Shown here one piece after another: positions 1 to 64,000 of a DNA stretch of 64,000 bases. Origin of the DNA: Anthracocystis setariae (Eukaryota; Basidiomycota; Ustilaginomycetes; Ustilaginales; Ustilaginaceae); NCBI GenBank assembly GCA_928724745.1, contig CAKMXJ010000010.1, positions 744,001 through 808,000 on the forward strand. The letters are read 5' to 3'. The position numbers and the translations under genes were made by a program. How positions within the stretch are numbered: position 1 is the stretch's first letter; every line of letters starts with the position of its first letter. The notes under the pieces are model-generated. The model was not told where the DNA came from and did not search any database. It worked only from the letters and a program-made list of their open reading frames with translations.

Positions 1-228
1 CGACGGGACTGCATCGTCTTGTTGGACGAGATCAATGCTAGTCTGGATAGGCAGACCGATGAGCTGCTGCAACAAGTGATCGCAAACGAGTTCAAAGGAC
101 AGACGGTGATCGCTGTGATGCACAAAGTGGATGTTGCACATGTGGGAGATTGGAGCAAGACCGTCAAAATGGAGAATGGCGAGATCATCGCCATCAGCAC
201 TGCCTCGCAGAACACGGCCGGACAGTAG
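1..228 (+). CDS. ABC transporter, C-terminal fragment (ABCC/MRP-like), 5' end outside window
   Basis: The frame is open from base 1 and stops at 226-228 (TAG). The 75 residues hold the end of a nucleotide-binding domain: a hydrophobic strand running into a Walker-B-like segment (CIVLLDEINASLD, with the usual D-E), the D-loop, then an H-loop histidine in VIAVMHKVD, followed by the final strand ending near MENGEII. This order and the short tail are typical of the second NBD of full-length fungal ABCC transporters, which pump conjugates and drugs across the plasma or vacuolar membrane using ATP. Substrate cannot be judged from this piece. The H-loop context (MHK instead of the commoner AHR) and DEIN instead of DEAT are mild deviations. 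The gene is cut by the window edge, not truncated biologically as far as can be seen. Confidence 0.8.
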   Translation, partial: RRDCIVLLDEINASLDRQTDELLQQVIANEFKGQTVIAVMHKVDVAHVGDWSKTVKMENGEIIAISTASQNTAGQ

Positions 229-375
229 CATACTTGTTGCTTCCTAACGATTCTTGTTCTCGTTCTGGTTCCTAACCATGTTCGACGCTCCCTACCTCGG
301 ACGACAGCACATGATCATTCTGCGCACATGTGAGCACCATCCGCAAACACTCATTCTCGCAGCGCTTAAGTCACG

Positions 376-2586
376 ATGGACGAGGCATCGCAAACAGGCT
401 TGAAGCGCAAACGTCTGGCTCACGCATGTAGATTGTGTAGAGCTCGGAAAGTGCGATGTGACAACCGACTTCCTGCTTGCAGCAATTGTGCTCGGTCCGG
501 CATCGAATGCGTCACCGATGATCCTCGCAGGCCACATGTTGTAAGCGTCGAACGAATCAGAGCATCCAGTGTCGGCCCAGTGGCCAAGGCTCTCAACCAC
601 GAAGACAGGCCGAGCTCTGATCATGGTGGAATTTCTGCAGGCCTTTCTGGTCCTGTTCAGCCATCATCCCCAACGACGTTACCGCACATGCGTTCCTCTC
701 AGCAACAGGATGCTGATCTCGACCATTCTGGGCCATTCTCACCCTGGGCAGACCCGGCTTGGATGCGAAACGCACTCGGCAGCGCCTCGGCGAGCATCAT
801 CTCGGACTCACAAGCGCAGAACCGCTTCAAGTATGTTGGTTCTTCCAACTGGCAAGTCTTTTCCCATTGGATCGATCTTTTGCTGGCCAAACAGCGTCCC
901 AGCCGCGCAAAGTCGCGCACGCACAGTCCCGAGAATTGCCATCACGGAGCACTTTGACCACGGTCGCATCCACTCGGAGGAACATCAACTTGCGCTTCGA
1001 CCCGTTCTGCCTGGTCTGAGCAACACACGTCACTTTGATGCTGTGCTCGATGACTTTTTCCAGCACGCCAATGCTGTCATTCCCATCTTTGACGAGGAGG
1101 TGCTGCGCCGCGATACGGTTCGGTTTATCCAGAACCACCGTCTCGATGACCCCTCTGTGATGCAGCTGGACGAGCTCACGCCGTACAAAGTGCCTATGCT
1201 TGCTACCATCTACCTGGTCACTGCGTTGGGTCTGCTCGATGGTGGTGCACAACATCGGAACGAATCGAAAAGTTACCTGGCGGCTGCAAACTCGATGTAC
1301 GGTCACGTCGTTGGCGTCCCCTACCTCTCTTCGGTCCAGGCGATGCTGCTGCTTCACCTCACGTTGCGCGCGTGTAGCAAGGATGGTGCGGCGTGGCAGA
1401 GTCTGGGTTACAGCGATTCGGATCGCGTACTCGATTGGGCTCCGCTTCACTCGGCAGCGTTGGAGAAGACCAAGGAGCGGATTTGGTGGTGCTGCTACAC
1501 ACTGGATCGCATCGCAACGCTCGATTCAGGTCGGCCGTCGATGATCAGCAAAGTCGATGTCCAACTCGCCTTTCCTCGCCTCGTCAAACATGCCCCGCCG
1601 CCGGTCGCAGCCGCAGCAGGACTATCCTCGTCGTCGTCAACCTCTCCCTCCACGGTGAATGGCGAAGATGCGGGGAGAGAGCCTGGGCTTTCGGATGCAA
1701 CCTTCAAAGAACGTTGGCTGGCGTGTTTGGTGTTTGGTGTCGCTGTGTCGGTTGAAAGCAGAGATTCACAATGGGTTGTATACCTCGCGCAATTCACTCG
1801 GTTAGTGAAGCGGAGCTGTTCAGCATGATTGCGCGATTGGATCAGAAGCTGCTGGACTGGAGTTCGTTGTGCGTGGTGAATCTGCAGCTCGCCGCGATGA
1901 GTAGCGAAGAGGCGCTGCGGGGCGGGTGCAAGTGGCGCGACTTGCTGACACTCCACCTCACTTTACCGTGATCAATCTGCACCGCGCATCGGTCATGCTC
2001 GATACGCGGCTCTACCGTCACCGCGTTGCTGACAGTCTGAAACGACGCGGCAAGGAGAGCAGCCTCAATCAGTACCGCTTGCTGCATCGATGCACCGCGC
2101 GGATGATCTCGGGCACCATCGCGCTCTTGGCAGTCTACGTGCTAGCGATCTGCATCTTTAAGCATCCCAAGGAGTGGAACGTCGCATCCGATCTAGCCCT
2201 GATCGATAGCATCGCTAAAACCGTAGCGCAAGATTATCGAAACGACGCAATGCCGTCTGGATTTACTGCGATCTTCGGTACGGTGCAACAGTTGGCGATC
2301 AAGTGCGTAAGGCAGATAGGCAGACCACGCCCAACTCAACCTAGAACCGCTGTGGAAGTCTCTAGGCTTCGGCCAAGTCGTTCCTACGATACCAGACCAA
2401 ACCCAAAATCCAACCAAACACACACCACCACAACAGCGACAATCCAAAGCTTTCTGGACTTTGATCCAACCGGACGATGTGTTATGTTGGCTTTTAGGCT
2501 TGCCAGATTTTCTCACCCCTGGTGCAGTTGTGGATGGAGAAGATGCTGCCGAATTCAACCCACACGTCGTCGTCATCGAGGAATAA
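376..2586 (+). pseudogene. Zn2Cys6 fungal transcription factor, frame-broken (decayed activator)
   Basis: The reading starts at ATG 376. Residues ~17-45 form a Gal4-type cluster (HACRLCRARKVRCDNRLPAC, then CARSGIEC; CX2CX6CX6CX2CX6C). The fungal-specific regulatory domain follows, with its hallmark KERIWWCCYTLDRIATLDSG at ~1470-1530. The protein can only be followed by changing frame: frame 1 to ~890, frame 2 to ~1740, frame 3 (LKAEIHNGLYTSRNSL) to ~1800, frame 1 to ~1930, frame 3 to ~2310, and frame 1 to a natural-looking end at TAA 2584-2586. No GT-AG intron explains the shifts. At least five small indels therefore separate it from a working gene, while neighbouring genes are intact, which argues against general sequencing error. 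It lies next to a sugar permease and a maltase, the arrangement of yeast MAL loci, so it may be the remnant of their activator. That role is inference. Confidence 0.75.
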
Positions 2587-2866
2587 AATCTGCCATCAGT
2601 CCAGACACCAACAACAACAAGCAGAGAGATATGTGTATCGAATCGTCAAGTAAGACATTTCCCGTTTCGTGAGCAAGAAAGTGAAGTTTGTTTTTAGGTA
2701 TACATGGCCCCCCGCCCTTTCCACTTTGGTACAAAAAAAGGGCGGGGAGGAAAAGAAAAGGATCAAAAAAAAAGGTGCAGAAAAAAAAAAAAACTCCGCC
2801 CAATTCGAGTGTGTTTTCTTTTATGAAATGCGGGGATATCGTAGCCTTTTAGCAAACAAGCCTTTT

Positions 2867-4585
2867 TTAGGACTCGTACTTGTAAGCCAGACCAGTGGTG
2901 TTGGCAACGACACCTTCAGCCTTGTCAGTGGAAGACTTTTCATCGTCGACCGAGGCGGTACCGTGGGCAGCCTGGGAGTGGGAGGCAAACATGTCGACCT
3001 GGGTGGTGGCAAACTTGCGAGCGGAAACCTTCTGCTCGAAGAGGATGTCGAGCGCACCGTAAGAGCGGTCCTTGGTCTCGGGCAGACGGAAGTAGGTCCA
3101 AACGATGCAGATAAGCCCAGTACCGGCCCAGAAGAAGCCTGCCTTAGCGCCCCAGTTCCACTCGGTCGAGTTGAGCATGCGTGGCGAAAGGATGTTGGCA
3201 ATGATACCACCGACGTTGTAAAGGTTACGAGCGAGCACGATAGTCTTGGCACGCAGACGCGTCGACGAGATTTCGGCAACGAGACAGTAGCAGACGGGGC
3301 CGACGGTAAGATCGTAGATGAAGGTGAAGATGAGGAGCATCGAACCGATGGCCCACGAGACACCGGTGTTGTCGGCCTTGAACGCGAGACCACCAACGGT
3401 GATCATGAGACAGAAGAGAGCGATCTGACCGTACAGGTAGAGAGCGCGACGACCGACCTTGCGCAGAAGGAACCACGAGCTGAGCGTACCGACGAGACCC
3501 ATAGCGAACTGACCGATGGTGAGGTTGAAAGCCTGGTCGGTGGGCAGACCGGCCTTGGTGTAGAAGTAGGACGAGAGACCCATGAGAGGACCACCGCAGA
3601 AGACCTGGATAAGCCAAACGACGCAAGCGATCTCGGTACGACGACGGTCGGTGCGCTTGAGGCAGTCCCAGTAGGATCCACCCTCGGCGGCGGCCTTTTC
3701 GAGCTCGTTGGTGTGGATCATCATCTGAACGGTCTGGTCAGCCTCGTGCTCGGAGTAAACCTGACCCTTGGCACCGAGACGGCGAAGCGAGTGCTTGGCA
3801 TCCTCGAGACGACCCTTGCGAACGAGCCACCAGGGCGACTCGGGAGCAAAGTAGCAGCCGATAGCGATGGGGACGGGCCAGATCCACTGAATGGCGTAAG
3901 GGATCTTGTAAGCCCAGTGGTCGGTCATGTTGACGGTAGCACGGAGGATACCGGCGGCGATGAGCTGACCAACGACCCAGCATCCGTTGACCCAGGTGGT
4001 GAGGAAGGGACGAAGGGCGACCGGGGTGACTTCGGCGGCGTACGAGGTGGTGAGGGTCTGGAAGACACCCCAGGGAAGACCCTGAAGGATCTGACCGATG
4101 AGGAGGGTGGTGAGGTTCTGGGAGAAGAAGGGGATGAAGATGAAGGCGGTCATGGCGGCGAGGGCGACCAGGATGGTCTTGCGGTAACCGAAGCGCTCGG
4201 AGGCGATACCGGTGAACTGGAGGCCAATGATGGAACCGACCTGAGAACCGTTGGTGAGACCGGATTGCCAAGTGGCAGGGATCTCGCAGGTGCCATCGGG
4301 TTTGCATGAGCCGTACTTGCGAGCGAAGGCGGGCTGAGCGAAAAAGTTACCGAGTAGCATGGTGTCGTAACCCTCCATGACGACGGCGAGCGAGAGGATG
4401 ACGGAGAAGAGGATGGCGTTGGGGTAGGTCTTGATGGCCTGACGAACGCTCATGGTTTCCTGAGCGTTGGTGGCCTCGGCGGCATCGTGGACGAGGGCAT
4501 CGTAGTCCTCGACCTTGGAAGCGATGGCGGCAGCCTGCTTGGAGTCGATACGGGCGACATCTTGTCCCTGAGAAAGGAGAACCAT
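2867..4585 (-). CDS. MFS sugar porter, probable maltose/alpha-glucoside:H+ symporter
   Basis: This is 572 aa with ATG at 4585-4583 (context ACCATGG-like on the minus strand) and TAA at 2869-2867. About 12 hydrophobic segments surround a long central loop. Family marks are visible in order: VVMEGYDTMLLGNFFAQPAF in TM1, ERFGYRKT after TM2 (the G-R-[KR] loop), PESPWWLVRKGR after TM6, RKVGRRALYLYG after TM8, and PETKDRSYGALDILFE after TM12. TM1 and the PESPWWL loop resemble fungal alpha-glucoside permeases (MAL31/AGT1 group) more than hexose transporters. It should import maltose-type sugars with protons at the plasma membrane, which fits the cytosolic maltase diverging from it across 4586-7558. 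Exact substrate is uncertain. Codon use is strongly biased to C-ending codons, as in highly expressed genes. Confidence 0.85.
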   Translation of the reverse strand: MVLLSQGQDVARIDSKQAAAIASKVEDYDALVHDAAEATNAQETMSVRQAIKTYPNAILFSVILSLAVVMEGYDTMLLGNFFAQPAFARKYGSCKPDGTCEIPATWQSGLTNGSQVGSIIGLQFTGIASERFGYRKTILVALAAMTAFIFIPFFSQNLTTLLIGQILQGLPWGVFQTLTTSYAAEVTPVALRPFLTTWVNGCWVVGQLIAAGILRATVNMTDHWAYKIPYAIQWIWPVPIAIGCYFAPESPWWLVRKGRLEDAKHSLRRLGAKGQVYSEHEADQTVQMMIHTNELEKAAAEGGSYWDCLKRTDRRRTEIACVVWLIQVFCGGPLMGLSSYFYTKAGLPTDQAFNLTIGQFAMGLVGTLSSWFLLRKVGRRALYLYGQIALFCLMITVGGLAFKADNTGVSWAIGSMLLIFTFIYDLTVGPVCYCLVAEISSTRLRAKTIVLARNLYNVGGIIANILSPRMLNSTEWNWGAKAGFFWAGTGLICIVWTYFRLPETKDRSYGALDILFEQKVSARKFATTQVDMFASHSQAAHGTASVDDEKSSTDKAEGVVANTTGLAYKYES

Positions 4586-6155
4586 GTTGTTGATGATGAT
4601 GATGATGAACTGCCTCTACCGGAAAGGGGGTGATAGGTAGCGAGGTAGGTAGGTAGGTAGGATAAGGAGGGGAGGAGACGAGGTAGGATCGGATGGATGA
4701 TGAGATGATGGGGAGTGAGTTGGAGAATTGGGGGGGGTGGTAATATAGAGAATGGAGGGTTTGGTGGAGTAAGCTGCAAGAAAGTTGCGTCAAGGAGCGC
4801 GTGGGTGGACGGATGTTCCTGACATGAAGCGAGGCGAGGAGGGTCAAAGTGGCTAGAGGAGGGATGGACCGAGCAAGCGGCGAGTGCGGAGAAACTTGTG
4901 AAGGAGGAGATACAGAGGGAGAGGTGAGACGAGTCAACAGTGGTAGTGAAACTGGAGAGGGAGAAAGCGGGGATTGGGTGTGGGGAGGATGGAGAGAGAG
5001 GAATGGCCATGTGATGCTGCTGGTAGGACAATAGCAAGCAAGCAAGGTAGCAAGGTAGCAAGCGATCGTGCAAGTGGCAATGGATGGGGAAAAGTTGCAA
5101 GACGGGGTTTCGAAAGCTGTCAATGGGCGGGGGAGTCGACTAGAAGAGTACAGTACAGTACAGTACAGTAAGACGAGTGAGGGGTTGGCATGAATCTGGG
5201 GCGCCAGATGGAGAGAAAGAGTCGGAGGAGGAGGAGGAGGAGGAGGATGGTCCGAGATTGCTCCTTTGTGGGAGCGAGCGAGCGAGGCGCCATGGTAAGG
5301 ATAGGATGACAATAAACCATCGGACAGAGTTCGGTCGAAACGAGGATTGTAACTCCGCGCCATGGAGCGCAGTTGTCCGAGAAGCATGCAGTTGCAGTTG
5401 CCTTTGCCTTTGCCGTTGCCGTTGCCGTTGCCGGACGATGCCGTGTACTGTAAAACTCGGGATGGTACAACGCCAACACCAATGAATGTGGCGCTACCGT
5501 ATTGCTGTCATTATTATTATCATCATTTGCTAGGGTTGTGCTGCCAATTCATACAGTGGATGCTGCGCTGTTTGACCAAAAAAGGCTCTTTTGGCTGTTG
5601 TAAAAGTCTGGACTCGCTCGCCCAATTCCAATCCAATTCCAATTCCAATCCAATCCATGCATTATTATTGGAGTAAAATGGGCAAAATTCGAATTATTGT
5701 CAACCCAACGATTCCCATAAACTGAAACTCTGAGCGCACAGCAAGAAAAGCAGACTGTGGCGTACAGTTCAATTCTGTCAATTTGGGCAGAAAAATCGAC
5801 CCTTTTTTTTTTGCCCCGCAGTCTGCGCAATTTCTTTTTGGCTCTTTTTGCTCGTTGCTGCCGATCTGCTTCGCTTGCATTCAACTCTGTGTTTTATTTT
5901 CGGTTGCGCAATTCAGCCAACTGCGATTGTGTAGTACAGTAATTGTACTCTACCCCATAGTATTCTGCACCTCGGCACTTGGTTCGATCATGTGAGCTTT
6001 CACTTTTTTTTTTTTTTTTTTTTTTTTTTTTGGTCGTTTCACTAATTATAACTTGGCAGAAACATTCGAACCCCGTCCTCGCCAAACAGCCAACATATCC
6101 GTCATCACGCGAGTCCCTTTTGATCGACCATCTTTGCAACCATCCCTACGGCACA

Positions 6156-6187
<32 letters not shown>

Positions 6188-7558
6188 CCTCTCCCTCTCC
6201 CTCTTTGAGAGAGAGAGAGAGAGAGAGTCTGCCTCTCTCGGCCTCGCTTCTGCTTCCCCGCAATTTCAATTTCAATGTACCCATGCCATTCGCCATGTGG
6301 CCCTTCTGCTTTCCTTCTGCCCCGGTGCATCTTCGGCCAAACTGAGTCCACTCCTAAACTCTCCATGTAAGCGTTTGGCTCTCCTCGCCCCTTGGTTTCG
6401 ACCCTTTGTGCTGATGCATCCACGCTGTCTAGCACTCGATTGCTCAAAAGGTGGGCGGGCGCCAGCGGCAAAGCTTCGGACGAATTGTTCAATCGGGCCA
6501 ACAGCCGCGGGTTCGAATCATCGGGCAAAACAAATCGGACGGCGAATGGATTCTGTACCACCACCATCATCATCATCATCGTCGTCGTCGTCGTCGTGGT
6601 CCATTCTCGGCTCAACATCGCTTCTCCCCTGGTTGTACCACCGAGCGGATTTACAACTCCAATTCCGCTCTCCTCCGTCAGCCCATCATATGTGATGGTA
6701 CCAGATCGCCCTTGACTCGGACCAATCTCGGTCCACCATCGCCCCTTCCATGCTCGTAATCTGCCATGCCCCCGGCCGACCTCATCCGCACTTTTCCCTC
6801 TCTCCCTCCCTCCCTCCCTCTCTCTTGGTTGCTACCTTGATCAATCCCTCTCTCCCTCGCCTCGCCTTGCCCTCCCGCTTTGCCTTTCGGTGTTTCTTGC
6901 CCTGACCAAAAATCCTCCGTTAACCGCTCTTTCCTCGGCCAAACAATTTCGCCGCTTGCCGCCCATCCTTGCACCAACTCTCTTAGCCCACTCCCACTCC
7001 CACTCCAATTGCTCCGGCACATCCTTTCGTCCGTCAGGGTCCTTGCAATACCAATAGCTCGGCACTCCGGTTAACAAGTTTGCGCCGAGCCCTGTACTGT
7101 ATTCTACTGTACCACCGGAGCAACGTGTACCGCCACAATCCAGTCGCTCCAGTTGCCACTTTCTTTCCTGCGCCCGGTCCAATTCATCCTTGCAAGCCTG
7201 ACTTGACTTACCCCACACACCGCCCATAACCCCCTCTCTGCTTTGAATCTCGCCGCGGTTTCGCCAACCAGGCCACTTTTGGATTTGCCTTTGGCTTGCC
7301 CGTCAACCTTGTTGATCCTGTCCGGCGATCTTTTTCTGTCCCTTGTTCACCTTTGGTCGCCACCACTGTTGCCGAGGTCGCCGCACAGTCCTTCCGCCTC
7401 TCTCTCTCACTTGGTCCGGTGAATCTCTTTTGCTCAGCTTTACCCTCCTCGTCCCCTTCGCTTCCCCTTTAAGAACCCGATCCTCTCTTTGAACCCTCCC
7501 CTGTACTTCACATCTTGTCATTCCACCTACTCGTCACTCGTTGCAATCACAATCAACG
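4586..7558. promoter_or_regulatory. 3-kb divergent promoter between permease and maltase, rich in simple repeats
   Basis: No convincing coding sequence. The stretch separates two divergent, functionally matched genes and so should hold their shared control region. It contains many low-complexity blocks: GGTA repeats near 4640-4665, a TACAG repeat near 5148-5170, GGA repeats near 5224-5250, GCCGTT-type repeats near 5395-5433, poly-T at 6003-6031, a CT/GA inverted block (separate entry) and CAT/GTC triplets near 6562-6596. From ~6770 to 7558 it is pyrimidine-rich (CT/CCCT), as in long 5' leaders of smut genes. No clear TATA box was found near either start codon. Confidence 0.6.
6155..6227. repeat. 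(CT)n followed by (GA)n, self-complementary microsatellite
   Basis: About 45 bases of CT/CCCT repeats run directly into ~22 bases of GA repeats (TTTGAGAGAGAG). The two halves are reverse complements, so the block can fold as a long hairpin or extrude as a cruciform or H-DNA. It lies about mid-way in the permease/maltase intergenic region. Confidence 0.85.
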
Positions 7559-9322
7559 ATGCCTTCCAACGAGTCTCTGGTCGCCTCCAGCTCGCGAACG
7601 TTCTGGTTCCGCGATGCTATCGTCTATCAAATCTGGCCCGCCTCCTTCCGTGACAGCAACGACGATGGTATGGGTGATATCCAAGGTATCATCCAGAGCC
7701 TCGACTACATCAAGTCCCTCGGCGTAAACACCATCTGGCTCTCTCCCATGTACGATTCTCCTCAAGTCGATATGGGTTACGACATCTCGGATTACGAGTC
7801 CGTCTACCCTCCTTACGGCACCGTCGCCGATATGGATGAACTCATCAAGCAGTGTCATGCTCGCGGTATCAAGCTCATCCTTGATCTCGTCATCAACCAT
7901 ACCTCGGACCAGCACGCCTGGTTCAAGGAATCGCGCAAGTCCAAGGACAATCCCAAGCGCGACTGGTACATTTGGCGTCCTGCCAAATACGATGCCCAAG
8001 GCAACCGTCATCCTCCCAACAACTGGCGTTCCAACTTTAACCAGCCCGCTTGGACTTGGGACGAGCACACACAGGAGTACTACCTCCATCTCTTCTGCCC
8101 CGAGCAGCCCGATACCAACTGGACCAACCAAGATTGTCGCAACGCCATCTACAAGTCGGCCATGGAATTCTGGCTGGAAAAGGGTGTCAACGGTTTCCGT
8201 GTCGACACTGTCAACATGTACTCCAAGCCTATGGACTTTCCCGATGCACCCATCACCGACCCTGGTGCCGAAACTCAACCGGCTGGCATGCTCTACTGCA
8301 ACGGTCCCATGATGCACACTTACCTTAAAGAGATGGGCGAGATTCTCGAGAGGTACGACGCCATGACCGTGGGTGAGCTTCCCAACACACCCAAGACCGC
8401 CGATGTGATCCGCTACGTGTCTGCAGCCGAAAACGAGCTGAGCGAAGTGTTCCAGTTCGACATTGTCGACCTTGGTCGTAACAAGGTCGACCATATGCAA
8501 CTCGATGGATTCAAGCTGCCCGAGATGAAGCGAGTCATTGAAAAATGGCAGCGTTTCACCGAGGGCAACGATGCTTGGACTACAGTGTTCATCGAGAACC
8601 ACGATGTTGCTCGTTCCATTTCGCGCTATGCTAGTGACAAGCCGGAACACATCAACGCTTCGGGCAAGTTGTTGGCGCTCATGAACATGACCCTCACCGG
8701 TACCGTGTATGTCTACCAGGGTGAGGAGATTGGCATGGTCAACGTTCCCGCCACTTGGAGTGCTGACGAGTATCTTGATGTCAACTCGATCAACTACCTT
8801 GCGGCTGTCAAGGATCGTAGCAACAACGATCCAGTTGCCATGGCCAAGGCTTTGCAAAACATTAACAAGCTCGGCCGCGACAATGCGCGAACGCCCGTTC
8901 AATGGTCTTGTGCGCCCAACGGAGGTTTCTCCAAGACGCCCACCACGAAGCCATGGATGCGCACCAACGACAACTACGACACCATCAACGTGGAAGCGCA
9001 GGATAAGGATCCTAACTCGGTGCTCAACTTTTACCGCAACGTGATTGGCGTTCGCAAGCAACGCGCTAGCCTCCTCGGTCGCGGTCAATTCCGCCTACTC
9101 GACCAAGACGATGAAAACCTGATCCAGTTTATCAAACTAGACACCACCACCAACGAAAAAGCCTTTGTCGTCCTCAACTTCACCAACAAAGACCAACCCT
9201 ACAACCTCCCTGCCGACCTGCAACCCACCGCCCAACTCATCCTAGACACCCAGCAACACGCCCAGCAGAAAGGCTTGCTCAAACCCTACCAAGGCCGTCT
9301 GTACGTCTCCTCCGCCAACTAA
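7559..9322 (+). CDS. Alpha-glucosidase (maltase), GH13 family
   Basis: This is 587 aa. The start is ATG 7559 (CAACGATGCC); the frame is open slightly upstream but only from a non-ATG codon. The (beta/alpha)8 amylase fold opens with FRDAIVYQIWPASFRDSNDDG. The conserved GH13 regions are present: region I DLVINHTSD, region II GFRVDTVNMYSK (nucleophile Asp ~216), region III VGELPNTP (acid/base Glu ~273) and region IV ENHDVARS (Asp ~349). These positions nearly coincide with those of yeast maltase/isomaltase, and the length matches. There is no signal peptide, so it should hydrolyse imported maltose or related alpha-glucosides in the cytosol. It diverges from the permease at 2867-4585. Val next to the region II nucleophile hints at maltose (alpha-1,4) rather than isomaltose preference, but this is not proven. 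Confidence 0.92.
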   Translation: MPSNESLVASSSRTFWFRDAIVYQIWPASFRDSNDDGMGDIQGIIQSLDYIKSLGVNTIWLSPMYDSPQVDMGYDISDYESVYPPYGTVADMDELIKQCHARGIKLILDLVINHTSDQHAWFKESRKSKDNPKRDWYIWRPAKYDAQGNRHPPNNWRSNFNQPAWTWDEHTQEYYLHLFCPEQPDTNWTNQDCRNAIYKSAMEFWLEKGVNGFRVDTVNMYSKPMDFPDAPITDPGAETQPAGMLYCNGPMMHTYLKEMGEILERYDAMTVGELPNTPKTADVIRYVSAAENELSEVFQFDIVDLGRNKVDHMQLDGFKLPEMKRVIEKWQRFTEGNDAWTTVFIENHDVARSISRYASDKPEHINASGKLLALMNMTLTGTVYVYQGEEIGMVNVPATWSADEYLDVNSINYLAAVKDRSNNDPVAMAKALQNINKLGRDNARTPVQWSCAPNGGFSKTPTTKPWMRTNDNYDTINVEAQDKDPNSVLNFYRNVIGVRKQRASLLGRGQFRLLDQDDENLIQFIKLDTTTNEKAFVVLNFTNKDQPYNLPADLQPTAQLILDTQQHAQQKGLLKPYQGRLYVSSAN

Positions 9323-9435
9323 AACCCAGTTGAGCCAGTAGTATACACACACCGCATTTATTTTTTGTCTGCTCGATCCCGAGTTGAATGTGATTACGTT
9401 CCCTGTTTACTTTGCAATCTCTGAAAAGCGTAGAT

Positions 9436-10963
9436 CTACACCAGTTCCATGTACCTCTCCATCTCCCAATTGGTGACGGTCTGGTTAAAAAGCTGCACTT
9501 CATGCAGCCTAGTCCCGCCGAAGTGGTCGACCAGAGTATCGCCGAGCACTTTTCTCGCCAAACTATCCTGAGCCATAAACCGCTGCGTCGCCGCCTCGAG
9601 CGACGTCGCCAGATACACCAGATTCTGTTCCTTGACGCTGCGCGATGTGTCGAGCGGTGCAAATGGCAGCTCCAGCTTGTGTTCGATCCCATACAGCCCG
9701 AGCGCAAACACAGCCGCAAAGGCATACTGTGCGTTCAAGTCGGCGCCGGGCACTCGGACTTCAAAGCGCGTCCCATAATCCGGCACATCGGGTGGTCCCA
9801 GAATTCGCACCGATGCAAGTCGAGAGTCGTACCCAAACGAACAGATGTTGGGCGCCCAGTACGCCTCGCCCGTACTCAAGCGCTTGTAAGAATTGACAGT
9901 GGGACAAACCAGTGGCATGATATCCGGCAACCCCGTCATGATCCCCGCCAAAAAGTGCTCGGCTACCTTGGAGATATACTTGACATCCTCGTACTTGGCA
10001 TCCGCCCTCCCACCGGCGGCAATCTCATCCTTGGTCAAAGCAAACACGTTCCTCCCCGTCTTGGGATCGCGCAGCGAAACATGAATATGGCCCGAACACC
10101 CCGCCAGGTTCGCCCAGGGTTTGGCCATAAACGTCGGAACGATTCCATGCTTGATGCCAACCGACTTGGCGAGCAGCTTGTACAGCACCGCCATATCCGC
10201 CATGTTGGTCACCTCGGTGTACGCCAGCGCCGTTTCGTACACGCCTGGACCCGTTTCGGTATGGTGACCCTCAATGTCGATGCCAAACGCCTCGGCAGCA
10301 TCGAACAGCTCCAAAAAGTAGTCCTTGTTCAAGCTGGTGCGCAACATTGAATAGCCGTGATTGCCCGGCGTCAACGGCGTCAGATTGACAAAGTTCTTGT
10401 GTTGCAGACTCTGAGCCGTCTCGGCGAATTGGAAGTACTCGAATTCGGCACCGGCCATGCAAGCCAGACCGAGCTGCTGCTCCACCTTGGTCGTCACGGA
10501 TCGAAGCAGGTTCCTCGGGCAAACAGCAAGGGGCGTGCCATCCGCATTGAAAAAGCGGACGAGAAAGAAGGGCAGGTTGTCCTCCCAGGGGATTCGTCGA
10601 TACGTGTCGAGGTCGATCTTGGCGGAAAGATCGCGATAGCCATTGGCCTTGTTCGAGACGAGCAGCTCGGTGGGATACACTTGATCGTGCATGTCCCATC
10701 CAAAGATGACCGAGCAGAATCCAAAGTCGGACTCCGGCTTGGCTGCCGACAGGAACTTCTTCTTGGATACGTACTTGCCGCGGATGATACCGTCCACGTC
10801 CAGACCTGATATCAAGCCACCGAGTGGTAAGAGGAGGACGTTGTCAGTGATAAGCACATGCTGGCCCCGGTGATGGTCAAGTCATCTCACCTCCGAGCTT
10901 GACCTTGTTGTCATTTTTAAGAAGCTCCTCAAGGTCGTGGTACTTGATGGATTTCTTGGCCAT
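9436..10963 (-). CDS. Glutamine-synthetase-like gamma-glutamyl ligase (one intron)
   Basis: The gene has two exons on the minus strand: 10963-10891 (ATG at 10963) and 10805-9436, joined across an 85-nt intron (10890-10806, GTGAG...CAG). The splice yields ...KLGGLDVDGIIRGKYV and a 480-aa protein. The GS beta-grasp start (DGIIRGKYVSKKKF) and the catalytic domain are clear: GAEFEYF (metal-binding Glu), GHHTETGPGVYE, SGHIHVSL, and NSYKRL. It is the type I/III-like fold used by bacterial gamma-glutamylpolyamine and gamma-glutamylanilide synthetases and by fungal FluG-like proteins, not the ~360-aa housekeeping eukaryotic GS. It probably attaches glutamate to an amine using ATP. A 311-bp divergent promoter with an aldehyde dehydrogenase suggests a shared amine-catabolic pathway (inference). 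Confidence 0.85.
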
Positions 10964-11274
10964 GTTGCTCAAGGGTCGAAATGCTGAGCTGGTCGCTACA
11001 GCGTTGGAACAGGTGATGATGACGATGGTGGTGGTCGAGACTTGCGATAAGAGATTGTGCGGAACTACAGTAATGTTGTCGTGCCTTTTGGTGCCTTGCC
11101 TCCTGACCGCTGCTCTGTGTATCAGTCCAATTGGACTCCGCTGCAAAGATGGCCCAAGCACCGGGCACTTCATGCGCCACGTTTTTTTTTTGCCCAAAAA
11201 GTGCCGAAGTTTCTCCATTGCGGTCCTTTGTCCCCGAACTCCAACATTGCCACAACGCATCTCCCCTTGCCAAC
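10964..11274. promoter_or_regulatory. Bidirectional promoter between GS-like ligase and ALDH
   Basis: 311 bp between two divergent start codons (10963 minus, 11275 plus). It holds a T-run at 11180-11189. I see no clear TATA box or CGG-spaced operator here. The compact head-to-head layout suggests co-regulation. Confidence 0.5.
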
Positions 11275-12696
11275 ATGTCCAATATACAGACCACAATCGC
11301 ACCGTACGACCAGAGCGTCGTTTGCAAGAAGCAGCTGCTCTCCACCTCGGAACTCGACCAAGCCATCCAGTCGGCTGCGGCAGCTCAAAAGGCATGGGCC
11401 AAGACAGCTGTGGAGGAGCGAGTGGCAATTATCACGAAATGGATGGCCATCCTCGATTCGGAGAAGGAAGTACTGGGCAAGGAGCTGTCGCAACAGATGG
11501 GACGACCTGTCGCGCAATGTGCTGGTGAGATTAAAGGTGCCCTCCAACGATGCCGATACCTGTGCAAGGTGGCAAAGGACTGTCTGGCCGACTCGCCTCG
11601 AACGGACACCGAGACGCCCAACCTCAAGCTTGCCATTCGTCGCGATCCGTTCGGCGTGGTTGCTATCGTGACTCCTTGGAACTACCCATACCTCACCACG
11701 GTGAACGGCCTGATCACCGCTCTGCTGGCAGGTAACGCTGTTGTACTCAAGCCTTCGCCTCAGACTCCTCTGACTGCCGAGAGCTTCCAGCGCACTTTGG
11801 AAGCGGCTGGGCTGCCTAAGGGTTTGCTTCAGATCGCACACCTCGACTTTGAAACGACGGCCAAGCTGGCTGCTGATGCGCGCATCGGATTCCTCATCTT
11901 TACGGGATCAGTGGCTGGTGGCAAGGCACTGGCCAAGGCGGCAGCGGATGGACCTGGATTCAAAGGCGTCGGTCTGGAACTCGGTGGCAAGGACCCAGCA
12001 TTTGTGCGTGCTGATGCCGACATCAAGTGGGCTGCCGAGGAGCTGGTGGATGGTGCCATGTTCAACTCTGGTCAGTCTTGCTGCTCGGTGGAACGCATCT
12101 ACGTCCACTCTTCGGTGTATGACAAGTTTGTCGAAGAGTTTGTGGCTGTAGCTAAGGGCTACAAACTTGGTGACCCTAGCCAGCCCGCAACCTCGCTGGG
12201 TCCAGTGGTGAGCCTGGCTTCGGCTGAGCGCATTCGCAAGCAGATTGACGATGCTCTGTCCAAGGGAGCCAAGAACGTGATTCCATCGGACCAGTTTGCC
12301 GAAGCCAAAGCTGGCACCGCGCTTGTGGCGCCTACGGTGCTTGTCAATGTGGACCACTCGATGGAGATCATGACCGAGGAGACCTTTGGACCTGCGATTG
12401 GCATTCAGAAAGTCGAGTCGGACCAGGAAGCGCTGCAGCTCATGAACGACTCGCACTACGGACTGACCGCGTCGATCTGGACCAACATCGACAACGACGA
12501 GTCTGCCAAAGCGTTTGACATGTTTGCAAGCGAGTTGGAGACAGGAACGGTGTATCTGAACCGTGCCGATGTTCTGGATCCGGCTCTGCCCTGGACTGGG
12601 GTCAAAGACAGCGGACGAGGTGTCAGTCTGAGCACGCTTGGATTTGACCAGCTTACGCAGCCCAAGTCGATTCATATGAGACTGCGCAAGCCCTGA
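11275..12696 (+). CDS. NAD(P)+-dependent aldehyde dehydrogenase
   Basis: 473 aa from ATG 11275 (CCAACATGTC). The frame extends 48 codons further upstream, but that stretch is promoter-like and overlaps no family homology, so the internal ATG is chosen. Family landmarks: cofactor-domain PFGVVAIVTPWNYP, Rossmann FTGSVAGGKAL, general-base Glu ~235 in GLELGGKDP, catalytic Cys ~269 in FNSGQSCCSVERI, and EETFGPAIGI. Length is normal. It resembles succinate-semialdehyde/gamma-aminobutyraldehyde-type enzymes of fungi. It should oxidise an aldehyde to the acid in the cytosol. Beside a gamma-glutamyl ligase and an SDR it may act on an aldehyde released from an amine or alcohol (inference). Confidence 0.9.
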   Translation: MSNIQTTIAPYDQSVVCKKQLLSTSELDQAIQSAAAAQKAWAKTAVEERVAIITKWMAILDSEKEVLGKELSQQMGRPVAQCAGEIKGALQRCRYLCKVAKDCLADSPRTDTETPNLKLAIRRDPFGVVAIVTPWNYPYLTTVNGLITALLAGNAVVLKPSPQTPLTAESFQRTLEAAGLPKGLLQIAHLDFETTAKLAADARIGFLIFTGSVAGGKALAKAAADGPGFKGVGLELGGKDPAFVRADADIKWAAEELVDGAMFNSGQSCCSVERIYVHSSVYDKFVEEFVAVAKGYKLGDPSQPATSLGPVVSLASAERIRKQIDDALSKGAKNVIPSDQFAEAKAGTALVAPTVLVNVDHSMEIMTEETFGPAIGIQKVESDQEALQLMNDSHYGLTASIWTNIDNDESAKAFDMFASELETGTVYLNRADVLDPALPWTGVKDSGRGVSLSTLGFDQLTQPKSIHMRLRKP

Positions 12697-13240
12697 GCAA
12701 GGATGCCGCATCCACGTTTGCTCGACACAATTCATACAATATTGTGACAAAGCTACTCGAAACGTGATCGAAAGTGTGTGTGTGTGTGTGTGTGCTCAGT
12801 TCGAGGTTGGAGCGATAAGACGCGGCCATTCGGAGCGGAGCGATAAGCGGTAACTTGACCGGCGCGAAGAATATACAAAAAAGCGCGTTCTCCGCAGTGC
12901 CGTTGCATGAAAATAATATAGCAGCCAAAGTCACACTCCCACTTCTTTAAATCCAATCAAACACACACTCTGTGACTTTCGCTCTCTCGTGTCTTTGCTC
13001 TCTCCTGAGTCACAAATTTCAGAGCAGCATTCGTTCTCGGATCACCCGCCGCACGGGGCGCTATCTTTGGTTCGCGTTGCTTCCGATTTGACAAGCGCAG
13101 ACGTGGTTTAGCCGCGGTTTTGGCTCGGCTTGGCTTTTATGGCAAAGTGTTGTTGTGTGCGCCTTCTCATCATTATTCCTCACCGTCACCATCACCATCA
13201 TCATCACACAGTCCATAAACTGCCTTTTCGAAATATTATA
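12697..13240. other. Intergenic, ALDH to SDR, with a short GT repeat
   Basis: No gene seen. It contains a (GT)n microsatellite at ~12775-12794 and a pyrimidine-rich stretch near 12961-13010. The SDR promoter presumably lies in the right half. Confidence 0.6.
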
Positions 13241-14587
13241 ATGCCGGGTCTTCGTCTCCCTCACCGTGTAAGTTTCCGCATAGATCGCAAGCAGCCCGAC
13301 TGAGACAGAGACTGACGCTGACAATCATTTGCCACTCGCCTTGTGCGTCGCTTAGGTTGCTGTCATCACCGGCGGTGGTTCGTAAGTTTCATCCATGCAA
13401 CCATCGCTTTCACATACCGTCAGCTATGCTCATACTCCACCTCTTCTCTTTTTTTTTGCAACTTGTTAACAGCGGTATCGGCCGTGAATGTGCCATCCTC
13501 TTCGCCTCGGAAGGCTGCTCGGTCGTCCTCGCTGATATCAACCTCGAAGCATGCCAGAACACCGCCGACATTGTCAACACTCGCTTTGCCAACTCCACTC
13601 CCGCCGTCCGCGCCATCGCCATGAAGTGCGACGTCTCCAAGGAAGAAGAAGTGGCCGCCATCGTCGACCGCGCCGTCTCCGAGTTCGGCAGGTTGGACGT
13701 CATGTTCAACAACGCCGGCATCATGCACCCTGCCGATGACAACGCGCTCAACACCGACGAGAAGATCTGGGATCTCACCCAGGCCATCAACGTCAAGGGT
13801 GTCTGGTACGGATGCAAACACGCCATCACCGCCATGAGGAAGAACCCCACCGACGAGGAGAAAAACCTTCACGTCGGAGGTTCCATCATCAACACCGCCT
13901 CGTTTGTTGCCATTATGGGTGCAGCTACTCCCCAGATCGCTTACACCGCCTCCAAGGGCGCAGTGCTCGCCATGTCCCGGGAGCTTGCCATGGTCCACGC
14001 GAGAGAGGGTATCAGGGTCAACTCGCTCTGCCCGTAAGTGTTTTTCCCTCCTTCACTGCACTTATCTTGTTCTCCGCTATTATTGTTTTTTTTGGAGCCT
14101 CGCTGACTCTTTTTCTTTGGATTAATTGATCTTGCCATTGGTGGCATGCTCAGTGGCCCACTCCAAACACCGCTGCTTATGGATTTCCTCAACACTCCCG
14201 AAAAGCTCAACCGTCGTCTCACCCACTTGCCTCTGGGCCGATTTGGCGAGGCTGTCGAACAGGCCAAGGCCGTCCTTTTCCGTATGTTTCCTGACCTCAG
14301 TTCTCGACGGGAGTTTCTCTTTTTTTCAGTCTCAGCGCGGCTGACCATTTTATCCGTGTTTTTCTGGCAATCCAAACAGTGGCGACCGACGAGTCGTCAT
14401 ACGTCTTGGGCCACGATCTCTTGGTCGATGGTGGTTTGAGCAACGCCTATGTGGTAAGTACACTTCAGAACAACTCGATTCAGAGAGACAAGCCGCGCGA
14501 AAGACTAATCCAGTTTCTTCCTGCGATGTTAACTCACAGACTGCCGAGGGTCAGCCAGTCCTCCCGCCCCCCAAGAGCCTTGTTTAA
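13241..14587 (+). CDS. Short-chain dehydrogenase/reductase, six exons
   Basis: Exons 13241-13267, 13356-13381, 13473-14033, 14154-14281, 14380-14453 and 14540-14587 are joined by five GT-AG introns of 86-120 nt. Phases match at every junction and give 287 aa with TAA at 14585-14587. The classical SDR pattern is complete: TGGGSGIG cofactor loop (split between exons 2 and 3), NNAG, catalytic Ser in INTAS, YTASK (Tyr/Lys), and the post-catalytic NSLCPGPLQTP (split between exons 3 and 4). The C-terminus DGGLSNAYVTAEGQPVLPPP is usual for fungal members. The first exon gives only nine codons and the second 26 nt. Substrate is unknown; its neighbours (ALDH, FAD monooxygenase) suggest alcohol/aldehyde interconversion in a degradative route. 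Confidence 0.9.
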
Positions 14588-14736
14588 GCTCGTTCGATCA
14601 CAGTCTATCAACTACTTGGACCAGCTTCACAGTCAATTCACAGATCTTTGGAGAAGAAACGACAAAGAAAAGTTTTTCAGATTTATACGAAACCTCCCCC
14701 CCTCTCTCTCTCTCTCTGTCTGTGTGTGTATATGCG

Positions 14737-16101
14737 CTATGCATCGGCAGCGATCGCCGTGCCGTTGGTTTGGATCCCGTTGGTGGTGCTTGCGCCTGGT
14801 ACTGCTGCGATTGACGACTTGTTGGAAGAAGACGAGTAGACGGTTTCGCGGATATGCTTCTTCATGTCGTACGTGTTCATCTCGTTGACGGTGAGTTTGT
14901 TTTCCTTGGCGGCCAAAGCTGCGTCTGGTGCGCTGAGCGACGAGAAGCCGATCCTCTCGTTCAAGTTTTCGAGTGCGGCAGTGGAAGCCTGTTGAACTCG
15001 TGTAGCGCGTGGCTTGCGAATGTCCTGGTACAGCTTCAAGCCAGCCTCGATGTTGTTGGTAAAGTTGTACTCCTTGCTAAAGATGATGCCCAGCGCCGCA
15101 GCGTCTTCGATGGCCTGGCAAGCACCCTGCGATTGATGAGGCATCATAGGGTGAGCGGCATCGCCCAAGATGCACGTCTGCTTCTTGTACCAGTGCGAGT
15201 AGGGCTGATGCACGTACAACCTCCATGGCTTGCGCTCCACCGAGTTCTGAATCAGCTTGACGCAGAGTGGGTCGAGTTTCGAATAGTCTCCTGCAAGGAT
15301 CTCCTCGGGTGGCACCTCCTCAAACACGAAACCTTCGGACTGGTGCTTTGTGAGTTCGGTGGGCATGAAGCAGTAGAAGGAAACCACGTCACCACCAGCA
15401 CACGGCGACATGACAATCTTGTAGTACTGGTTGAGGTCCTTCTTGGGGTAACCGCCCCAGAACTGGATAGCCGGATCAGCAGCCCAAGTCAAGCCCAGAC
15501 GCTCGACTTCTTCCTTGGAGACGTTGCATCGGTAGCAAGTCTGAGGAGCCGATTTGACGTCTGGAGTGACACCAATGGCCACACGAGCCTTGGATCGAAT
15601 ACCATCGGAACCAACGATAAGGTCAGCAGTGACGTGGTTACCGTTGCGGAAAGTGATGACGCCAGACTCGGTATCGACGTTTTCGGCAATGTGGTCCATG
15701 ACGATCTCGACGGCGACTCCCTTTCCGTCCTTGCTGATGGCAGTGTCCATGAGCATCTTGTGCATATCCTGACGATGGAACATGTTGTAGACGTTGCCCC
15801 ACGTCTTTTCGTAATCGTGGAGGTGATACTGGTTGAGGATCTCACCAGTCTCCCAATCGCGCATGGTCAACTCCATCAGAATCACGGGACGACCAGAAGC
15901 GACATCGACCCCCCAATCGTGGAGCCATTGTGTACCGTTGGCAGCGCAAGAGATCGAAGCGCCCACTTCGACATCGAAGCCACGGCGTTCATAGACTGTG
16001 CACTTGTGACCGGCTCGACGGAGTGCGATGGCGGTAGCAAAGCCACCGATACCGCCTCCAAGGATGGCTACATTGAGTTGCTTGAAGGACGACTCAGACA
16101 T
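14737..16101 (-). CDS. FAD-dependent monooxygenase, salicylate-hydroxylase type
   Basis: 454 aa, ATG at 16101. Group A flavoprotein hydroxylase marks are in order: GxGxxG loop (LGGGIGGFATAIALRRAG, residues 14-31) ending in an acidic VYERR, the DG motif LIVGSDGIRSKAR (~165-175), and the GD motif ILGDAAHPMMPHQSQGACQA (~315-335). Residues downstream to ~400 match the usual length; the tail (Ser/Asn/Ala-rich, ~415-454) is low complexity. Such enzymes hydroxylate aromatic acids using NAD(P)H and O2; salicylate 1-hydroxylase is the closest familiar type. It is divergent from the Zn2Cys6 regulator at 17175, across a region with a CGG-N7-CCG site, so it is a likely target. Exact substrate is not inferable. 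Confidence 0.85.
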   Translation of the reverse strand: MSESSFKQLNVAILGGGIGGFATAIALRRAGHKCTVYERRGFDVEVGASISCAANGTQWLHDWGVDVASGRPVILMELTMRDWETGEILNQYHLHDYEKTWGNVYNMFHRQDMHKMLMDTAISKDGKGVAVEIVMDHIAENVDTESGVITFRNGNHVTADLIVGSDGIRSKARVAIGVTPDVKSAPQTCYRCNVSKEEVERLGLTWAADPAIQFWGGYPKKDLNQYYKIVMSPCAGGDVVSFYCFMPTELTKHQSEGFVFEEVPPEEILAGDYSKLDPLCVKLIQNSVERKPWRLYVHQPYSHWYKKQTCILGDAAHPMMPHQSQGACQAIEDAAALGIIFSKEYNFTNNIEAGLKLYQDIRKPRATRVQQASTAALENLNERIGFSSLSAPDAALAAKENKLTVNEMNTYDMKKHIRETVYSSSSNKSSIAAVPGASTTNGIQTNGTAIAADA

Positions 16102-16330
16102 TTTGCAGCGTAGACGATGTTGATGAGTGCTAGGGATGGTGGTAGCGAGGGCGTTGATGATGATGACGGGGCAGGGCCGATGTGAGTGTGGACTGGCTTG
16201 ACTTTATATCAGACGAATGCATCACACGGCACTCTGCCCCTCGTGACTTGAGATTAGCTGAGCTTGGCATGGTGATGGCATCGAAGCGCACGAAGGCCAG
16301 AGAGCGCCGCCAACAAACGGTCGATACACA

Positions 16331-16343
16331 CGGACGAGGTCCG
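16331..16343. promoter_or_regulatory. CGG-N7-CCG inverted triplet, candidate Zn2Cys6 operator
   Basis: CGGACGAGGTCCG: CGGAC and GTCCG are perfect inverted arms around GAG. Dimeric Gal4-family proteins read CGG triplets with family-specific spacing. The site is 230 bp from the FAD monooxygenase start and next to the only intact Zn2Cys6 gene of the window. Chance occurrence in GC-rich DNA is possible. Confidence 0.4.
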
Positions 16344-16628
16344 AAGGGTTCATCGGCAAAAGCCCGTCGCCGCAAACTCAAAAGTGCGGGGGGGCCGACG
16401 ATCTAGGCGGCGTGACAGTTGCGCACACGACAGGCAGCGAGAGCACTTGCACTTTGGATGATAGGGTGCTTAGTGACTGAGTGACTGAGGAGTGTCTCGC
16501 AGTGACCCGCCTGACCGAGTTCAGAGTAGGTGAGTGACAAGAATGCAAGAGCCGTTGGCCGTTAAATCGGTGCGCAACTGAAAGCTTGGTGCTTTGAGTT
16601 TGGCATCGCAGCGACCTTTCTTCCCCTT

Positions 16629-16674
16629 GTCCGCGGCTTGGGCGAAATCGCCACAAGAAAGTGGAGCCGCGGAC
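16629..16674. repeat. Nested inverted repeat (10-bp perfect outer arms)
   Basis: The outer arms GTCCGCGGCT (16629-16638) and AGCCGCGGAC (16665-16674) are exact reverse complements. The 26-nt interior contains GGCGA/TCGCC (16641-16652) and CCAC/GTGG (16651-16664) hairpins, so cruciform or branched folding is possible. Function unknown. Confidence 0.7.
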
Positions 16675-17174
16675 TGTTTCCGCGAATCTAGTCCGCCTAG
16701 CCTCGCTTAGCCGGGTTTTACCCCAAATTTCGCGTCGAGACACCACTTACGACTGAACACCGGCCCTCTGCCCCTGCCCCTGCACCTGCTGCACCTGTAT
16801 ATTGTGAAATGTCTTTGTATCGCCTTCGGCTGTGCCTACTCACAACATGTGACTTTGCAAGCTGTTATCTGTTAGTCTCAGCATACTGTAGATAACAACA
16901 TGCAGAAGCGTCCTACATCCTACAGTGTAGTATGTTCCAAGTTACCCCGCAGTTCTATCATCACAAACGCAGAGTGTAGTGGGAGTGTGCAGCACCGATA
17001 AGCTTAAGCTCCATCACATGCTGCCGCGCATCGTCTCCGTCAATATATAATCCTTTGGCTTGCGGCGATTCTACGCGGACCCCGCTCCGCCCCCTTTTCC
17101 TTAGCTCAGCAGTCTGCAATGCTGTCTCATCCCCAACCAACCTCGTCGCTCTCACAATCGAATCACATAACGCC

Positions 17175-19733
17175 ATGGCCGCAGCCGCTTCCGATTCCGT
17201 AACATCCAACGCAGCCGCCGTCACCAACGGCGTGCCCGCCAACAGCAGCGTCAAGAACCTCAGCTGCTTGCAATGTCGCAAACGCAAGACCAGATGTGAC
17301 AAGAAATATCCATGCTCTCCGTGCGTCATTCGCGGTGACCAAGCATCATGCACGCAAGTGCAGCAGACCATTGCTTCCATCACTACTTCGTACAATCCAT
17401 CCACCTCACCCACACGTCAAGATGTGCTTCTCCCACATCGAGCTTCCTTTTCGTACTCGCACGACGGCTCCAATTCCGTTGCTGCCGCTGCCGCTGCCTC
17501 GGGCGCTGGATCCTCCTCCTCTAAACCCGAACCCACCTCGCCTTTTGGTCCAGACCGCTACATTGGCTTTGAAGCAGAGCGTCTGTATCGTCTCGAAGCT
17601 CGCATGGATCGCATCGAGCGCTACGTGTTGCCCAACCGCGCCAACTTGAACGATCCCCTCTTCTCTTCTGCTGCCATCGCAGCTGCCAACGACGACGGTC
17701 AACTCGCCGCAATCGAACGTAGCCGCGCAAAGGAAGAGTCGGTGGTCGGTCAAGACATCCAGGATCTCTTCGAGGATGCTGCCATGGGTCGCAAACTCAA
17801 ACTCAAAAGTCTCCCTCTCGGTGCGGTCAGCTCAGCTGCAGAAAGCGACGCAAAAGATGCTGAGACGGATGAAGAACAGGTGCTCGACCAGCGCACCATC
17901 GACTCGTCAGCTGACGTGGCGCATCGCTTCGGTCACTTCCTCCCTGCCAACACTTCGATCTTGCTCGATTTCTACTTTGCTCAAGTAGACTGGACCACCC
18001 GTGTCCTGCCTCCGGAGAGCCACGCCGAATTCCTGTCCCTCTCGAACCTGCAGCCAGAGCAGCTCGCCGCTTTTCCTATCTCGAGCGCCAAAGTCTGCTG
18101 CTACTTTGTCGTCATTGCTTTGGCGCTCCACTTCTCCGATCCCACCCTACTTGAAAAGGTTGGTCTCTCCAAAAAGCAGGCTTCTCGTCTGGCCGATACG
18201 CTGTGCACAGGCAGTCAACAGCTTCTCTGGTCTTCCAATTTCCTCCAGTCTCAACAACTCGAGCATCTCGCCTGCATTTGCCTTCTCGGCGTCTACCAAC
18301 ACAATCGCAAAGAGCAGGCAGATGCGCAGTGGGCTCTGCTCGGTTCAGCCATCAAGGTCGCTCAAAACCTCGGTCTTGCACGTCTCGACCATGGCGGCAA
18401 CGCTCGACGCCCAACCGCAAGCATCAAAACCGAAGCGCGTCGCGAGTTGGGTAGACGCATCTGGTGGAACCTCACCTGGCTTGACTGGTCGCACTCGGTG
18501 GCACACTACGGCGTCTATGCGGTCAATCCGCTCCAGAACCATTCCAATCTTCCCGCCAACGTTGAGATCAGCGGTGATAGCCTCACGCTTCATTCGCCCG
18601 ACGTCTATACCCACTCTTCTGCCATCACCATGCGCATGCGCTATGTCATTATTTATCGCGAGATCGTCGATGTCTGGAACGAGCGATCCTCCCTCTCGCG
18701 CGCCCAGATCCACCGTTTCGTCAGCAAGCTCAACGAAGTGCACGACTCGACCCCGGCTTGTTTGCGCTACTCTCCAGACCGCGCGTACGACAACCCGGAC
18801 CAGGCCATGGAATCGGTCATGCTCGAACTCATGTACCTCAACCGTATCCTCCGTTTGCATCGTGTTCACCAACTCTCCGGATTTACCCACGAAGAGTGGC
18901 GTTTTGCACGCAGGGCATGCCTCTCCTCCGCGAGCTGCATCATCCGCATCCTCTCCTTGCAGGAACAGAGCGTGATTCACAAGTTCTGGCTCGTCACCTT
19001 CTATCTGCTTGGAGCAGCTATGGCGCTGGTCATGGAGCTCTGCTGTGCTCAGCAAGAAGACCGCGACGCTGCTTCGGTTCGCACCAGCTTGACTACAGCG
19101 ATCCAACTTCTCTCCAAAGCAGGCCCCGGCAGTGAGGCCGCACGCAACTCTCGCAGGATTCTCAAGGAGCTCCTTAGTGCCGAGAACAAGATCCGAGAGG
19201 CCTTTGCACGACTTGGCGGGTTGGAAAGGATCGCTGAAGAGAAGCTTGATACGAGTGGTACCAAGGACGTCTTCCTGGATGTGCTGCAAAAGATTTTCAG
19301 CGCTTCATCGAGGCGTCAGAGCAAGCGTGCGTACGAGAACGGACCCGGTGCGGGTATGTCCGAGGCACAGACGGGCGCAACGCAATTCAAGCGTCGCATG
19401 GAGGCCGACTCGGGGCAGCAGACGCGCGAGTCGAGCGTCTCGTCCGTGGGCGAAGGCAAGACGCGTGCGAACAACTCGATCGGCGTCCCCAACGTTTCAA
19501 ATGACTTGCAGGGACAGTACAGCTGGCTTGATATCAATGCCTTGGGCACCATCAACGGTGATGCGGGCAAGACGCCCGAGGTGCGCTCTGTGGGAGATGG
19601 CACTGTGGCTTCGAGCGACGGTGACTGGCAGAGTGGTGATCAGTCGCTGTTCCCTTCATTGGATGGCATCTTGTCCGGTGCCATGTCGATTGACGAATGG
19701 CTCGGCTCTTCATATCCTTTCGAACACCTTTAA
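17175..19733 (+). CDS. Zn2Cys6 fungal transcription factor
   Basis: 852 aa from ATG 17175 (CGCCATGGCC); the open frame upstream begins only with non-ATG codons. The Gal4-type cluster is at residues 31-59: C31LQC34RKRKTRC41DKKYPC47SPC50...C59 (CX2CX6CX5CX2CX8C). A coiled-coil-like linker (RLEARMDRIERYV) follows, and then the fungal-specific transcription factor domain over ~260-540, with the hallmark RRELGRRIWWNLTWLDW near 425-441. The C-terminus is Ser/Gly/Asp-rich with acidic patches (activation-domain-like), ending in DEWLGSSYPFEHL. It is nuclear and DNA-binding. Being divergent from the FAD monooxygenase and next to SDR, ALDH and GS-like genes, it is probably the pathway-specific regulator of that cluster (inference). 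TATA box at 17044-17050. Confidence 0.9.
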   Translation: MAAAASDSVTSNAAAVTNGVPANSSVKNLSCLQCRKRKTRCDKKYPCSPCVIRGDQASCTQVQQTIASITTSYNPSTSPTRQDVLLPHRASFSYSHDGSNSVAAAAAASGAGSSSSKPEPTSPFGPDRYIGFEAERLYRLEARMDRIERYVLPNRANLNDPLFSSAAIAAANDDGQLAAIERSRAKEESVVGQDIQDLFEDAAMGRKLKLKSLPLGAVSSAAESDAKDAETDEEQVLDQRTIDSSADVAHRFGHFLPANTSILLDFYFAQVDWTTRVLPPESHAEFLSLSNLQPEQLAAFPISSAKVCCYFVVIALALHFSDPTLLEKVGLSKKQASRLADTLCTGSQQLLWSSNFLQSQQLEHLACICLLGVYQHNRKEQADAQWALLGSAIKVAQNLGLARLDHGGNARRPTASIKTEARRELGRRIWWNLTWLDWSHSVAHYGVYAVNPLQNHSNLPANVEISGDSLTLHSPDVYTHSSAITMRMRYVIIYREIVDVWNERSSLSRAQIHRFVSKLNEVHDSTPACLRYSPDRAYDNPDQAMESVMLELMYLNRILRLHRVHQLSGFTHEEWRFARRACLSSASCIIRILSLQEQSVIHKFWLVTFYLLGAAMALVMELCCAQQEDRDAASVRTSLTTAIQLLSKAGPGSEAARNSRRILKELLSAENKIREAFARLGGLERIAEEKLDTSGTKDVFLDVLQKIFSASSRRQSKRAYENGPGAGMSEAQTGATQFKRRMEADSGQQTRESSVSSVGEGKTRANNSIGVPNVSNDLQGQYSWLDINALGTINGDAGKTPEVRSVGDGTVASSDGDWQSGDQSLFPSLDGILSGAMSIDEWLGSSYPFEHL

Positions 19734-20339
19734 TCATCTTGTTCTCGTCCTATCTTTATCGTCTATCGCATGGAATGAGTCGTTCGGAACCTGTACTTTT
19801 TAGCATTCTTGTATTTCTACTCGAGCCTCGTATTGGAAATCGACCGGTCGCACTTAGTCATGCTGCCAGTTGACCGTCTTGGATGACGACCAACTTGTGT
19901 CCGACTGTGACGCGCACGTGAGCTGGGTTGATGAAGACGGCCGAGTCTGGCTTGAGCATTTTTGCAATCTCTGGATCGAGGAAGAAGGCTCTAGCATCGT
20001 CCAAAGTTGCAATGTACAACATTACAAGGGTGTCTATTTTGAACCGCTTTACAACTGCAAATCTGTACTAATGGGAGTCATAGGGGTACATATGGACTAC
20101 CCACACGCCAAGTCCTGGGTTACCATTTAACCCAGTTGCCAAGATATTGGCGGTCAAAGTTGATGGGGTCATTCACCCGGGGAGAAAAAATATTTTTTGG
20201 ATCACCTCCAATGATGCTGGACCACTAAGTAAAGGTCTTAGGACGTGTATAGAGAGTGTGTGTGCAAAGTATCAGTGCTGTGCCATGTCAGGTGGCAGAG
20301 ATATGGCGGTTCAAAGTTGGCCAGCCAAAGTGGGCTGGA
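19734..20339. other. Intergenic; boundary between gene-dense and repeat-rich DNA
   Basis: No gene supported. From ~20130 the sequence contains degenerate internal repeats of the type TTGCCAAGATATTGGCGGTC / GGCAGAGATATGGCGGTTC, which look like old repeat DNA into which the solo LTR inserted. Confidence 0.5.
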
Positions 20340-20834
20340 TGTTACGGCTGGGCGAAGGCTCTCAGCCAGCGCGCTGTCCGACGGCCGCGCTGGGGAGAGG
20401 GCATGCCACGCGGGGTGTTACCATTAAGGGGCGAGCTACAGGGGATGCTGGGAATGGAGGAGCGCGCCGCGCGTCGCTCCCTGAAGAGGGAGGCGCGCCG
20501 CGCAGCGTTCGACACAGGGGCCCAACCCATATGTTGTGAGTTGGGGCCGCGCGCAAGCCGCGTGTTTCCAGGAAGAGGCGCGCGGCGCGCGGCACGCGTG
20601 ATGCCTTATAAGGTGGGAGCCGTGCGCCACCTCCTTGTTGTCCGCCGTCGAATGTATTCTTAGTTACCTTGAGTAATAGCGAATATCAGACCCAACGGTA
20701 GAACCGTTAACCTCAGGATCGTGCTCGGTGACTCTCGTGGCCACCACTCCCGCCACGCGCTCTCAAGCCCAAGCCTCGCACACCGCGCGCCACGCCGCAC
20801 AGTCAAGAGGTTGTCAGACCCTTGGCGCTTAACA
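20340..20834 (+). mobile_element. Solo LTR of a Ty3/gypsy element related to element C
   Basis: 495 bp beginning TGTTACGGCTGG and ending CTTAACA. It is flanked by a perfect 5-bp target duplication CTGGA (20335-20339 and 20835-20839). The right ~190 bp closely match element C LTRs (42329-42763, 50417-50851) in inverse orientation, while the U3-like left part has diverged and differs in length. A TTATAAG box at ~20606-20612 and GTCGAATGTA (20647-20656) correspond to the element C TATA and presumed RNA start. No internal region remains, so the element was lost by LTR-LTR recombination. Confidence 0.9.
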
Positions 20835-22077
20835 CTGGAGCATAGTACCTACATACTGCAGGGAAGTGCGGGCAGGTATGATCAACCTAGGCAAAGTACA
20901 GGTAACTGAGGGGGAAGCTGGGGAAGTCTAGGCAAGTACAGTTGAAGTGAGGTGAACTGAGGGGAAGGGACTTCATTGTGAGGAAAAACCTGGGGCTACT
21001 GGAGGTAACCGCAGGTGAAAAAACCTCAGATGAAGTCTGAGGAACTGGGTGCTATCTACAGGTATCTACAATGTACAGTGGAGTGAGGTGAACTAGGTTG
21101 AACCTTGGGAGGAAGGCTCCTCAGGTACCTTGCAGACCAGTTCATAGTGGTTGCCAGTGTAGAAAAGTGCATGCCACTGCTGGTCATCCTCGGTTGGCTG
21201 CAGGGCCCTAGCCCTAGGCCGTGGTGCGCCGGCTGCACGCGACGGTCAAATCCGTCGCCCATTTCCCTGCCAAATGGCGGCCCCCTCCACTTGTACATCA
21301 CCCCAATGGACAGCCAAATTTACACTGCTCCAGTGCAGCAACGTCAAACGCCAGATTTTAGCAGGAGCAACGGGCAACGGGCAACGGACGCGTCAAAATT
21401 GCCAGGAAATTGGCTGGGCAATGGTCAAAGTGGAGGACTGGTCCAGTGCCTGATGTACAGATCCAACTTTGTTACTGGCGCTGTGCCCAAAGTACAGATC
21501 CGGTGAGCATGTCCGTTGTTCCATCAACTATGGGTCAGCACGCAATCCTTTTTCCTGTCTGTCAGACCGCCAGCATGTCAATTGACCAGCACATTCATTT
21601 TCTTTGACTGTCAGACCACCATCAAGTCTATTGATCAGCGCGTCAGCTTTTCAGTGCGTCAGCTTTCCAGCGCGTCAGCTTTCCAGCGGGTCAGTTAAGC
21701 TGTCCGGACTGGATCCCTTTGTTCACCACCACACAATGCCATTGCCAACACCATCTCCCTTTGTCCTTGTCCATGGCGTGACATGCCTATCCAACCTATC
21801 AGCATGCGTCCAGTCAAGGATCCTTTTTGTTCCCACGCTCAGCCATTGTTTGTGCGGGGCAAGTACAGCCATTGTGTGCAAAAATTTTCACTGCGCTTGC
21901 CTGGCAGACTGTCCTGCCAGGTACATGCTTTGTCCGTACTACATTGTCTGTGAGTCACGCACACTGAATGGCGTAGCTGAGCTGGCTGGACAGGCCTCAG
22001 TGGTATATAGATGGGCGCCTGTGATGCAGAGGACATCACATCCTCATCCTCTCTGTACCAATCTCACTTGAATCTCT
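20835..22077. other. Non-coding stretch with short tandem motifs, upstream of the helicase gene
   Basis: No gene supported. It has GGGAAG/GGTAACTGAGG-like low-complexity repeats at ~20850-21060 and a 16-17-bp tandem CGCGTCAGCTTTCCAG (3-4 copies) at ~21636-21692. A TATATAG box at 22004-22010 sits 68 bp before the ATG of the helicase gene and is probably its promoter. Confidence 0.5.
22004..22010 (+). promoter_or_regulatory. TATA box of the recombinase/helicase gene
   Basis: TATATAG in GGTATATAGATGGG, 68 bp upstream of ATG 22078; no other gene starts nearby. Confidence 0.5.
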
Positions 22078-25000
22078 ATGCCCATCATCAACGCAGACTG
22101 CTCAACGTCTCCAATCATGACTCCACAGTCACCGCCTCCTGCCAACAACAGCCAGGCTGACGGCAACATCATTGCAGCACTTGACAACGAGTCAGTGGAA
22201 ACTCCCTTGCTTGAAACGTAAGCTATTTGTGTCCCGTCCCCACGCATCACCAGCAATTAGCGTGTTTCTGATACATGTGTCTTTCTCCAACACAGTCCTG
22301 TCTTACCTGCTGCAAACCAGCTGGCCGCCAATGCTGCTGCTGTACCCGACATTGCAGCTGCTGACAGCCGTGCTGCTGCTGCTGCTGCCCCCCAAGGCGC
22401 TGACCTTGGCCGCTTCTATCTCCGCTTGGTCAATCACCCGCAGTTGCTTGTCTGCACGCGCGTTGGCTGTACTCTTGGAGTCCCAGTGACACCCTTGTTC
22501 AAAGATGTTACTGCTCACCTGCAGCGTTTCCATCACCAGCCCCTTGGTGACGCTTCACGCCGCGCTATCCAGGCCATGCTTGATCAGCTTGACCTGCCGC
22601 TTCCCAAGGATGTCACTGTGGACCAAGATCAGCTGCCTGTGCCCAAGATCAAGGAGCTGCCGGTGGTCACAGACGGTTACCAGTGCAACCACTGCTCCTA
22701 CGCCATCTTTGCCAGGAACGCCATGTACGCTCACCTCAAGGACAAACACGCAGACCTGAAGGTCAAAGCCAAGTCTACGCACCCTGTCCTGCTGCAGGTC
22801 ATCCAGGAGCATGGCAAGAACAAGCGCTACATCTATGTGCAGGACAAGGAGCTGGACCCCACGCCTCCACAAGCCATCCTCAACCCCAACTTGGATGCAC
22901 GCCAGCTGGACGATGCCATCAAAGCCAAGGCTGCTGCATTCATTCAGCAGGATCAAGATGCTCTCCATGATGCAGGTCTGCTCAACCCTGTTGTGGACAT
23001 GTCCATGTGCACCGGCAACATTGGTCCCTGGGCCAAGCAGCTCAAGTGGCGCTCCTACTGGGCAGGCAAGCTGCTGACTGCCATTGGCGCCTTGGGCACA
23101 GACACGTCAAGCTGGCCCGGCGCTCACAGTGACTTTGTTCACTGGCTGGCTAGAATGACCAAAGCCTTTGCTCTGCATTGGATGCAGGCCTTTATGGACT
23201 CGGGCCGCTACATGCAGCAGACATTCCGTGCCTACAGTGACGAGCCGTCTGAGCCCTACAACCTCCAGCCTCCCACCATCAAGAAGCGTGCTGACATGTG
23301 GGGCAATGTCCTTGCTCTACTTGCACACCTTGCCTTGGACGGTGAGGCCCTCCACTATCATGGCAGCAGGACAGAGGAGCAGCATCTGGTGGTCACAGAA
23401 GAGGCCACAGAGGCGTCTCTAAACACACCTGCGTGACTTGTCAACGCTCTTTGACAATGACGATGATGCCAGCGCCAACACCAGTGCACATGCAGCTGCA
23501 GAGCATCAGCAACACATTCATGAGGTCACCCTTGCAGTGGAAAATGCGCTGCTCAGCCTGTCCCACCTGCTCATCACGCAGCGGCCAGCAAAGCACGGTC
23601 AGACAGATGAGCTGATGCTGGTGCGTCTCTTCATGCACATGTGTGTGGACAGGGAAGGCATGCCCAAAGCCGTCAGCGCTGCCACCTCCATCATTGCCAG
23701 CCTGGAGTTCTGCATGCGCGCTGTGTTGCACCACTACCTCTTCAATGACACCAATGGTCAGCTCTTGAAGATGTCTCCATCTCAGACGGACAAGGCCATG
23801 CGCAAGCACCTCAAGGAGAACGTCTACCACAACAGCAACTCTGCCAGCGCCCACCTCCAGTCTCTCCACCGCTACGGCAAGGTGCTTGCTCAGGATGAAG
23901 TCACGCCATTCATCTGTTCTTGGGCGCATGACCTCAGCCACATCAAGTATGGAACAGAGGAGATCCAGATCACACGCCTCCAAGCTCTGATGCAGGGTGC
24001 ACAGGAACAGGCAGAGCGTCACCTGCGTCAGCTGTGTCTGCTACCAGAGGACGCCACGCTGGCCATCAACCTCAAACACATCCAAGATGATCACCGCAAC
24101 ATGCAACCAGGCTTCAACTTTGTCACCGCCTCCCCAGAGCTCAGCAACCTCAGCACTGTCCTCTGCCGTGCCGTTGCTGGCAACACCCCACCAGCGCAAC
24201 CGCTGCTGGATGCCTACAGTGAGGAGCTGGAGTTTGATGCAGACGCAGCACAGTCCTACTTCAGCACGCACAACGAGTTCATCAAGCTGCTTGCTGTTCT
24301 CATTGAACTGGGCAGCGGTCTGCCAGCAAGAGGTACGGAACTGATGCAGCTTCAGCACACCAACACGCTCATGGGTCCACGCAACATCTTTGTCCATGAT
24401 GGCAGCGTCTTCACGGCACTGCCCACCAACAAGGGCTCAGGGCGGCAAAGGATCATCCCACGCTTCCTGCCTCATGCAGTTGGCTGCATGGTGGTCTACT
24501 ACATCTCTCAGGTGGCGCCCTTTGTCCATCTGCTTCACAACGCCATCATCAAGCCCCGCCCAGCCTGCCACATGCTTCTTTCTACGCACAGTGGGCAGCC
24601 GCTGGACACCAACACCGTCAGCAAGATGCTGCAGGCGCTCCATCAGCAGCACATCAGCTCTGTCTCCAGCGGCATGACCATGCGCATGTGGCGCCAGGTT
24701 GCGGTAGCCATTGACCGCAAGCTCATCCGTCCAGGCTCTGCAAGCATGTCCAGCAAGGAAACAGATCAAGACAACGAGCATGATCTCCAAGCAGGTCACT
24801 TGACCAGCACCGCAGAGCAGCACTATGGCCTGGATGCAAGCATGCTCTACCAGCTCACGCAGGAAAGCATGGACCGCATGCTGGCGGTGTCAGAGCGCTG
24901 GCACACATTCTGGAGGATGCGCACGCGCTTTCAAGAGGACACACAGCCGTTCAACCAACTTGTTGAGCTTGGAAGCGGTGCAGACCACGCACAGGAGCTC

Positions 25001-27148
25001 AGAGGTATCAAGCGCAAGTTGGAGCTGGTAGAAGAGAGCGTGCTCACCATCAGACGCAAGCTGGAACACCACACTCCACCATCAGCGCACAGCACTGGCG
25101 GCAGCCTGCAGCTCAGCGGTGCTTCACGCTCTGCTGTGCTCCCACCAGCAGTCAGCAGGGCCCTCTTCCAGATTACCGGCAGCCACCGCACCAAGACACT
25201 GGAGCAGGCATATGCACTCAATGCCATTCACGCCAAGGAGTCTCCACTGATCATCATCATGGCCACTGGATCCGGCAAGTCTGCACTCTTCATGGCTCCA
25301 CTGCACTGGCTGCCAGAGCGGTCTGTCATCATTGTGGTGGTGCCCTTCATTGCACTGACAGATGACCTCCTGCAAGACTGCTGCCGTGTTGGTGTCACTG
25401 CCAAGCGGTGGGCCAGCCACCAACCATCAAGAACAGTAGCAGGTGTGGGAGCCCAGCTGGTCTTTGTTGCGGTGGAGAACTGCCACAGTGTGGAGTTTGC
25501 TAATTGGGCACGCGTCTTGCAAGAAGAAAAGCAGCTGGCGGCCATCTTCTTTGATGAGTGTCACGTCTGCCTCACTCAGAGCAACTTCCGACCGGCCATG
25601 GACAAGATCAAGGCGTTGCTGTCTTCTGTGCATGTGCAGCAGTACTTCCTCACTGCCACGCTACCACCTGCGCTGGTGTCCACCCTCAAGACAGCGCTCC
25701 AGCTCCCGCATGACGGCACAGGCATGATACGTGCCAGCACCAACCGCAAGAACATCTCCTATGCGGTGCAACGGCTGAAGTCAGAGGACAGCATGTTGCT
25801 CTGCTTGGAAGAGCTCCTTGCAGCGCATCCAACAGGAGCAGTGATGGTCTTTTGCATCTCCAAGTCGGCCACAGCATTCACCGCAACAGCGCTTGGCTGC
25901 CCCTTTATCACATCAGACATGGATGAGGCATACAAGCAGACCACCATCTCAGCCTGGTTGCGGTGCTCCACCACAGAGACGGACAACAGCAAGCGCATCC
26001 TGGCAGGCACCACCGCCATTGGAACCGGCATCAATCCGCAGCACGTCAAGCTGGTAGTGCACTGCACCAACACATTTGACATGATCAGCTACGTCCAAGA
26101 GTCAGGCCGCGCAGGCCGCAGCGGAGCACCAGCAACAGCAGTGCTGCTTGCAGTGAACAACACATCGGTCCAGCAGTACGTGGAGGAGCAGACATGCCGG
26201 CGCTTGGTCATCTCCACCTACATTGATGGCATGCCGGTCACCTGCCTCAGCCAGCCAGACTTTGCGCTCTGTGACCTTTGCCATCAAGCAGTTGGGGAAG
26301 AACCTGGCACACCACCCAGAACAACCATTGCGGTGGAGTCTCCTCTCATCCACCAGCCCCGTCATGCCAGCAGCAGCTCACATCAGACACTGCAGCGCAC
26401 ACCCACCACCCCACAGCATCACAACGCAAGCGCTAGCAGCAGCCGGTTGCAGCAGATTACCAGCACCAGCGCCTTGCGCTCACCAGCAGCATGCACACTA
26501 CCAGCAGCACCATACACACCCACTCCACGCACGCTACACAGGGTCAATCAGCAGCCCAGTCCATCGGCCATGTTCTCTCACCGCTTGATGCCAGCACCAC
26601 CTGACTTTGGCTCACCAGTGCGCACCGCTGATCCCAACGTCTCCCACATACGCTCATTGCTGGAGCCACTGGTGGACTGCTGCTCCCTCTGCTATCTCTT
26701 CAGCCGCAGTCACACATGCAGTGGAGAGCATGGTCTCAGCCACCGCTTCAAAGACTGTGCATGCTGGAACCAGATAGAGGCGCTGCTGCCGGAAATAGAG
26801 GATCCAGAACGCATCAATGGCACGCACATTGGCAAGATCAAGAACCGCATGCGGAAGGACAAGGGAAGTACGTGCTGGACATGCCTGGTGCCGACAAAGG
26901 TGTGCTTGACCAGCAACGTCTCGGTGGCCACACCGTGCTCAAGGCGGTATGCAGATATAGTGTTGCCAGTGGTAGCTGCCATGCTCAGAGATGAGCCGTC
27001 TTGTATTGATGTGTTTCAACAGCTGGGCCGTCCCTTTGTGGACTTGGAGATGGTGGAGGCGGAGCTAGGAACCACGGTGCTGTATCATGGTGAGCGTGTC
27101 TTCCTAGCGTTTGCCATCTTTGCCACCGCTGTTCAGCTGGCAGGTTAG
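22078..27148 (+). pseudogene. C2H2 + tyrosine-recombinase-like + RecQ-like helicase, one-base frameshift
   Basis: Exon 1 is 22078-22217. A 78-nt GT-AG intron (22218-22295) follows, then one long reading that stays in frame to ~23421. There an extra A (CTCTAAACAC) shifts it; removing one base joins it to the next open frame, which runs to TAG 27146-27148. Domains: two C2H2-like fingers (C..C at ~22452-22540; YQCNHCSYAIFARNAMYAHL at 22678-22740), the DUF3505-like arrangement. A tyrosine-recombinase-like core at ~24290-24830 has LGSGLPARGTEL (Arg at 24329), TNKGSGRQRIIPR, MTMRMWRQVA, and AGHLTSTAEQHYG with a Tyr nine residues after His. The helicase at 25200-26150 has ATGSGKS, DECH, TATLPP, AIGTGI and QESGRAGRSG. 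The C-terminus has CX2C pairs. RecQ-like helicases of this kind are known from Ustilago and other fungal subtelomeres. The recombinase reading is inference. One base separates it from an intact 1.6-1.7-k-residue protein, so it may be a fresh lesion or a sequence error. Confidence 0.75.
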
Positions 27149-27274
27149 TTGTTGACAGCAGCTCAGTCAGTCATACATAGTGTAAGTACATACATTCAGC
27201 AATGTGATGTGAGGAATACAGGTTTGCATAGCAGAGATAGGAACAGCATGATCAGCAAGTGAAAGTGCTGCTTG

Positions 27275-27835
27275 GGGGGATTGCCTTGTACTCCAATTTT
27301 GGCTGACGTGATTAGGTTCAGTATTGCAGTACGGAGCAATCCCCTGGCAGTCAGTTCTGTCTGGCCGTGTTGAGGGGATTGCCTGGTAGTTGGCATTTGC
27401 CGGTAAAATTGGGCCTTGAATTTTGGGTACGGGGCAATCCCCTGGCAGTCAGTTCTGTCTGGCCGTGTTGAGGGGATTGCCTGGTAGTTGGCATTTGCCG
27501 GCAAAATTGGGCCTTGAATTTTGGGTACGGGGCAATCCCCTGGCAGTCAGTTCTGTCTGGCCGTGTTGAGGGGATTGCCTGGTAGTTGGCATTTGCCGGC
27601 AAAATTGGGCCTTGAATTTTGGGTACGGAGCAATCCCCTGCGTACACCTAACGCAAACATGTTTTGTTGAGGGGATTGCCTGGTAGTTGCCATTTGCCGG
27701 CAAAATTGGGCCTTGGATTTCAGGTACGGAGCAATCCCCTTGTGCGGCTGGTTTTCCTGTGACCAGGGATTGCCTGGTACCCAACTGGCAAGCACCAATC
27801 TGACTGTGCATTTGCATTATGAGGCAATCCCTTTC
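27275..27835. repeat. 99-bp tandem array, each unit an inverted repeat GGGGATTGCC...GGCAATCCCC
   Basis: Arms GGGGATTGCC occur at about 27276, 27373, 27472, 27571, 27670 and (GGGATTGCC) 27765. The partner arms GCAATCCCC occur at about 27336, 27433, 27532, 27631, 27731 and 27823. The central units repeat with an exact 99-bp period and near-identical filling (GTAGTTGGCATTTGCCGG...). Outer units are diverged. The array lies between the helicase stop (27148) and the first dioxygenase start (27871). Open frames across it are artefacts of a period divisible by three. Confidence 0.9.
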
Positions 27836-27870
27836 CGCAACCTGCCTTTCCCATTCATCGCAACAAAGCA

Positions 27871-28797
27871 ATGCCATCAACATCCCCAGAAGCCATACTC
27901 AGGAAGCGTGCAAGAGCAGCAGCCAGACGTCAAGCATACCAGCAAATGCAGCAAGAAGTGCAGCGGCTTGGGCTTGACAAGCAGCATCGCATCACACGGA
28001 ATACACCGCAAGAAGAGATCTCCACTTATCCTCTTCAAGAGATTAACATACCGTCCAACCTCACACTGTTTGACAATGCCAACTCCAACATCATTCTGCA
28101 GCGCATCCGGCCCAGCAGTCACCGCAAAGCTCTGCAAGCTGCTGCCAGTTCAAAGATTGGCAAGGTCCTTTTCGACAAGTACTGCCTTTCAAATCCATCC
28201 ATCCTTGACAAGAACAGACGCTCTATCGGACATCACCTTGGCATCTGGCATGATCAAGCACGGCAGACACTTGGCTACACACAGCACACCCTCAACAGCC
28301 GGCACAAACAAGATGCGCTCAACCTCCTTGCTTGGACAAGAAAGCATACCGGCATGATCCTTGTGCCAACTCGACACCTTTTTGAGCCACAGTTCTGCGC
28401 AAGTCTTGGCAGGCGGCTGAAGTCTTTTGATTGGCTCACTTCCATCTTTGGGGCAGACATGCTGTCGTATGTACACCCATGGTACAGTACAGTTGCTTTC
28501 TTCCACGGGTTCTCTGGTGGCTTCCATAGAGATACCAACGATGTCAACCCTTCATTCCTTTTCTGCTTTGGTCAGCCATTCTGGTTCGAGCTTCCTGAAT
28601 ACTCGATCAAGATCAGAGTCGAGCCTTATGATCTGCTTCTCCTCAACTCTCAGCAGTGTTGGCATCGCACAACTAGTATTGACAACAACCACATTGCAGG
28701 ACGGTGGGCCTTTAGCGCATTCCTGCGATCCAGTATCTTCAAGATGGATCCGGTCGCTCAGATTGCTGCTTCTCGAGTTGATCCCAATCAGATTTAG
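27871..28797 (+). CDS. Fe(II)/2-oxoglutarate-dependent dioxygenase-like protein 1
   Basis: 308 aa, ATG 27871 (AAAGCAATGCC). The N-terminal ~45 residues are basic and glutamine-rich (RKRARAAARRQAYQQMQQEV), perhaps DNA-contacting. The C-terminal third has the double-stranded beta-helix signature: HxD in GGFHRDTND (H219, D221), then FCFGQPFWFELPEY, PYDLLLLNS, distal His ~265 in CWHRT and the 2OG-binding Arg in GRWAFSAFLRSS. Such enzymes oxidise a substrate with Fe(II), O2 and 2-oxoglutarate; DNA/RNA base demethylases and TET/JBP belong to the fold, but the substrate is unknown. It sits just after the 99-bp array in the same direction as the helicase gene, and is convergent with the second dioxygenase. 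AlkB-like or TET/JBP-like are both possible. Confidence 0.7.
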   Translation: MPSTSPEAILRKRARAAARRQAYQQMQQEVQRLGLDKQHRITRNTPQEEISTYPLQEINIPSNLTLFDNANSNIILQRIRPSSHRKALQAAASSKIGKVLFDKYCLSNPSILDKNRRSIGHHLGIWHDQARQTLGYTQHTLNSRHKQDALNLLAWTRKHTGMILVPTRHLFEPQFCASLGRRLKSFDWLTSIFGADMLSYVHPWYSTVAFFHGFSGGFHRDTNDVNPSFLFCFGQPFWFELPEYSIKIRVEPYDLLLLNSQQCWHRTTSIDNNHIAGRWAFSAFLRSSIFKMDPVAQIAASRVDPNQI

Positions 28798-28960
28798 ATG
28801 TTCTCCGCTCTCAATGTTACTTTCTCTCCAAATGCAATCTGTTCTGACTAAGCCTTGCTTTTTCCTTTTCATCAACTGCTTCTCAAAAATTTTCAACTGC
28901 ATCAAACTTGAAAAAATCTTCAAGTCCCAATTCACACACTTTGACACACGGAATCACAAA

Positions 28961-29097
28961 ACTTTGACTGTGGAACTGTTGAACTATGGAATTATGGAAC
29001 TACAGAACTACGGAACTACGGAACTACGGAACTACAGAACTGGAACTACGGAACTATGGAACTACGGAACTATGGAACTACGGAACTACGGAACTAC
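28961..29097. repeat. 9-bp minisatellite, GGAACTACG/GGAACTATG
   Basis: About 13 degenerate copies of GGAACTA(C/T)(G/A) fill the gap between the convergent ends of the two dioxygenase genes and run up to the last codon of the minus-strand gene (stop 29100-29098). Confidence 0.9.
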
Positions 29098-30177
29098 TTA
29101 GGTGGTCTTGCTGTCAATGTGCTTGAAGAGATCCCAATTTTTGATGCATGTGTCCTTGTATGCCTCCTTCTCTTGTTCAGTCTTGCTGCCTGCCTTGCCT
29201 CTATGGCCTGCCCACTTGACAACATCGCTAGACATGAACATGGTCAATGAGCCTCGAGTCTCACCCTCTGCAATGTTGGTGTTGTAGTGATGCACAACAT
29301 GTGATGGGAAGAAAGCAAGTGCACCAGGAGGGAACTCGATGCTGATGTTGGCCTCGTGCATGTTGAGCGTTGTGTGCCGATAGTCACCAACACTCATCAC
29401 TCCAGCCAACCCTTGCAAGTAGTCCCTCCGGTCTCTGTGTGGAGCAGAGATTGCATTGGCCTCCTCGTTCAAAGCCAGGGATGGAAAGCACGGTCCAAAC
29501 TTGAATCCCCCATATGGCTTGAACTCGGACGAATCTCCAACGTACTGGTAGAAGCTGGCATGATCAGGAAAGCACTCGTAGAATTGGCGATTGCAATATG
29601 CCTGGATGCTCTTGAGGGACTCGGTGTCAAGGAAAGCCTGCATTTGAGGATATTGCATGAACTTCAAATTCCAGTATGGCCCATCCATATGTGCTTGGTC
29701 CTGGCCACTGAGCATCAAATGCCATGTTCGAAAGTGACCTCCTCGGATAGCCTCCGTTGGAGCTCCTGCTGCCCATGGGAGAGCTTTCATCGAGGCTCGG
29801 ACCTGATCCAGGCTGCTGTGGAACTCTGCTGCATGCAGCTCTGGGGGCAGGACCACACTGGCAAAGTGGAGACCGTTCTTGTCAACAAAATGTGTCCACC
29901 GAGTCTTCAACTTGATGCGTCTCAGCATTGCAGCATTGTTTCCCGGACTTGGCTCCTTTGGTAGGATCAGAGGCTGCGTCATGTACTTGTTTAGATCCAG
30001 GTCCGTTGTCACAATGAACGCCTCACCAGATTGTACATGCTTCCTGAATGCCAGCTTCCCTTTGCTTCGACCACGCTTTCGTGGACCATGTTCCATCTGC
30101 CTCGGATGCTGCCAAATAAGCAGGTTTGGTTTCTTTATTCTCCTTGCCGTCTTGTCAACCGTTCTTTGCCTTGCCAT
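29098..30177 (-). CDS. Fe(II)/2-oxoglutarate dioxygenase, TET/JBP-like
   Basis: 359 aa, ATG at 30177-30175. The N-terminus is very basic (MARQRTVDKTARRIKKPN, PRKRGRSKGK), fitting a nuclear DNA-binding protein. The catalytic region starts near LALNEEANAISAPHRDRRDY, with HxD at H247/D249, then GVMSVGDYRHTTLNM, IEFPPGALAFFPSHVVHHYNT (distal His 296/297) and ETRGSLTMF with the 2OG-binding Arg ~308. This order and the G-A-L-xF-F-P-S-H...H spacing resemble the large TET/JBP-like families of basidiomycetes, which oxidise 5-methylcytosine or thymine and are often linked to transposons. Assignment rests on motif pattern only; a general prolyl-hydroxylase-like enzyme is the alternative. The reading frame is intact. 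It is convergent with dioxygenase 1. Confidence 0.75.
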   Translation of the reverse strand: MARQRTVDKTARRIKKPNLLIWQHPRQMEHGPRKRGRSKGKLAFRKHVQSGEAFIVTTDLDLNKYMTQPLILPKEPSPGNNAAMLRRIKLKTRWTHFVDKNGLHFASVVLPPELHAAEFHSSLDQVRASMKALPWAAGAPTEAIRGGHFRTWHLMLSGQDQAHMDGPYWNLKFMQYPQMQAFLDTESLKSIQAYCNRQFYECFPDHASFYQYVGDSSEFKPYGGFKFGPCFPSLALNEEANAISAPHRDRRDYLQGLAGVMSVGDYRHTTLNMHEANISIEFPPGALAFFPSHVVHHYNTNIAEGETRGSLTMFMSSDVVKWAGHRGKAGSKTEQEKEAYKDTCIKNWDLFKHIDSKTT

Positions 30178-31356
30178 CTTGTCAACCGTACTGTGTTGTA
30201 GTCAATGTCTGTTATAGGACAGGCTTGTTCTTGTTGGACCTCAGCGATCCGAGAGTCATCTCGCACTCAGAGTATCTCACTCGACGGCACTGAATACGCA
30301 AGCTTGCGTGTTTTAACGCGTCGATCCCTGCGAAATGCATGCGCGTGCAATTAAGGGAGGCAAACTTTACACATTTTCCGGAATATCGAGGGATGGACCC
30401 TGAAAACACATTGTTGCCGAACACCCAAGCGAGCTGGTGACCACATACGCGAGCTTGCGTGTGCAACAGCAACCATCCCCTCGAATCCTCACCAACCATC
30501 ACAGAACAGGGTATGATGGAAGATTACACGCCGGGACAACAATGGGCAACCCTCATAATTAAGGGTGAGCCCCATTCACGGACCACGCTGAACCGAACCA
30601 ATCAGAGGAAGGACAACAAAACAAGATACACGGCGATGTCCTCAACGAGGAGGAAAGACACGCAAGGATTGCGTGTTTAGCAACGAACACTCGTCGGTCA
30701 TGGGACCTTCTGGAGTAACGCTATAGCGACGATGGTCGTCACTTAGCCGTATACGTTTGCTCACGCCATATGTATATATAGAGGTTGCATTTCACTGTGT
30801 GGTAATTGGAAACACATCGAATCATCAACCAACAAAGTGTGTCCCTAACATACAACCAAGCATACCAACACGCAGGCTTGCGTGTTTGTCTCTCACGTAG
30901 TAACCTACCAAGCTTCCTAGTCTACAGCGCCCACTCGGACGAGTGCGGTCAATATCACTTCGCTCTTACTGGCTCTATCGCCGAAGTGGATTGACAATTG
31001 ACTTAGTGATTCCAAAACACACTTCCAAGATCGCAGCTTGAAGTCAGTCAAGGAACGCGGCAAACACGCGCCCTTGCGTGTCTGCAGTCATCTTCGAACG
31101 TCTACCCACCACGCAATAGTGATTAGACGCACGCAGAAGCTAACAGTTCTTGTTCTCGTTTGATTTGCGTTTGGTTTGGGTTTGCGTGTTTGCTTGAGCT
31201 TTGGTTAGTGTTTGCGTTTGCGTGTCTTTCTCTTTTCACAGTGGGCGCCCCCTACGGTTCATATGCTGTCATTGCTCTATAAGTTTCTGCTATAGTACAT
31301 AATCATTGTTGTCAAGTATTCTGAAGAATCTAACATTAAAAAATAGACCTCCTTGA
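30178..31356. repeat. Non-coding region with five spaced ACACGCA...TGCGTGT palindromes
   Basis: No gene supported. Palindromes lie at 30296-30309 (perfect 14-bp ACGCAAGCTTGCGT), 30447-30460, 30658-30676, 30867-30886 and 31064-31081. All share arms (A)CACGCA/TGCGTG(T) with a variable centre, spaced ~150-215 bp. More half-sites (TTTGCGTGT) occur at ~31183 and ~31216. A TATATATA-like stretch is near 30771-30780. The region lies upstream of the minus-strand dioxygenase. Confidence 0.8.
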
Positions 31357-32330
31357 TTGCCAACATGGTTCAAGCCGAAACGGGATGTCTCAAATGCTCA
31401 GCCATGCCAACAACGCAAAGAGGGGGAAAAGCCAAAGCAAAACCCTACATTTTATAACCCAAAGCCAAAGCAAAACCCTACATACAACCAGGCAGCCAAT
31501 GTGATGCGCCATCTCCCAGCCTGGATGGCCCCCAGGTGTTTGACATTGTATCACACCAACTGGCTTGTGTCAACAAACATCAGCTTCCTTGCTTGCAATC
31601 ATTGGGAGCCATCAATGATATACACACAAGGCGCCTCTGTCTGCCTACCCAAGACTCTGGTCAGTCCCTTGATAGCCAAATAAGCCAAATCAGCCAATGT
31701 GATGCACCATCTCCCAGCCTGGATGGCCCCCAGGTGTTCGACGTTGCATCACACCAACTGGCTTGGCTTGTGTCGACAAACATTGGCTTCCTCATTTGTA
31801 ATCATTGGGAGCCATCAATGATATACACACAAGGCGCCTCTGTCTGCCTACCCAAGACCCTCAATAATACCCCAATAGCCAACATACCACATTACCATTG
31901 CTGCGCTGTGCCGTCAATACCCCTGTGCCGTCAATACCCCTGTGCCGTCAATACCCCAATAGCCAACATACCGCTTTACCATCACTGTGCTGTGCCGTCA
32001 ATACCCCAACAGCCAAACTACCGCATTACCATCACTGTGCTGTGCCGTCAACCCAAAGACAAGCCAAATCAGCCAATGTGATGCGCCGTCTCCCAGCCTG
32101 GATGGCCCCCAGGTGCTTGACTTTGCATCACACCGACTGGCTTGTGTTGACAAACATCAGCTTCCTTGTTTGCAATTATTGGGAGCCATCAATGATATAC
32201 ACACAAGGCGCCTCTGTCTGCCTACCCAAGACCCTCAATAATACCCCAATAGCCAACATACCACATTACCATCGCTGTGCTGTGCCGTCAATACCCCAAT
32301 AGCCAAATGGTGAGAGGGAGCAAGCAAAAG
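31357..32330. repeat. Subtelomere-like repeat, three ~175-200-bp copies plus a short CCGTCAATACCCC array
   Basis: The block GCCAATGTGATGCGCC... GATATACACACAAGGCGCCT...CTACCCAAGA appears three times, near 31496-31670, 31697-31862 and 32072-32234. Between copies 2 and 3 is a short-period array of CTGTGCCGTCAATACCCCAATAGCC (31900-32060), which returns after copy 3 (~32235-32305). Open frames here only reflect the repeats. Confidence 0.85.
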
Positions 32331-32539
32331 AAGCAAGCTTCGGATGTGTGGCCTTTATATATATATCCACATCCTTGGTCAAGCTCCTTTTTTTTGCCCC
32401 CTTTCATATATCCCAGGTAATAGGAGTCTGGTTTCCATCTGCAAATACAGACAGGTTGAAATTCCAGTACAGTGAGATAGGTGGGATGCTGACACCTTTT
32501 TGCACTAATTCACTGAAAATCAAAAAATGATTTCCGGAT

Positions 32540-33640
32540 TTTCTGCTTTATTTATTTCCAAAAAATTGAGATAAATTATTTCCGGATTTTATTTATTTGC
32601 AAATAATTGAGATAATTAATTTCCGGATTTTCTGCTTTATTTATTTGCAAATAATTTCCGCATTTTCTGCTTTATTTATTTGCAGATAATTCCTCATTTT
32701 CTGCTTTATTCATTTGCAAATAATTTCCGCATTTTCTGCTTTATTTATTTGCAGATAATTCCGCATTTTCTGCTTTAATTATTTGCAGATAATTCCTCAT
32801 TTTCTGCTTTATTTATTTGCAAATAATTTCCGCATTTTCTGCTTTATTTATCTGCAGATAATTCCGCATTTTCTGCTTTAATTATTTGCAAATAATTCCT
32901 CATTTTCTGCTTTAATCATTTGCAAATAATTTCCGCATTTTCTGCTTTATTTATTTGCAAATAATTCCTCATTTTCTGCTCTATTTATTTGCAAATAATT
33001 CCTCATTTTCTGCTCTATTTATTTGCAAATTAAAAAAGCGCCAATAAATCAAAAATATTTTCCGGATTTTCTGCTTTATTTTAAAAAATCATCTCCGGAA
33101 TTTATGCTTTATTTATTTGCAAATAATTCCTCAATTTCTGCTCTATTTATTTGCAAATTAACACTAAAAAAGCGCCATAAAATCAAAAATAATTTTCGGA
33201 TTTTCTGCTTTATTTTAAAAAATAATTTCCGGAATTTCTGCTTTATTAATTTGCAATTTAACACTAACAAAGCAACAAAAAATCGAGAATAATTTCCGGA
33301 TTTTTTGCCCTATTAATTGCTTTATTTTAAAAAATAATTTCCAGAATTTATGCTTTATTAATTTGCAATTTAACACTAACAAAGCAACAAAAAATCGAGA
33401 ATAATTTCCGGATTTTTTGCCCTATTAATTGCTTTATTTTAGGGCCGGAATTTTTGGCTATTTCATTGTTGACATCTTGTGTATTTTTTGCAATTTAACA
33501 CTGACAAAGCAACAAAAAATCGAGGATAATTTCCGGATTTTTTGCCCTATTAATTGCTTTATTTTAGGGCCGGAATTTTTGGCTCTTTAATTGTTGATTT
33601 TCTGGTGTATTTATTTATTGCTGCATTTTCTGTTTTGCCA
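32540..33640. repeat. AT-rich satellite, ~35-45-bp unit
   Basis: About 1.1 kb of the motif TTTATTTATTTGCAAATAATTCC(G/T)CATTTTCTGC, with unit drift along the array. From ~33180 a longer variant (CAATTTAACACTAACAAAGCAACAAAAAATCGAG...) takes over. It is strikingly AT-rich against GC-rich surroundings and has no coding potential. It could be an isochore-like or replication-origin/centromere-type block, or simply satellite. Confidence 0.85.
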
Positions 33641-33879
33641 GTAAAATCTTGTCTTTTTGCATTGTCAGATTGTGTCAATTGGCAGGGGTTACCACAGCTG
33701 GAAATGCCGTAAAATTCTGGCTTGCATTCCTGCAGCCAGGATGAGACAGTGAGCTGCCAGAGGCAGCAAACGGCTATATCGTCTATCATTCCAGCAGCCA
33801 GGATGAGACAGTGAGCTGCCAGAGGCAGCAAACGGCCGATACGGAGGCGATCGAGCACGCACAAGTTGACGAGGCTATG

Positions 33880-33914
33880 TAGGGTTAGGCCGGAGGCGTT
33901 AGGGTTGGGGTTAG
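33880..33914 (+). repeat. Interstitial telomere-like motif (TTAGGG variants), copy 1
   Basis: TAGGGTTAGG (33880-33889), a 9-nt gap, then TTAGGGTTGGGGTTAG ending 33914. A few degenerate TTAGGG units. Confidence 0.6.
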
Positions 33915-34705
33915 TGCCGCAGGCTATATCGTCTATCATTCCAGCAGCCAGGATGAGACAGTGAGCTGCCAGAGGCAGCAAACGGCCAATACGGAGGTGA
34001 TCGAGCACGCACAAGTTGACGACCAGGCCAGCAGAGGCTGTGTGGCTGACAATGCAATACAATCAAGTGGATACGGTGTGTGTGGAGCTGGAACAGCAAC
34101 CAGGAAGCGTTGGACAAGGCAGAACAATGCACAACTGTCAAACCGCAAGCTGTCGATCGAAAACACGCAACACGGCTGACAAGTGAATCAAAGTGGACCG
34201 ACAGGCATGCAGACCATGCAGACAGGTGTGTGGCAGCTCAGGAAGGATGTATGTGGCCAGCTGGAAGCATTTGCGGGTGGATAACATGCCATCGGAGGTG
34301 TCGGCAATGGCTACAACCATCGACACGCAAAACACGCAACTCAGCCGACAGCATCGACAAAGGCAAGCAACAGGCGTGCAGACCATGCAGGCATCAGCGT
34401 TACAGGTATAGTGAGCAGTACGTACCATGCCAGGAGCGTTTGCAGGTGGATAACGCACCATCTTAGGCATCGACGTCCATCCCGACTGTCAACACGTGAA
34501 AATGCAAGTGCTCCGATCTCGTCCCAGGCCAGCTTTCAGGCTGTGGCAAGCATGCAGCATGTGTTCTAGCATACAGATCAACGTACTGCACCATGCCAGC
34601 AGCATCTTGGAGCTCAAAAGCATCGCAACAATGCAGGCAACAAAATGTCGATCGGAACATCGAGAATGCAGGTAGAGCTATGTAGAGACCACCAGGGAGG
34701 CTATG

Positions 34706-34740
34706 TAGGGTTAGGCCGGAGGCGTTAGGGTTGGGGTTAG
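34706..34740 (+). repeat. Interstitial telomere-like motif, copy 2
   Basis: Same TAGGGTTAGG...TTAGGGTTGGGGTTAG block inside the second copy of the 322-bp repeat. Confidence 0.6.
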
Positions 34741-35018
34741 TGCCGTAGGCTATATCGTCTATCATTCCAGCAGCCAGGATGAGACAGTGAGCTGCCAGAG
34801 GCAGCAAACGGCCGATACGGAGGTGATCGAGCACGCACAAGTTGACGACCAGGCCAGCAGAGGCTGTGTGGCTGACAATGCAATACAATCAAGTGGATAC
34901 GGTGTGTGTGGAGCTGGAACAGCAACCAGGAAGCGTTGGACAAGGCAGAACAATGCACAACTGTCAAACCGCAAGCTGTCGATCGAAAACACGCAACACG
35001 GCTGACAAGTGAATCAAA

Positions 35019-35368
35019 TGTTATGCTCCTGGGGTCTTAGAACCTCGGAACGTGGCGGTGCGTCTGTGTCGAGGCCAGGGGCGTGGTACCGGGTGTTGCT
35101 CCCGGGATCGTTGCCAAGATAGCGGAGCGGGTGAGCGGGAGATCGGGAGGAGGTCTGATATTTCTACCTACTAGAGTGAGTAAGCTAAAATACAATCGAC
35201 GTCTGAACGTGAGTTAGTTGCAGGGAGGATCTTCGGTATGACTTCCGGGAGCCCCTCCCGGAGATTGCCGCAGTCCCACCCTGGACCCCGATTCCTGACC
35301 TGGATCGGGAAAGCCTCCTCCCGCTTGTCACACTGCTATATTCCTTTCCGGCGCTGATGTTTGTAACA
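35019..35368 (-). mobile_element. 3' LTR of element D
   Basis: 350 bp, TGTTATGCTCC...GTTTGTAACA (TGTTA/TAACA ends). It contains TACAATCGAC at 35191-35200, the same block found at the presumed RNA start of element C. The polypurine tract lies just right of 35368. Confidence 0.85.
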
Positions 35369-35566
35369 TTACCCCCCCCCCCCGGGATGGCCGACGTCCC
35401 CGTGGCCACTTGCGCGCTCCCGGATCTTAGGAACCACGCGGGAGCCCCGGCCCCACCACGCGTAACCCGCTCCGCGAACAAAGGGGTCAGGAACGGACGC
35501 TTTGTGTACCTGGCGGGGCGTGCGCAGCGGGGTGGCGCAGCGGGCTGAGCGCTAACCCCTCCTCTG

Positions 35567-35575
35567 TATATAAAA
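35567..35575 (+). promoter_or_regulatory. TATA box of the antisense gene of element D
   Basis: TATATAAAA, 79 bp before ATG 35654 and directed against gag-pol transcription. It suggests the antisense ORF has its own promoter inside the element. Confidence 0.55.
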
Positions 35576-35653
35576 CTCGCCTCGCTCCCATTCCTGGTTC
35601 TTTCCCTTCTTCCACATCCTACGTTCTAACGCTCGGTAACGTACATCAAGACT

Positions 35654-36093
35654 ATGCGTAGTAAGTACTGTTCCGGGACCCGAGGTACGAGGCAGGGACT
35701 GATCACTGACATCTTTTGCCTTTCTCATTTGAACGCAGCAACCCGATCTTCCACCCGGCGCGGTGGTCCCGACTCTGGGGTCGCGGGAGGCTCTGCCCCC
35801 GCCCCCGAAAATGTAATGGCTGTGGACGAGTCCCGGGGTGTTAGTGCCCCGGAGGTTGTGGACGAGTCCCGGGGAGTGAGTGCCCCGGAGGTCGTGGACG
35901 AGTCGGGCCGATACGTGGCCCAAGAGGGAGACGTGGTCTCCCTGTATGCGGACGAGTCCCCCGCTCGTGAGGGCGGGGAAGCTGGAGCCGATTTGATCCC
36001 GGCTTCCAGGGTCGTGGACGAGTCCCCGGCGCGGAACACATCTCCGCGCCGGGAAGATGGGCAGCATGCTCCCGGGCTCCCGGGCCAGGATGC
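35654..36093 (+). pseudogene. Antisense six-Cys ORF of element D, 5' part (interrupted by element A)
   Basis: A 7-nt first exon (ATGCGTA, 35654-35660) is followed by a 78-nt GTAAGT...GCAG intron, and exon 2 starts at 35739. The protein begins TTRSSTRRGG and contains a repeated acidic VDES motif (VDESRGVSAPEV twice, then VDESGR, ADESPAR, VDESPAR). At codon GAT GC(C) the reading is cut by element A; the same GATGC resumes the frame at 54366. It is one of four antisense genes in this nest. Function unknown; the cysteine part lies in the 3' piece. Confidence 0.7.
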
Positions 36094-37207
36094 TGTCAGC
36101 GGTCGGGCGCCTGGTAAATAGGCCGATCTTGTTTCGAGAGCGGTGCGGTCCTGTTGGGCTGGGCCGCCGAGTTTGGGTTACGCGCCTGTGCAACTGGGAA
36201 GTACGAGGTGGGTTGCGCAGATACGTCGGCGGTCCGATAAAGACGACTGGGCCGCACTCGACTCGGCGGCGGTGGAGTGTGGGCCTCTCAACCGCGTTCG
36301 ACCTATTACCGACTGACGCTGTTGGCGCTCCGTTCAGCGGCAGCACGGCGTACTCGGTATTACGGTGTGTTAGCTTGGTGTCCCGCGAGCGCTCTTGACG
36401 AGACAGGAAGCTGTTTAGATGGTTAGGTGAACACTGGGAGTGATCACCAAGCTGTTACGGCGATGGCGTAGGGCCTGCCGTCCCGATGTCAGCTTGTAGG
36501 CAGCGTTTACGCGCTGCGGTGTCGATACCGGTACCGACGAGGTCTAGCTGTTCTCCGACTTGAACGGAGGCACGCGAGGAAGCTGCAATGCTACTGTATT
36601 GCAACTTACTAAACTAGTTACTGGAATGATCGTGAAGACGTCGTTAAGAATAGATACTGAGCTGAAGACTGTGTTTGTAAGAAGTAGAGTGGATGAGGAG
36701 CTCATCCACTACGAGCCAGGTGAGGAGACATTAAGTATGTCCGCTCCAAGCCCCTATGGCAAGGTCGATCCGGCGCTAGCCTATTGTCTAGCTGCACGGC
36801 CTGCGTGTGCGCATGTACTGACCGCGGCACAAGCAGCTGATCACCTCCAAGCCTCTGAGAGCATCTGAGATGGTGTCCCTCACCTGCTGATCTCCTCGAG
36901 ATGGCGTTTGTCGCGATCCGGCGTCTCTGCGCTGTCGAACGGCCGCCATCCGATCGCTATGGGCAAAATCGGCTGAAAGAGACTCTTTGAGCCGCACTCA
37001 CTTCGACGGCGGCCGAAAAGCGTATTTTCCACCGCTCCAACTTTACCCCCCGTGAGTAACGCCACTGCTAAATTCGGCGCACTGCGGGTCACGTACCTCC
37101 CCTCACCCGAATGCGAGGGCGGTCGACCGTAGCCCTCTTAACCGCGCTGGGGCCGAAGGCGGCCGTAAAACCAGTTTTCCGCCGCCTCGGCTTCGCTGCC
37201 TGTAACA
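36094..37207 (-). mobile_element. 3' LTR of element A
   Basis: 1114 bp, plus-strand ends TGTCAGCGG...CCTGTAACA. The polypurine tract CGGAAGGGGGGTAA (minus strand) lies directly right of 37207. It contains the hairpin GTGGATGAG-GAG-CTCATCCAC near 36689-36709. Confidence 0.92.
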
Positions 37208-37253
37208 TTACCCCCCTTCCGAGAACCGAGCTCCTGCAAGGTGAAATGAAATG

Positions 37254-37345
37254 GTCTGCGCATCTTCCAGCCGCTGTGGGCTCGTCTGCGCATCTTCCAG
37301 CCGCTGTGAGCTCGTCTGCGCATCTTCCAGCCGCTGTGAGCTCGT
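37254..37345 (+). repeat. Triplicated 30-bp unit upstream of the antisense gene of element A
   Basis: GTCTGCGCATCTTCCAGCCGCTGTGAGCTC, three tandem copies (first GTGGGCTC). Element B has a single copy at the matching place (~63295-63330). Confidence 0.85.
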
Positions 37346-37413
37346 CGGCGGCTGAGTGACGTGACTACTGAACTACCATCACCATCTCCAACCCTTTCGT
37401 CGCCGACAACATT

Positions 37414-39035
37414 ATGGCGCCCAACAAGAAGACTTCGACTGCGCCTGCTGTCCCCTCACGTCGGTCAGCACGGCTCGCCAAGGCGTCGGCTGACGCCGAT
37501 ACCCCCTCCACCCCATCGTCCGGCACCGATCAGGCCCCGGAGGCGCCTGCCAGCGTCACCACACCCGCCGTCGTCATCGCTGCCACAGCTGCTGTGGATG
37601 CGCCCGACCCCGTGGCTGTGGTTGCTGCTGCTGTCCCATCCGATGCAGTAGCCGTGACTGCCGCTGCTGCCGCGCCGGACACCATGGCTGTGGCCGCTGT
37701 GACTGCCGCGCCCGATGTTGTGGCTGTAGCTGCTGTTGCTGCCACGCCTGATGCCATTGCGCCGCCTACTGGTGTCGTCAGGCCAGTCGCCGTGACCCCT
37801 CCTCGAGTTGAGATTCCTGCTCGCGTGGTCGGTTCTCCCCTAGAAGCATTGTTCCTTGGTCCGTCGCCGCAGTCGCCATTGTCAAGTGCATCGATCTCAC
37901 CGCCTCGCTCGCCGGTCTACGTCCGTACTTCGCCCGAGCTATACGCACCACCCACCCCTCCGGCGAGGTTTACGGCCGAGGAGTTGCGTTCGATGACGAG
38001 CGCTCAGCTTCACGAGCACGGTTTGACGCCGGCCTCCCCCGCGGAGCCTCGCTTGCCGGCCTATGGTGCTGGAGCGTACGAGTCTGCTGGTCCCGGGCCG
38101 GCCGACACACTTAGCGACTTCCGTGAGTCATCCAACCGCCCGTCGCCTGATCTTGGCCTATCACTCGGATCGCCCGGCCGCCGAACGCCTGAGTTCGGCC
38201 CGCCGCCCATTCGCCGCGCCGAGGACGTGGTGCTGCAGCGTACAGGTCCGCGCAAGCCCACTCTGGTCGAGATGCTGGAGTGGACGGAGCGATACACCGC
38301 CCCTGCGCTGCTCATCGCGATCGTCAACGAGGCTTGGGACCGCGAGTGGCAACTTGACGATGCCGGCAGGGTCTGGTTGCACCGAACGATGGTGCGACGC
38401 TTGACCGAAGGTAGTTCGCCGTGGCCGAACTACAGCTGCAAGCATTGTGCAGACCTCGATGTCCCGTAAGTATCCTTCTGGATGTGAGTGGTTCGGTCAG
38501 TACTGACACTTTACCTCTTCTTTTGCCTGGAACCAGATGTTTTCCGGTCACCTATGGTGATCCGACTGGACCTCGTCCCCGCCCTGCAGCTTCGTCGTGC
38601 TGCCATTGCCTGACGACCAAAAAGAAGTGTGGCGGCCGCGAGATCTGGCGCGCCACACGCCACGAGTACGTCGGCGATAGCCCCCACTCAACGTTGGCTA
38701 CGAACGAGCGGGCTGTGGTGCGTGCCCACCTCACGTACCCTGGTGGTCCTGGTTTGGGTGCTGTGCGTCGTCGTGATCGCCTGGTGGACTGGTTCAAGGA
38801 GCGAACCTTCCACCTCGACGCTCGCGATGCCTTCTTGACAGCGGGCACGATCGGTACGCAAGTTCGCGAGACCCTGGCGCGGTACCATCGTGAGAATCGT
38901 TCCTTGCTTGGCCAGTATCTGCCGTGCGAGGTCATGGAGGAGGAGCCGAACTTCGAGGGTCTTGGCTGGTTCGTAACTAGCCGTGGCGACGACGAGGAGG
39001 AGGTACGATACCACCGCCCTGAGGTCTTCCGTTAA
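37414..39035 (+). CDS. Antisense six-Cys protein of element A (spliced, intact)
   Basis: Exons 37414-38465 and 38537-39035, intron 71 nt (GTAAGT...CCAG), give 516 aa. The N-terminal half is Ala/Val/Pro-rich low complexity (VAVVAAAV... ~60-130) with SPPRSPVYVRTSPELYAPP. The conserved part holds CX2CX6C in SCKHCADLDVPC (the intron falls between the second and third Cys) and, ~20 residues on, CX2CX6C in CCHCLTTKKKC. That is a six-cysteine set spaced like an elongated Zn2Cys6 cluster. It is followed by a charged domain (VRRRDRLVDWFKERTFHLDA ... CEVMEEEP...). It reads antisense to pol, convergent with it (pol stop at 39246). The element B homologue is close to identical over exon 2. Zinc or nucleic-acid binding is inferred; no match to a named family recognised. 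Confidence 0.75.
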
Positions 39036-39245
39036 CCGTTGTCTAACAATTGATGTCGTTCCTGTTGTCTTGTGCTTGAGGACTTTGTGAATTGGTCGTG
39101 ATGTCTTGATATGTGAAAAAAAGAGTGTGGACGTGTGGCGACGGTTGTCCACGGCGGCTGATTGAATTACCAACGTGCCGCGGTCGTTTTACAGCGGCTG
39201 AGTGACCCACACCAAGCCGCCGAATCATCTAGTGCGGCTGGGCAG

Positions 39246-42200
39246 CTAAATTGCCTGCCGCTTTCGAGCGGTTCGGAGTCGTCCCCCCCGCTTCTCCTCA
39301 TACTCCTGAATGAGGTCTGGGCAGGCGAGGAGCTCGACATACTCCCAAGAGGCTTGCTCCTCCGGGTAGCCCTTCCAGAGGACGCGGTATTGCAGTCGGC
39401 CGTTAACGGCGCGGTGTCCCGTGATAGCTTCGACCTCGTACTCGAGGTCTTCGTCGTGCAGCGGCGGCACCACCGCGCGCTCATCCCGTCCAACGAGCTC
39501 GCTGGACCTCCGCTTCTCGAGCATCGAGACGTGGAAAACGTCGTGGACACGGAGCAAAGTCGGTAATTGGAGGCGGTATGCTCTGGCGCCGATGCGCTCG
39601 ACGATGGGGTACGGCCCGGCGAACCGGGTGTCGAGCTTGGGACTCGGTCGGCGAGTTTTCCAGTTGCGTCGGTTGACGTAGACGAGCTCTCCAACTTTGA
39701 ACTCAACGTCAAGATGCTTCTTATTGTACTGCTCGACCGCACGAGCCTGAGCCGACCGGACTTGGTCTTGCAGATAAGTAGTGAGCTCTGCTTCTGAACG
39801 AGCGAACTCAGCTCGTTGAGGGTCAAGCACGCCAGCGCGCTCTGGTACTTCTGGATGCATCTTGGGATTCCACCCGTAACACGCAAAGAATGGTGAGACA
39901 CCGAGACTGCTGTGTACCGCGTTGTTGTAAACAAACTCGGCGTTGGCCAATAGCAAAGCCCAGTTGTTCTGCTCGTAATTGCAATACATACGGAGGTATT
40001 GCTCGACGACTTGGTTGACCCGTTCCGTTTGACCGTCTGTCTGAGGATGGTACGCCGTCGATAGAGAGTGCTGAATAGAGAGAGAGTCGGTGTACCGCTT
40101 CCAGACCGCGGAGATGAACTGTCGGCCGCGATCAGAGACAATATGCTCAGGTGTTCCGGACCGGCGGAACACATGTTGCTGGAGGAGCTCGGCGGTGCGA
40201 GCCGATGTGATAGTCTTGACCGTCGGCGTGAGTACAGCGAGCTTGGTGAGCCGATCGACGACGACCAGAATCGAGTCGTAGCCGTCAGAGAGTGGCAGGC
40301 CCTCGATAAAGTCCATGGATACCGATCCCCATGGTCTTGAAGGAGTGGCCAACGGCTTGAGCAGGCCGTACGGCCGATGACGAGGTGCCTTATAACGGGC
40401 GCAGACCGGACAGCTCGCTACATAGTCGGCGATCCAAGCACGCATTCCCGGCCACCAGTAATGACGCTGGGTGAGGGCTAGCGTTGTGTCACGACCCAGG
40501 TGTCCGGCGGTGATGCCGTCGTGGCACTGTGTCATCACCATGAAGCGCAGGTGCTCCACCGAGAGTGACTGCTCACTGACAATCTTGGCCGAGCGTGTGT
40601 CACGACGACCTTGCTTTCCGGTCAGCGTGACCTTGGGGATGACAAGGCGGCCTTCGCGATGCCAAATACCGTCTTTGACTTCGAAAGGCGTGTGCTTGTG
40701 GAGCGCTTGGAGCTCGGTGTCGAGCGGTTGGAAAACGCGAACTAGCTCCGGCAGGCCGCCCCTTACTATTGCCGCCATCGACGACCGCGGCTGACTGGCC
40801 CCTGATAAGCCGCCGTCGGTTCCAATTCGGCTCGGTAACTGATTTTCCGGTAATACAGTTCCAAAAATGCGGGGGTGGAGGAGCTGCCTTACGTTATGCT
40901 CGCGCTCTTTTGCTGATGGCTCCATGTCACTGCGTCGTGTCAAGGAGTCGGGCTCGCCCGCCTTGTCTCCTGGTCGGTACTGAACAACGAAATCGAAGTC
41001 GGCCAGTAACACGGCCCACCGAGCCTGTCGACCACTGATGCGACGTTGCACTGTGAAGTACTTGAGCGCCTCGTGATCCGAGAGAACGGAGAACCGAGAC
41101 GGGAGCCCCGCCAGCATGTGTCGCCACTGATGGAGGCAGGCGACGATGGCGAGGAGCTCTTTATCATGGATCTCGTAGTTTCTCTCAGCTGACGTCATCT
41201 TGCGCGAGTAGAAGGCCACGGGATGCCACCTGTTCTCTGTCTCCTGTTTGAGGACGCCGGCGATGGCGAAGTCGCTGGCGTCAGTCTCGAGGCGGGTTGA
41301 CTTGTGATAATCGAAATGTCGCAGTACTCCGGCTGTCGTGAAAGCCTCGATGAGCTTGTGGAAAGCCTCCACTGCCTCCTCCGACAACTGGAACTTCTTG
41401 AAGCGCTCCGTAGGCTTAATGAGCGATGTGAGAGGCTTCGAGATGCGAGCGAAGTGTGATATGAACCGACGATAGAAGTTCGCGAACCCAAGGAAGCGCT
41501 GGATATCATGAATCGTCTGTGGCAACGGCCACTCTTTGATGATTCGTACCTTTTCTTGATCCATTTCGATACCTCCTGGCGTGATGACATAGCCGAGGAA
41601 CTCGACAGTGTCTGTGTGGAAGATGCACTTCGACAGCTTGGCAAAGAGACGGTTCAATTTCAAACGCCGCAGTACTTCGCGGACGTGTTCGACATGCTCA
41701 TCCTCGTTGTTGCTGAAGATGAGGAAATCATCGAGATAAACCACAACATAGATTCCGATGATGTCGCGGAAGATGCCGTTGACGAGCGACTGGAAATGCG
41801 AGGGCGCGTTTGCCAGCCCGAAAGGCATGACGAGATACTCGTACAGGCCAAGCTGAGTGCCGAACGCCGTCTTCCATTCATCACCGTCAGCTATACGTAC
41901 CAAGTTGTACGCTGCCTTGAGATCGAGCTTGCTGAACACCTTAGCATTCCTCAGTAAGAACAGTTGCTCCTCGATGAGCGGCAGCGGCGCTCGATTCTTG
42001 ACAGTGATCTCGTTGAGGCCTCGGTAGTCGACGCAGAGGCGGAGGCCGCCGTCCTTCTTCGGCACAAACAGCACTGGAGAACGAGCTGGGCTCTTTGATG
42101 GCCGAATGAACCCCTTTGCAAGGTTCTCGTCGAGGTACTTGCGAAGTTCCTCCATCTCCTTAGGCCCCTTGAGGTAAAGTGGGCCCTGAGGAGGTTTGGC

Positions 42201-42328
42201 TCCCGGTACGAGCTCGATGGGCAAATCCGTGCTGGTGCGAGGAGGCAGCTTGTCGGCCTCGACTTCACTGAATACCGCCTCGAGATCCCGATATTGCTCT
42301 GGAATCGACACTGGATTAGCTGGCTTGG
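39246..42328 (-). pseudogene. Element A pol, 3' part: RT, RNase H, integrase, chromodomain (split by element C)
   Basis: Open from the element C junction to stop 39248-39246. Reverse transcriptase with VPKKDGGLRLCVDYRGLNE and YLDDFLIFSNN, RNase H (LETDASDFAIAGVL ... SRKMTSAERNYEIHDKELLA), integrase zinc region (HX..H..CPVCARYKAPRHRPYG), the D,D-35-E core (SMDFIEGLPLSDGYDSILVV; SDRGRQFIS; YHPQTDGQTERVNQVVEQYL) and a C-terminal chromodomain (YEVEAITGHRAVNGRLQYRV ... EEQASWEYVELLA). It ends shortly after EYEEKRGG. The 5' portion is at 50852-51541. Confidence 0.9.
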
Positions 42329-42763
42329 TGTTAAGCGCCAAGGGTCTGACAACCTCCTGACTGTGCGGCGAGGCACGCGGTGTGCGAGGCTTGGGCTTGA
42401 GGGCGCGTGGCGGGAGTGGTGGCCACGAGAGTCACTGGGCACGATCCTGAGGTTAACGGTTCTACCATTGGGTCTGATATTCGCTATTACTCAAGGTAAC
42501 TAAGAATACAATCGACGAGCGGACGACAGGGAGGTGACGCGCGGCTGCTCACTTATAAGCATCACGCGTACCGCGCGGCGCGCAACGGAACGTAGGCCGC
42601 GCGCGGTCCTGAATCGCGGGGTGGACCTTGTCATGTCACGCGTGGCGCGCCCCCTCCTTCACGGCGTACCGCGCGGCGCGCCCTAGTGGCCACACATCGC
42701 GCGGCACGCGCCTGGCGGCACTCCCGTGGCGCGCTGGCTGGGGCCCCCCATCCAGCCGTAACA
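42329..42763 (-). mobile_element. 3' LTR of element C
   Basis: 435 bp. Differs from the 5' LTR at 42436 (T for C) and 42467 (A for G), both CpG transitions. TTATAA at 42553-42558; TACAATCGAC at 42507-42516 marks the presumed R start. Confidence 0.93.
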
Positions 42764-43040
42764 TTACCCCCCCGCCTCGGGGTGCGCGCACTCCGGAGCG
42801 CGCAGTCCCCACTCGCGGCGGCGGGCGGGAGTGGTCCCAAAAATTTTCACTCGTGGGGCGTGGCGCGGCGCACGCGTCGATCGCTGGGCGCACAAAGCGT
42901 TGCGCAGCGGAGGGACTCAGCCTCATTTGGGTGCTGCGGCTCGCAATGGCCGATCGACGGGGGTGTACACTTCTCCCTCCTTCCACCACCTGACTACATC
43001 TCGACCCCTTACGCTGGAACACCAAGTTAGCTGAACAACA

Positions 43041-44903
43041 ATGACCACCAATAGTAAGTATGAGCACGTTTGGGGTACGGCACCTGCGGCGAGGCGTTGA
43101 CTGACGCGTGGCTCTGAATTTCCGGTTCCTGTGCCTGGCCAGCCGACAAGCCTTCGAACGAGAAGACGCGCGCTGAAGCTGAGGCCGCGTCCACCCTTCG
43201 TGCAATCTTGGCCGTGGTCCCCGATCCTCGGGCAAGCAGCGATACCGCCGTCCCGCCCCCGGTGGTGGCTGTGGCCGGGCCCCCTCCAGCTGCACCCTCT
43301 CCGACCGACAAGACCGGTAAGTAGCCCCTTCCCCGGGCGTTTTGATGCGGTGCACGTACTGACTCCGATCTTCCCGGTGGGGATGCGGTGTCTGACAGTA
43401 CCCGTAACGCCGAGCGCTCCTGTGATCGAGATCCCTTCTTCGCCGCCGCCCCAGGTTTGCGATGGTGCACCTTCCCCCAAGGTGCGCGACCCACCTTCCC
43501 CCAAGGCTCGCGACCGAGCTCCCTCCTCCGTCGACGATCGTGCCGACCAGAGTCAATTCCGCTATCAAGTGTGGGAGATCCTGCCGTGGGGCGAGCGGAG
43601 CTGCCCTATCGTGGACTCCCTGATGCGGGAGCGCAAAGACCAGCCCATCGGCGACGTCCCCTTCGTGGTACGTCTCATCAAGGCCGCTCTGGTGCTCAGC
43701 GATCCCGACTGCGAGGAATTCATGGCACCCTGCTATGCATGCGAGCATAAGGGCTGCGACGCCGCGGCATGCCACGTGGATCCCGAGCGTGGCGCCGTGA
43801 CGGGCAAGCGCGACGCTGGCGCCAGGATCCCCGAAGAGATCGCCCAAGCCTTCGAGGGCATGCCGACGCCTTGCAGCGCGTGCGGCACGAAGCGTAAGTG
43901 CGACTGGCGCGGCAGGATCCCGTGGCTGGGGAATCGGCTCGAGGGCCCGTGGCTGATGGAAGCCTACCTCTGGATGCGCGTCCTGGGCCACCGTCCCAAC
44001 CCCGCCCTGACCCCGTCGATGGTGCCGGTCGGCTCCCTCCCGCCCTACATGGAGACTGAGCGCGCCGCTGTCGCGCAGCGCTACGCCAGGCGCCGTTGGC
44101 CGCGTACCAGTCGTCGGACTAGGGCCGACCAAAGCGGTGACAACGAGAGCAGTGAGAGCGATGGCGAATCCGTGGAGGAGGAGCCCGAGCCCGCTACCCC
44201 CAGCCCCCGCGCGACCCGTGCTACCCGAGCCCGGGCTGCCGACCGTCCCCGTCCTCTGAGCTCGCCTAAGGCTCCTCGTCCCCGCCGCGCTGCCGCGCGT
44301 AAACCCCTCAGCGCCGCTCCGGGGGTGAGCGCTACCATCCGCGCGACGCCGCGTAGTCGTGACGAGGAAGCTGGGGGGTCGTCGTCCCTGGGTTCGAATC
44401 CGCCGGCGCCATCGGCTTCTTACCGGAAGCAGGCGGTGCACCTCCAGCGCAGCACGGAGGCCATCGAGCGCGCGCTCGACGATCTCAAGGTTACGATTCG
44501 GCAGTGCGCCGCCGCTGGCCTGCTGGAGGGTATGGACGTGCAGTCTTCCACCATGAAGCGGCACCTGATGATGCTGGAGTCTACGCCCGCCGCCCTGCGA
44601 ACGACGCTGCACGAGCTTGTAGACTACTGGCGGGTGAGCGGTCCCGCGTATCTGATTGCCTCGGACTCGTCGGACTCGGACAGCGCGTCCCATGTTGCCG
44701 CTGCTCGCGAGCGTGTTGGGCGCCTTCTGGATCGCGCGCCACCGGCTGGCGTCCCGCACCCGGCTGCTGACTCTCCCGTCGCTGCGGTACCCGCGCGCCG
44801 CGCGTCGCCCTCGTCTCCCTTGGCGGCGGAGGCTCCTCGCACGCCAAAGCGTCCGCGCCGGCAAGCGCTTCTTGATGGTGGAGAGGGCGCGGCTCCGGCC
44901 TGA
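43041..44903 (+). CDS. Antisense six-Cys protein of element C (three exons, intact)
   Basis: Exons 43041-43053 (13 nt: ATG plus three codons plus one base), 43143-43316 and 43399-44903; all junctions are GTAAGT...AG with matching phase; 563 aa. After a proline-rich start comes RYQVWEILPWGERSCPIV, then a Cys-rich region CYACEHKGCDAAAC ... PCSACGTKRKCDWRGR (CX2CX4CX4C, then CX2CX5C) and WLMEAYLWMRVLGHRPNP. The latter matches element D antisense protein (CDWQGR ... LMEAYLILRSRGQRPNPG), proving common ancestry. The distal part is basic/acidic low complexity, then a helical segment (QAVHLQRSTEAIERALDDLK). It lies between the 3' LTR and the pol end, against pol. A nuclear zinc-binding role is only inferred. 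Confidence 0.75.
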
Positions 44904-45380
44904 GTCCTCAACTGTACCGCGCGCCCCTTGCTCTGTTTCCCCAACGTCTGCTGGCCGGCTCCGGTGACCCCGTGGCCGGCCGTGAAATCCAAAATGCTTT
45001 CCGTGCTGTTGTGCTTGTGTTGTAGCGTTTGTGTCTGAATTAAAGTGAGGAGTGAGCGTGGCGAGGTTCCGCGAGTGCTGTGGCGCGCGGGGTTCCAGGA
45101 CCTCTGGCATGCCGCGCGGTAGTGGGGGGCTGTGTGAGGGCAGCGGGCACGCCCGTAAGGGTGACGAGCACGCCGTGAGTAAGCCGGCGCGAGGCGGGCT
45201 GGGAGCTCGTCCTGGGGGTGCGCGCGGGCTGACGCGAGGCGGGCTGGAAGCTCGTCCTGGGGGTGCGCGCGCCAACGACGGTGGCGAGCGCGCCAAGAGC
45301 AGGACGACGCAAGGCGGGTTAGGAGCTTGCCCTGAGGGAGCGCGCGGCATTATGAGGTTGCCGCTTGCCCCCGGCCACCG
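44904..45380. repeat. Spacer between convergent genes of element C, with ~50-bp tandem units
   Basis: No gene supported. Imperfect copies of GCGAGGCGGGCTGGGAGCTC + GTCCTGGGGGTGCGCGCG occur near 45187, 45236 and (diverged) 45309. Pol ends at 45381. Confidence 0.65.
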
Positions 45381-48300
45381 TCAGGCCTGCCTTCGTCCCG
45401 TGGGCGCTCCTGGGTGTGACCTGTGGAACTCGTCCACCAGCTCTTGGCTATTGGCGAGGTGATGCGCCGGCTCCCATGTGGGCTCGTCATAATCGGCCCA
45501 CTTGACCTGGTACTCGAGGCCCCGTCTGCTCGTTCGTGCCTCCAGCAGTCGTTCCACCTCGAAGTCTTGGCGGTCGTCTTGGAGGTTGGTGGCTTGTGGC
45601 GCGTGCTCCGTGGGGCGCGCGCCCGCTGGGTATGGCTCGAGCAAGCTCACATGGAATACCGGGTGAACGCGGGAGCCTGCTGGCAGGTCCAACCTGTACG
45701 CGCGCTGGCCCACGGCCTCTAGAACCGTAAATGGTCCGGCGAGGGGGTTGGACAGCTTCTTGGACGGTCTGTCCTGGCGCAGGTGTCTGGTGCGCAGCAG
45801 TACTTGGTCACCCCCGGTGTAAGACCGATCCGTCCTGGATCGGTTTGCGAGGCTCGCCATGGCGCGCGCGGCACGCGCGATGTTGTCCTGGCAGGACGCG
45901 ATGAGCACCTGCAGGGAAGCCGGGGAGGGTGGCGCACCATCGGGGGCGAGCGCGGGGGAACCCGGGAGCGTTTTGGGCGTAAAACCAAAAAGGGGGAGGG
46001 TGGATGGGAGGCCGGTGGCGCCAGCGGGGCGGTTGTTGATGGCAAGCTGCGCGTGCGGGAGCCACGCGGCCCAGTCATCCTGCTGGTAGTTGACGTAGAA
46101 GCGCAAAAAGACCTCCAGGGTTTGATTGGTGCGCTCGGTTTGGCCGTCAGTTTGAGGGTGATAGGCCGTGGATAGTGCCGGGCGGACCTGGAGTTGCTGT
46201 AGCACCGCTCGCCAGAGGGAGGCGATGAAAGTGCGCCCGCGGTCGGAGACAATCTGGTCAGGCAACCCAAAATAACAGAACACACTTGTAAAGAGCATGC
46301 GTGCGAGGTCGGGAACGGTGTCGGATTGCCGCGCTGGGATAAAAATCACAAACTTGGTGAGGCGGTCTACGACTACAAGGATGGAATCGAAGAGCGTGCC
46401 GCCCACGCGCGAGCGCGGGAGGCCCTCGATGTGATCCATGGAGATGGACCCGAACGGACGGTCGGGCGCGCCCAACGGAAGTAGCAGCCCATAAGGTTTA
46501 TGGCGCGGGGCTTTGGCGCGCTTGCAGGCAGAGCAGGTGGCGACGTAGGTGACAACATCTTGCGCGAGGGTGGGCCAGTTGTGGTGGCGGCGGACGAGCG
46601 CGGTGGTAGTAGCCACGCCGGGGTGCCCCGCGGTGGGGTGGTCATGATAGCGGGACAGGATGGCGGCAATGTCAGCCGCGCTGGACGGGGTGGCCGGAAA
46701 GGCGGTCGCCGGGAGGAGAGCCGCGCGGCGCGCGGCCGGGGCCGGGAAGTTGACGGGGTCGGCGCCGGTTGTCTCGGGGTGGATGAACAGGGAGGGCGGC
46801 AAGAGGGTAGCTACATTAGCGGGGTCGCCATGGCGTTGGGCGTCCGCGAGGTTTGGGTGGCCATCGGATCGGCGTGACAGGGCGTCCGGCCGCGCGGCCT
46901 CTGTGCCCGGGCGGTAGGTGATGGAGAATGCGAACTCCGCCAGGGCGATGCCCCAACGGGCCTGACGGCAATTGAGCTGGCGCTTGGTTTGGAAGTACTG
47001 GAGAGCTTGGTGGTCTGTGAGGACATCAAACGGTGCGTGCAGCCCGTGTAAGTAGTGGCGCCACGCTTGAAGGGAGTCGACGATGGCCAGGAGCTCCTTA
47101 TCGTGGATCTCGTAGTTGCGCTCGGCAGGCTGCATCTTCCGTGACCAATACGCCACTGGGTGGAGACGGTGCGTGCTCGGGCGCGGCGCTGTCGTAGTGG
47201 CGGGGTTGATTGGGTACCATTGGGACAGGACGGCCGCCACGACGTAGTCGCTGGCGTCGGTTTCCACTACTGTGGGCAGCGCTGGGTCAAAATGCTGCAG
47301 GATAGGAGCCGTGGTGAATGCGCGCTTGAGGGTCTCGAATGCGGCCAGCTCGGCGGGCTCTAAGGAGATGCGCCCGCTTGCTTTGCCCTTGAGGCGGTCT
47401 GTGAGCGGGCGAGCCACGCGCGAATAGTGCTTGATGAATCGTCGGTAGAAGTTGGCAAAGCCAAGGAATACCTGGATGTCACGAATGGTCGTGGGTGCGG
47501 GCCAGGTAGTTACGGCCTCGACCTTCGCCGGGTCCATGGAGATGCCGGCCGGGCTGACTCGGTAGCCCAGGAACTCCACCGAGGTGACCCCAAATTCGCA
47601 CTTGTCGGCAGCGCAATATAGCTGGTTATGGCGCAAACGGCGGAGTACCTCGCGCACGTGTGCGTCGTGCTCGGCGGGATCGCGGGAGAACACGAGGATG
47701 TCGTCCAGGTACACCACCACGGACACGTCGAGCAGGTCGTGCAGGATGTGGTTCATTAAGCGCTGGAACGTAGATGGCGCGTTGCACAACCCGAATGGCA
47801 TTACCATGTATTCGAAGCTACCGTAGCGCGTGCGGAATGCCGTTTTCCATTCGTGCCCCTCCTTGATACGGAGGAGGTTGTACGCCCCCTTCAGGTCGAG
47901 TTTGGTGAAGACGCGCGCTCGCGCGAGGCAGTCCAAGTGTTCGGCGATGAGGGGTATGGGGTACTTGTCTTTGATGGTCACGCTGTTGAGCGCGCGGTAG
48001 TCTACACATGGTCGGAGGCGACCGTCTTTTTTAGGTACAAAGATGATAGGGGCCGCGGCGGGGCTCTGCGATTCCCGAATGAACCCAATAGCAAGCATCT
48101 TGTCAATGTACTTCTTGAGCTCATCGAGCTCGCGTGCGGACAGGGAGTATAGTGGCCCGTGTGGGATCTTGGCCCCCGGCAGGAGGTTGATCTCGTGGTC
48201 CTGGGGGCGCGGGCGCGGCAGGATGTCGGCGTTGGCCTCGTTGAATACCTCCGCAAACTCCTGGTACGCGGCGGGGATGTCCTTAGTCGACGGTACGGCG

Positions 48301-50378
48301 GCGAGCTCGTCCGCGTGCGCCTGGGCAAGGACGCAGTGTTCGGCGGCATTGTCGGTAAACGGCAGCGGGGGGATGGCCCCGGCCGGGGGCGTCGCGGGCT
48401 CGGGCTCGCCTTGCCCGGGCAGGGGAAATTGCATGGCGCGAGCCTCGTAGTCGAGGACGGGGCGCGTGGCCTCGATCCAGTCCAAGCCTAAGATGACGTC
48501 GTAGCTCGATATGCGCGGGGCCACGAAGAAGCGGTGGTGGGGGGCGACGGTGAGGCCCGCCAGCCCCACGGCTGCCCTGCAGGTATGAGTGATGGGCTCC
48601 GAGGCTGCGTCGAACGTCGCTGTCTTAACCGGAGTGGCCAACCCGTGCAGGTCAATGCCCGCGCCCTCGAGGAGATCCTTTGCCACGAAGGACGCGGTAG
48701 CGCCGCCGTCGATGAGAGCGCGCGCCCGCAGGTGGCCAATGGTGACCCAGCACTCGTAGGCCGGAATGCTGGGGTGACGACCCACACGGATGTGGTCGCT
48801 CTGAACGGATGGCTCCGCGATGGGTTCCAGTGCGGCGACATGCGTGCGGAGTGGAAACCAATCGGGGTGAGTCAGTAGTTGAGCCACGGCCGCGCGCGGA
48901 GGGAAAAGGGCGTCCTCAAAACCCAGGGGGTCGAGGGTGGGGTCGTAGACCGCTTCGTCGTAGGCATCCCTTTCGGCCGGGGGGTCGCACTCGGTAGGCG
49001 CGTGGTCTGAAGCGGGATCTTCTCCTTCGGGCGGCAGGAGGTAGTTGCCTGTAGTGGGCTCAACCGTAATGACATTAGCGCGCAGCGCGCGCTCCTGCGT
49101 GGCCTGTGGGCAATCGCGCGCGAGGTGCTTCTCGCCACAGGTGTAGCACAGGTTGTTCTTGCGCCGGTAGCGGCGTGTGTCCTCCGTGAGCTTCTGCAAA
49201 GCCGTGTTGGCGCGGGCCGGAGCATGGAAAGCTGGGCGCGCGGCGGCCGGGGCGGCGGCGGGGCGAGCGGCGTTCAGCCCACCAGTCGGGGCTCCCGTCG
49301 GGGTCGTACCGGGCTCCGGTCGGGGGCGCTCGTCATTGCGGCCCGTCGCGCGGCCCGGAATGTGGGCGGTTCCGGCTGAGTCGAGGCCGGTTTCGAGCAT
49401 CTGCTGCTCGGTGCGTACAGCAGCGTTGATGTACTCCTGCAGGTCGTGGGTCTGCACATGTAGGAGGTGGCGCCGGAACGTCTCACGGAGTCCCAGCTGG
49501 AACGTAGTGAGCAGCTGCTGCTTGTCGGTAGCGTTGGCTCGCGTGGCCAGCGCCTGAAACTCGGCAGCAAAGCGGCTGACGCTCCCGGTTTGACGCAGCT
49601 TCTGCAGCTGCATCCTGGCCGTATGTCCTGGGTGAGGATCGCCGTACGTGCGGCGTAGGGAACCGCAGTAGCGCGGCCAGTCGTGGAAGATCGGGTCGTG
49701 GGGGCTCGCCTGGCGCATGTTGCGCAGGTGGTCGCGAGGCGCGCCACCCACGTGTGCCAGGGCCCAGAGGACCCGGCAGTTGTCTGTGGCAAAGCGTGCC
49801 GGGTTGAGGTCGAAGTGCAGCTCGCACTGCTCAATGTAGGCCTCCAGCTCTTCCCGCTTACCGTCCCAGTCGGGGGCAGCGATGCGGAGTTCAGGAGCTT
49901 TGTCGAGGCTCGCGTCCAGGGGAGCGGTCCACGGCACCAGAGGGGGGACCGGGAGGGAGTACCCGGGCTGCGGCTCGCGGGCGTGGTGGGGGTCCTGCTC
50001 CATCCGGCGGGTGGCGCGCTCGTAGCGCTGCTCGGATGTCTCGCGATCCGTCGCCGGGTTGGGAGCCTCTCTGGGGGGCTCCGCTTCGGCGGCCCTGGGC
50101 GAGCGCTGGGAGGGGGTAGCCGCGGGGGGTGGTTGGCCCCTTTGCTCGCGGCGCAACGCGCGCATCTCCAGGACCAATTCCTGCAGGACGGCCATTTGCT
50201 CCTGGAGCACCGCCATCAGCGGGACAGCGGCCTCCGGGGTGGGCGCGGGAGAGTTGGTGGTGGTCGCGCTCGCCGAGGAGGGTGCGACGACCATGGGAGG
50301 GTCTTCCCCGGCGGAGGACCAGTCGTCCAAGGGGTTTTGGTTGGCGACCTGGCTGCGAGTCACCGGCATGGGGAGCAT
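45381..50378 (-). CDS. Element C Gag-Pol polyprotein, single ORF with chromodomain
   Basis: 1665 aa from ATG 50378 (the frame upstream has only non-ATG starts and runs into the LTR); stop 45383-45381. In order: capsid-like region with PDWDGKREELEAYIEQCELH and LGLRETFRRHLLHV; a zinc knuckle CYTCGEKHLARDC (CX2CX3HX4C, one residue short of the usual CX2CX4HX4C); protease ALIDGGATASFVAK; RT (VPKKDGRLRPCVDYRALNS, YLDDILVFS); RNase H (VETDASDYVVAAVL, NYEIHDKELLA); integrase (HPTAGHPG...CSACKRAKAPRHKP, DHIEGLP, SDRGRTFIASLW, YHPQTDGQTERTNQ); and a chromodomain (DFEVERLLEARTSRRGLEYQ ... WEPAHHLANSQELVDEF). The protease active site reads D-G-G, not D-S/T-G. Otherwise it looks functional, and it is 433/435 identical between LTRs. 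Confidence 0.92.
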   Translation of the reverse strand: MLPMPVTRSQVANQNPLDDWSSAGEDPPMVVAPSSASATTTNSPAPTPEAAVPLMAVLQEQMAVLQELVLEMRALRREQRGQPPPAATPSQRSPRAAEAEPPREAPNPATDRETSEQRYERATRRMEQDPHHAREPQPGYSLPVPPLVPWTAPLDASLDKAPELRIAAPDWDGKREELEAYIEQCELHFDLNPARFATDNCRVLWALAHVGGAPRDHLRNMRQASPHDPIFHDWPRYCGSLRRTYGDPHPGHTARMQLQKLRQTGSVSRFAAEFQALATRANATDKQQLLTTFQLGLRETFRRHLLHVQTHDLQEYINAAVRTEQQMLETGLDSAGTAHIPGRATGRNDERPRPEPGTTPTGAPTGGLNAARPAAAPAAARPAFHAPARANTALQKLTEDTRRYRRKNNLCYTCGEKHLARDCPQATQERALRANVITVEPTTGNYLLPPEGEDPASDHAPTECDPPAERDAYDEAVYDPTLDPLGFEDALFPPRAAVAQLLTHPDWFPLRTHVAALEPIAEPSVQSDHIRVGRHPSIPAYECWVTIGHLRARALIDGGATASFVAKDLLEGAGIDLHGLATPVKTATFDAASEPITHTCRAAVGLAGLTVAPHHRFFVAPRISSYDVILGLDWIEATRPVLDYEARAMQFPLPGQGEPEPATPPAGAIPPLPFTDNAAEHCVLAQAHADELAAVPSTKDIPAAYQEFAEVFNEANADILPRPRPQDHEINLLPGAKIPHGPLYSLSARELDELKKYIDKMLAIGFIRESQSPAAAPIIFVPKKDGRLRPCVDYRALNSVTIKDKYPIPLIAEHLDCLARARVFTKLDLKGAYNLLRIKEGHEWKTAFRTRYGSFEYMVMPFGLCNAPSTFQRLMNHILHDLLDVSVVVYLDDILVFSRDPAEHDAHVREVLRRLRHNQLYCAADKCEFGVTSVEFLGYRVSPAGISMDPAKVEAVTTWPAPTTIRDIQVFLGFANFYRRFIKHYSRVARPLTDRLKGKASGRISLEPAELAAFETLKRAFTTAPILQHFDPALPTVVETDASDYVVAAVLSQWYPINPATTTAPRPSTHRLHPVAYWSRKMQPAERNYEIHDKELLAIVDSLQAWRHYLHGLHAPFDVLTDHQALQYFQTKRQLNCRQARWGIALAEFAFSITYRPGTEAARPDALSRRSDGHPNLADAQRHGDPANVATLLPPSLFIHPETTGADPVNFPAPAARRAALLPATAFPATPSSAADIAAILSRYHDHPTAGHPGVATTTALVRRHHNWPTLAQDVVTYVATCSACKRAKAPRHKPYGLLLPLGAPDRPFGSISMDHIEGLPRSRVGGTLFDSILVVVDRLTKFVIFIPARQSDTVPDLARMLFTSVFCYFGLPDQIVSDRGRTFIASLWRAVLQQLQVRPALSTAYHPQTDGQTERTNQTLEVFLRFYVNYQQDDWAAWLPHAQLAINNRPAGATGLPSTLPLFGFTPKTLPGSPALAPDGAPPSPASLQVLIASCQDNIARAARAMASLANRSRTDRSYTGGDQVLLRTRHLRQDRPSKKLSNPLAGPFTVLEAVGQRAYRLDLPAGSRVHPVFHVSLLEPYPAGARPTEHAPQATNLQDDRQDFEVERLLEARTSRRGLEYQVKWADYDEPTWEPAHHLANSQELVDEFHRSHPGAPTGRRQA

Positions 50379-50405
50379 TGTTTGAGCGTGCGGGGTGACG
50401 GGTAG

Positions 50406-50415
50406 GTCGATTGTA
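50406..50415 (-). other. Primer binding site of element C, complementary to its own LTR
   Basis: One base inside the 5' LTR. Minus-strand TACAATCGAC pairs perfectly (10/10) with GTCGATTGTA in the LTR (50604-50595), which sits ~40 nt after a TTATAA box. No tRNA 3'-end complement starting TGG abuts the LTR. Confidence 0.65.
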
Positions 50416-50416
50416 A

Positions 50417-50851
50417 TGTTAAGCGCCAAGGGTCTGACAACCTCCTGACTGTGCGGCGAGGCACGCGGTGTGCGAGGCTTGGGCTTGAGGGCGCGTGGCG
50501 GGAGTGGTGGCCACGAGAGTCACCGGGCACGATCCTGAGGTTAACGGTTCTACCGTTGGGTCTGATATTCGCTATTACTCAAGGTAACTAAGAATACAAT
50601 CGACGAGCGGACGACAGGGAGGTGACGCGCGGCTGCTCACTTATAAGCATCACGCGTACCGCGCGGCGCGCAACGGAACGTAGGCCGCGCGCGGTCCTGA
50701 ATCGCGGGGTGGACCTTGTCATGTCACGCGTGGCGCGCCCCCTCCTTCACGGCGTACCGCGCGGCGCGCCCTAGTGGCCACACATCGCGCGGCACGCGCC
50801 TGGCGGCACTCCCGTGGCGCGCTGGCTGGGGCCCCCCATCCAGCCGTAACA
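50417..50851 (-). mobile_element. 5' LTR of element C
   Basis: 435 bp, TGTTAAGCGCC...GCCGTAACA on the plus strand. TTATAA at 50641-50646 is the likely promoter of gag-pol. Confidence 0.93.
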
Positions 50852-51541
50852 CTCGGGCTCCACCTCGATCTCGATGCCTTTGTCTTCGCCGGTAGGGACG
50901 AATCCGAAGCTAGGCAACGATGAGGGTGGAACATCGATCAGCATAATGCCAATCGGTCCGTCCTGATAGGACGCCTGGACAAGCTGTTGGAGCGAGACAA
51001 ACTCGTTACCGTGGACTGTGATAGCCGGCTCACTTGATGGTAAGACGCGGCTGGTGACGTTATAGGACAGGCCGAAGTTGCGCTCAACGCGGCCCATTGG
51101 GTTTTGCTGCGCCGCGGTGAATTCAATTCGGCCCGAAGTCCAATCGATCCTCGGCTGAAGTGTACGTAGTTCCTGATAGCCGATAATAAGATTGAAATCG
51201 CTGATGTCCGCAACATAGGCCTGCAGCGGCGGTAAGGATTGCTCGCCGATGCTGACCGTCAGCGTCGCATCGTGAGTGATGGCTAGACGATGGCCGCTGA
51301 CGCCGTGGACCGCAGTGGGCTGGGAAGTGGTCTTGATGTTAATACAATATGTACGAGCGAAAACACTTGAGAGAAGGGACAGTGAGGCTCCGGTGTCGGC
51401 CAGGATGCGAGCCGGGCACCCGTTGACGGTGCCGGTAATTTCGAGAACCGATGGCCTGGAGTTGATCGAGAAACACAACGAACAGTTCCGATATATACAG
51501 GGTGATGGCGAGGGCGGTTGTAGGGCAAGACAAGCCATCAT
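50852..51541 (-). pseudogene. Element A pol, 5' part: protease
   Basis: 230 codons from ATG 51541 (overlapping the gag stop as ATGA) to the element C junction after EIEVEPE. Aspartic protease signature ILADTGASLSLLSS near residue 49, later SDFNLIIGYQELR. It is the N-terminal part of the pol at 39246-42328, and the two parts match element B pol on either side of the break. Confidence 0.9.
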
Positions 51542-53214
51542 TCGGTTGTCCCACGCCCGTTTCCCTCCTCGTCGTGATCATCGTCGACCCGGTCGTCGTG
51601 AACGAGGGGTGGGAGATCTTCATAATCAAGCACCTCCTCCTCCTCCTCCTGTTCTTCGGCGTCCTCTTGTGCCCCAACGTCCTCTTGTGCTACGTAGGCT
51701 CGAGGTCCAGGCCGTCGTGGCGCTCCAGTGGACGTCTCGCGGGCCGGTTGAGGGCAGTCTCGTACCCAATGGCCCTCCTTACCACATCGTTTGCAAGTGG
51801 TGGCACCAAAGGTCGTCGGCGAGCGATCGTAGACGACGGGCAAACGCTGGGCCATATGAGGCGGTAACTGCCGAGGGCGCGCTGGAGCTGGTGGGGCTAC
51901 AGCCGGTCGAGTCTCTGTTGCGGACGGGGCCAATACTCGTCCAGCCGTTTTTGCACCGACGGCGGCCGGAGCGTTAGTTCGACCGGCCGAAGTGAGGAAA
52001 TCGTACCGCAGTGAACTTGAGGTCGGCTGAGTGAGGGTCGCTGCACCGCCCTGGTACGTCTGTTGCGCCAGGACCCAATTGCGGTCCAAATCTTCTACCT
52101 CGCGATAGAATTCCCACATCGTCTTCGGTGACGTGCGTTCGAACTGACGCTGGAGAGCTGTCGTCAAACCTCGTCGGAAAAGGTGGAGCTTGAGGTGTTC
52201 GTCGCTCATGCCGGCGCGCTCTTCGAGGGTCCTGAACGCCTCAACATACTCGCTTGCGGCGCCTGGCTTGTCGCTGGCAAGGCGCAGGGCGTAGAGCTTG
52301 TTGAAGGCGTCTAGCTTCTCATCGTGCACTCCATAGAGCTGTTTGAGTCGATTGACGAAGAGAGCCCAGTCACCGAACAGCGCACCCGACTGTGATGGAT
52401 CGGCTCGTAACTTCGACCGGTACCAAGTGAGAGCACGACCCTTGAGGTGCGGCCCTAGGAACTGGATCCTCTTGCGGCCGTCGGACATCTCTTGGTATCG
52501 GAACCAGGCCTCGACCTGAATGAGTGACATCTCAAGGTCGTCCTCTTGCCAGTCAGGGAAATCGAGCTTCGGATCGTTCTTGGTTGTGCTGCGCTCGAAG
52601 TTTGATTCCCGTGTCGGCATCGTAGAGTGGTCCCAGGCGGGGCGTCGGCCAGTGGACGTCGAATACAAGTCCTCTTGACTGTATTCGTCGTTCCAGCGTA
52701 GGACTGACGTCGCTGGCCGACGGGCGGGAGTGGAGCTGCCCAGCGGAGCAGAGCGCCGAGGATCATCATGCATGCTGTACGATCTTTCCTCGTGCGCTTC
52801 GAGACCAGGGGCGACGGCGGCGACCTCCGGCTCACCCCCTCGGCGTAGAGCTGGCTTGATCAGCTCCCGGAGGTCTGCGATCTCGGCCTTGAGCGCGAGG
52901 ATCTCCTCCTGGTGCGCCGTTAGAGGTCGCGACGGAGCTGGAATAGCTGTCAAAGGCGTGGACGACGGCTTGGAGCCGGTCGCCTGGTCCATGAGCGTGT
53001 AGAGCTTCTCCTGGAAGCGGAGTCGGTCTTGGCTCTCTTTCAGCATGGCCTCCTGACGACTAGTCTCGTAAATCATACGTTGGGTATGGACCTCCTTCAT
53101 CTGAATTCGTATGTCCTCGATTAAGCCTTGCAGCAATGGTTCCGGGTTCGCTGCAGGAGGCGACGAAGCACGACTGCGAGGAGTGCTGCCTCGCGGAGCG
53201 GCTGCGTCGGACAT
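51538..53214 (-). CDS. Element A Gag
   Basis: 558 aa, ATG at 53214. A coiled-coil-prone N-terminus (LLQGLIEDIRIQMKEVHTQR, EEILALKAEIADLRELI) precedes the retrotransposon gag region (PDWQEDDLEMSLIQVEAWFR ... LYGVHDEKLDAFNKLYALRL) and a CCHC knuckle CKRCGKEGHWVRDC near residue 480. An acidic tail follows (GAQEDAEEQEEEEEVLDYED). The stop TGA overlaps the pol ATG by four bases (ATGA). Homologous over its whole length to element B Gag. Confidence 0.92.
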   Translation of the reverse strand: MSDAAAPRGSTPRSRASSPPAANPEPLLQGLIEDIRIQMKEVHTQRMIYETSRQEAMLKESQDRLRFQEKLYTLMDQATGSKPSSTPLTAIPAPSRPLTAHQEEILALKAEIADLRELIKPALRRGGEPEVAAVAPGLEAHEERSYSMHDDPRRSAPLGSSTPARRPATSVLRWNDEYSQEDLYSTSTGRRPAWDHSTMPTRESNFERSTTKNDPKLDFPDWQEDDLEMSLIQVEAWFRYQEMSDGRKRIQFLGPHLKGRALTWYRSKLRADPSQSGALFGDWALFVNRLKQLYGVHDEKLDAFNKLYALRLASDKPGAASEYVEAFRTLEERAGMSDEHLKLHLFRRGLTTALQRQFERTSPKTMWEFYREVEDLDRNWVLAQQTYQGGAATLTQPTSSSLRYDFLTSAGRTNAPAAVGAKTAGRVLAPSATETRPAVAPPAPARPRQLPPHMAQRLPVVYDRSPTTFGATTCKRCGKEGHWVRDCPQPARETSTGAPRRPGPRAYVAQEDVGAQEDAEEQEEEEEVLDYEDLPPLVHDDRVDDDHDEEGNGRGTTE

Positions 53215-53240
53215 GTCGAGTACGGGGCGCTGCTTGAACC

Positions 53241-53250
53241 ATCCACTCTA
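53241..53250 (-). other. Primer binding site of element A, complementary to its own LTR
   Basis: Minus-strand TAGAGTGGAT, one base inside the 5' LTR. The LTR (53852-53843, minus) carries ATCCACTCTA; with the next base (G/C) the match is 11 nt. Confidence 0.65.
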
Positions 53251-53251
53251 A

Positions 53252-54365
53252 TGTCAGCGGTCGGGCGCCTGGTAAATAGGCCGATCTTGTTTCGAGAGCG
53301 GTGCGGTCCTGTTGGGCTGGGCCGCCGAGTTTGGGTTACGCGCCTGTGCAACTGGGAAGTACGAGGTGGGTTGCGCAGATACGTCGGCGGTCCGATAAAG
53401 ACGACTGGGCCGCACTCGACTCGGCGGCGGTGGAGTGTGGGCCTCTCAACCGCGTTCGACCTATTACCGACTGACGCTGTTGGCGCTCCGTTCAGCGGCA
53501 GCACGGCGTACTCGGTATTACGGTGTGTTAGCTTGGTGTCCCGCGAGCGCTCTTGACGAGACAGGAAGCTGTTTAGATGGTTAGGTGAACACTGGGAGTG
53601 ATCACCAAGCTGTTACGGCGATGGCGTAGGGCCTGCCGTCCCGATGTCAGCTTGTAGGCAGCGTTTACGCGCTGCGGTGTCGATACCGGTACCGACGAGG
53701 TCTAGCTGTTCTCCGACTTGAACGGAGGCACGCGAGGAAGCTGCAATGCTACTGTATTGCAACTTACTAAACTAGTTACTGGAATGATCGTGAAGACGTC
53801 GTTAAGAATAGATACTGAGCTGAAGACTGTGTTTGTAAGAAGTAGAGTGGATGAGGAGCTCATCCACTACGAGCCAGGTGAGGAGACATTAAGTATGTCC
53901 GCTCCAAGCCCCTATGGCAAGGTCGATCCGGCGCTAGCCTATTGTCTAGCTGCACGGCCTGCGTGTGCGCATGTACTGACCGCGGCACAAGCAGCTGATC
54001 ACCTCCAAGCCTCTGAGAGCATCTGAGATGGTGTCCCTCACCTGCTGATCTCCTCGAGATGGCGTTTGTTGCGATCCGGCGTCTCTGCGCTGTCAAACGG
54101 CCGCCATCCGATCGCTATGGGCAAAATCGGCTGAAAGAGACTCTTTGAGCCGCACTCACTTCGACGGCGGCCGAAAAGCGTATTTTCCACCGCTCCAACT
54201 TTACCCCCCGTGAGTAACGCCACTGCTAAATTCGGCGCACTGCGGGTCACGTACCTCCCCTCACCCGAATGTGAGGGCGGTCGACCGTAGCCCTCTTAAC
54301 CGCGCTGGGGCCGAAGGCGGCCGTAAAACCAGTTTTCCGCCGCCTCGGCTTCGCTGCCTGTAACA
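53252..54365 (-). mobile_element. 5' LTR of element A
   Basis: 1114 bp. Differs from the 3' LTR at 54070 (T vs C), 54095 (A vs G) and 54272 (T vs C), all in CpG. Hairpin GTGGATGAG-GAG-CTCATCCAC at ~53847-53867. Confidence 0.93.
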
Positions 54366-54818
54366 GATGCCAGCACCGCGGTGGCTCCCCCCAGTGGGGT
54401 CACCCCCGGATTCTCGAACGTGGCCGCCCCGACTCCCGGGGCTGGCGTACCAATTGGGGATCCCGGGAGGCTGGCGGAGTTGGTCCGGGAGGTTCGAGCA
54501 CGGGGTCCCCCTCCCGCTTCCGAGGGGTACGGGCACTGTTGGTCTTGCGCCAACAGCAAGAAAAAGCCCCACCCGCAGTGCTCCCTGGGATTTGCGCACC
54601 GGGACGTCGGGGGTCCGGGAGACCCCCGGGACGGTCAGCCTGCCGCGTGTGAGAGGTGCCATGCCGCGGGGTATCCCTGCGACTGGCAAGGTCGCGTCCT
54701 GGACATTACGGGGCGCCAGGAGGGTGGCTTCCTGATGGAGGCTTACCTTATCCTCCGATCCCGGGGACAACGTCCTAACCCCGGGATGCCTTTTACCTCG
54801 TTCTCCGCGGCTGACCTC
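54366..54818 (+). pseudogene. Antisense six-Cys ORF of element D, continuation (cut again by element B)
   Basis: 151 codons in frame with the piece ending at 36093, starting at the second GATGC duplication (D-A-S-T-A-V). It carries CWSCANSKKKPHPQC and CERCHAAGYPCDWQGR (CX2CX10C ... CX2CX6C) and FLMEAYLILRSRGQRPNPG, homologous to element C antisense protein. Element B begins right after codon CTC at 54818; the remaining coding part must lie past 64000. Confidence 0.75.
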
Positions 54819-55931
54819 TGTCACGGGCGGCGATGCCGGGGCGGCGGAAAACTAGTTTTTCGACCGCCTTCAGTTTGAGCGCGGCTAGGCAAGTGGTTGA
54901 TTGGCCGTCGTCGCAGTCGGAGGAGAGGAGGTAAGCTGCCGGCAGTGCGTCGTACCGAGCATTGTTGTTACCATAGGCAGCGAAGTCGAAGCGGTGGAAA
55001 AACCGTTTCGCGGCCGCCGTCAACGCGAGCGCGGCTCAGAAAGTTATTTTCGGCCGCTTTTGCTCATAGTGGTCGGATCGCGGCTGTTCAACGTCGCAGA
55101 GACGCCGGATCGCGACAACACCACCTCGAGGCGAGCAGCAGTTGAGGGACACCATCCCAGGCGCTCTCAGAGGCTTGGAGGTGATCAGCCGCCTGTACCA
55201 CGGCCAGAACAAGCACACACGCAGGCCGTGCAGCTAGACAATAGGCTAGCGCCGGATCGGCCTTGCCATAGGGGTTTGGAGCGGTCCTACTTAATGTCTC
55301 CTCATCTGCTTCGAAGTGGATGAGCTCCTCATCCACTCTACTTCTTACAACACCAGTCTTTAGCTCAGTATAGCTCCTTAACGTCGTCGTCACGATCATT
55401 CAGTATCTAGTAAAGTAAGTTGCAATTACAGTAGCATTGCAGCTTCCTTGCGTGCCTCCGTTCAAGTCGGAGAACAGCTAGACGTCGTCAGTACCTGTGA
55501 CGACACTACAACACATAACCGCTGCCTACAAGCTAATACCTAGACGTCAGACTCTTGGACGTCGCCGTAACAGCTTGGTGATCACTCCCAGTGTTCACCT
55601 AATCATCTAAACAGCTTCCTGTCTCGTCAAGAGCGCTCGCGGGACACCAAGCTAACACACCGTAATACCGAGTACGCCGTGCTGCCGCTGAACGGAGCGC
55701 CAACAGCGTCAGTCGGTAATAGGTCGAACGCGGTTGAGAGGCCCACACTCCACCGCTGTCGAGTCGAGTGCGGCCCAGTCGTCGTTATCGGACCGCCGAC
55801 GTATCTGCGCAACCCACCTCGTACTACCCAGTTGCGCAGGCGCGTAACCCAAACTCGGCGGCCCAGCCCAACAGGACCGCACCGCTCTCGAAACAAGATC
55901 GGCCTATTTACCAGGCGCCCGACCGCTGACA
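54819..55931 (+). mobile_element. 5' LTR of element B
   Basis: 1113 bp, TGTCACGGGC...CGCTGACA. Hairpin GTGGATGAG-CTC-CTCATCCAC at ~55317-55337. ATCCACTCTA at 55331-55340 is the site complementary to the PBS and so the presumed RNA 5' end. Confidence 0.92.
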
Positions 55932-55932
55932 T

Positions 55933-55942
55933 TAGAGTGGAT
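55933..55942 (+). other. Primer binding site of element B, complementary to its own LTR
   Basis: TAGAGTGGAT, one base after the LTR end; perfect complement of ATCCACTCTA at 55331-55340. Confidence 0.65.
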
Positions 55943-55968
55943 CGTTCAAGCAGCGCCCCGTACTCGAC

Positions 55969-57642
55969 ATGACCGACGCAGCCGCGCCGCGAGGCAGTAC
56001 ACCTCGCAGTCGGACGTCGTCGCCTCCTGCAGCGAACCCAGAACCATTGCTGCAAGGCCTAATCGAGGACATACGACTTCAGATGAAGGAGGTCCATAAC
56101 CAACGCATGGCTTACGAAACTAGTCGTCAGGAGGCCATGCTGAAAGAGAGCCAAGACCGACTCCGCTTCCAGGAGAAGCTCTACTTACTCATGGACCAGG
56201 CGACCGGCTCCAAGCCGTCCCCCACGCCGTCGACAGCTATCCCAGCGTCGTCGCGACCTCTAACGGCGCATCAGGAGGAGATCCTCGCGCTCAAGGCCGA
56301 GATCGCAGACCTCCGGGAGCTGATCAAGCCAGCTCTACGCCGAGGGGGTGAGCCGGAGGTCGCCGCCGTCGCCCCTGGGCACGAATTGCACGAGGAGAGG
56401 TCGTACAGCATGCATGATGACCCTCGGCGTTCTGCTCCCCTGGGCAGCTCCACTCCCGTCCGCCGGTCAGCGGTGTCCGGCCTACGCTGGAACGACGAGT
56501 ACAGTCAAGAGGACTTGTATTCGACGTCCACTGGCCGACGCCCCGCCTGGGACCACCCTACGATGCCGACACGGGAAACAAACTTCGAGCGCAACACTAC
56601 CAAGAATGATCCGAAGCTAGATTTCCCCGACTGGCAAGAGGATGACCTGGAAATGTCACTCATTCAGGTCGAGGCCTGGTTCCGATACCAAGAGATGGCC
56701 GACGGCCGCAAGAGGATTCAGTTCCTAGGGCCGCATCTCAAGGGTCGGGCTCTCACTTGGTACCGGTCGAAGCTACGAGCCGATCCCTCACAGTCGGGTG
56801 CGTTGTTCGGTGATTGGGCGCTCTTCGTTAACCGGCTCAAGCAACTCTATGGGGTACATGACGAGAAGCTAGACGCTTTCAATAAGCTCTACGCCCTGCG
56901 CCTTGCCAGCGACAAGCCAGGCGCCGCAAGCGAGTATGTTGAGGCGTTCAGGACCCTCGAAGAGCGCGCCGGCATGAGCGACGAACACCTCAAGCTCCAC
57001 CTTTTCCGACGAGGTTTGACGACAGCTCTCCAGCGTCAGTTCGAACGCACGTCACCGAAGACGATGTGGGAATTCTATCGCGAGGTAGAAGATTTGGACC
57101 GCAATCGGGTCCTAGCGCAGCAGACGTACCAGGGCGGTGCAGCGACCCTCACTCAGCCGACCTCAAGTTCACTGCGGTACGATTTCCCCTCGGCGGCTGG
57201 AAGAACTCACGCCCCGACCGCCGACGGTGCAAAGGCGGCCGGACGGGTACTGGCACCGTCCGCCGTGGAGGCACGGCCGGCTGCAGCCACGCCCTCCCCA
57301 GCGCGTCCTCGGCCGTTACCGCCCCATCTGGCCCAACGCCTGCCCGTCGTCTACGATCGTTCGCCGACGACTTTCGGCGCCACCACGTGCAAGCGATGCG
57401 GTAAGGAGGGTCATTGGGTGCGTGACTGCCCGCAGCCGGCCCGGGAGACGGCCACCGGAGCGTCACGACGACCTGGACCTCGAGCCTACGTGGCACAAGA
57501 GGATACCGGGGCACAAGAGGACGTCGAAGACCAAGATGAGGAGGAGGCACTTGGTTATGAGGATCTTCCACCCCTTGCCGACGACGACGGGGTCGACGAG
57601 GATCACGACGGCGAGGGAAACGGGCGTGGGACAACCGAATGA
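55969..57642 (+). CDS. Element B Gag
   Basis: 557 aa. ATG 55969 (CGACATGACC), TGA 57640-57642. Same layout as element A Gag: coiled-coil-prone start (EEILALKAEIADLRELI), capsid region (WFRYQEMADGRKRIQFLGPH, LYGVHDEKLDAFNKLYALRL, EYVEAFRTLEERAGMSDEHL), CCHC knuckle CKRCGKEGHWVRDC at ~474-487, and an acidic tail. It assembles the virus-like particle and binds RNA. The last codons overlap the pol start (ATGA). Confidence 0.93.
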   Translation: MTDAAAPRGSTPRSRTSSPPAANPEPLLQGLIEDIRLQMKEVHNQRMAYETSRQEAMLKESQDRLRFQEKLYLLMDQATGSKPSPTPSTAIPASSRPLTAHQEEILALKAEIADLRELIKPALRRGGEPEVAAVAPGHELHEERSYSMHDDPRRSAPLGSSTPVRRSAVSGLRWNDEYSQEDLYSTSTGRRPAWDHPTMPTRETNFERNTTKNDPKLDFPDWQEDDLEMSLIQVEAWFRYQEMADGRKRIQFLGPHLKGRALTWYRSKLRADPSQSGALFGDWALFVNRLKQLYGVHDEKLDAFNKLYALRLASDKPGAASEYVEAFRTLEERAGMSDEHLKLHLFRRGLTTALQRQFERTSPKTMWEFYREVEDLDRNRVLAQQTYQGGAATLTQPTSSSLRYDFPSAAGRTHAPTADGAKAAGRVLAPSAVEARPAAATPSPARPRPLPPHLAQRLPVVYDRSPTTFGATTCKRCGKEGHWVRDCPQPARETATGASRRPGPRAYVAQEDTGAQEDVEDQDEEEALGYEDLPPLADDDGVDEDHDGEGNGRGTTE

Positions 57643-60600
57643 TGGCTTGTCTTGCCCTACAACCGCCCTCGCCATCACCGTGTATATATCGGAACTGTTC
57701 GTTGTGTTTCTCAGCCAACTCCAATCTATCGGTCCTCGAAGTTACCGGCACCATTAACGGGTGCCCGGCTCGCATCCTGGCCGACACCGGAGCTTCACTG
57801 TCTCTTCTCTCAAGCGCTTACGCCCGTACATATTGTATTAACATCAAGACTACTCCCCAGCCCACTTCAGTCCATGGCGTCAGCGGCCATCGTCTAGCCA
57901 TCACTCACGATGCGACGCTGACGGTCAACATCGGCGAGCAAACTTTACCGCCGCTGCAAGCCTATGTCGCGGACATCAGCGATTTCGATCTCATTATCGG
58001 CTACCAGGAACTTCGCACACTTCAGCCGAGGATCGACTGGATTTCGGGCCGAATTAAATTCACCGCGGCGCGGCGGGATCCACTGAGCCGCGTTGAACAC
58101 GACCTCGGCCCGTCACTTAGTGTCACCAGCCGCGCCTTACCCTCTAACGAGCCGGGTATCACGGTCCACGGAAACGAGTTCGTCTCATTCCAACAGCTCG
58201 TCCAAGCGTCCTATCAGGACGGACCGATTGGCATTATGCTGATCGATGCTCCACCCTCCTCGCTGCCAAGCTTCGGCTTCGTCCCTACCGGCGAAGACAA
58301 GGGCATCGAGATTGAGGTGGAGCCGGAACCACCGACTCCAGTGTCGATCCCGGAGCAATACCGGGATCTCGAGGCGGTCTTCAGTGAAGTCGAGGCCGAC
58401 AAGCTGCCTCCTCGCACCAGCACGGACTTGCCCATCGAGCTCGTGCCGGGAGCCAAACCTCCGCAGGGCCCACTCTATCTCAAGGGGCCTAAGGAGATGG
58501 AGGAACTACGCAAGTACCTCGACGAGAATCTTGCGAAGGGATTCATTCGACCATCAAAGAGCCCAGCGCGCTCGCCAGTGCTGTTTGTGCCGAAGAAGGA
58601 CGGCGGTCTCCGCCTCTGTGTCGACTACCGAGGGCTCAACGAGGTCACTGTCAAGAATCGAGCGCCGCTGCCGCTCATCGAGGAGCAGCTGTTCCTCCTA
58701 AGGAATGCTAAGGTGTTCAGTAAGCTCGATCTCAAGGCGGCCTACAACCTGGTACGCATAGCTGACGGCGATGAATGGAAGACGGCGTTCGGCACCCAGC
58801 TCGGCTTGTATGAGTACCTTGTCATGCCTTTCGGGCTGGCAAACGCGCCCTCGCATTTCCAGTCTCTCGTCAATGGCATCTTCCGTGACATTATCGGCGT
58901 CTATGTCGTGGTGTACCTCGACGACTTCCTCATCTTCAGTAACAACGAGGATGAACATGTAGAGCACGTCCGCGAGGTATTGCGGCGCCTGAAAGCGAAT
59001 CGGCTCTTCGCCAAGCTGTCGAAGTGCATTTTCCACACAGACACCGTTGAGTTCCTGGGCTACGTCATCACACCAGGAGGCATCGAGATGGACCAGGAGA
59101 AAGTACGAACCATCAAGGAGTGGCCACTGCCTCAATCGATTCATGACATCCAACGTTTCCTGGGATTCGCGAACTTCTATCGCCGGTTCATCTCGCACTT
59201 CGCTCGCATCTCGAAGCCCCTCACATCGCTCGTCAAGCCTACGGAGCGCTTCAAGAAGTTCCAACTGCCGGAGGAGGCGGTAGAGGCGTTCCACAAGCTC
59301 ATCGAGGCCTTCACGACGGCCGGAGTATTGCGACACTTCGACTATCACAAGCCAACCCGCCTCGAGACCGACGCCAGCGACTTCGCCATCGCCGGCGTCC
59401 TCAAGCAGGAGACGGAAAAGAGATGGCATCCAGTAGCTTTCTATTCGCGCAAGATGACGTCTGCCGAAAGAAACTACGAGATTCACGACAAGGAGCTCCT
59501 CGCCATCGTTGCCTGCCTCCATCAGTGGCGACATATGCTGGCTGGGCTCCCGTCTCAGTTTGCTGTTCTCTCAGATCACGAGGCGCTCAAGTACTTCACC
59601 GTGCAACGCCGAATTAGCGGCCGACAGGCTCGTTGGGCCGTGTTACTGGCCGACTTCGACTTTGTTGTTCAGTACCGACCAGGAGACAAGGCTGGCGAGC
59701 CCGACTCCTTGACACGACGCAGTGACATGGAGCCGTCGGCTGAAGAGCGCGAACATAACGTACGGCAGCTCCTCCACCCCCGCATTTTTGGAATTGCATT
59801 ACCGGAAAATCAGTCACCGAGCCGAAGTGGATCCGACGGCGGCTTAGTGGGGGCCATTCGGCCGTGTTCGTCGATGGCGGCAATAGTAAAGGGCGGCCTG
59901 CCGGAGCTAGCCCGCATTTTCCAACCTCTCGACACCGAGCTCCAGGCGCTCCACAAGCGCATGCCTTTCGAGGTCAAAGACGGTCTCTGGCACCGCGATG
60001 GCCGACTCGTCATTCCCAGGGTCACGTTGGCCGGAAAACAGGGCCGCCGCGACACACGCTCAGCCAAGATTGCCAGCGAACAGTCGCTTTCAGTGGAACA
60101 CTTGCGTTTCATGGTGATGACACAATGTCACGACGGCATCACCGCCGGCCATCCAGGTCGGGATGCAACGTTATCGCTCACCCAGCGGCATTACTGGTGG
60201 CCGGGAATGCGTGCTTGGATCGCCGATTACGTAGCGAGCTGCCCTGTCTGCGCTCGCTACAAGGCACCCCGTCATCGGCCGTACGGCCTGCTCAAGCCGT
60301 TGGCCACTCCCTCAAGACCATGGGGATCGGTATCCATGGACTTTATCGAGGGCTTGCCACTCTCCGACGGCTACGACTCGATTCTTGTCGTCGTCGATCG
60401 GCTTACCAAGCTCGCGGTGCTCACGCCGACGGTGAAAACCGTCACATCGGCTGGCACTGCTGAGCTCCTCCAGCAACACGTGTTCCGCCGGTTTGGAACA
60501 CCCGATCATATCGTTTCTGACCGCGGTCGTCAGTTCATCTCCGCGGTCTGGAAACGGTACACCGATTTCCACGCCATCCAGCACTCGCTGTCGACGGCGT

Positions 60601-61472
60601 ATCATCCTCAAACAGACGGTCAGACGGAGCGAGTCAACCAAGTCGTTGAGCAGTACCTCCGTATGTATTGCAATTTCGAGCAGGACAACTGGGCCTCGCT
60701 ACTAGCCAATGCCGAGTTCGTCTACAACAATGCGGTACATAGCAGTCTCGGCGTCTCACCCTTCTTTGCGTGCTACGGGTGGAACCCCAAAATGCATCCT
60801 GAAGTACCAGAACGTGCTGGCGTGCTCGACCCTCAACGAGCGGAGTTCGCTCGTTCAGAAGCAGACCTCACAGCTTATCTACAAGACCAAGTACGATTGG
60901 CTCAAACTCGTGCTGTCGAGCAGTACAACAAGAAACGCCTCGACGTCGAGTTCAAGGTTGGTGAACTTGTCTACGTCAATCGACGCAATTGGAAGACTCG
61001 TCGACCGAGTCCCAAGCTCGACACTCGCTTCGCTGGGCCGTACCCCATCACCGAGCGCATCGGCGCCAGAGCGTACCGCCTTCAGTTGCCGGCGTCGCTT
61101 CGCGTTCATGATGTCTTCCACGTCTCGATGCTCGAGAAGTTGAGGTCCAGCAAGCTCGAGGGTAGGGATGAGCGTGTGGCAGTGCCACATCTACATGACG
61201 AAGACCTTGAGTACGAGGTCGAAGCTATCGCAGGTCGCCGTACCATCGCTGGACGGCTCCAATATCGCGTCCTTTGGAGGGGCTACCCTGAGGAACAGGC
61301 CTCCTGGGAGTACGTCGAACTTCTGGCCTGCCCCGATCTCATCCAGGAGTATGAGGAAAAGCGGGGGGGGACGACCTCCTCGAGTAGCGGGGCGGCGGCA
61401 ATCGAATTGGATATCCGACCGCGCTTGATAATTTGGCGGCGTGATGCTGGTTATTCGGCCGCCGTGAATTGA
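57639..61472 (+). CDS. Element B Pol: protease, RT, RNase H, integrase, chromodomain
   Basis: 1277 aa. The start ATG 57639 overlaps the gag stop (A-TG-A), suggesting termination-reinitiation rather than frameshifting. Protease LADTGASLSLLSS (Asp ~49); RT with LCVDYRGLNE and YLDDFLIFSNN (~426); RNase H LETDASDFAIAGVL; integrase zinc region CHDGITAGHPGRD...CPVCARYKAPRH (~825-870), catalytic core MDFIEGLPLSDGY, SDRGRQFIS, YHPQTDGQTERVNQ; chromodomain near residues 1187-1240 (YEVEAIAGRRTIAGRLQYRV, EEQASWEYVELLA). The C-terminal tail after EEKRGG differs from element A because of one extra G in a G-run (61365-61372). All motifs are intact. Confidence 0.94.
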   Translation: MMACLALQPPSPSPCIYRNCSLCFSANSNLSVLEVTGTINGCPARILADTGASLSLLSSAYARTYCINIKTTPQPTSVHGVSGHRLAITHDATLTVNIGEQTLPPLQAYVADISDFDLIIGYQELRTLQPRIDWISGRIKFTAARRDPLSRVEHDLGPSLSVTSRALPSNEPGITVHGNEFVSFQQLVQASYQDGPIGIMLIDAPPSSLPSFGFVPTGEDKGIEIEVEPEPPTPVSIPEQYRDLEAVFSEVEADKLPPRTSTDLPIELVPGAKPPQGPLYLKGPKEMEELRKYLDENLAKGFIRPSKSPARSPVLFVPKKDGGLRLCVDYRGLNEVTVKNRAPLPLIEEQLFLLRNAKVFSKLDLKAAYNLVRIADGDEWKTAFGTQLGLYEYLVMPFGLANAPSHFQSLVNGIFRDIIGVYVVVYLDDFLIFSNNEDEHVEHVREVLRRLKANRLFAKLSKCIFHTDTVEFLGYVITPGGIEMDQEKVRTIKEWPLPQSIHDIQRFLGFANFYRRFISHFARISKPLTSLVKPTERFKKFQLPEEAVEAFHKLIEAFTTAGVLRHFDYHKPTRLETDASDFAIAGVLKQETEKRWHPVAFYSRKMTSAERNYEIHDKELLAIVACLHQWRHMLAGLPSQFAVLSDHEALKYFTVQRRISGRQARWAVLLADFDFVVQYRPGDKAGEPDSLTRRSDMEPSAEEREHNVRQLLHPRIFGIALPENQSPSRSGSDGGLVGAIRPCSSMAAIVKGGLPELARIFQPLDTELQALHKRMPFEVKDGLWHRDGRLVIPRVTLAGKQGRRDTRSAKIASEQSLSVEHLRFMVMTQCHDGITAGHPGRDATLSLTQRHYWWPGMRAWIADYVASCPVCARYKAPRHRPYGLLKPLATPSRPWGSVSMDFIEGLPLSDGYDSILVVVDRLTKLAVLTPTVKTVTSAGTAELLQQHVFRRFGTPDHIVSDRGRQFISAVWKRYTDFHAIQHSLSTAYHPQTDGQTERVNQVVEQYLRMYCNFEQDNWASLLANAEFVYNNAVHSSLGVSPFFACYGWNPKMHPEVPERAGVLDPQRAEFARSEADLTAYLQDQVRLAQTRAVEQYNKKRLDVEFKVGELVYVNRRNWKTRRPSPKLDTRFAGPYPITERIGARAYRLQLPASLRVHDVFHVSMLEKLRSSKLEGRDERVAVPHLHDEDLEYEVEAIAGRRTIAGRLQYRVLWRGYPEEQASWEYVELLACPDLIQEYEEKRGGTTSSSSGAAAIELDIRPRLIIWRRDAGYSAAVN

Positions 61473-61625
61473 CCGCGGTGTGGTGGCATAGGCGATTGGC
61501 CGCCATCGACACCCGTCGCCACACACTCACACTCTTTTCTCAAATCTCAAAGACATCACGACCAATTCATAAGGTTTTCAAGCACAACAGAAGACAACAG
61601 AAACGACTTTGATTGCTAACGACAG

Positions 61626-63225
61626 CTAGCGGAAGATCTCAGGGCGGTGGTACCGCACCTCCTCTTCGTCGTCACCACGGCTCTCCACGAACCAGCCAAG
61701 ACCCTCGAAGTTCGATTCCTCCTCCATGACTTCACACGGCAGGTACTGGCCAAGCAAGGAGCGGTTCTCACGGTGGTATCGGGTTAGAGCCTCACGCACC
61801 TGTGTCCCGATTGTGCCCTCCATCGAGAAGGCATCGCGAGCGTCAAGGTGGAAGGTTCGCTCCTTGAACCAGTCCACCAGGCGGTCGCGACGCCGCACCA
61901 TGCCCAAGCCGGGGCCACCAGGGTACGAGAGGTGGGCACGCACCACAGCCCGCTCGTTTGTGCTCAATGTTGAGTGAGGGCTATCGCCGACGTACTCGTG
62001 GCGTGTGGCGCGCCAGATCGTACGGCCGCCACATTTCTTCTTGGTCGTCAGGCAGTGGCAGCATGACGACGCTGCGGGTCGGGGGCGAGGTCCGGTTGGG
62101 TCACCATAAGTGACCGGAAAGCATCTAGCGAAATCAAGAAAAGACGAGGCAGGCTGTCAGTGCCGTCCGAGCCATTCATGTCGAAAGTGTTACTTACGGT
62201 ACATCGAGATCCGCACAGTGCTGGCAGCTGTAGTTCGGCCACGGCGAACTACCCTCAGTCAAGCGGCGCACCATCGTTCGGTGCAGCCATACCTTGCCGG
62301 CATCGTCGAGCTGCCACTCGCGGTCCCAGGCCTCGTTGGCAATCGCGATGAGTAGAGCAGGGGCGGTGTATCGCTCTGTCCACTCCAGCATCTCGACCAG
62401 AGAGGGTTTACGAGGACCAGTGCGTGACAGCACCACGTCCTCGGGCCGACGAATGGGGGGCGGGCCGATTTCAGGAGTTCGGCGGCCAGGAGATCCTAGT
62501 GGCAGACCGATTTCAGGCGTGTGGGCGAGCCGAGGACTGGCAACCGCCCCAGCGTCATAGACCGGCGACCGAGACTCCATGGGCGGCGAGGCCGGCGTCA
62601 GACCGTGCTCGTGAAGCTGCGCGCTTGTCATCGCACGCAGCTCCTCGACTGTAAACGTCCCCGGGGAGGTGAGAACTTGCGCAGGAGGGGAGGATGGTAC
62701 GTACAGCTCCGGGGAAGTACGCACGTAAACAGGCGAACGAGGCGGTGAGATCGACCCACTCGATGACGGCGATCGCGACGATGGGCCAAGGAACAACGGT
62801 ACCAATGGCGAACCGACCACACAAGATGTCATCCGGACATGTGGCGGGGTCAGGGCGATTGGCACAACAACACCAGTAGGTGCCGCGATTGCGTCGGACG
62901 TGGCAGCAACAGGGGCAATAACCACGGAGTCGGAGGCAGCAGCAACATCTACGGCCATGGCGGTTGGTGCGGCAGCAGCAGCAGTCACGGCCACTGCAGC
63001 CGGTGGAGCTACAGCGGCAGCCACAGTCATGGTATCGGGCGCGTCAACCGCAGCGGCGACGACGACGACAGCAGGCGTGATGACGCTATTGGACTCCGCC
63101 GAGGCTTGACTAGCGCCGGACGACGAGTCGGAGTGTGGATCGGCATCGGGCGGTGGTTTGGCCAGCCGAGCCGACCGACGCGAAGGGACAGCAGGCGCAG
63201 CCGAGGGGTTCTTCTTGGGCGCCAT
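61626..63225 (-). CDS. Antisense six-Cys protein of element B (spliced, intact)
   Basis: Exon 1 is 63225-62198, intron 73 nt (62197-62125, GTAAGT...CTAG), exon 2 is 62124-61626; 508 aa. Exon sizes and the intron site match element A (exon 2 is 499 nt in both). N-terminal low-complexity Ala/Val stretch; then SPPRSPVYVRTSPELYVP, ELRAMTSAQLHEHGLTPASP, LVEMLEWTERYTAPALLIAI, and the CX2CX6C ... CX2CX6C set (SCQHCADLDVPC; CCHCLTTKKKC). Exon 2 differs from element A at only about a dozen residues of 166. Convergent with pol (stop 61472), so it is transcribed against the element. Function unknown. Confidence 0.75.
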
Positions 63226-63371
63226 TGTGGATGGTGACGAAGTGGTTCTGGGAGTGATGATGGTAGCTCAGGTGGTCTTCTCACTCAGCCGCTAACGAGC
63301 TCACAGCGGTTGGAAGATGCGCAGCCATTTCATTTCACCTCGCAGGAGCTCGGTTCTCGGAAGGGGGGTAA

Positions 63372-64000
63372 TGTCACGGGCGGCGATGCCGGGGCGGCGG
63401 AAAACTAGTTTTTCGACCGCCTTCAGTTTGAGCGCGGCTAGGCAAGTGGTTGATTGGCCGTCGTCGCAGTCGGAGGAGAGGAGGTAAGCTGCCGGCAGTG
63501 CGTCGTACCGAGCATTGTTGTTACCATAGGCAGCGAAGTCGAAGCGGTGGAAAAACCGTTTCGCGGCCGCCGTCAACGCGAGCGCGGCTCAGAAAGTTAT
63601 TTTCGGCCGCTTTTGCTCATAGTGGTCGGATCGCGGCTGTTCAACGTCGCAGAGACGCCGGATCGCGACAACACCACCTCGAGGCGAGCAGCAGTTGAGG
63701 GACACCATCCCAGGCGCTCTCAGAGGCTTGGAGGTGATCAGCCGCCTGTACCACGGCCAGAACAAGCACACACGCAGGCCGTGCAGCTAGACAATAGGCT
63801 AGCGCCGGATCGGCCTTGCCATAGGGGTTTGGAGCGGTCCTACTTAATGTCTCCTCATCTGCTTCGAAGTGGATGAGCTCCTCATCCACTCTACTTCTTA
63901 CAACACCAGTCTTTAGCTCAGTATAGCTCCTTAACGTCGTCGTCACGATCATTCAGTATCTAGTAAAGTAAGTTGCAATTACAGTAGCATTGCAGCTTCC
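63372..64000 (+). mobile_element. 3' LTR of element B, cut by window end
   Basis: Begins TGTCACGGGC directly after the polypurine tract GGAAGGGGGGTAA. 629 bp visible, matching 54819-55447 without a difference that I can see. Confidence 0.92.

Follow-up and report, generated by a model that had tools for sequence, protein, structure and literature searches.

A window of 64 kb from the basidiomycete Anthracocystis setariae, meaning here the whole stretch of DNA analyzed, holds a nest of Ty3/gypsy elements in which long open frames run opposite to pol. The question raised by this locus is whether these frames are genes belonging to the elements, and what their products may do.

Organization of the antisense genes

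The genes of elements A, B and C lie antisense between a chromodomain pol and the 3' LTR (Table 1); for D the same position was read from other genomic copies. Because the insertions of A and B cut D, only the first part of the D gene resides in the window. By inspection, the insertion of A in D generated a 5-bp target duplication, GATGC. Between the inner edge of the 3' LTR and the start of the antisense gene lie approximately 150-290 nt, and the models feature zero to two introns, all short (89 and 82 nt for the first and the second intron of C, 78 nt for that of D). If the A intron is not spliced, translation ends at the donor. A TATATAA[AG] sequence is found 87-90 nt before the ATG in 21 of 23 D models.

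The first-pass annotation had described an antisense, spliced-looking, six-cysteine gene in each of the four elements. This was confirmed in A, B and C, the D gene of the window being a truncated start. The same annotation held that exon 2 had been conserved in A and B beyond their LTRs. The encoded proteins are 93% identical in this region, but the DNA is 86% identical, compared with 87% for the LTRs, and there is therefore no excess conservation at the DNA level.

Table 1. Position of the antisense genes and of element components in the window
Feature	Positions	Strand	Remarks
D 3' LTR	35019..35368	-	ends TGTTA...TAACA, by inspection
C-run adjoining D 3' LTR			complement of polypurine tract
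Putative TATA box TATATAAAA	35567..35575	+	87 nt upstream of D antisense ATG, outside LTR
D antisense exon 1	35654..35660	+	ATGCGTA
D antisense exon 2, left part	35739..36093	+	ended by A insertion
A 3' LTR	36094..37207	-	99.7% identical to 53252-54365
A antisense exon 1	37414..38465	+	ATG; variable N-terminus, then conserved region, then first CxxC
A intron, 71 nt	38466..38536	+	GTAAGT...CTGAC...CAG
A antisense exon 2	38537..39035	+	C, then CxxC-x6-C with KKK; conserved C-terminal region
A pol, stop-to-stop frame	39246..42431	-	RT, RNase H, integrase, chromodomain; interrupted by C
C 3' LTR	42329..42763	-	99.5% identical to 50417-50851; C nested in A
C antisense exon 1	43041..43053	+	MTTN
C antisense exon 2	43143..43316	+	
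C antisense exon 3	43399..44903	+	cysteine domain, LMEAYL/RPNP; C-terminal region predicted helical
C gag-pol with chromodomain, stop-to-stop frame	45381..50519	-	
C 5' LTR	50417..50851	-	
A 5' LTR	53252..54365	-	
D antisense exon 2, continuation with cysteine domain	54366..54818	+	first 5 nt are the target GATGC; ended by B
B 5' LTR	54819..55931	+	
B gag and pol frames with chromodomain	55936..61472	+	
B antisense exon 2	61626..62124	-	
B intron, 73 nt	62125..62197	-	
B antisense exon 1	62198..63225	-	
B 3' LTR	from 63372		continues beyond window end

Distribution of the antisense gene in the genome

Genome searches identified 85 copies of the antisense gene, falling into four families: A (which includes B), C, D, and a family E located outside the window. 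A convergent gypsy reverse transcriptase (RT) resides within 6 kb of 72 copies. Among the remaining 13, four lie 11.1-11.7 kb from a convergent RT that has no other assignment; the D copy of the window, cut by A and B, is another, and one maps at a contig start, next to a pol fragment. The other seven are without explanation, and one of these (C28:1003944) is more than 300 kb away from any RT match.

The earlier claim that the gene is carried by every gypsy element holds true for the nest. Genome-wide, a detected relative of the antisense gene adjoins 70 of the 85 best RT matches, and only 2 of 48 lower-scoring ones, which probably represent other gypsy clades. Location between pol and the 3' LTR, and retention in most copies, are traits of the antisense accessory genes denoted aORF-3R, and both were observed here.

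Splice sites and selection on the coding frame

Of 20 A-family loci, 18 have the donor GTAAGT, the branch site CTRAC and the acceptor YAG in the same position, the other two being unmatched by the anchor. Both introns of C are kept in 12 out of 12 aligned copies. A spliced frame was obtained from 23 of 29 D copies, in 10 of which retention of the intron leads to a stop at residue 16-17. The E gene is intronless, VPCF being read across the position of the A splice junction. Introns may survive retrotransposition because genomic RNA is the other strand, and would be unspliced at those sites. The intron is a clean natural marker, which would distinguish the spliced antisense message from unspliced genomic RNA of the same DNA, and since it is lacking exactly in the E family, its gain or loss can be studied.

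In the most diverged pairs of sequences, with dS of 0.4-1, dN/dS was 0.24 in D (211 of 406 pairs, 29 sequences), 0.14 in C (33 of 105 pairs, 15 sequences) and 0.19 in the A family (85 of 105 pairs, 15 sequences). Within the cysteine domain, 50-residue windows gave values of 0.05-0.08 in D, 0.04-0.15 in C and 0.01-0.04 in A. Comparison of the six frames showed that only the coding frame has a dN/dS well below 1 and is free of stops (0 per copy in frame +0, ungapped alignments); other frames exhibit dN/dS above 1, or stops. Frame -1 has a dN/dS of 0.23-0.29 (common third positions), yet contains 2.5-5.9 stops per copy. A dN/dS near 1 with stops in most copies, the outcome that the first-pass annotation had set against a functional gene, was looked for and is not what the copies display. 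Chromodomain Ty3/gypsy elements of one clade carry an antisense, six-cysteine gene that is linked to the element and under strong purifying selection.

The same data bear on two readings in which the protein has no role. Long frames may open by chance in GC-rich DNA, and the window, GC-rich itself, contains 102 stop-to-stop frames of at least 150 aa; yet a single frame out of six combines low dN/dS and absence of stops, and an artefact of this kind is refuted, its probability being close to nil. Alternatively, the antisense RNA itself could act, forming with genomic RNA a dsRNA that feeds RNAi control, as suggested for plant elements in PMC7264820. Codons of the right frame are under purifying selection, splice sites are retained and frame +0 lacks stops, which makes this very improbable and largely refutes antisense RNA as the sole function.

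The cysteine domain

Six cysteines are common to A, C, D and E, as first noted for the elements of the nest. The uniform spacing CX2C..C...CX2C(X5-6)C did not stand, since intervals differ by family, being x2,x6,x19,x2,x6 in A, x2,x6,x18,x2,x7 in E, x2,x10,x22,x2,x6 in D and x2,x4,x38,x2,x5 in C. C and D proteins are homologous (hhalign 1.9e-14; 33% identity over 159 columns), and the CDWxGR...LMEAYL...RPNP series reported as common to both was verified. A and E are likewise homologous (hhalign 9e-17). Comparisons of A/E with C/D gave best p values of 0.0013-0.031 and a probability not exceeding 18.5%, around the second CxxC; the two pairs may share an origin, which is unproven.

Zn2Cys6 clusters conform to the consensus C-x2-C-x6-C-x(5-12)-C-x2-C-x(6-8)-C. 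Two halves of the C-x2-C-x6(7)-C type, reminiscent of Gal4-type clusters, are found in A and E, and the A, C and D proteins have a loop rich in lysine in one of their halves. These features agree with the stretched Zn2Cys6 cluster suggested at first, but no zinc-cluster profile (PF00172) was matched up to E 10, in a search in which HMMER filters drop most weak matches. The loop between the halves measures 18-38 residues (18-19 in A and E) instead of 5-12, and the consensus is not satisfied, C and D deviating more than A and E.

Pfam searches at E 1 and 10 returned sub-cut-off matches only (DUF7547, 0.016-0.057; SOG2, 0.46). The PDB sequence search gave nothing usable, the best of four matches being an iron-sulphur protein with E 0.18. 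In the AlphaFold2 models most of the cysteine region scores below pLDDT 50, with means of 47.5 and 61.5, too poor for judging the fold; the single Foldseek match of a predicted structure (E 8.4) was treated as nothing. No homologue at E 0.01 was found in a protein collection, searched with no positive control and with its fungal content ungauged, by using as queries A residues 260-515 and the C and D alignments, the latter two scored only against the 7995 and 7989 candidates with the most words in common.

The hypothesis of a captured regulator is accordingly unsupported, no cellular homologue having been found in these searches, run with no positive control. Fungi typically have Zn2Cys6 regulators, and introns give a gene the look of a host gene, which would suit host genes captured once or several times as passengers, or hit by the insertion of elements. 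Such an origin is nonetheless highly unlikely: the gene occupies the same place in all four families, a convergent RT accompanies 72 of the 85 copies, and the protein database, its fungal content unchecked, yielded no homologue. The divergence of C and D points to a long residence.

Family-specific words

PMC5559640 describes pairs of CGG triplets as the typical targets of Zn2Cys6 proteins, and enrichment of the elements in CGG-containing words is a further likeness. CCCGGGA has 40 occurrences in the 5.95 kb of D pieces, the top rank among 140 words sharing its composition (mean 1.98), and CCGCGCG has 38 in 8.52 kb of C, the top rank among 35 (mean 8.74), the words having been chosen from the very sequences used for ranking, in copies related by descent. 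Nearly none of either word is found in the other families. In noncoding DNA the density is 7.3 per kb in D (7 in 0.96 kb) and 11.8 per kb in C, versus 0-0.84 per kb in other families and 0-0.2 in flanking DNA. CTCCCGGGA is found 404 times genome-wide, versus 68 for the reversed word, a control which lacks the CpG; of the first 100 matches listed, 83 fall in D spans, which account for about 2% of the contigs concerned. A and B show a weak signal, and E none. A dense motif specific to the encoding family, as in VANC-type systems, is present in D and C.

The abundance of CCCGGGA exceeds what codon usage predicts, with 18 occurrences in the D antisense gene (4.5 expected) and 15 in D pol (4.7 expected), the maximum being 13 for both in synonymous-codon shuffles (500 for the antisense gene). 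The excess of CCGCGCG in C coding DNA is modest (p 0.018 in gag-pol, 0.038 in the antisense exon), and the codon test detected no excess of CCGCGCGG there. The D word is dense in pol and the antisense gene too, on both strands, and a mutational or conversion bias could therefore explain the saturation. Conservation of words at degenerate sites was discarded as evidence: the G/C difference at 4-fold sites is 0.070 within words vs. 0.174, but 5 of 12 shuffled-word controls equal or exceed this result, and the test hence does not discriminate.

Possible function

The gene product is probably a DNA-binding protein controlling its own element. The explanation as a whole, in which the protein binds DNA through a zinc cluster and regulates the family that encodes it, as VANC does, has in our estimate an even chance of being right. 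The antisense gene would be transcribed from its own promoter, of which the putative TATA box in D may be part, away from the 3' LTR. The zinc-cluster factor would enter the nucleus and bind the CGG-containing words saturating its family, D and C having clear candidate words, A and B weak ones, and E none. The D protein would select TCCCGGGA-like DNA, the C protein CCGCGCGG-like DNA, and the factor would switch on its own family or keep it open, as VANC does for VANDAL.

More tentatively, a spliced, antisense zinc-cluster factor and a CGG address word spread over the DNA of each family may form a self-recognition system serving anti-silencing or activation, which co-evolves with the element and is independent of VANC, its intron-containing gene persisting only because it is antisense. 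An anti-silencing role, already envisaged in the first-pass annotation, would be plausible, the family-specific saturation adding to its plausibility.

With the same mechanism but the opposite sign, the factor would be a repressor or copy-number limiter, and this is the main alternative. The model for a negative regulator of this sort, involved in copy-number control or latency, is the HBZ/APH group of the deltaretrovirus HTLV, in which a spliced antisense gene near the 3' LTR encodes, as HBZ, a nuclear regulator, and APH-3 and APH-4 inhibit LTR activity (PMC10186651); the likeness is putative here. A protein of this type would bind the element or host factors and damp transcription from the 5' LTR, and the word data suit a repressor as well as an activator. 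We regard this as unlikely: such strong selection would be harder to keep if the spread of the own copy falls, and HBZ is a bZIP protein with its promoter within the LTR, while antisense proteins feature here a cysteine domain, bZIP is absent from their Pfam matches, and the putative TATA box of D lies outside the LTR.

RNA is also bound by some cysteine clusters. This would suit an accessory replication or integration factor, working as a nucleic-acid chaperone, in nuclear import or as a targeting partner of the chromodomain integrase rather than in transcription, and linkage to a chromodomain pol and selection strongest in the cysteine domain point the same way. The gag of A and B already has a CCHC knuckle, and the family-specific saturation by CGG words would be left unexplained, which renders this reading quite improbable.

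Comparison with known systems

An antisense gene, brtn, was reportedly described by Zhao et al. 2011 in Boty-like elements of Botrytis and Sclerotinia. PMC4227169 assigns a CHROMO domain to the gag-pol of a Boty-like element, and PMC7264820 places a further gene of Boty-like elements on the opposite strand, between pol and the 3' LTR. By description only, such gypsy elements, with a chromodomain pol and an antisense gene, resemble A, B and C, and the initial statement that nothing like this was known in fungi was too strong. Antisense genes being known in LTR elements, fungal Boty included, the present gene extends a known kind. Among the open-licence literature matches listed, titles and abstract openings mention no spliced antisense or cysteine-cluster gene in fungal gypsy elements.

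Comparable are also the plant aORF-3R elements (Grande gene23, RIRE2, Retand TRP28), antisense genes of plant LTR retrotransposons having been described since the 1990s (PMC7264820). Gene23 is presented as a nuclear protein with its own promoter, and DNA binding is proposed for TRP28 (PMC7264820, PMC11963269); these two papers, of 2020 and 2025, still call the function of plant antisense genes unknown, and the word intron is absent from their main text. Retand is assigned to a non-chromovirus lineage, unlike the chromodomain elements analyzed here. TRP28 corresponds to PF04195 (Transposase_28), which is missing from the Pfam matches to the antisense proteins. Four families, two protein groups and dozens of copies are available here, at least two of the families have a candidate DNA target, and the question of function can therefore be tested by binding assays.

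The VANDALs of Arabidopsis, which encode the VANC anti-silencing proteins, are DNA transposons. According to PMC5735166, VANC21 binds a dense, family-specific motif, and the resemblance involves both a short, dense motif specific to the encoding family and the coexistence of conserved domains with variable, tandemly repeated regions. VANDAL motifs are described as mainly noncoding, whereas the D word is found in coding DNA too, and the word zinc is absent from PMC5735166. If the idea of the words is true, the antisense gene would be the retrotransposon counterpart of plant VANC self-recognition.

Nested elements and their antisense genes

The nest is made up of four Ty3/gypsy elements, D being the outermost. 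A sits inside D, with a target duplication, GATGC, identified by inspection; C sits inside A, and D also holds the B insertion. RT (reverse transcriptase), RNase H, integrase and chromodomain are found in pol of A, B and C. D pol was located in other genomic copies, its RT part being 57% identical to that of A.

The first-pass annotation had assigned to every element of the nest a spliced antisense gene between pol and the 3' LTR. Such a gene was found on the strand opposite pol in each of A, B and C, and stops short of pol with no overlap; that of D, interrupted by A and B, is incomplete within the window. The distance from ATG to the inner edge of the 3' LTR is 147 nt in B, 207 in A, 278 in C and 286 in D. 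Six cysteines are common to the elements, as annotated, but their spacings differ: counted from the translations, the spacing is C-x2-C-x6-C-x19-C-x2-C-x6-C in A, x2,x10,x22,x2,x6 in D and x2,x4,x38,x2,x5 in C.

LTRs and antisense gene models of the nested elements (window positions)
Element	Feature	Position	Detail
A	LTRs	36094-37207 and 53252-54365	99.7% mutual identity
B	LTRs	first from 54819; second from 63372	second extends beyond window end
C	LTRs	42329-42763 and 50417-50851	99.5% mutual identity
A	antisense gene model		one intron, 71 nt
B	antisense gene model		one intron, 73 nt
C	antisense gene model		two introns, 89 and 82 nt
D	antisense gene model		one intron, 78 nt; the exon before it has two codons plus one base

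At 37257-37346, ahead of the antisense ATG of A and after the 3' LTR, a unit of about 30 nt (GCATCTTCCAGCCGCTGTG...) is present three times in tandem and may be a regulatory repeat. Beside the nest, adjacent frames for an OrsD-type domain and a DEAD/Helicase_C helicase lie at 22261-27145 (+). Tandem repeats at 31493-33616, between helicase and nest, include AT-rich repeats of about 34 nt (32587-33064), and are followed by a direct repeat (33871-34192 / 34697-35018). An isolated C-type LTR fragment (about 93%) lies at 20580-20835 in inverse orientation.

Copies and linkage to reverse transcriptase

In the genome (21.5 Mb, 36 contigs), 85 antisense-gene copies were counted after merging of pieces: at least 25 of the A family (B included), at least 19 of C, at least 38 of D, and three of a further family, E, whose pol is 75% identical to that of A. 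In 72 of the 85 (A 22/25, E 2/3, C 16/19, D 32/38) a gypsy RT, regularly spaced, lies no more than 6 kb away on the other strand. Conversely, an antisense gene is linked to 70 of the 85 best RT matches (at least 77.9 bits) and to 2 of 48 lower-scoring ones, probably mostly other gypsy clades. The window's D is one of the other 13 copies. Four more (C8:371483, C15:133571, C20:449797, C21:300553) have a convergent, otherwise unassigned RT 11.1-11.7 kb off, as nested insertion would give, and the copy at C20:1963 adjoins a pol fragment at the contig start. The other seven are unexplained, C28:1003944 among them. This A-family gene (G000:C28:1003942-1005495), in two matching pieces and with no gypsy RT hit within 300 kb, may be what is left of an element, an element that lacks pol, or a gene on its own.

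Conservation of introns

Of 20 A-family loci, 18 keep GTAAGT, CTRAC and YAG at a common position (L003 being among those modelled), the other two being unmatched by the anchor; one model, L076, uses a later acceptor than the rest. The A donor is itself an in-frame stop. In E the region homologous to A is a single open frame, in which VPCF spans the A junction, which supports the A splice and marks an exact intron difference between families. The E gene is uninterrupted and devoid of the A intron at L082:1321-3210 (G000:C18:239720-241609) and L083, and in both the protein N-terminus features repeated RRSARL-type peptides. In C, GT[AG]AGT, CTGAC and the acceptor are kept at both introns in 12 of 12 aligned copies. 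Spliced frames with an intron of 75-81 nt were obtained from 23 of 29 D copies, one of which (L053) terminates at 249 residues; TATATAA[AG] is found 87-90 nt 5' of the ATG in 21 of the 23 models. Unspliced D messages stop at residue 16-17 in 10 of the 23; the remaining 13 have an intron with no in-frame stop, and splicing there is not forced. The introns are predicted ones, from gene models and kept splice sites. From how retrotransposition works, a retroelement intron is expected to be lost if in genomic-RNA sense, and kept if antisense.

Selection and kinship of the proteins

The first-pass annotation had proposed dN/dS across genomic copies as a check. Pairwise values (Nei-Gojobori, scripted; pairs not independent) are below 1 in all three families, being, over pairs with dS 0.4-1, 0.24 in D (211 pairs; 29 sequences, 406 pairs), 0.14 in C (33 pairs; 15 sequences, 105 pairs) and 0.19 in A (85 pairs; the 15 of 21 sequences with a clean spliced model, 105 pairs). 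They fall to 0.05-0.08 in D, 0.04-0.15 in C and 0.01-0.04 in A in cysteine-domain windows, and reach 0.5-1.0 in N-terminal and some tail regions; the C-terminal region of the C protein, tentatively predicted to be helical, gave 0.02-0.04. In the other five frames dN/dS exceeds 1 or stops are present, frame -1, which has third positions in common, carrying 2.5-5.9 stops per copy. The closest D pairs (dS <0.02, n=19) gave 0.62, as expected if selection holds for as long as lineages are transposing and relaxes after insertion.

Homology of the C protein to that of D (hhalign 1.9e-14, 33% over 159 columns) is in line with the kinship noted earlier: the 15 and 17 aligned rows have in common six cysteines, two histidines, W, GR, LMEAYL and RPNP. 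A and E proteins are likewise homologous (31% identity over 197 residues, E 9e-17). The best A/E match to C/D (p 0.0013, at the second CxxC) is suggestive of a common origin, still unproven. Family, PDB and protein-collection searches gave no known family above cut-off, and structure prediction with fold search was uninformative.

Family-specific words

Pieces of two D copies, 5.95 kb in all and covering noncoding DNA, antisense gene and pol, contain 40 CCCGGGA, which heads the 140 words that share its composition (mean 1.98). C has 38 CCGCGCG in 8.52 kb, the top count among 35 such words (mean 8.74). Both words had been picked from the same sequences, and the ranks are descriptive, not a test. 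Noncoding D has seven CCCGGGA in 0.96 kb (first-order Markov chain: 0.57 on average and at most 6 over 200 runs), noncoding C 14 CCGCGCG in 1.19 kb. Both words are missing in noncoding A and B. The noncoding parts of C and E have no D word, those of D no C word, and E has one C word (0.84 per kb); flanking window DNA has 0-0.2 words per kb. CCCGGGA counts in the D antisense gene (18 vs. 4.5 expected) and pol (15 vs. 4.7) exceed the maximum, 13 in both, of 500 synonymous-codon shuffles, which therefore do not explain them. A related word, CGCGCGGC, occurs 9 times in gag-pol of C vs. 2.3 expected (maximum 8 in 500 shuffles); for CCGCGCG the shuffle p is 0.018 in gag-pol and 0.038 in the C antisense exon.

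Of 24 D copies examined, every one has 1-6 CCCGGGA within 700 nt upstream, and 23 have 1-7 within 400 nt downstream, pol end included; 13 of 14 C copies examined have 2-8 CCGCGCG upstream. Genome-wide counts are 404 for CTCCCGGGA vs. 68 for the same word reversed, in which there is no CpG, and 76 vs. 25 for ACCGCGCGGC. Among the first 100 CTCCCGGGA matches listed, 83 fall within D spans, approximately 2% of those contigs (the length of one contig being approximate; D copies are related by descent). Enriched words in A and B, CAGCCGC and CGGCGGC, show a much lower excess, and none of these words is enriched in E.

CGG or CCG is present in every enriched word, and PMC5559640 gives CGG pairs as the typical target of Zn2Cys6 proteins. 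The D and C words are a candidate binding target of the antisense protein. Two results count against a simple target reading: the D word fills coding DNA too, and a word conservation test was no better than its control.

An inverted repeat of 8 bp, CCGGGGTC...GACCCCGG, also lies 3' of the antisense stop in D copies (in L040 from 2994, for example), followed in some by AATAAA. A G-C pair is changed to A-T on both sides between D subfamilies. The repeat may be an RNA hairpin or a palindromic protein site.

Proposed function and comparison with known elements

The most likely reading of the directly observed gene, with its position, selection, conserved splice sites, linkage to RT, and word saturation in D and C, is that it encodes a nuclear zinc-cluster DNA-binding protein recognising and supporting expression of its own family. 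The gene would be transcribed from its own promoter and the message spliced; the predicted protein, presumably zinc-bound, would enter the nucleus, bind DNA of its own family and support expression of that family, the effect and its sign being equally conjectural.

The word "antisense" is absent from the main texts of a fungal LTR-element survey (PMC3248453) and of the Tcn1 chromovirus paper (PMC2864245), and conserved introns, a cysteine domain in two protein groups, and family-specific words were not met in the literature searched. These three features are apparently new; the antisense gene itself is known in kind, genes in the same position being reported in plants and in fungal Boty elements (PMC7264820, PMC11963269, PMC8365987, PMC4227169).
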